Shown: positions 1 through 30,103 of the stretch, one piece after another
Position numbering within the stretch: position 1 is the first letter of the stretch
How the letters are laid out: the number at the start of each line of letters is the position of its first letter
NCBI GenBank assembly: GCA_024220525.1
Contig: JAMYWO010000354.1
Coordinates: 6,584 to 36,686, forward strand
Direction: 5' to 3'
Length of the DNA: 30,103 nt
DNA from: Cochliopodium minus
Lineage: Eukaryota; Discosea; Himatismenida; Cochliopodiidae
The notes under the pieces: generated by a model
Database searches by the model: none
Told to the model about the DNA's origin: nothing
What the model saw: only the letters and a program-made list of their open reading frames with translations
Position numbers and translations under genes: made by a program

Positions 1-2903
1 CAATGATATCGATATTTGAAATAAAGTTATTTGAGGTTTTATTAGAGAAAGTCCATGCCCATTGTGAAATAACAAACTCACAGCTGATGTTAAATTGATT
101 TGGATCTATTTTGATTGGATTTGTTGGACAATATTGACAGTTTTCAACTTGATAATAACAAACAGGGTTTATTTGAATAGAACAGTTGCTTCCCAAGTAT
201 CCTGTAGAACAAAGACAAGTATTTGGAGAAACACACTTTCCATTGTTGTTACAATTATTTAGTGATGAGCAATCTGAAACACTGCAATTAGCTTCTAACC
301 ATCCATTTGAACAAAAACATTCATTTGGAGCTTTACATTCTCCATGAGAATTACAATCATTCAGAGAAGAACAATCTGGAACACTGCAATTAGCTCCTAA
401 CCATCCATTTGAACAAAGGCATTCATTTGGAGCTCTACATTCTCCATGAGAATTACAATCATTCAGAGATGAACAATTTGGAGTTTTACAATCATTTCCT
501 GACCATCCTGAAATACATTCACAACTATTTGGAGATGTACACAATCCATTTCCTGAACAATTATTTTGTGGAGAGCAATCTGGAACATTGCAATCATTTC
601 CAATCCAACCACCAAAACAACTACATTTTTCTGGAGCTGAACAAATACCATGTGAATTACATTCATTTAAATTTGAACAATTTGCAAAACTACAATTATT
701 TCCAAACCAACCTTCAAAACAAGTACACTCATTTGGATTTGAACAATTTCCATTTGAATTACAATTATTCAATGAAGAACAATTTGGTGTGCCACAATCA
801 TTTCCCAACCAAAATGAATTACACGAACAATTATTGGGAGAAACACATGTACCATGAGGATTGGGTGTGTTACTATTACAATCATTTAATGAAGAACAAT
901 TTGCAACTGAACAACTGTTTCCAGACCACCCATTAGAGCAGTTACAACTGTTTGGAGCAATACAACCTCCATTCCCACTACAATCATTTAATGATGAGCA
1001 ATTTGCAGTTGAACAATCACTTCCATACCACCCAGAAATACAAGAACAAGTATTTAATCCAATACAAATACCTTTCCCATTACAACTTTTAAGAGATGAG
1101 CAATCAGGGCATCCTATAGTACAATTACATTCTCCAAAACTATAACCTAAAAAAAAAATTAAAGTTTATTTTAATTAAAGATAAATTCTTTTTATTTTAT
1201 TTACCATACTCTGACAACAATCTATTTCCCCCCCATATTGAAATTTGGTCGAATTTAGAAAGGATATTTATATAGAGATCTGAACAGTTCAAGCCTTCTA
1301 TTTTGCTTGCATCATAAGATGTATTGAATTGATATGAAGAATTTTCATAATAAACGTTTTCATAAACCAGAGAAATATTGGTAAAAGAAGTCCCAATGAT
1401 GTATCCCGTCGATGTGATATTATTCACAAATATTTTAGATTGTGAGTATGAATTTCTAATTGAAAATCCACCTGTTTCAAAAAATTAAAAATCAACTTTA
1501 ATGAATTAATTGAAAATTTTTTACTGTCGACATTTAGAAAACCAACTAACCCTCCAACTCCATTCTGAGCACTTAAATTATTAGATTGACAATAAGAGTT
1601 CTCAATTAATACATTTGTTCCCTCTATTTGACCTACGAGCCCTCCTACTGTTGAGCTATTGATCGAGATAACGGATACATTCGCGCTTACATATAAATTG
1701 GATAAATAAGCAACATTTTGGGTAGATCTATTATAATTTATTGATTCAAATTTAAAACGATTGAATAATATCAAAAAGTACCCAATAACTCCTCCTACGA
1801 GATTTAGTGGTGCTATTATTACACCGTTTTGAGTACCAATATTAGTTGCTGTTGAATTGGACCTCATCCATCCCACTATTCCTTTTTATTAAAAAAGAGA
1901 TAAAATATTAACTTTATGATAAATATAAAAATCTTTATTAATAAATAAAAACTTAAAAAAGATTTAAATCTAAAAAATAAATATTACAAGAAAAAATTTA
2001 ATTTTTCTTACCTCCTATTGTTCTTCCAGTCAAAGAAAATATTATTTGATTGTTTGGATATTTTGGAAATCCTAAGTTATGGCAATCCATAAAAATATTG
2101 TTAGATTCTGCCACACCTGCCTTTGAATTTCCATTTTTTAATTTTAATAATTAAAAATTAAATTTCTTTTTTTTTACTATTCCTCCTATATTATTTTGAT
2201 CAGCCCAAACAAATGTATTTTTCACCGAAACATTTTTGATTATTGAATTTTCAATCTGTCCAATAATTCCTCCTTCAAGAAATTTTAATGAGATTTTAAA
2301 ATAATAAAAATTATCTTAATATTTACCACAACAACACGAGGAACAGTTTATTGTATTTTGTTGATCATCATTATCTGTTGTGAGAGTGATATTTTCGAAA
2401 GAAATATTATAACCATTTCCCATCAGAGATCCAGAGTACTGTGCACCAACCAAATTTATATTTTGAATCACCTATAATCATAATAATTAAGATAATTCAT
2501 ATATTTGGTTATCCAATATATAGATTTTTTTATCGTGTTAAAAACATATAATAATCTTATAAAAAATTAATTAGTGGTATATTATTTTTTTTACGAGATT
2601 TCGGATCGATGATCCATTTCCAAAGCTAAATAATCCTGCATCTGCAGTTCCGGTGGAAATTGTTAAATTAATTATTTTATGGTTATTTCCATCAAATATT
2701 CCTTTGAATTTGCTCATTGAACTTCCAATGGGCGAAAAATTGTAGGATGAGCAATTTATATCCATCAAAAGAGTATATTTCACGTTGTTATTGTTTGTCA
2801 TCATATTTTGTAATTCTCCACAATTAGAGATATTAAATGATTGCTCTTTAGAAATAACTATCAACAAAGATATCAAAATAATCATTGAAAGAAGAGATTT
2901 CAT
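1..2903 (-). CDS. Surface protein A: GLUG repeats + nine EGF repeats + Cys module (3' end outside window)
   Basis: Exons, 5' to 3' on the minus strand: 2903-2595, 2471-2327, 2272-2178, 2120-2012, 1881-1525, 1471-1205 and 1146-1, with all phases consistent (809 codons seen). The start at 2903 gives a signal peptide (MKSLLSMIILISLLIVIS); an ATG at 2921 in the same frame would add six mostly basic residues. Residues about 30-425 carry GLUG-like repeats (GGIIGQIENSIIKNV, GGLVGQIEGTNVLIENSYC) expected to form an extracellular beta-solenoid. Residues about 428-750 are nine EGF repeats. Residues 752-809 match the Cys module of genes B and C (PVCYYQVENCQYCPT, then FNISC and WTF). Many N-x-S/T sites. 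By analogy with B and C a transmembrane helix should follow beyond base 1. Role inferred only: cell-surface adhesion or recognition. The family resemblance is clear; the function is unknown. Confidence 0.85.
172..1146 (-). repeat. Array of nine EGF-like repeats (about 35 residues each)
   Basis: Read on the minus strand, a unit of the type CSSLNDCNSHGECKAPNECF followed by CSNGWLGANC recurs nine times. Six cysteines per unit and a Gly-Trp/Tyr-x-Gly turn fit EGF/tenascin-type repeats. Units differ by many substitutions, so the array is older than the mucin repeats of genes B and C. It sits in one large exon exactly where B and C have their mucin stalk. Confidence 0.85.
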
Positions 2904-3083
2904 TTTTTTTTTTGAAATCATTTGATTAATCTTGATCCCTCATTCAAAGACAAACACTACATCATTCTCCTTACTTTCATTCTTGACATCAGATAAAAAA
3001 ATCAAAACAACAGAAAACTCATCCATCCCCTCCTTGATCATCAAACACTAGATGAAGAATCCTTCTTTTGGGTCAAACAAGGG
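2904..3083. promoter_or_regulatory. Divergent intergenic region between gene A and the LRR gene
   Basis: About 180 bases separate the two start codons. The piece 2997-3083 stays open in the LRR reading frame and reads like protein (…HPLLDHQTLDEESFFWVKQG), so the LRR gene may begin further upstream or have an unseen 5' exon. No recognisable control element is visible. Confidence 0.4.
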
Positions 3084-3290
3084 ATGATTTGGTTCCAGAT
3101 CCTTGACAAAGTAGCAATACATCATCCAACATCAGAAGAAAAAGTAACTTACAAATACCGTGAACACAAAGGTATTAAAAGAATTAATTCAAGATACAAT
3201 CCCAACAATTTCACAGTTCCATGCATTGAAAAGATTGGTCCCACCAAAAGTAATNTTTATTTTTTATTTTTTATTTTTTATTTTTTATTT

Positions 3291-3326
<36 letters not shown>

Positions 3327-5178
3327 ATTTTTTATTTTGTTATTTTTTATTCATTTATTTATTTTTAAATTAAATTTTTTTAATTATATTTCCGCATTTG
3401 TTATTTTTTATTCATTTTTAAAAGGGAAAGAATTCTTTGCATGCAAAGAACTGACCGAAGTGAACCTGAGCAACAACAAAATAGAGAAGATCGAAAAGTT
3501 GTTTGGAAAGGGGTGCAAGAAATTTGTGCAATTAGAACTCAAAGAAAACTTGCTTTCCTCCTTTGACTTTTCTTCATTTGAACACTTAACTTATGTTGAT
3601 TTGTCTCACAACAAATTGAAAGATTTTCCCAAATCTGTTTCTTCTTGTAAGGGTTTGAAGCACTTGGATTTGTCTCACAATCTCATCAAGTCTTTGCCCA
3701 CCAAGGAGAAAGAGTTTGGTACCAAACTTTTGTTTCTTTTCTTCTTAACATTTATTTTTTGTTAAAATTTTTTTTTTTATTCCATTTAAATTTATATTGT
3801 TTTATTTTATTCATTTTTACACGCTTTTTTTTTTTGCTCTTTTTATTTTTAAATTTTAATTTTTACATTTATTTTCACACTCTTTTTTTTTTTTTTTTTG
3901 CTTTTTATTTTTAATTAAAAATATTAGTTATTTAATTTTTTATATAATTTAAATTTTTTTTACATTTTTTATTAGAGGGTTTTCAAAACAAATTTGAATT
4001 TATAAAAATTGATCATTTTATTTTATTATTTTTCATAAACAAATTTTTCATAAAAATAATTTTTCATCATTTTTTTTTTTTAAAAAATTTTTAAACATTT
4101 GAAAATTTTTGTTGATTTCATCAAATTTTTTTTTTTTTTAAAAAAAACAGGAAATATGATAGAAATAACAAGGTTGAACTTGAGGGACAACAAGATAGAA
4201 ACTTTGGACAAATTTCCTTTTCAGGGGTTCACTTTTTTGACTGACTTTGACGCCTCCAACAACTTTATCACCTCCTTGCCCTCCACTTTGGCTTCATTGG
4301 ATTCCCTCACCAAATTGAATTTGTCTTGCAACAGGTTAACTGATATCACCAAGTTAGATTGGCAGGTAATTTTTAATATTTAATTTTTAATTTTAATTTT
4401 TAATTTTTAATTTTTAATTTTTAATTTTTATTTTTTAATTTTTATTTTTTATTTTTTATTTTTTATTTTTTATTTTTTATTTTTTATTTTTTATTTTATA
4501 TTTTTATTTTTATTTTTATTTTTTAAACAAGTTCCAAGAGCAAAAAATCCATAAAACTCAGAGTCAGTATTGTGTTGATTACTACCTCTATCGCTTTGCT
4601 TTTGCAGATCATCTACTTGCTCTACATCACATTCGGTTCCTTCCCCAACATCTCCTTCGCTGTCGCCAACTATTTTGTTGTAGAATTGTAATTTATTTTT
4701 TAATTATTTAATTTTTATTTATTTTTATCATTTTTATTTTTATATATTTTTTTATTTTTATTTCTTGTTTATTTTTATTTTTATTTTAATAATTTTTGTC
4801 ATTATTTATTTTTTTATTTTCATTAATTAAAAAAAGTTTTTATTTTTATTTATTTTTGATTCTTCTCTTTTATTTTTTGTATTTTGTATTTTTTATTTTT
4901 TTTATTTTTTTTCATTTTTATTTTTTTATCATTTTTATTTTTAAATTTATTTTTATTTATTTTTTATCACTTTATATTTATATTTTTATTTTATTTTCAT
5001 TTTTAATATCAGAATTCCTGCTTATTTGTTGTTCCTTGTTTTCTTCCCTGTCTCTTTGGAGAAAATCAAGAATTTCAAGACTAGTGGCGGCACGAGCGAG
5101 ACCAACTCCAGAACCAAAGGAACCGAATTGTCTGATAGAAAGCAAAGTGTTAAAAAGTTTGATGAGAATAGCAACTGA
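3084..5178 (+). CDS. Leucine-rich repeat protein with two-helix, TOM1-like membrane C-terminus
   Basis: Exons 3084-3249, 3425-3718, 4151-4365, 4539-4687 and 5013-5178; phases fit throughout, giving about 329 residues (an acceptor at 3430 would drop two). Six or seven LRRs are visible (LTEVNLSNNKIEKI, LTYVDLSHNKLKDFP, LKHLDLSHNLIKSLP, ITRLNLRDNKIETL, LTKLNLSCNRLTDI). The last two exons encode two hydrophobic segments (VLITTSIALLLQIIYLLYIT and IPAYLLFLVFFPV) with the spacing and Asn-Tyr-Phe-x-Val-Glu-x-x-Pro pattern of the last two helices of THH1/TOM1/TOM3-type seven-helix proteins, then a polar tail ending in TGA. The other five helices are absent, so this is either a true fusion or two genes joined by assembly across simple-repeat introns. 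Introns 3719-4150 and 4688-5012 hold only T-rich sequence. The start is uncertain. Confidence 0.6.
3256..3331 (+). repeat. Intronic (TTTTTTA)n heptamer tract next to an ambiguous base
   Basis: Perfect to near-perfect heptamers inside intron 1 of the LRR gene. The single N at 3255 lies at its left edge and marks uncertain sequence. Confidence 0.9.
4381..4530 (+). repeat. Intronic TTTTTAA/TTTTTTA tandem tract
   Basis: Intron 3 of the LRR gene is almost wholly made of TTTTTAA units passing into TTTTTTA units. It lies exactly between the LRR-coding and the membrane-coding exons, where an assembly join would be hard to detect. Confidence 0.9.
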
Positions 5179-5636
5179 AAACAAAAAACAAAAAAACTTG
5201 GTTTTAAAGAATACTTTTAATTTTGAATTAAAATTGAATTTTGCATTATTTAATTTAAATATGATTGGAAAAATCAAAATTGCTTGTGGGGATGTTCAAT
5301 AATATTACGAGACTTTAATTTTTTAGTAAAAACTTTTAAATCCGCTAACAAAGGTGTCTAATTTGCTGGCAAAAAAAGTAAAATTCTCAAAAAAATTCCA
5401 GTCTTGATACTCTCCTCTATAAATGGTCCAAATTAGTGATTTGGTCAAGAATCATCTTGAAATGTAAAAAAGATTTATATTTAAAAACAATAATCAAAGA
5501 CATGCATGTAATAAATCTATTTTTTCCAACAATTTATAAATGTGATCCCTGTTGCTCCCTGTTAACTAGCTCTATTTTGAGTTAAAACAGGCTGTTTCCT
5601 ATAGTTTGGGATAAATAAAATTTTATTGCAAAAAAA
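5179..5636. other. Intergenic region, no gene seen
   Basis: 458 AT-rich bases between two plus-strand genes. No open frame with protein-like composition and no tRNA-like fold were seen. A short direct repeat of CCCTGTT lies near 5548-5566. It should contain the LRR gene's 3' end and the promoter of the membrane protein gene; neither is marked by a motif I can recognise. Confidence 0.4.
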
Positions 5637-7070
5637 ATGGAATTATCAATTTATGAAATTATAATTTTGAAAATCTTTGCAATGATAAATCTCCTCTCCT
5701 TCACAATTCTCAACTCATTATATTGTTTTTTCTTCATAATCTATAATGGGATTTTTTGTAAATATGAACTTTTTTATTCATCGGTAGCAATTTTCTTAAT
5801 CTTCACTTTGATATTTTCAAATTTGATGTGCTTTATGGTGAATGGATTTCAATTTCAATTCAAAAAAAATTTCACTCTCTATTTCAAGATCTTTTCTTTT
5901 ATCTATATTTTGGTTATTCTCAATCTAATTATCCAATCTCTAATTTGGTATATAACAACAGACACAGTTTTAACAAAATCCAAATATTGTTACTATAATA
6001 TCCTAATTCCAACCTTATACTCTCCAATTGTTTTGGCAACATGTAATTACATATAGTTTTTTTTTTTTCAAAGTGATTTTCTTTATTTTTCAAAGTGATT
6101 TTCTTTATCTTTCATTATTTCAGAAACATACAAAATTTTCACGTTGCTTCCGAAGAAAGTTCAATTTCAGTAGAGCCCAAGTTCAATTGTGCATGTAACA
6201 AAAAAATAACTTTCTTTGTTTTTGCCTCCATAACAATAGTCGCTCTCTCTGCCACCTTTTTTATCTTAATCTCTCTTGGAAGGTATAATGTTCCAGTAAC
6301 AACAAATTACCCTATTACATTGGCAAACACACTAATAATTTCCAGAACATTTACTGATGAAATTTCTTGTATCTATTATACGAGTAAGGATCCAAATTGT
6401 AGGATATATGTCTTTGAAAAAATAGACAAGCCAAATTTATTTTATTATAAAATTCTAAATCTAACATTTAATCAAGAAACTTCGGACAAAAACTCTACCT
6501 TTTATCTCAACAATGCTTCTAAAATAGAAATTATTAACCCAAACAACCAACTTTTTAAATTCTGCCAATCAAATTATTCGGGTTTATTTGAAACAGTATC
6601 TAATGAAACATGTATAATTAGAACAGAAGCAAGTGTAACAAGTTTAATTTTTTTTTATTTAATTTTAAATTTGAAAAAAGTTTTTTTATGAAACCAGAGG
6701 ACAGGAATTAATAAATTTTGAATATTTCAATGATAATCCAAATTTTAAAATGAACTTAGAAATGAACGTTTATAATAGTTCCGATGGAACAATTTGTTCT
6801 AACTCTAAGATATTTGGAAATAATTACCCTGCTTGTAGATTGAATGGACTAGATTACTTTGTGTTGCTAGAAGATAACTCAAAAATTTTGAAACAGCTTG
6901 TCATTGAAAAAGGAGTTACAAATCCTTCTTTGTGGATTGACTTGTTTGTTATACTTTCTGTTCTTATTTTGGTAGTTGTGGTTTCAGTATTATACATTAG
7001 AAAATTGAATAGAGACATCTTCAACGAAAAATGGAAAGAGGAGAACATTGAAAGTAAAAATTTAAACTGA
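5637..7070 (+). CDS. Six-helix membrane protein with large glycosylated loop, unknown function
   Basis: Exons 5637-6042, 6096-6634 and 6681-7070 give 444 residues. I do not recognise the family. Four hydrophobic helices lie in the first 160 residues; the fourth is completed only by joining exons 1 and 2 (…ILIPTLYSPIVLAT + LIFFIFHYF). After a polar, Cys-containing linker comes helix 5 (ITFFVFASITIVALSATFFI), then about 220 residues with several N-x-S/T sites (NLT, NST, NAS, NYS, NET) and paired cysteines, which must be extracytoplasmic. Helix 6 follows (LFVILSVLILVVVVSVLYI), with a charged cytoplasmic tail ending in TGA. The exon 2 acceptor lies in the second copy of a 22-base duplication; use of the first copy would truncate the protein. 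The exon 3 acceptor at 6680 is supported by phase but lacks a pyrimidine tract. Confidence 0.75.
6069..6112 (+). repeat. 22-base tandem duplication carrying two candidate splice acceptors
   Basis: The unit beginning CAAAGTGATTTTCTTTAT occurs twice, 22 bases apart (AG at 6073 and at 6095). Only the second acceptor keeps the frame open; the first leads to a stop after about 40 residues. Confidence 0.85.
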
Positions 7071-7206
7071 AATAAAAATAATGCAACTTTAATCATTAAG
7101 AAATAAAAATTGAAATTAAAGAGTTGTTGAAAAGTTAAATAAATTGATACATCCTTTTTCAGAACGGTTATTTAATTAAATAGTGTTTTAAATTACTCAT
7201 TTTAAT
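7071..7206. other. Convergent intergenic region
   Basis: 136 bases between the stop codons of the six-helix membrane protein (plus) and the RCC1-FYVE gene (minus). It must hold both 3' ends. AATAAA occurs just after the plus-strand stop, but such hexamers are common in this base composition. Confidence 0.5.
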
Positions 7207-10200
7207 TTATTTTGAAAAACAATCGTTGCACACTCTCACTGGAGAAGAGGATATATTATGAATAACTTTAGTCTTGCTTGAACAATAATAACAATACAAA
7301 CCACCACACATTCTATTTTAAAATTAATAATAAAAAAAAAAAATAATGTTAAATAAATTGATTTAAAATAAAAATAACTATAAAAAATAAAAATAAATTA
7401 ACAAAAATTAATTTCAATATTTTATTTACCGACAATGGTGTCTCCTGTTCCAAAAAGAGAAAGAAGATTTGCATGACAAACATATGCCTGATTCGAGATC
7501 ATCCATCCACTTGGGGGCCACAATTTGTTTTTCAACATCCTCTTTAGTTTCACTATTTAATGAAAAAAAAATCAAAAAAAATAAATTATCAAAGAAAAAA
7601 ATATTAAAAATAAATTATCAAAGAAAAAAATATTAAAAATAAATACTTTTTAAATATAAAATAAAAAAATGCTAAAAAATTTTTGTTAATAAAAATAATT
7701 TATTACTTTTCATCGTTTTTGATTTCTCCATCACGAATTTCTTTCAGTTGAATTTCTTCTTTGATTACTTCATTCTATTCAATTTAAAATTGGTTATTTA
7801 ATGAAGGTAAAAAATAAAAAGTTTTACATTTTTGTTAGTGGTAATCTCATCAACTTGTTCATTTTCCACACTCTCGTAATTAGAAATATAAAGCAAATTT
7901 TTGCTAAAATTATTTTTTTGGTCCTAATTGAATAAAAAATAAAAAAATCAAAATGATAAATGATAAATAAAAGTGAAAAATAAATAAAAAATAAAAAATA
8001 AAAAATAAAAAATAAAAAATAAAAAATAAAAAATAAAAAATAAAAAATAAAAAATAAATGAAAAATAAAAATGAAAAATAAACATTTTCTTCAATATCAG
8101 TTTTTCCATCAACTTCATCTTCAATAGGTTTGATTTGCTCTGTTTTATTTTCTTTGAAAGAAATGGTGATTTTGTTTTTGGGAGGGATGAAAGAGACCTT
8201 CGTCTTCTTTTTGGGGGAATATTGGGAAGAGTATAAGCTACATAGAGAAATAATGGCGGCACTCGGAATTTTTTTTAAGTCTGAATGATCGGAGATAAAT
8301 TGGAGACACAGAACTATTGTTAAAACTACGTTTTTGAAGTTAGTGGGGAAACAAGTCGAGTGGTTGTTGGATGACCATTCCTATTTAAAAAAAAAATTTT
8401 TAAAAAAAAAGATGTGAAAAAATAAAAAAAAAATTTATAGTTTTTATAAAAATAAAAAAAAAATAAAAAATTTTCAAAAAAATTTAAAAAATGCTGAAAT
8501 TTTAAAAACAGTTTTACAATTTTGGGCAACTGAAATTGATGGATGAGTTTGACAGATGGAAAGGATAGATTGACGGGTTTGGTTCGGTCAGCTTTGTCCC
8601 CAAGACCCAGCTGGCCAAAGGTATTGCTTCCACAAGAAAAAACTTCATTTTTATCTTTTTAAAAAATTTAATTTAAATAAAAAATAAATAAATAAAAATA
8701 AAAATAAAATGTTTTTTCTTTTTATTAAAAATTTTACTGTTTAAATAGAGAGTGTGGTTAAATCCTGTCGTTATGTGTTTGAATGAACCCTCCACTTTCT
8801 GAAAACGAAGCACATTTTGTTTGTTGCCAGTGAAAAGTTGCCCCGAGTCGTTATTTCCTGTCTCAAATAATTCTCCATTCTCTAAAAAAATTGATAATGA
8901 AAAAAATTTGTATTTAAAATGATTTTAATATGATTTAATAATTAAAAAATTAAAAAATTACTTGTGATGTAGAATGTGTGGGAGCCTCCACAATGCAAAG
9001 ATGCAAAATTAGCTTTCACATAAACAGGTTCGTTTTGATCCAAGGTGTTTCCAATTCCTAATCTTCCATCATTGTTTTTTCCGCAGCCATAAAATCCTTT
9101 TTCTTTTAAAAAAAATAATAAATTTTTTTTATTAAATAAATTAAGTTATTTGACAAATATTACTTGTCAGAAAAAATGTGTGATAAGTTCCACATATTAA
9201 ACTATCGGAAGGAAATTTGTGAACAAAAAAGGGTCTTTCTTTAATTTCTCCTTTGATGATGGGTGATCCCATCTGTCCAAACTTGTTGGAACCCAATCCA
9301 AATACTTCATTGTTATCTTTTCAATTTTAAAAAATAAAATAAAAAAAGAACAAAAAATATTTTGTGTAAAAATAAAATAAAATAAAATTTGCTCATTTTG
9401 AAATTTTTTTTACTTCTCAAGAAAAGAGCAAAATCCTTTCCACAACCAAACGACTTGACATTTTCTATTTTGATATGCACAAATTTATTGGTGTTGAATC
9501 CCATTGAAGGACATTGTCCAGTGAAGTGAATCGTGTCATCCACTTTTAAAATGTTTAAAAAATATTATAAAAAATAAAAAAATACCTTTTTGTATCATTG
9601 TAAAATCGGAAGATGCATATGCTCGTTTCACTTCGTCACATATCTTGACGAATTTAAACTCATTTGAATTCTTCCCTATACCTAATTGTCCCTTTTCGTT
9701 GTTTCCTTTTGGGAGATACAAAAAGTAAATGTATTTATTTAATTTTTATTATTTTAATTATTTTTTATTATTAATTTAATTGTATTTGCTTTGGGTATAA
9801 ATTTTATTTTATCTTTTAATTAGAAACTTTATTTTTCTTTACCGCATCCATAGAGTGTACCATTCACTATTGTGATTTTTTTTTTTCAATGAATTTAGGT
9901 TGAGGAAATAAATTTTAATAATTCAGTATTTATATGAATTGAGGTTAAAATAATTGAATTGAAATGGAATTTCTAACTTTCTAGGTAAAGACTGTGATTC
10001 TCTCCCAAGATTATGGCTTTGATGCATGGATTATTGCATATCTTGAAGGGATATGCTGTATCCACCCTTGTATGGCCAAGTTGACCAAAATTATTCTTTC
10101 CAAATCCAAAAAGATCCCCATTTTCTTTGTTTATCATGTTAAAAATGTCAGAATTTAGGTGAAATATTTTGTGTTTTTATTCAAAATTAAAATTTATATG

Positions 10201-10272
10201 AAATAGATATCACATACCCTTCAATATCAATGTATGTCTTGATGTAGAGCTTGTGGAAATATTATCTAACAT
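7207..10272 (-). CDS. RCC1 seven-bladed propeller protein with C-terminal FYVE zinc finger
   Basis: Fourteen exons, 5' to 3': 10272-10218, 10124-9978, 9866-9843, 9705-9586, 9542-9414, 9316-9164, 9102-8962, 8881-8738, 8654-8518, 8380-8084, 7923-7828, 7774-7707, 7552-7430 and 7312-7207; 579 residues, all phases consistent. Residues about 1-350 hold seven RCC1 blades (FGFGKNNFGQLG, YGCGGNNEKGQLG, FGLGSNKFGQMG, YGCGKNNDGRLG, SCGSNTFGQLG among them). Residues 351-~410 form a short module shared with the RCC1 gene at 19347. A polar acidic linker follows. Residues 519-579 are a full FYVE finger: W519-x-x-D522, RRHHCRMCG at 540-548, eight ligands (C528, C531, C544, C547, C552, C555, C573, C576) and the RVC motif. 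FYVE domains bind phosphatidylinositol 3-phosphate, so endosome or phagosome location is likely. RCC1-FYVE pairing is known from plant PH-RCC1-FYVE proteins; no PH domain is seen here. A guanine-exchange role is possible but unproven. Confidence 0.92.
7973..8056 (-). repeat. Intronic heptamer tract, T-rich on the coding strand
   Basis: (TAAAAAA)n on the plus strand, hence (TTTTTTA)n in the transcript of the minus-strand RCC1-FYVE gene. It fills most of the intron 7924-8083. Confidence 0.9.
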
Positions 10273-10362
10273 CTTTAATTTTCCACTTTTTTGTTTTTTT
10301 TTTATTTTAATTTTTTTTTCTGAAAATAAAAAAAAAATTCGAAAAGGAGATCAAATAGAGAA
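10273..10362. promoter_or_regulatory. 90-base divergent promoter region
   Basis: It separates the ATG of the RCC1-FYVE gene (10272, minus) from the ATG of the next membrane protein gene (10363, plus). The minus-gene side is T-rich on the plus strand and the plus-gene side A-rich, so each gene has an A-rich leader just before its start. No other motif is recognised. Confidence 0.6.
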
Positions 10363-11909
10363 ATGGGCAAAGGAAAGCATTTTCACGATTGTGATTGTTA
10401 TGTATGTGGAGCAATTTTAGGATTGGTATTCTTCCCAATTTTATATCTAAAATTTGTTAAACCCTTTTGATTCCATGTTTGGCAATTGGACTTCGTTAGT
10501 TTCCATAAAATTCAAATTAATATAATATCCTTTTTATTCTAGCAATGGTTTCTAAATTTTATTTAATTTTTCAAATTTTAATTTTTTAACGATGATGTTT
10601 ATTTCTCTTCAAGATAATAATTGGAATACAACATGGATACACATCAAATTATATGGGTATTTTTTTTTTAAACGAAGATATTAATATGATATTTAAAATT
10701 CTCTTTTCATTCAAGTTAAAATCTGTCCATCAAACACACCCAATTTGTATCTATCAGTGAACACGAAAGATGGAATATGTCCAGATCCAACAACACTCAC
10801 TGATCCACAAACAGTGGAATGGCAAGGTAAATTGATCCTCATTACTAAAAAAATCTGAACATAAGATTTAAACCCAAATAAATTATATAATTTTTTCTTC
10901 AGTGCCATCCAAATACTTGAGGTCAGATACTAATTATAGATTCGGATTGTAAAATATTCAAATTTAAAATTTTAAACTCTTACCTTGTGAAAGCCTGAGA
11001 TATTCAGATAGCAACCAAGCAAATGTATCAATCGCATTCAACAATCAAGGGCAGAATTATAATTTGTTTCCAGTGTATGGATTACAAAGTGACAAGTTTG
11101 ATACTGGTTAAAATTTCCTTTCATATTGAAAATTTTTTTGTGAGAATTTAATCTGCGCCATATAATTTGGATCAATTTTTATATCTCAACAAAAGATACT
11201 ATATACTTGATCAATGACATCCAAATATCATATTATCATTTCTAATGTTTTTTTTTCTTGATTAATGTTGATCCAATTAACAATCATTTTTACTAACAAA
11301 TTTTCATTGTTAACAAATTAATGTTTCAAAAAAGATTATGGATATTTTCAGGGAACAGGTATAAATCGAGTGTACATACATATCATCTTTGTATATATTT
11401 TTTTTGTAGTGATAAAACCAAATTCTGATTTTCCAGGTAATGAATGAATGCTTTAAACTTTTTCAATTATATATTCTTTTCCCACAGTCATCAGCTCTTT
11501 CCTTCCTGTTCCTTGTAATGAAACTGGATGTAAGAGAAAATCACAAGAATATTTGGGTTTGGATAGTATAAATTACCCAACTTTCAAAGCAGATCAAGGA
11601 GGGACTTTGAAAACATCTGTAAAGAGAACAAATATATATATCCACAATTTTCACTATATTTTTTATTTCAGGTATCCTTCAGACAATTAGAAGGTTTCGG
11701 GACTTTTCCAACCCCCAATTATGTTTATGTCCAAATCAGAAGAGCAGGTAAACTTGAATCTCATTTTTTTTTTTTTTAATGTAAAATAAATTGCTTATGG
11801 TGCAGATTATGGTACATTGGCAATCGTTGGGTTTGTGTTTGTAGGCATCCCTGGGGTACTTCTATGTTGGCCTTGTCTAATTTTGTGTGGGAAATTCAAC
11901 AAAAAATAA
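10363..11909 (+). CDS. Small membrane protein with N- and C-terminal hydrophobic segments, unknown
   Basis: Exons 10363-10455, 10614-10656, 10716-10826, 10903-10948, 10994-11106, 11410-11436, 11488-11618, 11672-11747 and 11806-11909; 247 residues with all phases fitting. No family recognised. The N-terminus has a short Cys/His stretch (HFHDCDCYVCG) and a hydrophobic segment (AILGLVFFPILYLKF). The middle, about 165 residues, is polar with scattered cysteines and reads like a lumenal or extracellular domain (KICPSNTPNLYLSVNTKDGI…, PVPCNETGCK). The C-terminus is a second helix (LAIVGFVFVGIPGVLLCWPC) and ends KFNKK, which resembles a dilysine endoplasmic-reticulum retrieval signal (KKXX needs Lys at -3/-4, so the match is imperfect). 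The exon 1/2 junction is the least certain. Confidence 0.7.
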
Positions 11910-12038
11910 TATAAAAAAATATTCCCATAACCTCCAAATTTTGTTGATATTTCAATCAATTTTTTATTAACATTTTTTGTTAAAAGTATAACGATATTAA
12001 TATAATCGTTTTGATATTCAATATTTCTTTTTTACATC
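11910..12038. other. Convergent intergenic region
   Basis: 129 AT-rich bases between the stop of the small membrane protein gene (plus) and the stop of the CRAL-TRIO gene (minus). Nothing beyond the two expected 3' ends is seen. Confidence 0.5.
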
Positions 12039-13183
12039 CTATTTCTCCTCATTCATATTATCAATCTCTTCCTCCTCTTTTTTGAGTTCCTCCAACAATT
12101 TTTTCTCTTGCTCTTCAATGGAGATTTTGGAGAAGGTATCGATTCTAGGTGATGGTTGGGCTTTAGTACCACCCAAACTGGTAGGGATGCAATCTAGAAT
12201 TTAGAATATAAAAAGGGAAATTTCTTCAGAAATAGTGAATCTTCTTACCTTTATCCAAAATCTCCAACAATTCTGGATTTTTGACGAAGAAAATTTTGTT
12301 TTTTGTATTTGGATCGATCCAAGGACTGAAAATCTTCCATGCCACCCAAAATATAATTGGCTATTAAAGAAAATATTGTTATATATGTGTTATAATGGAA
12401 GGATAATGGAATTTGGGTTACATAATTAATAACAAAGATGGTTCCAGCTCTTTCTGGATAATAATTTTGAAAAATCTCCAGGATTTTCTTCAAAAAATCA
12501 TAATCAATGTTACGAAGACCCCTATAGACGAGTTGATAATGAAAATTTTGTTTGTATTCAAAATAATCCTAATTTTCTTTTACCAATTAGCCATATCGAA
12601 GAGAATAACAAAAGTGTTTGTATCCTCTGCCAAATGTATAGCACTGTCCAAAAGAAATACAGTTGCCCCAACTACATCATCCAAAACTCTGGTGTTAGGA
12701 TTGTGACGTGCGGGGTAGGAGATGAGTACAGGTCTATTGAATTTGTCCCTGACATCAGAGAGGTACAATGATCTTTGGTGCACCAACAATTTGAATCTCT
12801 CTGATTCGATGGGTTTTTGATCTTTTCTCCATTTGATGTAATTTTGAATCATTTCGTCTGCCTTTAGCAAATCCCAGCTTCTTGCGATCAAAAATCTATT
12901 TTTTGAGAAGAAATTTGATATTTAAAATATGTTTTATATTAAATCTGCATTGATAAGGTTAAAATTAAACATTATGTATGTAATTCTTAATTTTCAAGTT
13001 TACCTTTCAATGTCTTTATCTTTCCATTCTTTCTCGCTCAATTTCAAATTGCTTCTCATTTGAACAATTTTTTCTTTTTGCTCTTCAGTCAATGGTACTG
13101 GTTCCTTGAAATACTAGAACGAAGAATTGAGGGTTAATAATAATATAATTTAATGTGAAATGTACTTTTTCATGATACTTCAT
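12039..13183 (-). CDS. CRAL-TRIO (Sec14-like) lipid-binding protein
   Basis: Exons, 5' to 3': 13183-13166 (18 bases), 13113-13004, 12895-12584, 12521-12422, 12360-12249 and 12193-12039; 268 residues ending in TAG. Residues about 7-75 form the CRAL-TRIO N-terminal helical part (LTEEQKEKIVQMR…, then RFLIARSWDLLKADEMI). Residues about 95-215 match the lipid pocket: RPVLISYPARHNPNTR, FVILFDMANWGLRNIDYDFL, FQNYYPERAGTIFVINYP, IIFWVAWKIFSPWIDPNTKNKIFF. The Tyr-Pro-Glu-Arg, Asn-x-Pro and Trp-Lys-x-x-x-Pro-x-x-Asp-Pro-x-Thr elements are typical of Sec14 proteins, which carry or present phosphatidylinositol and other lipids. The last 50 residues are a charged, probably helical tail. It is divergent from, and 34 bases away from, the acyl reductase gene, so a shared lipid pathway is plausible. 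The exact ligand cannot be told. Confidence 0.92.
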
Positions 13184-13217
13184 TTTTTTTTTTTTTATAT
13201 TTTATAACAAATAAAAA
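13184..13217. promoter_or_regulatory. 34-base divergent gap between CRAL-TRIO and acyl reductase genes
   Basis: Only 34 bases lie between the two start codons: a T run, the TATA-like core TATATTTTATA, and AACAAATAAAAA. Both 5' leaders and a common promoter must fit here or reach into the neighbouring coding exon. The starts are supported by in-phase continuation on both sides. Confidence 0.7.
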
Positions 13218-16200
13218 ATGATCGAGAATTCAAAGAAGATAAGGAAAGAGTATTTGAATTTAACATTGGATGAGATCTATCTTTTAAGTAATTTATTTGC
13301 TTAATTTCCATTTATGAATCAAAAAAAGATAAAATCATTTTTAAATTCTTTATCCAAGGTTATGAAAGAAAGATCCCAACAGATAATAAGGATGAAAAGA
13401 CATTATTGGGTTTATTGTGCGATTTTGAATCAAAAACGAATTTTACATTTCCATTTGAGATAATGTGCAGGAAATGCAAGAGGAAAACAATGATTTACTA
13501 TATATGTGGAGATTGTAACCATCAATATTTATAAACTCATCAATTATTTATTATTTGTTTGAATGATAACAGGTATAGAAGCATATGTGGTTTGTGTTAA
13601 ATGCTATAAAGCCTGCAAACATAAGGATTCACATTTTATGTACAGAGAAGTTGGACATCCACAATCAAAGAGGGAGTTGAGGAAAGGAGAGACATCGAAA
13701 GATTCTATTGAAAAGATATTCAAGTATTATTCTGATAGGAGATGTTTGGGATGGAGGGGATACGATGAGAATAATCATCTCAAAGATCATTTTGATTGGA
13801 TATCCTACAAACAAGTGCAAAAGTTAGTGGGATGGTTAGGAGATGGATTTTCATTGTTCAAAGCGATGAATGATTCAGAGTATATGGATAGAGGATTGTG
13901 TATATGCTCTTATAATAGGTTTGGAGAAATTTGGATTAAATTATTTGATTAATTTTTGAATTAATTCAGACCAGAATGGTAAAAAAAAAAAACATCTTTT
14001 AAGAATTCATGCAGATTACTTTACTTTCATTTTAAATAGGTTCCAAATAGACTTTATGAGCGTTCTGTACAATTTCATCACATCGCCAATGCACTGCAAC
14101 AGTATGGAAAACGTGATCTCAAGGGATCTAGACTTCATTTTGACGAGATTCAAAACAACAGTTGTTTTTTGCGAAAAGAAGTTTCTTCCTTCATTCCAAG
14201 AGGCCTCCAAAAGAGTTCCTAACTTGAAACACATTATTGTCTTGTCTGAATCTACTGATACTCTCGTAGAAAAGTGTTTTGGAGGAAAGGAAGAAGGAGA
14301 GGATGAGAAGGTGAATGTTGTCTCGCAGTTGAATAAGTTTAATGATTCTTTGATCATCTCTTTTGATGACATTGTGTTGTTTGGGAAACAATTAGAAAAA
14401 CAAGGAAAGAGTAATTATTTTAATTTTANNNNNNNNNNNNNNNNNNNNNNNNNNNNNNNNNNNNNNNNNNNNNNNNNNNNNNNNNNNNNNNNNNNNNNNN
14501 NNNNNNNNNNNNNNNNNNNNNNNNNNNNTTTTTTTTGGCAAGATCTTGGCTATAAACACTTGTCAGATAGAACCAGTAATGACATTGTTACTATCGTATA
14601 TACCAGCGGCTCAACTGGGTTGGTAATCAAACAATAACCATGTGTGTATTAAATATTGAAACCTTTTTTTTTTTTAGCCAAAAGCAGGTGAGATCATTTT
14701 ATATTTTAATTTTTTTTTACATAATTTTTTTTTTCCTTCATTGAAGGAGTTTTCCCTGAGAGAAATTGGACGAGATATTTCACTAATCCATGGACTATTG
14801 ACGAACAAGATCTGATCCAATTTGTTGATGTGGCTTCAAATCCTTTGTCTTCTACTAGCGGAAGGAAAAATAACACAAATGTAAATGTTTTGAAGTCATA
14901 AACTTTTTATAACTAATAATTTTTTAAATTTAGAACTTTTCGGTGGGTGATTGTGTTGGATGCATTAGTAATATTTTTTATTAAATTTTTTATTTTCAAT
15001 TTTTTTTAATTTTAAATAGCCAATCCAAGTAGGATATTGGAAGACATCAAAGTCCTTTCCCCTAGCTCTTTGATAGCGGCTCCCTTGATTTTCAATACCA
15101 TTATGGACCAGTACAAAAGCATCTTGAACAAAAATTTGTACGAGAAGTTTTCTCGATTGGATAATATTCCAAAGGAGGAAAAGAATCAGTTTAAAATAGA
15201 AGCATTTGAATATTTACGTAGCCAAAAACCACTAGGAAAAAGGTAATGTGGGTTTTAATATTTTTATTTATTGTTTCATTTCTTTTATTTTAAAGAATAA
15301 GGTACCTTAATGTTGGAGGTGCTTATGTCAGGTGACTAATTTTATATTTTATCTCATTTTTTTTTATTTTTTTCTGAAAGTCCTAAGTTGGTGAAATTCA
15401 TGCAAAGACTCTTTTTATGCAAGGTGGACATCTCTTATGGATCTACTGAAGTGATCTTATTTTAATAATTTTTCTTATAAATTCTTATTTTTATTTTGTT
15501 GATATAGGTTGGAGGAATATCGGCAAACAACAAGCTTTTTTCAAGTGTAAAATATAAATTGAAGGATTTTGAGGTAAACTAAATTGAATTTAAATATTTA
15601 GTCAAAAGAATTGTTTTTTATTTTATATTTTTTATTTTTATTTTTTATTTTTTATTTTATTTTTTATTTTTTATTTTATATTTTATTTTTTATTTTTTAT
15701 TTTATATTTTATTTTTTATTTTTTATTTTATATTTTTTATTTTTAAGGATTATAAATTTACGGATAAACCATATCCAAGAGGAGAGTTATTGGTACATAC
15801 TAAAGTAATGATAGACGGATATTTCCTCGATGAAGAAAAAACTTCCTCATCCTTTGACGAAGAAGGCTATTTCATGACGGGAGATATCATCGAGTTGATT
15901 GATTCTGAGGAGAGAATAATCAATATTATTGACCGAAAAACCAATTTGTATAAATTACAAAACGGCAACTTTGTTGTACCAAACAAAGTGGGTAAAAAAA
16001 AAATTAATTTATTTTTTTAGTTTTTAAAAAATGATTTTTTGAATCTTTTTTCTTTGAAATTTTTTCTGTTATTTAAAGAGGATACTTTTGCGTCGAAATC
16101 ACCACTCGTGAAAAAAATATTTGTGAGCTGCGACGAGGGATACACCTTTTTAGTGGCCATTATAGTCCCGAAAATGGACATCCTAGAAGTGATCTGCAAA

Positions 16201-19005
16201 GAGCGCAAAGTGGACATCACTGACAAAAGCAAAGTTGAAGAAATCATCTTGGAAAACCTCCGTTCATGCGCAAAAACCAATGGGATGCATGTTTCTCATG
16301 TTCCTCGTGCTCTTTATATTGAAGATGAAGAAGTTTGGGAACAGTATCGTGTTTCGATGCATACAGTGACCCAAAAGTTTAACAGGTAAAAATTGTTTAT
16401 TTGTTTATCTTTGTTTATCTTTAAACAAAAATTAAAATCAAACATTGTTTATCGTTTTTATTTTCATTTATTTTAATTTTTGTTTGCTTTTTTTTTTTAA
16501 AAAATTTGATATTTTTCTTAATATTATTTACAAAAATAGATAAATGTTTATTATTCGCATTGTTGATCCTATAATTAATTGATGATATTTTCTTTAATTT
16601 TAAATTTTTAACACAGTCTTTTTTCTTTAGGAGAATTGCGACTCAAAAATACTCGGAAATCATTAAGATTTTGGCAATCAAAGTTAATGAAGAAGAGCAA
16701 AACACCAAAAATAAACTTTTGTCCCAAATCGGACTTTTGCTTGGGGAAAAATCTGATCAACAAATCATCTCCAACAAAGATGAGGACATTTCTTTCGAGG
16801 ATCTTGGAGGAACTTCTTTAGGTTATACAAAATAAACAAAATTTAAATTTAAATTTAAATTGAAAAAAAAAAATAAAATTAAAATTTAATAATTAATTTT
16901 AATTCAGAAATAAATTTGAATCAAAAATAATTAATTTAAATTTAGAAATAAATTAAATTTTAAACTATTAAATTAATTTGTAGGTGTCATTCAACTTTCG
17001 AATTGGATCGAAGAACAATTTAAAGTGAAAATCCCACCACACTTAGTAATGGAAGCGAACTCAATGTCCAAGTTGGTTGATCTCATAGAACAACACAAAA
17101 ACCTAATCAACAGTGGAAACAATGAGAATAATGCTAATGTTGTTGACTGGAGCTCTGAGGAGAAAATACCTGAAGAGTTATCCTCTCTTTTGAAAGGTAT
17201 TTCTACTTTACCTGAAATTCCTGCTGACAAAATCAGATCATTTTTTCTAACTGGAGCGACAGGGTTTATTGGTATTTTTTTAAAAAACCTTTAAATATAT
17301 TTTTTTATAATTAAATTATTTCATTTTTTATGGTTTTTATTCTTTTTTAATTTTTTTTTTAAAATTTTTTTTTTTTTAGGAGGGTTTTTGTTGGAAGAGA
17401 TTTTGAATTCGGTTGTAAATTCAGAAGTTTATTGCTTGGTCAGGGCCAAGACTGAGGAGTCTGCCAAAAAGAGGCTTTTTAATAACCTCGCCCAAATGGG
17501 AATCTTGTTGAATGACAAGATTCATCGTGTGCACGTAGTAGTGGGAGATCTCGCTCAAAAGTACAAATTAATTTTTTTTCAATCTTAATTTTTTATTATT
17601 TTTTTTTTAATATTTTTTCATTTTTATTTTTTTTATTTTTTTATTTTTTCATTTTTAATATATTTTTTTTTTTTTTTATCTTTTTTTTTCAGTGACTTTG
17701 GGCTTGAAGAAAAAAGTTTTAGTGAAATCAGCAACAAAATAGATGTCATAGTTCATTGCGGAGCAGCCCTAAACTCAGTAGGAGATTACTTCCTCCTTAA
17801 AAAGACCAATGTGCAAGGAACTTTGAGCTGCATCAAGTTGTGCGCCACCCGCTCCAATTTTAAAATTCCTTTCTTTCACGTCTCTACTTTGAGTGTTTTG
17901 AAGAATGAGGATCCTTCTCAGATCAAGTTTGGGTATGTCCAGTCTAAGATGGTTTCTGAGAAACTTGTGCAGAATGCTTTTTCTTTGTCTGGCTCCGAGT
18001 ATTTCATATTCAGACCTGGTAAGTTTGATCAAATTTTTTTTTTCTTATATCTTATTTTTTTAAATTAATTTTTCATTTGTGTTCATTTTCAAATTTTATA
18101 TAAAATTTTCGTTTTAGTACAATTAAACTTTTTTTCTTTTTCATCTATTTAATTTTTAAAACTAGAATTTATTTTCATTTTAAATTTTTTAACAAAATGT
18201 ATTTTTACGGTATGAAAATATAATATTAAATAATATATGATTTAATTAATAATAATATTAAATATTAAATATTCTTGACTCAAAATTGTTTTAATTATTT
18301 TTTTTTCACTATTAATTTGTTTATTTCTTTTTTTATTCGATCATTTTCAATTGAAGGAATGGTGAGTGGAAATGGAGAGAATGGTGCATGTAACAATAAA
18401 GATTGGTTTTGCAGAATGCTCCACTCTTTTCTTGTCACCAAAACTTATCCATCTTCTTTAAAATATCCCTTCCACTTGGTTCCAGTCAAATTCTTATGCA
18501 GCTTTATCATTCGAGGTGGAATATTTGCTTTAAATAAAGATTTAGGAGTACTTTTTTTTTTTTTTATTATTTTTTGATTCTTTTTATTTTTATTTTTTCA
18601 TATTTCTTATAAAGAAAATTTTCAATGTTGGAAATGACACGTCACTTTGTTACTCCACCATTGTCAAAGTCATTAAAGCATCTTTCAAGGACTTTGAAGA
18701 GGTGAAAGACTATGACGAGTGGTACTTTGAATCTATCAAAGAAAAGACCAACCCTGTTCACGATGTTCAAGCGTATTTTTTTATTTTTTTATTTTTTTAT
18801 TTTTTTATTTTTTTTTATTTTTTTATTTTTTATTTTAATTAGATTATTTTCTAAATCTTTCCCAAGAACTTCTTCTGGTTCTGATATGTCCTCCACCAAC
18901 CAAGTCATATCCTCTTATAATGAAATCAATAAGGAAAACAAAATTGAGTGTCCCCTTGTAGACGAGGAATGCATCTTGAACTTTTTTGAATTTTTGAAGA
19001 AATAA
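13218..19005 (+). CDS. ZZ-finger / acyl-adenylation / carrier / thioester reductase fusion (carboxylic acid reductase type)
   Basis: Twenty-one exons: 13218-13287, 13329-13514, 13573-13918, 14040-14410, 14543-14622, 14678-14687, 14747-14880, 14934-14967, 15020-15242, 15296-15331, 15381-15450, 15508-15573, 15748-15991, 16079-16385, 16631-16821, 16984-17271, 17380-17560, 17693-18018, 18357-18547, 18615-18772 and 18843-19005; 1224 residues, every junction in phase. Residues 70-106: ZZ-like finger (C70, C73, C83, C86, C93, C96, H102, H106). About 120-715: long-chain acyl-CoA synthetase type adenylation domain with YTSGSTGLPK (344-353), YGSTE, TGD (586-588), DRKTNLYKLQNG (604-615). About 720-830: carrier domain with LGGTS, Ser788 for phosphopantetheine. 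About 875-1224: reductase with TGATGFIG (879-886) and YVQSK (1027-1031). Inferred reaction: activation of a carboxylic (probably fatty) acid with ATP, thioester on the carrier, release as aldehyde or alcohol. The usual His motif after the P-loop is degenerate (NPLSSTSGR). The intron 18019-18356 holds only T-rich sequence. Confidence 0.93.
14429..14528. other. Assembly gap of 100 Ns
   Basis: The run of exactly 100 Ns suggests a gap of unknown size. It lies after a donor at 14411 and before an acceptor at 14542. Phases of the flanking exons agree and the adenylation domain has no missing piece there, so no coding exon seems lost. Confidence 0.97.
15613..15745 (+). repeat. Intronic TTTTTTA/TTTTATA tandem tract
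   Basis: It fills the intron 15574-15747 of the acyl reductase gene with T-rich heptamers and a TTTTATATTTTATT variant repeated at regular spacing. Confidence 0.85.
18773..18836 (+). repeat. Intronic T-rich heptamer tract
   Basis: TATTTTTT units fill most of the last intron of the acyl reductase gene. Confidence 0.85.
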
Positions 19006-19346
19006 AATATTTTTTAAATTAAATTTATTATAAATAAATTAATAAATAAAAATTGAAATTATTTTAAATAAGAGAATTACTTTAAAAAGAAAAGAATTTA
19101 AACTCTTAAATATATCTTCTCAAATTGTTTATTTTCAAGATATGAAATCTACATCTACTTCATGTTTTTCTTGCAGCACTTATTTCCTGAATAGTAAAAC
19201 GAAATTTTTATAAAAACAACAAAACCAAGAACATTACAATATTTTAATCTCTTTTTATGATATGCATTATATCATATGAAGGATTTTCATTTGAAAAAAT
19301 AAAATTAATATTATGATTGCTTAAATCATTAATCATAAAAGAAAGG
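19006..19346. other. Intergenic region, no gene seen
   Basis: 341 AT-rich bases between the acyl reductase stop and the RCC1 gene start, both on the plus strand. No open frame with protein-like composition on either strand, and no tRNA. It must hold one 3' end and one promoter. Confidence 0.45.
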
Positions 19347-21229
19347 ATGGAGCTCTATTCCTTTGGATTCAATGGATTTGGAGAATGTGGATTAGGAGAA
19401 ACAAATAAAAATGTGATGGAGCCAACCTTTGTGATGAAAAATGAAGAGATATGTGCCATTGTCTTAGGAAGAAATAGTTCCTTTTATTTGGAGAGTATAA
19501 AAAAAAAATTTTTTCAATATTTTGTACGGTGTGTGAAAATTTAAATATTATAATATTATAATATAATAGGGAATGGAGATTTATATGGTTGTGGTAAAAA
19601 TTTTTTTAAATTTTATTTCTTTTAATGTAAATTCTTTTAATTTAATTTCTTTTCATGAAAGGAATGAATGACAGTTGCCAGTTAGGACTAATGGATAAAT
19701 CTAAACAAACTAAATTCTCTTTAATAACTACTAAAGTAAAGCAAGTAGGCTCTTCTCAGTTTTACTCAATAATTCAAAAGGGTTTTTTAAAAATAAAATT
19801 TTATTTTTTTATTTTATTAATATTATTCATTAAAATTTTTTTTTAATTTTTTTTTAGATAATTTTTTTTTTCAATTTTTTTTTTTAAGATGATGACAAAT
19901 TATATTGGTTTGGAGATCCAAGAATTTTGTCGTATAAAACCTTTGATGAAATAGACATTAAAAATGTAGTTTCTTTTTCTTGTGGAATCAATCACGCTTT
20001 ATTTTTAACCAGTAAAATTTTTAGGAAAATAAATAATAAAATAAAAACTATTAATTTAATTATTAAAAAAATAACCAAAAAAATTCTTAAATAAATTAGA
20101 AAATGGAGAAGTGTGGTCTTTGGGGTCTAGTGAAAATGAGTTGTGTGGGTTCAGTCAACAACAAATTATTGGAAAACCTACTCTTTTGTTGACTGACATA
20201 AACATTATTTCTGTTTGCTGTGGAAATTCCATTTCATTTATTTTAACAAGTAAAAAAAAAAATAAAAAAAAAAATCGTTTTTTTTAATAAACAAATTTTT
20301 GAAATAAGGAAATGAAAGTGGAAAGACCATTTTAAAATGTTTTGGACCAAATACTCAACTGATTAGTCCAAAAAGAGAATCAAACAATGTGAACATTACC
20401 ATCATTGATAGTTTTCCCGATATTGTTTCCGTTCATTGTGGTTCGGAGCATTCTTTCATTTTGACAGGTTTTACAAAATATTTTTTCTATAAAAAAAAAT
20501 TATTCAAAATATTTTAAATAATTTTGTTTTAAATTTGATGAATAAATTTTTTTTTTTTTTTTTTTACTTGTAAAGAAAAGGGAGATGTTTATGGCTATGG
20601 AAACACTTCATACGGACAACTCAGCCTGGAAACTCCAATCAACGCCGAAAATAAAAGTTTCAATAAGGTTAGTGTTTCTGATGTTGCTTTCATTTCAACG
20701 GGATGCCACCACTCCATTTTTGTCAACAGTGATCTTTTTTTTTTTTTTTTCATTTTTTTTCGTTTTTATTTAAAATTAAATCAGGAAAAAACGAAATTTT
20801 TGTTTGTGGTTTTGGAGGTGATGGAGCATTAGGTTTTGGTACCTTATCACACCAATACACCGCTAAGAAACTCAATTTTCCGGGTTTGCTTCTGCTCCAA
20901 GCCTACCACTTAAATCAAGTAAAATCACAAAAAAATTTGCTTATTTTTTTATAGGAAAATTAATTATTTATTTTAAATTTTAGGAATGGTCAATAAAAAT
21001 TCACAAAAATTTGGGAAAGGATTTCAAAGATGTGGTTTTCACTCTTTTATTGTGTTTGTTCCAAATCTCTCTTCACACAAAAAACTCTACCAAGTATCCC
21101 ATTCACTTAAAATTGCCCAAACCCATTCAATTGATCGTCATCAAAATTGCCTATGATAATACTTTACAGAGATCTTCTAAATCTTTTACTCTTCCTCAAA
21201 ACAAAATCTCTATTTTGATAAATAAATAA
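19347..21229 (+). CDS. RCC1 seven-bladed propeller protein without FYVE domain
   Basis: Nine exons: 19347-19494, 19570-19593, 19662-19781, 19889-20011, 20100-20249, 20309-20467, 20576-20728, 20785-20918 and 20984-21229; 418 residues. The blades start with YSFGFNGFGECGLGE and continue through LYGCGMNDSCQLGL, LYWFGDPRIL, VWSLGSSENELCGF, a degenerate KCFGPNTQLI, VYGYGNTSYGQLSL and FVCGFGGDGALGFG. Each blade ends with a Gly-x-x-His/Ser-x-hydrophobic-Leu-Thr motif at which an intron falls in phase 1. The exon pattern matches that of the RCC1-FYVE gene at 7207-10272, including the 24-base and 120-base exons. The last exon begins EWSIKIHKN and continues FKDVVFTLLLCLFQISLH, matching the module after the propeller in the FYVE protein (EWSSNNH…, FKNVVLTIVLCLQFISDH). 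The gene stops there, so it is a shorter paralogue. Molecular role unknown; RCC1 propellers serve as exchange factors or binding platforms. Confidence 0.92.
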
Positions 21230-21450
21230 ATTTAAAGAAACGGAATTAATATTAAATTTTCATTCAGCGGAGATAGATATTATCCAAAAACTTCTTCTTA
21301 TGTTAAGTTTTCAATTCTGATTTTTAGTTTCGGTAACATATTTTTAGTGATCAAATCAATTGAATTAATCCTTTTTTTTTTTTGTATCTTGAAAAAATTA
21401 AAATTATCACTTTGATATAATTGCAATTATCTTGAGATAAAAATATAAAA
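21230..21450. other. Intergenic region upstream of surface gene B
   Basis: 221 AT-rich bases between the RCC1 stop and the ATG of gene B. It should include the promoter of B. The last bases before the ATG (AAAATATAAAA) resemble those before gene C (AAATAAAAATAAA), an A-rich leader. No other motif is recognised. Confidence 0.45.
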
Positions 21451-24400
21451 ATGAAAACAGGGATTATAGTGAAGGTAATATAATTTGTTTTCAAATTTCA
21501 CTCGTTAAAACTTTAGAATTTTTTCAAAATCATAGCTATTTATAGCCAGTGTTCTTTTAATAAGCCAAATATCTAATCATACAAGATTTTCCAGATTTAA
21601 AAGAAGTGAAATTCCTTTGAAGACTTGTGAAGAACTGGAAAACATACAAAGAGATCTCAATTATTATCTTGAATTATCAATAGATTGCTCCAGCATTTCG
21701 AATTTTAAGAGTATAAGTAATTTCATGGGTACCTTGGATGGAAAAGGTTATGCTATCATGAATTATGGTTCATCAAATGGTAAAAATAATTCAAATTTTC
21801 ATTTTTTTTAATAACGAAAATATTCATTTTGAAAACCAAAATAAATACCAAATATTGTCAATAATATCACCTTCTCAATTCTTCCTTTTTTGAAGAGTTT
21901 TTGAGTTTTTGACAAAATTAAATTCAAAAATATAAATATAAATTATATTTTGAATATTATGAAAAATAGGATAGAATAAAGACCAAGTATATACAAATGT
22001 TAATCATAATACATTTATCCGGAAACAATACTCTTGTTTATTTGAAAACAAAATTTTTTTTTGTTTGACTGAATTGATTTTGAAAAAATAAAAAAATATA
22101 GCAATCTTCTTGGAAGCGAATGAAGCAACTTTCCAAAACTTACAATTGTTAAATTTTAAGATTAATGCAAATTCAGATAATGCCAGTGCATTGTGCGCAA
22201 CTTGTACAAATGTAAGAGCCTTGAATATCACTTTATCCACAACTACTCCATCAGAAATGAATACAATCACAGGATTAGGTAATTTGGGAGGAATCTTTGG
22301 TTCATTTGTTGGAAGAAGTGAAATAACAAATTGTATCGTGCAAAATACATTGGTTGTATCCAATCCACAAAGTAAATCATCAGGAGTGGGAGGATTAGGT
22401 AAAGATTTCTTTTATCTCTGAATTCAAACAAAATTTATTTTTTATACTCTTTATCATATGCAGTTGGATATTTTCAAGGAAGTATGGTTTCATGTCATAA
22501 TTTGGGATTCCAAGAAGATGGTGGTATAAATATTATTGATTCTCAATCACCCTATACAGGTAAATAAATTCAATAAAAGGATTTTCTTTATATTATTTTT
22601 AAAAATAAAAGGGGGACTTGTTGGAAGGGCTTACATGAGTACTATAACAAGAAGTGGCACATATCAAGGTGTTATCCGGTCATCAGAGATAGGATCATCT
22701 GCTGTGGGTAAAAAAAATTTAGAATAAAAACTTTTTTTTCAAAGAGATTTCTTATTGTGAATCTTTATTTCCAAAGTTGGACAAAGTACCGGTTCCACCT
22801 CATGTAATTTTACATCTGATTTAATCTTTTTTTTTTTCAACAATTTTTTATTTTTAGTTTCACAAATGTATTCCGGGGTGAATGTTCAAATCTTGTCAGA
22901 TAAAACAATAGTTGGAGGAATTTTGGGAATGTAAATTAAAAGAATCATATTTTTTTTTTTGAAAATTTTTTATTATTAAAAAGGCATTGTAGCATAGCAG
23001 ATGAAACTTTAACAATAACTAATTGTTATTCTCAAGCAAAAATAAGTGGACAGGAAATAATTGGAGGTAGAAATTTTTTGATTTTAATTTTTTTGATTTT
23101 CCAAACTCTATCATTTATTTTTATAAAGGTTTGGTTGGACAAATCTCTTCATCTGAATCCAACAGAGGGAGTGTTACGATTACAATGGAAAATTGTTATT
23201 TTTCTGGATCACCTTCTGGGCAAGGAAGTATTGGAAACATAGTAGGAAACATTAGCCCTGTGACTAGTGACATGGAAGTAATTTTCACAAACGTTTTTTA
23301 TAACAAAGACGAAAACAGTTTTGATGGAATCGGATCCAGGCCAAATATTGGAAGTGATCCAATAGCCCTATCTTGTTCAGATCTCTACTGTCAAATATTA
23401 CGTTATTTTGATCAAGTAAAATGTTTCTTTTTTTTTTTTCCTATTAATTATTATAAAGATAACAATTTGGGGTGGTATTGCCTTACGTGCTGAATATTAT
23501 TTTGCAACCAATCATTTTGTTTTGTGTATGACTTCTTGTGATGTACCAATAGATACTTTTATTCCTGCTTCAACAGAAGTGCCATCCACATTAATACCAT
23601 CCACCACAGAGCCATCCACACTAACACCATCGACAACAGAACCATCAACGCTAACTCCGTCAACAACTACTCCTTCAACAACTGCACCATCTACAACTGC
23701 ACCTTCAACCACTGAACCATCCACACTAACACCATCAACAACTGCTCCTTCAACACAAATACCCTCAACCACCGCACCTTCAACAACTTCACCATCCACA
23801 ACAGAGCCATCCACACTAACACCATCGACAACTGCTCCTTCAACCACAGAACCGTCCACACTAACACCATCGACAACAGAACCATCCACTTTGACTCCAT
23901 CAACACTAATACCCTCAACCACCGCACCTTCAACAACTGCACCTTCAACCACAGAGCCATCCACACTAACACCATCGACAACAGAACCATCAACGCTAAC
24001 TCCGTCAACAACTACTCCTTCAACAACTGCACCATCTACAACTGCACCTTCAACCACTGAACCATCCACACTAACACCATCAACAACTGCTCCTTCAACA
24101 CAAATACCCTCAACCACCGCACCTTCAACAACTTCACCATCCACAACAGAGCCATCCACACTAACACCATCGACAACTGCTCCTTCAACCACAGAACCGT
24201 CCACACTAACACCATCGACAACAGAACCATCCACTTTGACACCATCAACGCTAACACCATCCACAACTGCACCATCAACAACTGCTCCTTCAACAACAGA
24301 GCCATCCACACTAACACCATCAACAACTGCTCCTTCAACTACAGAACCGTCCACACTAACACCATCAACAATTACTCCTTCAACAACTGTACCCTCGACC

Positions 24401-25725
24401 ACAATACCTTCAACTACTGAACCGTCCACTTTGACACCATCCACAACAGAACCATCAACGCTAACTCCATCAACAAATACTCCTTCAACAACTTTTTCTT
24501 CAACCACTGAACCATCCACATTAACACCATCAACAACTGCTCCTTCAACTTTAATACCATCGACAACTGCTCCATCAACAACAGAACCATCAACATTAAC
24601 ACCATCTTCAACTTCTAGTTTGTCACCAACAGAAACTCAATCTTCGATCTCAACCACTCAAACAAGGACAAATTCACCTTCAACTACTGAACCAACTACT
24701 TTGACACCTTCGACAACAGAACCTTCGACAACAATACCCACTACGGAACATTTAACTACAGAATCATCCACTACGGGACCACCAACTACAGAACCATCAA
24801 CGCTAATACCCTCATCAACAGTTATGCCATGTTTATATGAAGTACCAAATTGCGAAAATTGCCCAACAAGAGGAATTTTGCTTGATCAATCTATGTTTAA
24901 TATTTCGTGTGTTTTGAATGAGAGAGTTTGGGGATACACTTTCACTCCTTTATCTCCGAATACTACAACAACAATTTCTCAAGTGGTAAGCTTGAACCAA
25001 ACAACTGTTACAATTGGAGGGAACTTGGAAATCACTCAATCTGTCACTTTGAATGGCTCAAGTATTATTATTGGAGGAAATTTTAACCAAACATCAAACA
25101 CAACCCTTGTTGTTGTTCTTACACCCGAAAACAACAGAAATGGGAATGGTAAAAAAAAATTTCAAATCAATTAATTGAAATTTTAATCTCCCCAAACCTC
25201 TTTTTAATAATTTTTTATTTTTGATAGCTGCACTAAATGTTTCTGGTTGTGTTACATTGAGTGGAAATATCAGTTTGGTATTGGATCAAAAACTTCAAAA
25301 TGGAAATTCAAACATCTCTTTGATAAATTACAATTGCACACAGAAATTGGATTTCAATACCACTCAATTGAGTGTAAAACCAACATACAAAGACAACAAA
25401 TGTGATAAGATTGGAACAACAATCAACAATCAGCAAAATTCTCTTTCAGTTTCGCTTTCATCAACATCTGGATCAAATTGCAAAGGTAAAATTTAAAATT
25501 TATAAATTCACTTGGACGGAATTAAATATCAAGTTTCAAAAACTAATAACTAACTCTTTTTAAATTCCACATAAAAAAGGTATTCCAATGGGAGCAATTA
25601 TTGGTATTATTGTTGGTTCTGTTGGATTGGCTGTTGTATCAATTGCAGTGATTGCTTTTCTTTTGTGGAGAAGGAAGAATAGATTCGATCAACAAATCAG
25701 TGAGATTGGAAATGAAATGAATTAG
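21451..25725 (+). CDS. Surface protein B: GLUG repeats + mucin stalk + Cys module + transmembrane helix
   Basis: Exons 21451-21474, 21536-21779, 22102-22398, 22464-22559, 22612-22707, 22777-22803, 22858-22930, 22984-23066, 23129-23415, 23459-25148, 25228-25485 and 25580-25725; 1106 residues. The signal peptide (MKTGIIVKLFIASVLLISQI) is split by an intron after residue 8. Residues about 50-410 carry GLUG-like repeats (NLGGIFGSFVGRSEITNCIV, GVGGLVGYFQGSMVSCHNLG, TVGGILG, IGGLVGQ) likely to form a beta-solenoid. Residues 450-865 are a Ser/Thr/Pro stalk of five-residue units (PSTTE, PSTLT, PSTTA), a probable O-glycosylation target. Residues 866-~1058 are a Cys module (PCLYEVPNCENCPTRGI). The helix 1063-1087 (AIIGIIVGSVGLAVVSIAVI…) precedes a short basic tail (RRKNRFDQQISEIGNEMN). 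Intron 21780-22101 shows no other gene. Inferred role: surface adhesion or recognition. Confidence 0.9.
22342..22578 (+). repeat. 237-base tract identical to 26599-26835 in gene C
   Basis: It includes the end of exon 3, the whole 65-base intron, exon 4 and the start of the next intron. I found no difference by eye between the two copies, while flanking exons and introns differ clearly. Confidence 0.9.
23579..24826 (+). repeat. Mucin-type minisatellite, 15-base unit, gene B
   Basis: In-frame 15-base units encode Pro-Ser-Thr plus two variable residues (TE, LT, TA, TT, QI). The array has more than 75 units with many synonymous variants, and degenerates at its 3' end into other Ser/Thr-rich sequence. 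Confidence 0.92.
23603..24240 (+). repeat. Large internal duplication in the mucin array (period 345)
   Basis: 23603-23895 and 23948-24240 (293 bases each) read identically by eye. The offset is 345 bases, or 23 fifteen-base units, so the frame is kept. The identity implies a recent unequal exchange or slippage. Confidence 0.9.
24793..25493 (+). repeat. 701-base tract nearly identical to 28938-29638 in gene C
   Basis: It covers the end of the stalk, the Cys module, the complete 79-base intron 25149-25227 and the following exon. I noticed only two differences (at 24824 and 25454). The next intron then differs in length between the copies. Confidence 0.9.
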
Positions 25726-25830
25726 AAAAATCATTTGTAATGTTAGAAATATTAAATTATTTTTTGAATTATTTGAAACAAATTATCAAACCGTTTAATT
25801 TTTTATCTTGCCAAATAAAATAAAAATAAA
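25726..25830. promoter_or_regulatory. 105-base spacer between genes B and C
   Basis: It holds the 3' end of B and the promoter of C. The first part (TTTGTAATGTTAGAAATATT) recurs after the stop of C near 29845, so the 3' untranslated region was duplicated with the gene. Confidence 0.6.
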
Positions 25831-28800
25831 ATGAAGACAGGAATCATTTTATCTGTAAGATAATATTCATTTGTTTTCAATTTCCTTTCGTTTAAATACA
25901 ATTGAATTTTTTACAAAAATCCATTAGCTTTTAATTGTCTGTGTTCTTTTAATCAATACAGTATCTTATCATACAAGATTTTCGAGAAATCCAAGAGCTG
26001 AGGAGTGTTTAACAACTTGTGATGATCTACTAAATATTAAAACTGGAGATGAAAATGTCTATTATATTTTGAAAAATACAATTGATTGTTCTCAAACAAA
26101 TATTAAGAGTATAAACAATTTCATGGGTACAATAGATGGAAAAGGTAATGCTATCATGAATTTTGCATCAAATAATGGTAAAAATAATTCAATTTTAAGT
26201 ATTCACCTATTTAATTGTATGCAAAAAAATATAAATTTGATTATATATATCCAATAGGATTAAAATTACAACTAAAAATACGAATCAAAATCCAAAATAA
26301 CATTAATCCGTAACTAGTTGACCATCATATAATCAATTTTATTTTAAAATAAAAAAATTAGGGATATTCTTGGATGCCAACAAAGCAACCTTCCAAAACT
26401 TACAATTGTTAAATTTTGAAATTAATGCAGATACAAATGATGCTGGTGCATTATGTGGGTATTGCACGAATATTAAAGCCTTGAACATCACCTTGAATAC
26501 AACTAAAGAATCAGGAAAAAGGAATACAATCACAGGATTAGGTAATTTGGGAGGAATCTTTGGGGTTTTTTCAGGGATAATCACAAATTGTATCGTGGAA
26601 AATACATTGGTTGTATCCAATCCACAAAGTAAATCATCAGGAGTGGGAGGATTAGGTAAAGATTTCTTTTATCTCTGAATTCAAACAAAATTTATTTTTT
26701 ATACTCTTTATCATATGCAGTTGGATATTTTCAAGGAAGTATGGTTTCATGTCATAATTTGGGATTCCAAGAAGATGGTGGTATAAATATTATTGATTCT
26801 CAATCACCCTATACAGGTAAATAAATTCAATAAAAAAGATTTTTTTATATTATTTTTTTAAAAATAAAAGGAGGACTTGTTGGAATAGCTCAAAACAGCA
26901 GTTTCGAAAGAAGTGGCACATATCAAGGTGTTATCCGGTCATCAGAGATAGGATCATCTGCTGTGGGTAAAAAAAATTTAGAAAAAAACTTTTTTGAAAA
27001 GAAATTTCTTATTGTAAATCTTTATCACTAAAGTTGGACAAAATATAGGATCTTCGACATGTAATTTTACATCTGATTTAATCTTTTTAGCAAATCCTAA
27101 ACTTTATTTCTAAAGTTTCACAAATGTATTCCGGGGTGAATGTTCAAATCTTGTCAGATAAAACAACAGTTGGAGGAATTTTGGGAATGTAAATTAAAGA
27201 ATCATATTTTTTTTAACAAATTCTTATTTCATTATTAAAAAGGCATTGTAGCACTTCAGATGATACTTTAGTAATGAGCGATTGTTATTCCCAAGCAACA
27301 ATAAATGGACAAGAAAATGTTGGAGGTACAATTTTTTTGATTTTAATTTTTTTTTTTTTTACTTTTTCATCATTTTTAATGATAGGTTTAATCGGACAAA
27401 TTTACTCAACGGAGTCCATCAAAGGAACAGTAAACATCACCTTAACTAATATGTATTATTCTGGGAGCATTACAGGTAGTCAATTTGTGGGGAATGTTAT
27501 CGGAAATATCAATCCATTGTCTATCAATATGTTTGTAACTTTCAAAAATGTTTTTTTTAACAATGGAAATGGACTTGAGGGAATCGGAAATGGCACTAAA
27601 GACTATGGGAATGAACCATCAGGCCTTGATTGTACAAACCTTTACTGTTCAATAATAAATTATTTTGATCAAGTAAAATAACTTTTCTTATTATTTCAAA
27701 TCTTCTTTTATTATTTTAATCTTGATTCATAGGGTAAGATTTGGGGTGGTGATACATTACTAGCTGAATACTTTTTCAAAAAAGGGAAGCTTCCTTGTGC
27801 AGGTGAATGTGCACTTCCAATACAAACAAATGAACCTTTTTTGACAGTTGAACCATTAACAACAGAAGTACCATCCACATTTATACCACCCACAATAACA
27901 CCATCAACAACAGAGCCATCAACTTTAATTCCGTCCACTTTTACACCATCTACAACAGCACCATCGACTTTAATTCCATCAACAATAGCACCATCAACTG
28001 TTACGCCTTCAACAACTGAGCCATCAACTTTAATTCCGTCCACTTTTACACCATCTGCAACAGCACCATCAACTTTAATTCCATCTACAACAGCACCATC
28101 AACTGTTACGCCTTCAACAACTGAGCCATCAACTTTAATTCCGTCCACTTTTACACCATCAACAATAGCACCATCAACTTTAATTCCATCAACAATAGCA
28201 CCTTCCACTATAACACCATCAACAACAGAGCCATCAACTATTACGCCTTCAACAACAGAGCCATCAACTTTAATTCCATCCACTTTTACACCATCAACAA
28301 TAGCACCATCAACTTTAACTCCATCAACAATAGCACCTTCCACTATCACACCATCTACAGCAGCACCTTCAACTTTAATTCCTTCCACTATCACACCATC
28401 AACAATAGCACCATCTACTTTAATTCCGTCCACCGTTGCACCATCAACTTTAATTCCGTCCACCGTTGCACCATCAACAACTGAACCACCCACAACACAG
28501 TCTACTTCAGGCACATCAAGTATGATCCCTTCAACACAAGGACCGTCAACTTTAACTCCCACAATCACACCTTCTACCTTAATTCCATCAACCACAGCAC
28601 CATCGAGTATAATCCCTTCAACGACTGCTAGTTTGGCACCAACCATTTCTACCTCTATTGCACCTTCTAATTCACCAACGGTGTCTCAATCTTCGACTTC
28701 ATCAACAAATGTACCTTCTACGATAATTCCTTCAACATCAACTTTAAAACCATCCACGTCAGCTCCATCTACTATTCCGACCACCATTTTACCTTCGACA

Positions 28801-29833
28801 ACAGAGCCTTCGAAAATGTTTCCTTCTACTTTGACACCTTCAACAACAGAACCCTCGACAACAATACCCACAACGGAACATTCAACAACAGAACCATCCA
28901 CTACGGAACCATCAACTACAGAACCATCAACTACAACACCATCAACGCTAATACCCTCATCAACAGTTGTGCCATGTTTATATGAAGTACCAAATTGCGA
29001 AAATTGCCCAACAAGAGGAATTTTGCTTGATCAATCTATGTTTAATATTTCGTGTGTTTTGAATGAGAGAGTTTGGGGATACACTTTCACTCCTTTATCT
29101 CCGAATACTACAACAACAATTTCTCAAGTGGTAAGCTTGAACCAAACAACTGTTACAATTGGAGGGAACTTGGAAATCACTCAATCTGTCACTTTGAATG
29201 GCTCAAGTATTATTATTGGAGGAAATTTTAACCAAACATCAAACACAACCCTTGTTGTTGTTCTTACACCCGAAAACAACAGAAATGGGAATGGTAAAAA
29301 AAAATTTCAAATCAATTAATTGAAATTTTAATCTCCCCAAACCTCTTTTTAATAATTTTTTATTTTTGATAGCTGCACTAAATGTTTCTGGTTGTGTTAC
29401 ATTGAGTGGAAATATCAGTTTGGTATTGGATCAAAAACTTCAAAATGGAAATTCAAACATCTCTTTGATAAATTACAATTGCACACAGAAATTGGATTTC
29501 AATACCACTCAATTGAGTGTAAAACCAACATACAAAGACAACAAATGTGATAAGATTGGAACAACAATCAACAATCAGCAAAATTCTCTTTCAGTTTCTC
29601 TTTCATCAACATCTGGATCAAATTGCAAAGGTAAAATTAAAATTTAAAATTTAAAATAACTTTTTTTAAATTGTACATTAAAAAAAGGTATTCCAATGGG
29701 AGCAATTATTGGTATTATTGTTGGTTCTGTTGGGTTGGCTGTTGTATCAATTGCAGTGATTGCTTTTCTTTTGTGGAGAAGGAAGAATAGATTCGATCAA
29801 CAAATCAGTGAGATTGGAAATGAAATGAATTAA
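25831..29833 (+). CDS. Surface protein C: tandem paralogue of B
   Basis: Exons 25831-25854, 25928-26177, 26362-26655, 26721-26816, 26871-26966, 27034-27060, 27116-27188, 27243-27325, 27386-27672, 27733-29293, 29373-29630 and 29688-29833; 1064 residues. Exon count and phases equal those of B, and seven internal or 3' exons have the same lengths (96, 96, 27, 73, 83, 287, 258). Signal peptide MKTGIILS + LLIVCVLLINTVS, split at the same place. GLUG repeats to about residue 410; stalk about 457-823 of units PSTLI, PSTFT, PSTIA, PSTVT, which differ from the unit mix in B; then the Cys module and transmembrane segment, almost identical to B. The first third differs from B by many substitutions, so identity is patchy. 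It ends in TAA where B has TAG. Inferred role as for B. Confidence 0.9.
27859..28971 (+). repeat. Mucin-type minisatellite, gene C
   Basis: 15-base in-frame units as in B, with different preferred variants (PSTLI, PSTFT, PSTIA). A higher-order period of about 105 bases (seven units) is visible from 27907 to about 28150. The last part joins the tract shared with B. Confidence 0.9.
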
Positions 29834-29981
29834 GTAAATTTATCTTTGTAATGTTAGAAATATTAAATTTTTTTCAATAATACTTTTATGTCGATTTAAT
29901 TTTGCAAAACATGAAGGTAATTTTTATATTTTTATTGTTCTGCTTCAATGTTCTTTAATAATGTCACAAAATCAAATTTTT
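29834..29981. other. Convergent intergenic region after gene C
   Basis: 148 bases between the stop of C (plus) and the stop of the partial minus-strand gene. It begins with the 3' sequence shared with B. A short plus-strand frame starts at 29911 (MKVIFIFLLFCF…) but ends after 15 residues and is not taken as a gene. Confidence 0.45.
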
Positions 29982-30103
29982 TCAATTGATTTCTTTTTTT
30001 TCTATCCATTCAGTGTTTTTTGGATCTTTGAAAGTATCATTATCAACAAACATTTCGTTCATTTGGGTGTCATCTTTGTTGAATTTAGAATCATTGAAAT
30101 GTT
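29982..30103 (-). CDS. 3' end of an unidentified minus-strand gene
   Basis: The minus strand is open from the window edge to a TGA at 29984-29982, giving 39 polar residues (ending …PKNTEWIEKKEIN). The composition, rich in Asn, Asp, Lys and Glu with two Met, looks like real coding sequence and unlike intron translation here. Too short to assign a family. It would converge on gene C. Confidence 0.55.
   Translation of the reverse strand, partial: HFNDSKFNKDDTQMNEMFVDNDTFKDPKNTEWIEKKEIN

Follow-up and report, generated by a model that had tools for sequence, protein, structure and literature searches.

Three genes (A, B and C) in a 30,103-nucleotide stretch of the Cochliopodium minus genome (the window, meaning the whole stretch analysed) probably belong to a modular surface-protein family of about 120 Cys-module loci, among which anchor cassettes would have spread by ectopic recombination. 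The family, the order of its parts, the numbers of stalks of each kind and the identity between cassettes are read directly from the genome. A canonical member would begin with a leader and a head of GLUG repeats, probably folded as a beta-solenoid and often followed by a C.C..GC edge; next would come a mucin-like Ser/Thr/Pro stalk, then the Cys module and beta domain, and finally a single transmembrane (TM) helix with a short tail.

Structure of the three genes

All gene models were read by eye from genomic sequence alone, and in these models all three genes are spliced. Gene A lies on the minus strand, starts at a start codon at 2903 and runs off base 1, while genes B (21451-25725) and C (25831-29833) lie on the plus strand. 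Their parts are as follows.

1..160, minus: gene A, Cys module, first ~53 residues, truncated by the window edge (contig N beyond)
161..1146, minus: gene A, start of the last exon after a phase-1 splice acceptor, YSFGECNCTIGCP edge followed by nine EGF repeats (Pfam)
1203..2903, minus: gene A, leader and GLUG-like head in several exons, ending in ...CSDLY...FDQ...IWGGNRLLSEYG (three-frame translation)
21451..23573, plus: gene B, leader, GLUG-like head and IWGG junction (translation, Pfam)
23574..24829, plus: gene B, Ser/Thr/Pro minisatellite stalk (TRF ~23596-24606; Ser/Thr/Pro fraction up to 0.82)
24830..25148, plus: gene B, Cys module exon (CLYEVPNCENCP...), phase-1 end; 163 matches in the genome
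25228..25485, plus: gene B, beta-domain exon (AALNVSGCVTLSGN...SNCKG), phase 1-1
25580..25725, plus: gene B, TM segment, short basic tail and stop, by eye (in PDB, single-pass TM helices only, E 0.034 or worse)
25831..27842, plus: gene C, leader, GLUG-like head and IWGG junction (translation)
27843..28974, plus: gene C, Ser/Thr/Pro minisatellite stalk (TRF ~27852-28480; Ser/Thr/Pro composition)
28975..29833, plus: gene C, anchor cassette (Cys module, beta domain, TM, tail), with Cys exon and first intron as in B and the beta exon one base off

A sequence-only reading of this DNA had described one body plan with a common Cys module, nine EGF repeats in A and a Ser/Thr/Pro minisatellite in B and C, and these elements hold. 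The Cys module of A (window 1-160) is recovered with that of B as query (E 2.1e-6, 41% identity). The EGF repeats score above the cut-offs for PF07974 and PF23106 (115.4 and 125.2 bits; EGF_2 E 1.3e-33, EGF_Teneurin E 9.6e-37), each family matching nine stretches, and tandem repeats of period 102 are found in the same interval. Of the parts expected in a type I surface glycoprotein, an N-terminal signal peptide and a single C-terminal TM segment, candidates were recognised by eye for both in B and C, and for the TM segment in the A paralogue described below (C145:1-3600). The tails of B and C end in ...FDQQISEIGNEMN, that of the C145 paralogue in ...YSHQQKKN.

The 3' end of gene A is unreadable past window base 1, as contig bases 1-6583 are N. 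A listed 2582-aa open frame for this gene was set aside because it reads through the N stretch; a 12723-aa frame listed for C5 was set aside as a probable, assumed N read-through.

A GLUG-like head common to the three genes, also part of that reading, is present in each of them, but scores weakly in Pfam: for PF07581, where the cut-off is 20.5 bits, B reaches 20.3 and A 13.8 bits, and the only matches to the A head are M26_N (E 0.0012) and Glug (E 0.08), both below cut-off. GLUG exceeds the cut-off at five other places in the genome. The proposed common head end, CSDLY...FDQ...IWGG, is found in A and B, whereas C reads CTNLY...FDQ...IWGG; a genome search for head ends also found that of A at C349:7786-7995. 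Matching intron phases at the junctions were not recovered: in B and C a phase-0 splice separates FDQ from IWGG, whereas in A the junction is placed differently, after IWGGNRLLSEYG, and is in phase 1, as it is in those Ser/Thr/Pro relatives that were read by eye.

The anchor module and the parts above it

The Cys module, which has five invariant Cys in a six-row alignment, opens an anchor cassette of ~0.9 kb that extends to the TM segment or the stop. An AlphaFold model of the Cys module of B alone has a mean pLDDT of 45.5 and is thus too poor for a fold search. The anchor of B gave nothing over the Pfam cut-offs, matches to 0 NCBIfam families and no convincing relative in PDB. Scans of other members yielded single weak matches, the best being to a ribosomal S27e model in one member of six (NCBIfam E 4e-4, Pfam E 0.004). 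With tblastn, no relative was detected in viral contigs or in bacterial and archaeal genomes, and among publications judged from their titles and the starts of their abstracts, none was recognisably about the family. The family adds a membrane-anchor module for which no curated family model was found.

Merging 150 of the 163 Cys-module matches gave 120 gene-level loci, so that the module occurs at no fewer than this number of loci. A GLUG-like head end lies at most 1.7 kb upstream at 81 of the 120 (control placements: 0/120, three times), and 32 of 112 head ends lack a Cys module downstream. Stalks were examined in the sequence of 48 of the 120 loci (one of them truncated); the sample is not random, being composed mostly of the nearest relatives of B or of loci on contigs C304-C563, with five loci chosen as the paralogue of A or as EGF candidates (the four candidates turned out to be Ser/Thr/Pro). 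Stalks were Ser/Thr/Pro-rich at 43 of these 48 loci, by a threshold that 8 of 290 window control stretches also reach, and EGF at two. Across all 120 loci, an EGF_2 search (E up to 0.01) likewise detected upstream EGF arrays at only two, A and the C145 paralogue, so the EGF stalk is a rare replacement and not a second standard option. This tabulation, suggested by the sequence-only reading, does not bear out its general rule of two interchangeable stalks; EGF and mucin forms nevertheless did not prove to be unrelated families, since the Cys module is common to both.

Heads are the most variable part of the family, and GLUG-like, GFDDL-like and other heads are found on related anchors. The GFDDL-like head, named after its motif and devoid of Pfam support, was seen in C357, and the head of C86:81988 resembles that type by eye. 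At C88, three head-stalk units lie in series over a single anchor. Two heads that by eye suggested a propeller (C54) and a hydrolase (C64) have no Pfam support, and the claim is therefore limited to heads that look different.

Origin of the shared cassettes and of the EGF stalk

Genes B and C differ at 0 of 319 bases in the Cys exon, 0 of 79 in the first cassette intron and 1 of 258 in the beta exon, as against identities of 60-72% between their stalks and 60-79% where the heads begin. More generally, in nine of 11 same-contig pairs the cassettes are 90-100% identical, with upstream regions at ~75% or less or matching over at most 20 bp. Among different-contig pairs, 113 of 424 align over more than 400 bp, with a median identity of 73% and a maximum of 92%. 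One cassette is found under two head types on C86, where C86:58283, with a GLUG-like head, and C86:81988, with a head of another kind and only ~0.55 kb readable upstream (the rest N), are 94.7% identical over 908 bp. In the C230 pair, the copied tract ends within the TM exon (L010 contains 169 N), and no cassette alignment was obtained for the C78 pair.

Anchors are not the only parts copied: a mid-head island is 96-98% identical between B and C, the C107 pair has a 310-bp island at 95.7% outside the anchor, and C94:65003 and C94:68659 form a plain whole duplicate (upstream 97%).

Such whole duplicates, together with the clustering of the family (two or more loci on 23 of 80 contigs), would fit tandem duplication followed by fast head divergence, with strong purifying selection on the anchor and no gene conversion. 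We consider this improbable, because the first cassette intron of B and C is identical despite their divergent stalks and head starts, identity breaks off sharply on both sides of the cassette, and a single cassette underlies two head types on C86. An assembly artefact, in which the genes are true but head-anchor mis-joins or over-polishing arose at near-identical cassettes, is more doubtful still and very hard to credit. The assembly does consist of 598 contigs with N stretches, A and the C145 paralogue both lie at contig starts, and near-identical cassettes are sites where heads could be misjoined or copies polished to one consensus; yet cassette copies lie between flanks that are unlike on both sides, copies in several pairs carry scattered substitutions and small gaps, and the 5' to 3' order is the same at 81 of the 120 loci.

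Family-wide exchange of two equivalent stalks, EGF and mucin, by stalk-exon shuffling, as the sequence-only reading had proposed, draws on the parts that flank the stalk in both A and the Ser/Thr/Pro genes (head end, phase-1 junction, YGxCNCxxGC-like edge and Cys module), and C89 has a weak EGF match upstream of its Ser/Thr/Pro stalk. It is nonetheless quite unlikely, given the scarcity of EGF arrays and the structure of the two genes that carry them. In the C145 paralogue, the EGF array, Cys module, beta domain, TM segment and stop are all in one exon; its EGF stalk thus has no exon of its own, which leaves shuffling of a separate stalk exon unsupported. This paralogue also supplies the TM end expected of the EGF form, the end of A itself reading N. 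Moreover, A and the C145 paralogue share 92% identity across 1002 bp in the last exon, compared with 42-63% in DNA for the heads (53% protein identity for the last head exon), indicating that both EGF stalks trace to one.

Under recombinational spread of the anchor, the reading we favour, the 3' cassette (from the stalk end to the TM segment or stop, ~0.9 kb) would pass from gene to gene, chiefly between neighbours, by ectopic gene conversion or recombination, which would bring different heads onto one anchor. Heads would diversify fast, and other kinds of head would be placed on the same anchor or stacked serially. The EGF array of A would then represent a rare stalk replacement, present in two genes with one copied last exon. 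The proteins may be displayed at the cell surface, where the heads could bind prey bacteria, surfaces or other cells, and may serve in adhesion or recognition. The initial guess of stalk swapping thereby becomes a testable picture, with one anchor at 120 loci, several head types and sharp-edged copy tracts, and would offer a case where recombination spreads a conserved anchor more than the putative binding head.

A bolder possibility, which we regard as rather unlikely, is that a constant/variable-region architecture arose independently here, a recombination-prone 3' anchor coming repeatedly to lie under heads of unrelated kinds that evolve fast (GLUG solenoids, GFDDL-like and others, single or stacked) to form combinatorial surface receptors for prey or self/non-self recognition.

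Comparison with known protein systems

Teneurin-type and EGF_2 repeats match the nine repeats of gene A strongly, the likeness to teneurins being to this repeat, within the scanned part of the gene. The head of B lies 0.2 bits below the GLUG cut-off, which brings it close to GLUG-repeat and M26-type proteins (PF07581, PF05342); here, however, heads are joined to a stalk and a TM anchor, and M26_N matches are below cut-off. Membrane mucins and mucin-like surface proteins of protists combine a Ser/Thr/Pro minisatellite ectodomain with one TM segment, whereas in this family the minisatellite is a spacer beneath a head. Among protists considered as a source of this DNA, Acrasis kona was set aside for its gene structure, intron-bearing genes there averaging 1-2 introns of 9-95 bp (PMC11589745). 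Anaeramoeba, for which adhesion genes and peptide synthases have been reported (PMC11550330), seemed improbable after PF01558, a domain of pyruvate:ferredoxin oxidoreductase, gave no match in this genome when exons were read singly. TET/JBP, expected in Naegleria, had no match here or in any control genome.

A parallel in overall organisation is with the variant-specific surface proteins (VSPs) of Giardia, which also form a large family with a variable ectodomain over a conserved C-terminal TM segment and tail, and whose copies are reported to undergo recombination or segmental gene conversion (PMC7641422). VSPs are cysteine-rich, with frequent CXXC motifs, and end in CRGKA or GCRGK. No such Cys-rich CXXC ectodomain is present in A, B or C, which read as GLUG-like, EGF or Ser/Thr/Pro, and neither VSP ending occurs in the tails of B, C and the C145 paralogue. 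Unlike VSPs, the family described here has GLUG-like or other heads, usually a mucin-like stalk, and intron-bearing genes. If its heads are confirmed to switch partners between isolates, it would provide a natural protist counterpart of receptors built from constant and variable regions.

Genes of the window and the family they belong to

In genes A, B and C alike, a short hydrophobic leader precedes a head that contains GG[LIV][VI]G-type repeats; a number of these repeats coincide with exon starts. They lie in the window with the following genes:

2903 to beyond base 1, minus strand: gene A, with leader, GLUG-like head, EGF array and start of the Cys module
3424-4383: leucine-rich-repeat gene
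7910-9564, minus strand: RCC1-repeat gene (RCC1 by Pfam)
12251-12921: CRAL/TRIO lipid-binding gene
13563-19000: multi-exon gene, by eye adenylate-forming reductase or peptide-synthetase-like, with a phosphopantetheine site supported by Pfam (16977-17294) and about 100 bases of N near 14500
20542-21229, plus strand: second RCC1-repeat gene (by eye only)
21451-25725, plus strand: gene B, with leader, GLUG-like head, Ser/Thr/Pro minisatellite, Cys module, beta-rich domain and one transmembrane segment (TM)
25831-29833, plus strand: gene C, same composition as B
29911-30103: ATGAAG and a possible splice donor right after C, resembling exon 1 of both B and C; may be a fourth gene truncated by the contig end

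A BTB-like ending among the RCC1-repeat genes was seen by eye only. Pfam recognizes GLUG faintly in B (20.3 bits, cut-off 20.5) and in A (13.8 bits); it exceeds the cut-off at five places elsewhere in the genome, three of which (loci L002-L004) carry a head end or Cys module of this family.

We searched the genome (44.65 Mb in 598 contigs, eukaryotic on the evidence of its introns) with the 107-aa Cys module of B. Of 163 matches, 150 (E up to 0.085) merge into at least 120 gene-level loci on 80 contigs; 12 of the 120 are supported by E > 0.001 with this query, and seven of these are also matched by the corresponding region of A at E <= 0.001. A query for the CSDLY...FDQ...IWGG-type head end returned 112 matches with E <= 0.01, after a few weaker matches had been excluded. 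A same-strand head end lies upstream of the Cys module within 1 kb at 76 of the 120 loci, within 1.7 kb at 81 and within 4 kb at 83. In three control placements, no head end fell within 1.7 kb of any of the 120 modules; at 4 kb the counts were 19 (same strand, downstream), 1 (opposite strand, upstream) and 0 (opposite strand, downstream). We interpret the 19 as belonging to the following gene in a tandem array. Conversely, no Cys module follows 32 of the 112 head ends.

Stalks and the EGF form

The sequence-only reading had proposed one body plan with two interchangeable stalks, swapped by exon shuffling. Pfam and tandem-repeat searches bear out its nine EGF repeats in A versus Ser/Thr/Pro minisatellites in B and C. 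The last exon of A opens with YSFGECNCTIGCP and contains the nine repeats along with the first part of the Cys module. EGF does not hold up as an equal alternative across the family. In an EGF_2 search that gave 45 hits genome-wide (E <= 0.01), an array precedes the Cys module by no more than 4 kb at only two of the 120 loci, A and one on contig C145. The search is not exhaustive, a weak EGF that precedes a Ser/Thr/Pro stalk near C89 having escaped it. We scored a Ser/Thr/Pro stalk where a 40-aa window of at least half Ser/Thr/Pro lay no more than 900 bp upstream of the Cys module. Such a stalk is present at 43 of 48 Cys loci with sequence examined, a non-random sample consisting mostly of B's nearest relatives or loci on contigs C304-C563; five had been chosen as A's paralogue or as apparent EGF candidates, and all four candidates proved to be Ser/Thr/Pro. 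The remaining five of the 48 are A and C145 (EGF), C88 (0.45, slightly short), C304 (0.30) and C78:164806 (upstream sequence absent). As a control, stretches of the window lying clear of A, B and C were scored in the same way, and 8 of 290 reach the threshold. Within the limits of this sample, the mucin-like stalk is the norm and EGF the rare exception.

All 6583 contig bases preceding the window are N, so A's own TM is unreadable. A stretch of contig C145 (441-674) is 96% identical over 78 aa to the last EGF and Cys region of A. The gene there, A's paralogue, encodes within one exon an EGF array with eight EGF_2 stretches, followed by the Cys module, the beta domain, a TM and the stop codon. 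As its anchor is 45% identical to that of B, the EGF form belongs to the Cys-module family and is most likely membrane-anchored: the shared Cys module is upheld, and the predicted TM end is found in the paralogue, A's own end being N bases.

The claimed agreement of intron phase at the stalk junctions does not hold among A, B and C. In Ser/Thr/Pro relatives the stalk exon (start placed by eye) often opens in phase 1, its edge resembling EIPxTYGxCNCxxGC, and A matches them in position and phase; B and C differ, splicing at FDQ in phase 0. Swapping of a separate stalk exon is not supported by C145: as its stalk shares an exon with the Cys module, beta domain and TM, the EGF stalk is immobile as a separate exon in its present form. 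The mobile unit can be the entire 3' end. A and C145 are 92% identical over 1002 bp of their last exon, versus 42-63% in DNA across the heads (53% in protein for the last head exon).

Copied anchors and varied heads

The anchor cassette runs about 0.9 kb from the Cys module to the TM or stop; both its introns in B are in phase 1. B and C differ at 0 of 319 bases in the Cys exon, 0 of 79 in the first cassette intron and 1 of 258 in the beta exon, versus identities outside the cassette of 60-72% in the stalks and 60-79% at the head start. Since the intron is identical, selection at the protein level alone is insufficient, and ectopic gene conversion or recombination would account for the identity. 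Nine of 11 same-contig pairs combine a cassette at 90-100% with upstream sequence at about 75% or less.

Identity within same-contig pairs (cassette; upstream)
C230 pair: 100% over 821 bp; 20-bp match only (one member, L010, contains 169 N)
C107 pair: 99.4%; 72% over 123 bp
C59 pair: 95.6%; 68% over 374
B/C pair: 94.2%; 70% over 770
Three C86 pairs: 90-97%; 64% over 962, or none (C86:81988 has about 0.55 kb readable upstream, the remainder N)
Two C94 pairs: 92-93%; 74-75%
Third C94 pair: whole-gene duplicate; 97%
C78 pair: no cassette alignment obtained

By eye, the tracts begin 5-140 bp ahead of the first Cys and end at about the stop codon (B/C, C107, C59, C86) or inside the TM exon (C230). 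Among 424 different-contig pairs, 113 yield alignments longer than 400 bp, with a median identity of 73% and a highest value of 92% (C59 with C94); copying may extend beyond neighbours, or the contigs concerned, such as these two, may be physically close. Copying is also seen outside the anchor, in a mid-head island of B and C (96-98%) and a 310-bp stretch of the C107 pair (L013 and L014, 95.7%). The latter lies past the stop codon and resembles the beginning of another head. We infer that the anchor is the part most clearly copied between genes, by ectopic gene conversion or recombination.

Heads appear exchangeable on common cassettes. For example, C86:58283 and C86:81988, about 23.5 kb apart and in opposite orientation, share 94.7% identity over 908 bp of cassette. 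The head of C86:58283 is GLUG-like, that of C86:81988 of another kind, by eye like the GFDDL-like heads of three tandem C357 genes. An ATP-sulfurylase-like gene (by eye) lies directly 3' of the GFDDL-like-headed gene at C86:81988 (L027). Pfam support for other heads, on C54 and C64, was sought and none found. In addition, C88:5000-10400 (L058) carries three units of GLUG-like head and stalk in series (about 1.73 kb each, 82-92% alike) ahead of one anchor; as the second and third heads directly follow a stalk and have no new leader, the units probably form one protein. On C143, head ends at 56131, 57841 and 59575 are similarly spaced.

Proposed working and known systems

Alongside the demonstrated order, stalk counts, cassette identity and several head types, we propose that the proteins would be seated in the plasma membrane, with a mucin-like stalk keeping the head at a distance from it and the GLUG-like solenoid binding a surface ligand. 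Anchor recombination would preserve a working membrane mount and occasionally pass it to a new head. Binding of prey bacteria or surfaces is a quite possible, still tentative, role; recognition of same-kind cells is an unlikely one.

B's anchor has no Pfam match over cut-off and no NCBIfam match, and in the PDB it retrieved TM helices only (E 0.034 or worse). One of six scanned members hit a ribosomal S27e model (E 4e-4 in NCBIfam, 0.004 in Pfam); we read this as a coincidence of cysteine pattern. No anchor relatives were found by tblastn in viral contigs or bacterial and archaeal genomes, its short-pattern seeding letting distant relatives escape; the eukaryotic sequence searched was this genome alone. 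Among the papers retrieved in literature searches, titles and abstract openings held nothing recognisably on this family.

The Giardia VSPs carry a conserved C-terminal TM and tail beneath variable ectodomains, with gene conversion reported (PMC7641422). On sequence features the family lies outside the VSPs: the ectodomains of A, B and C are not CXXC-rich, and no CRGKA tail is present in B, C or C145. The logic of the VSPs is nevertheless the closest known: a constant C-terminal mount, a variable ectodomain and gene conversion.
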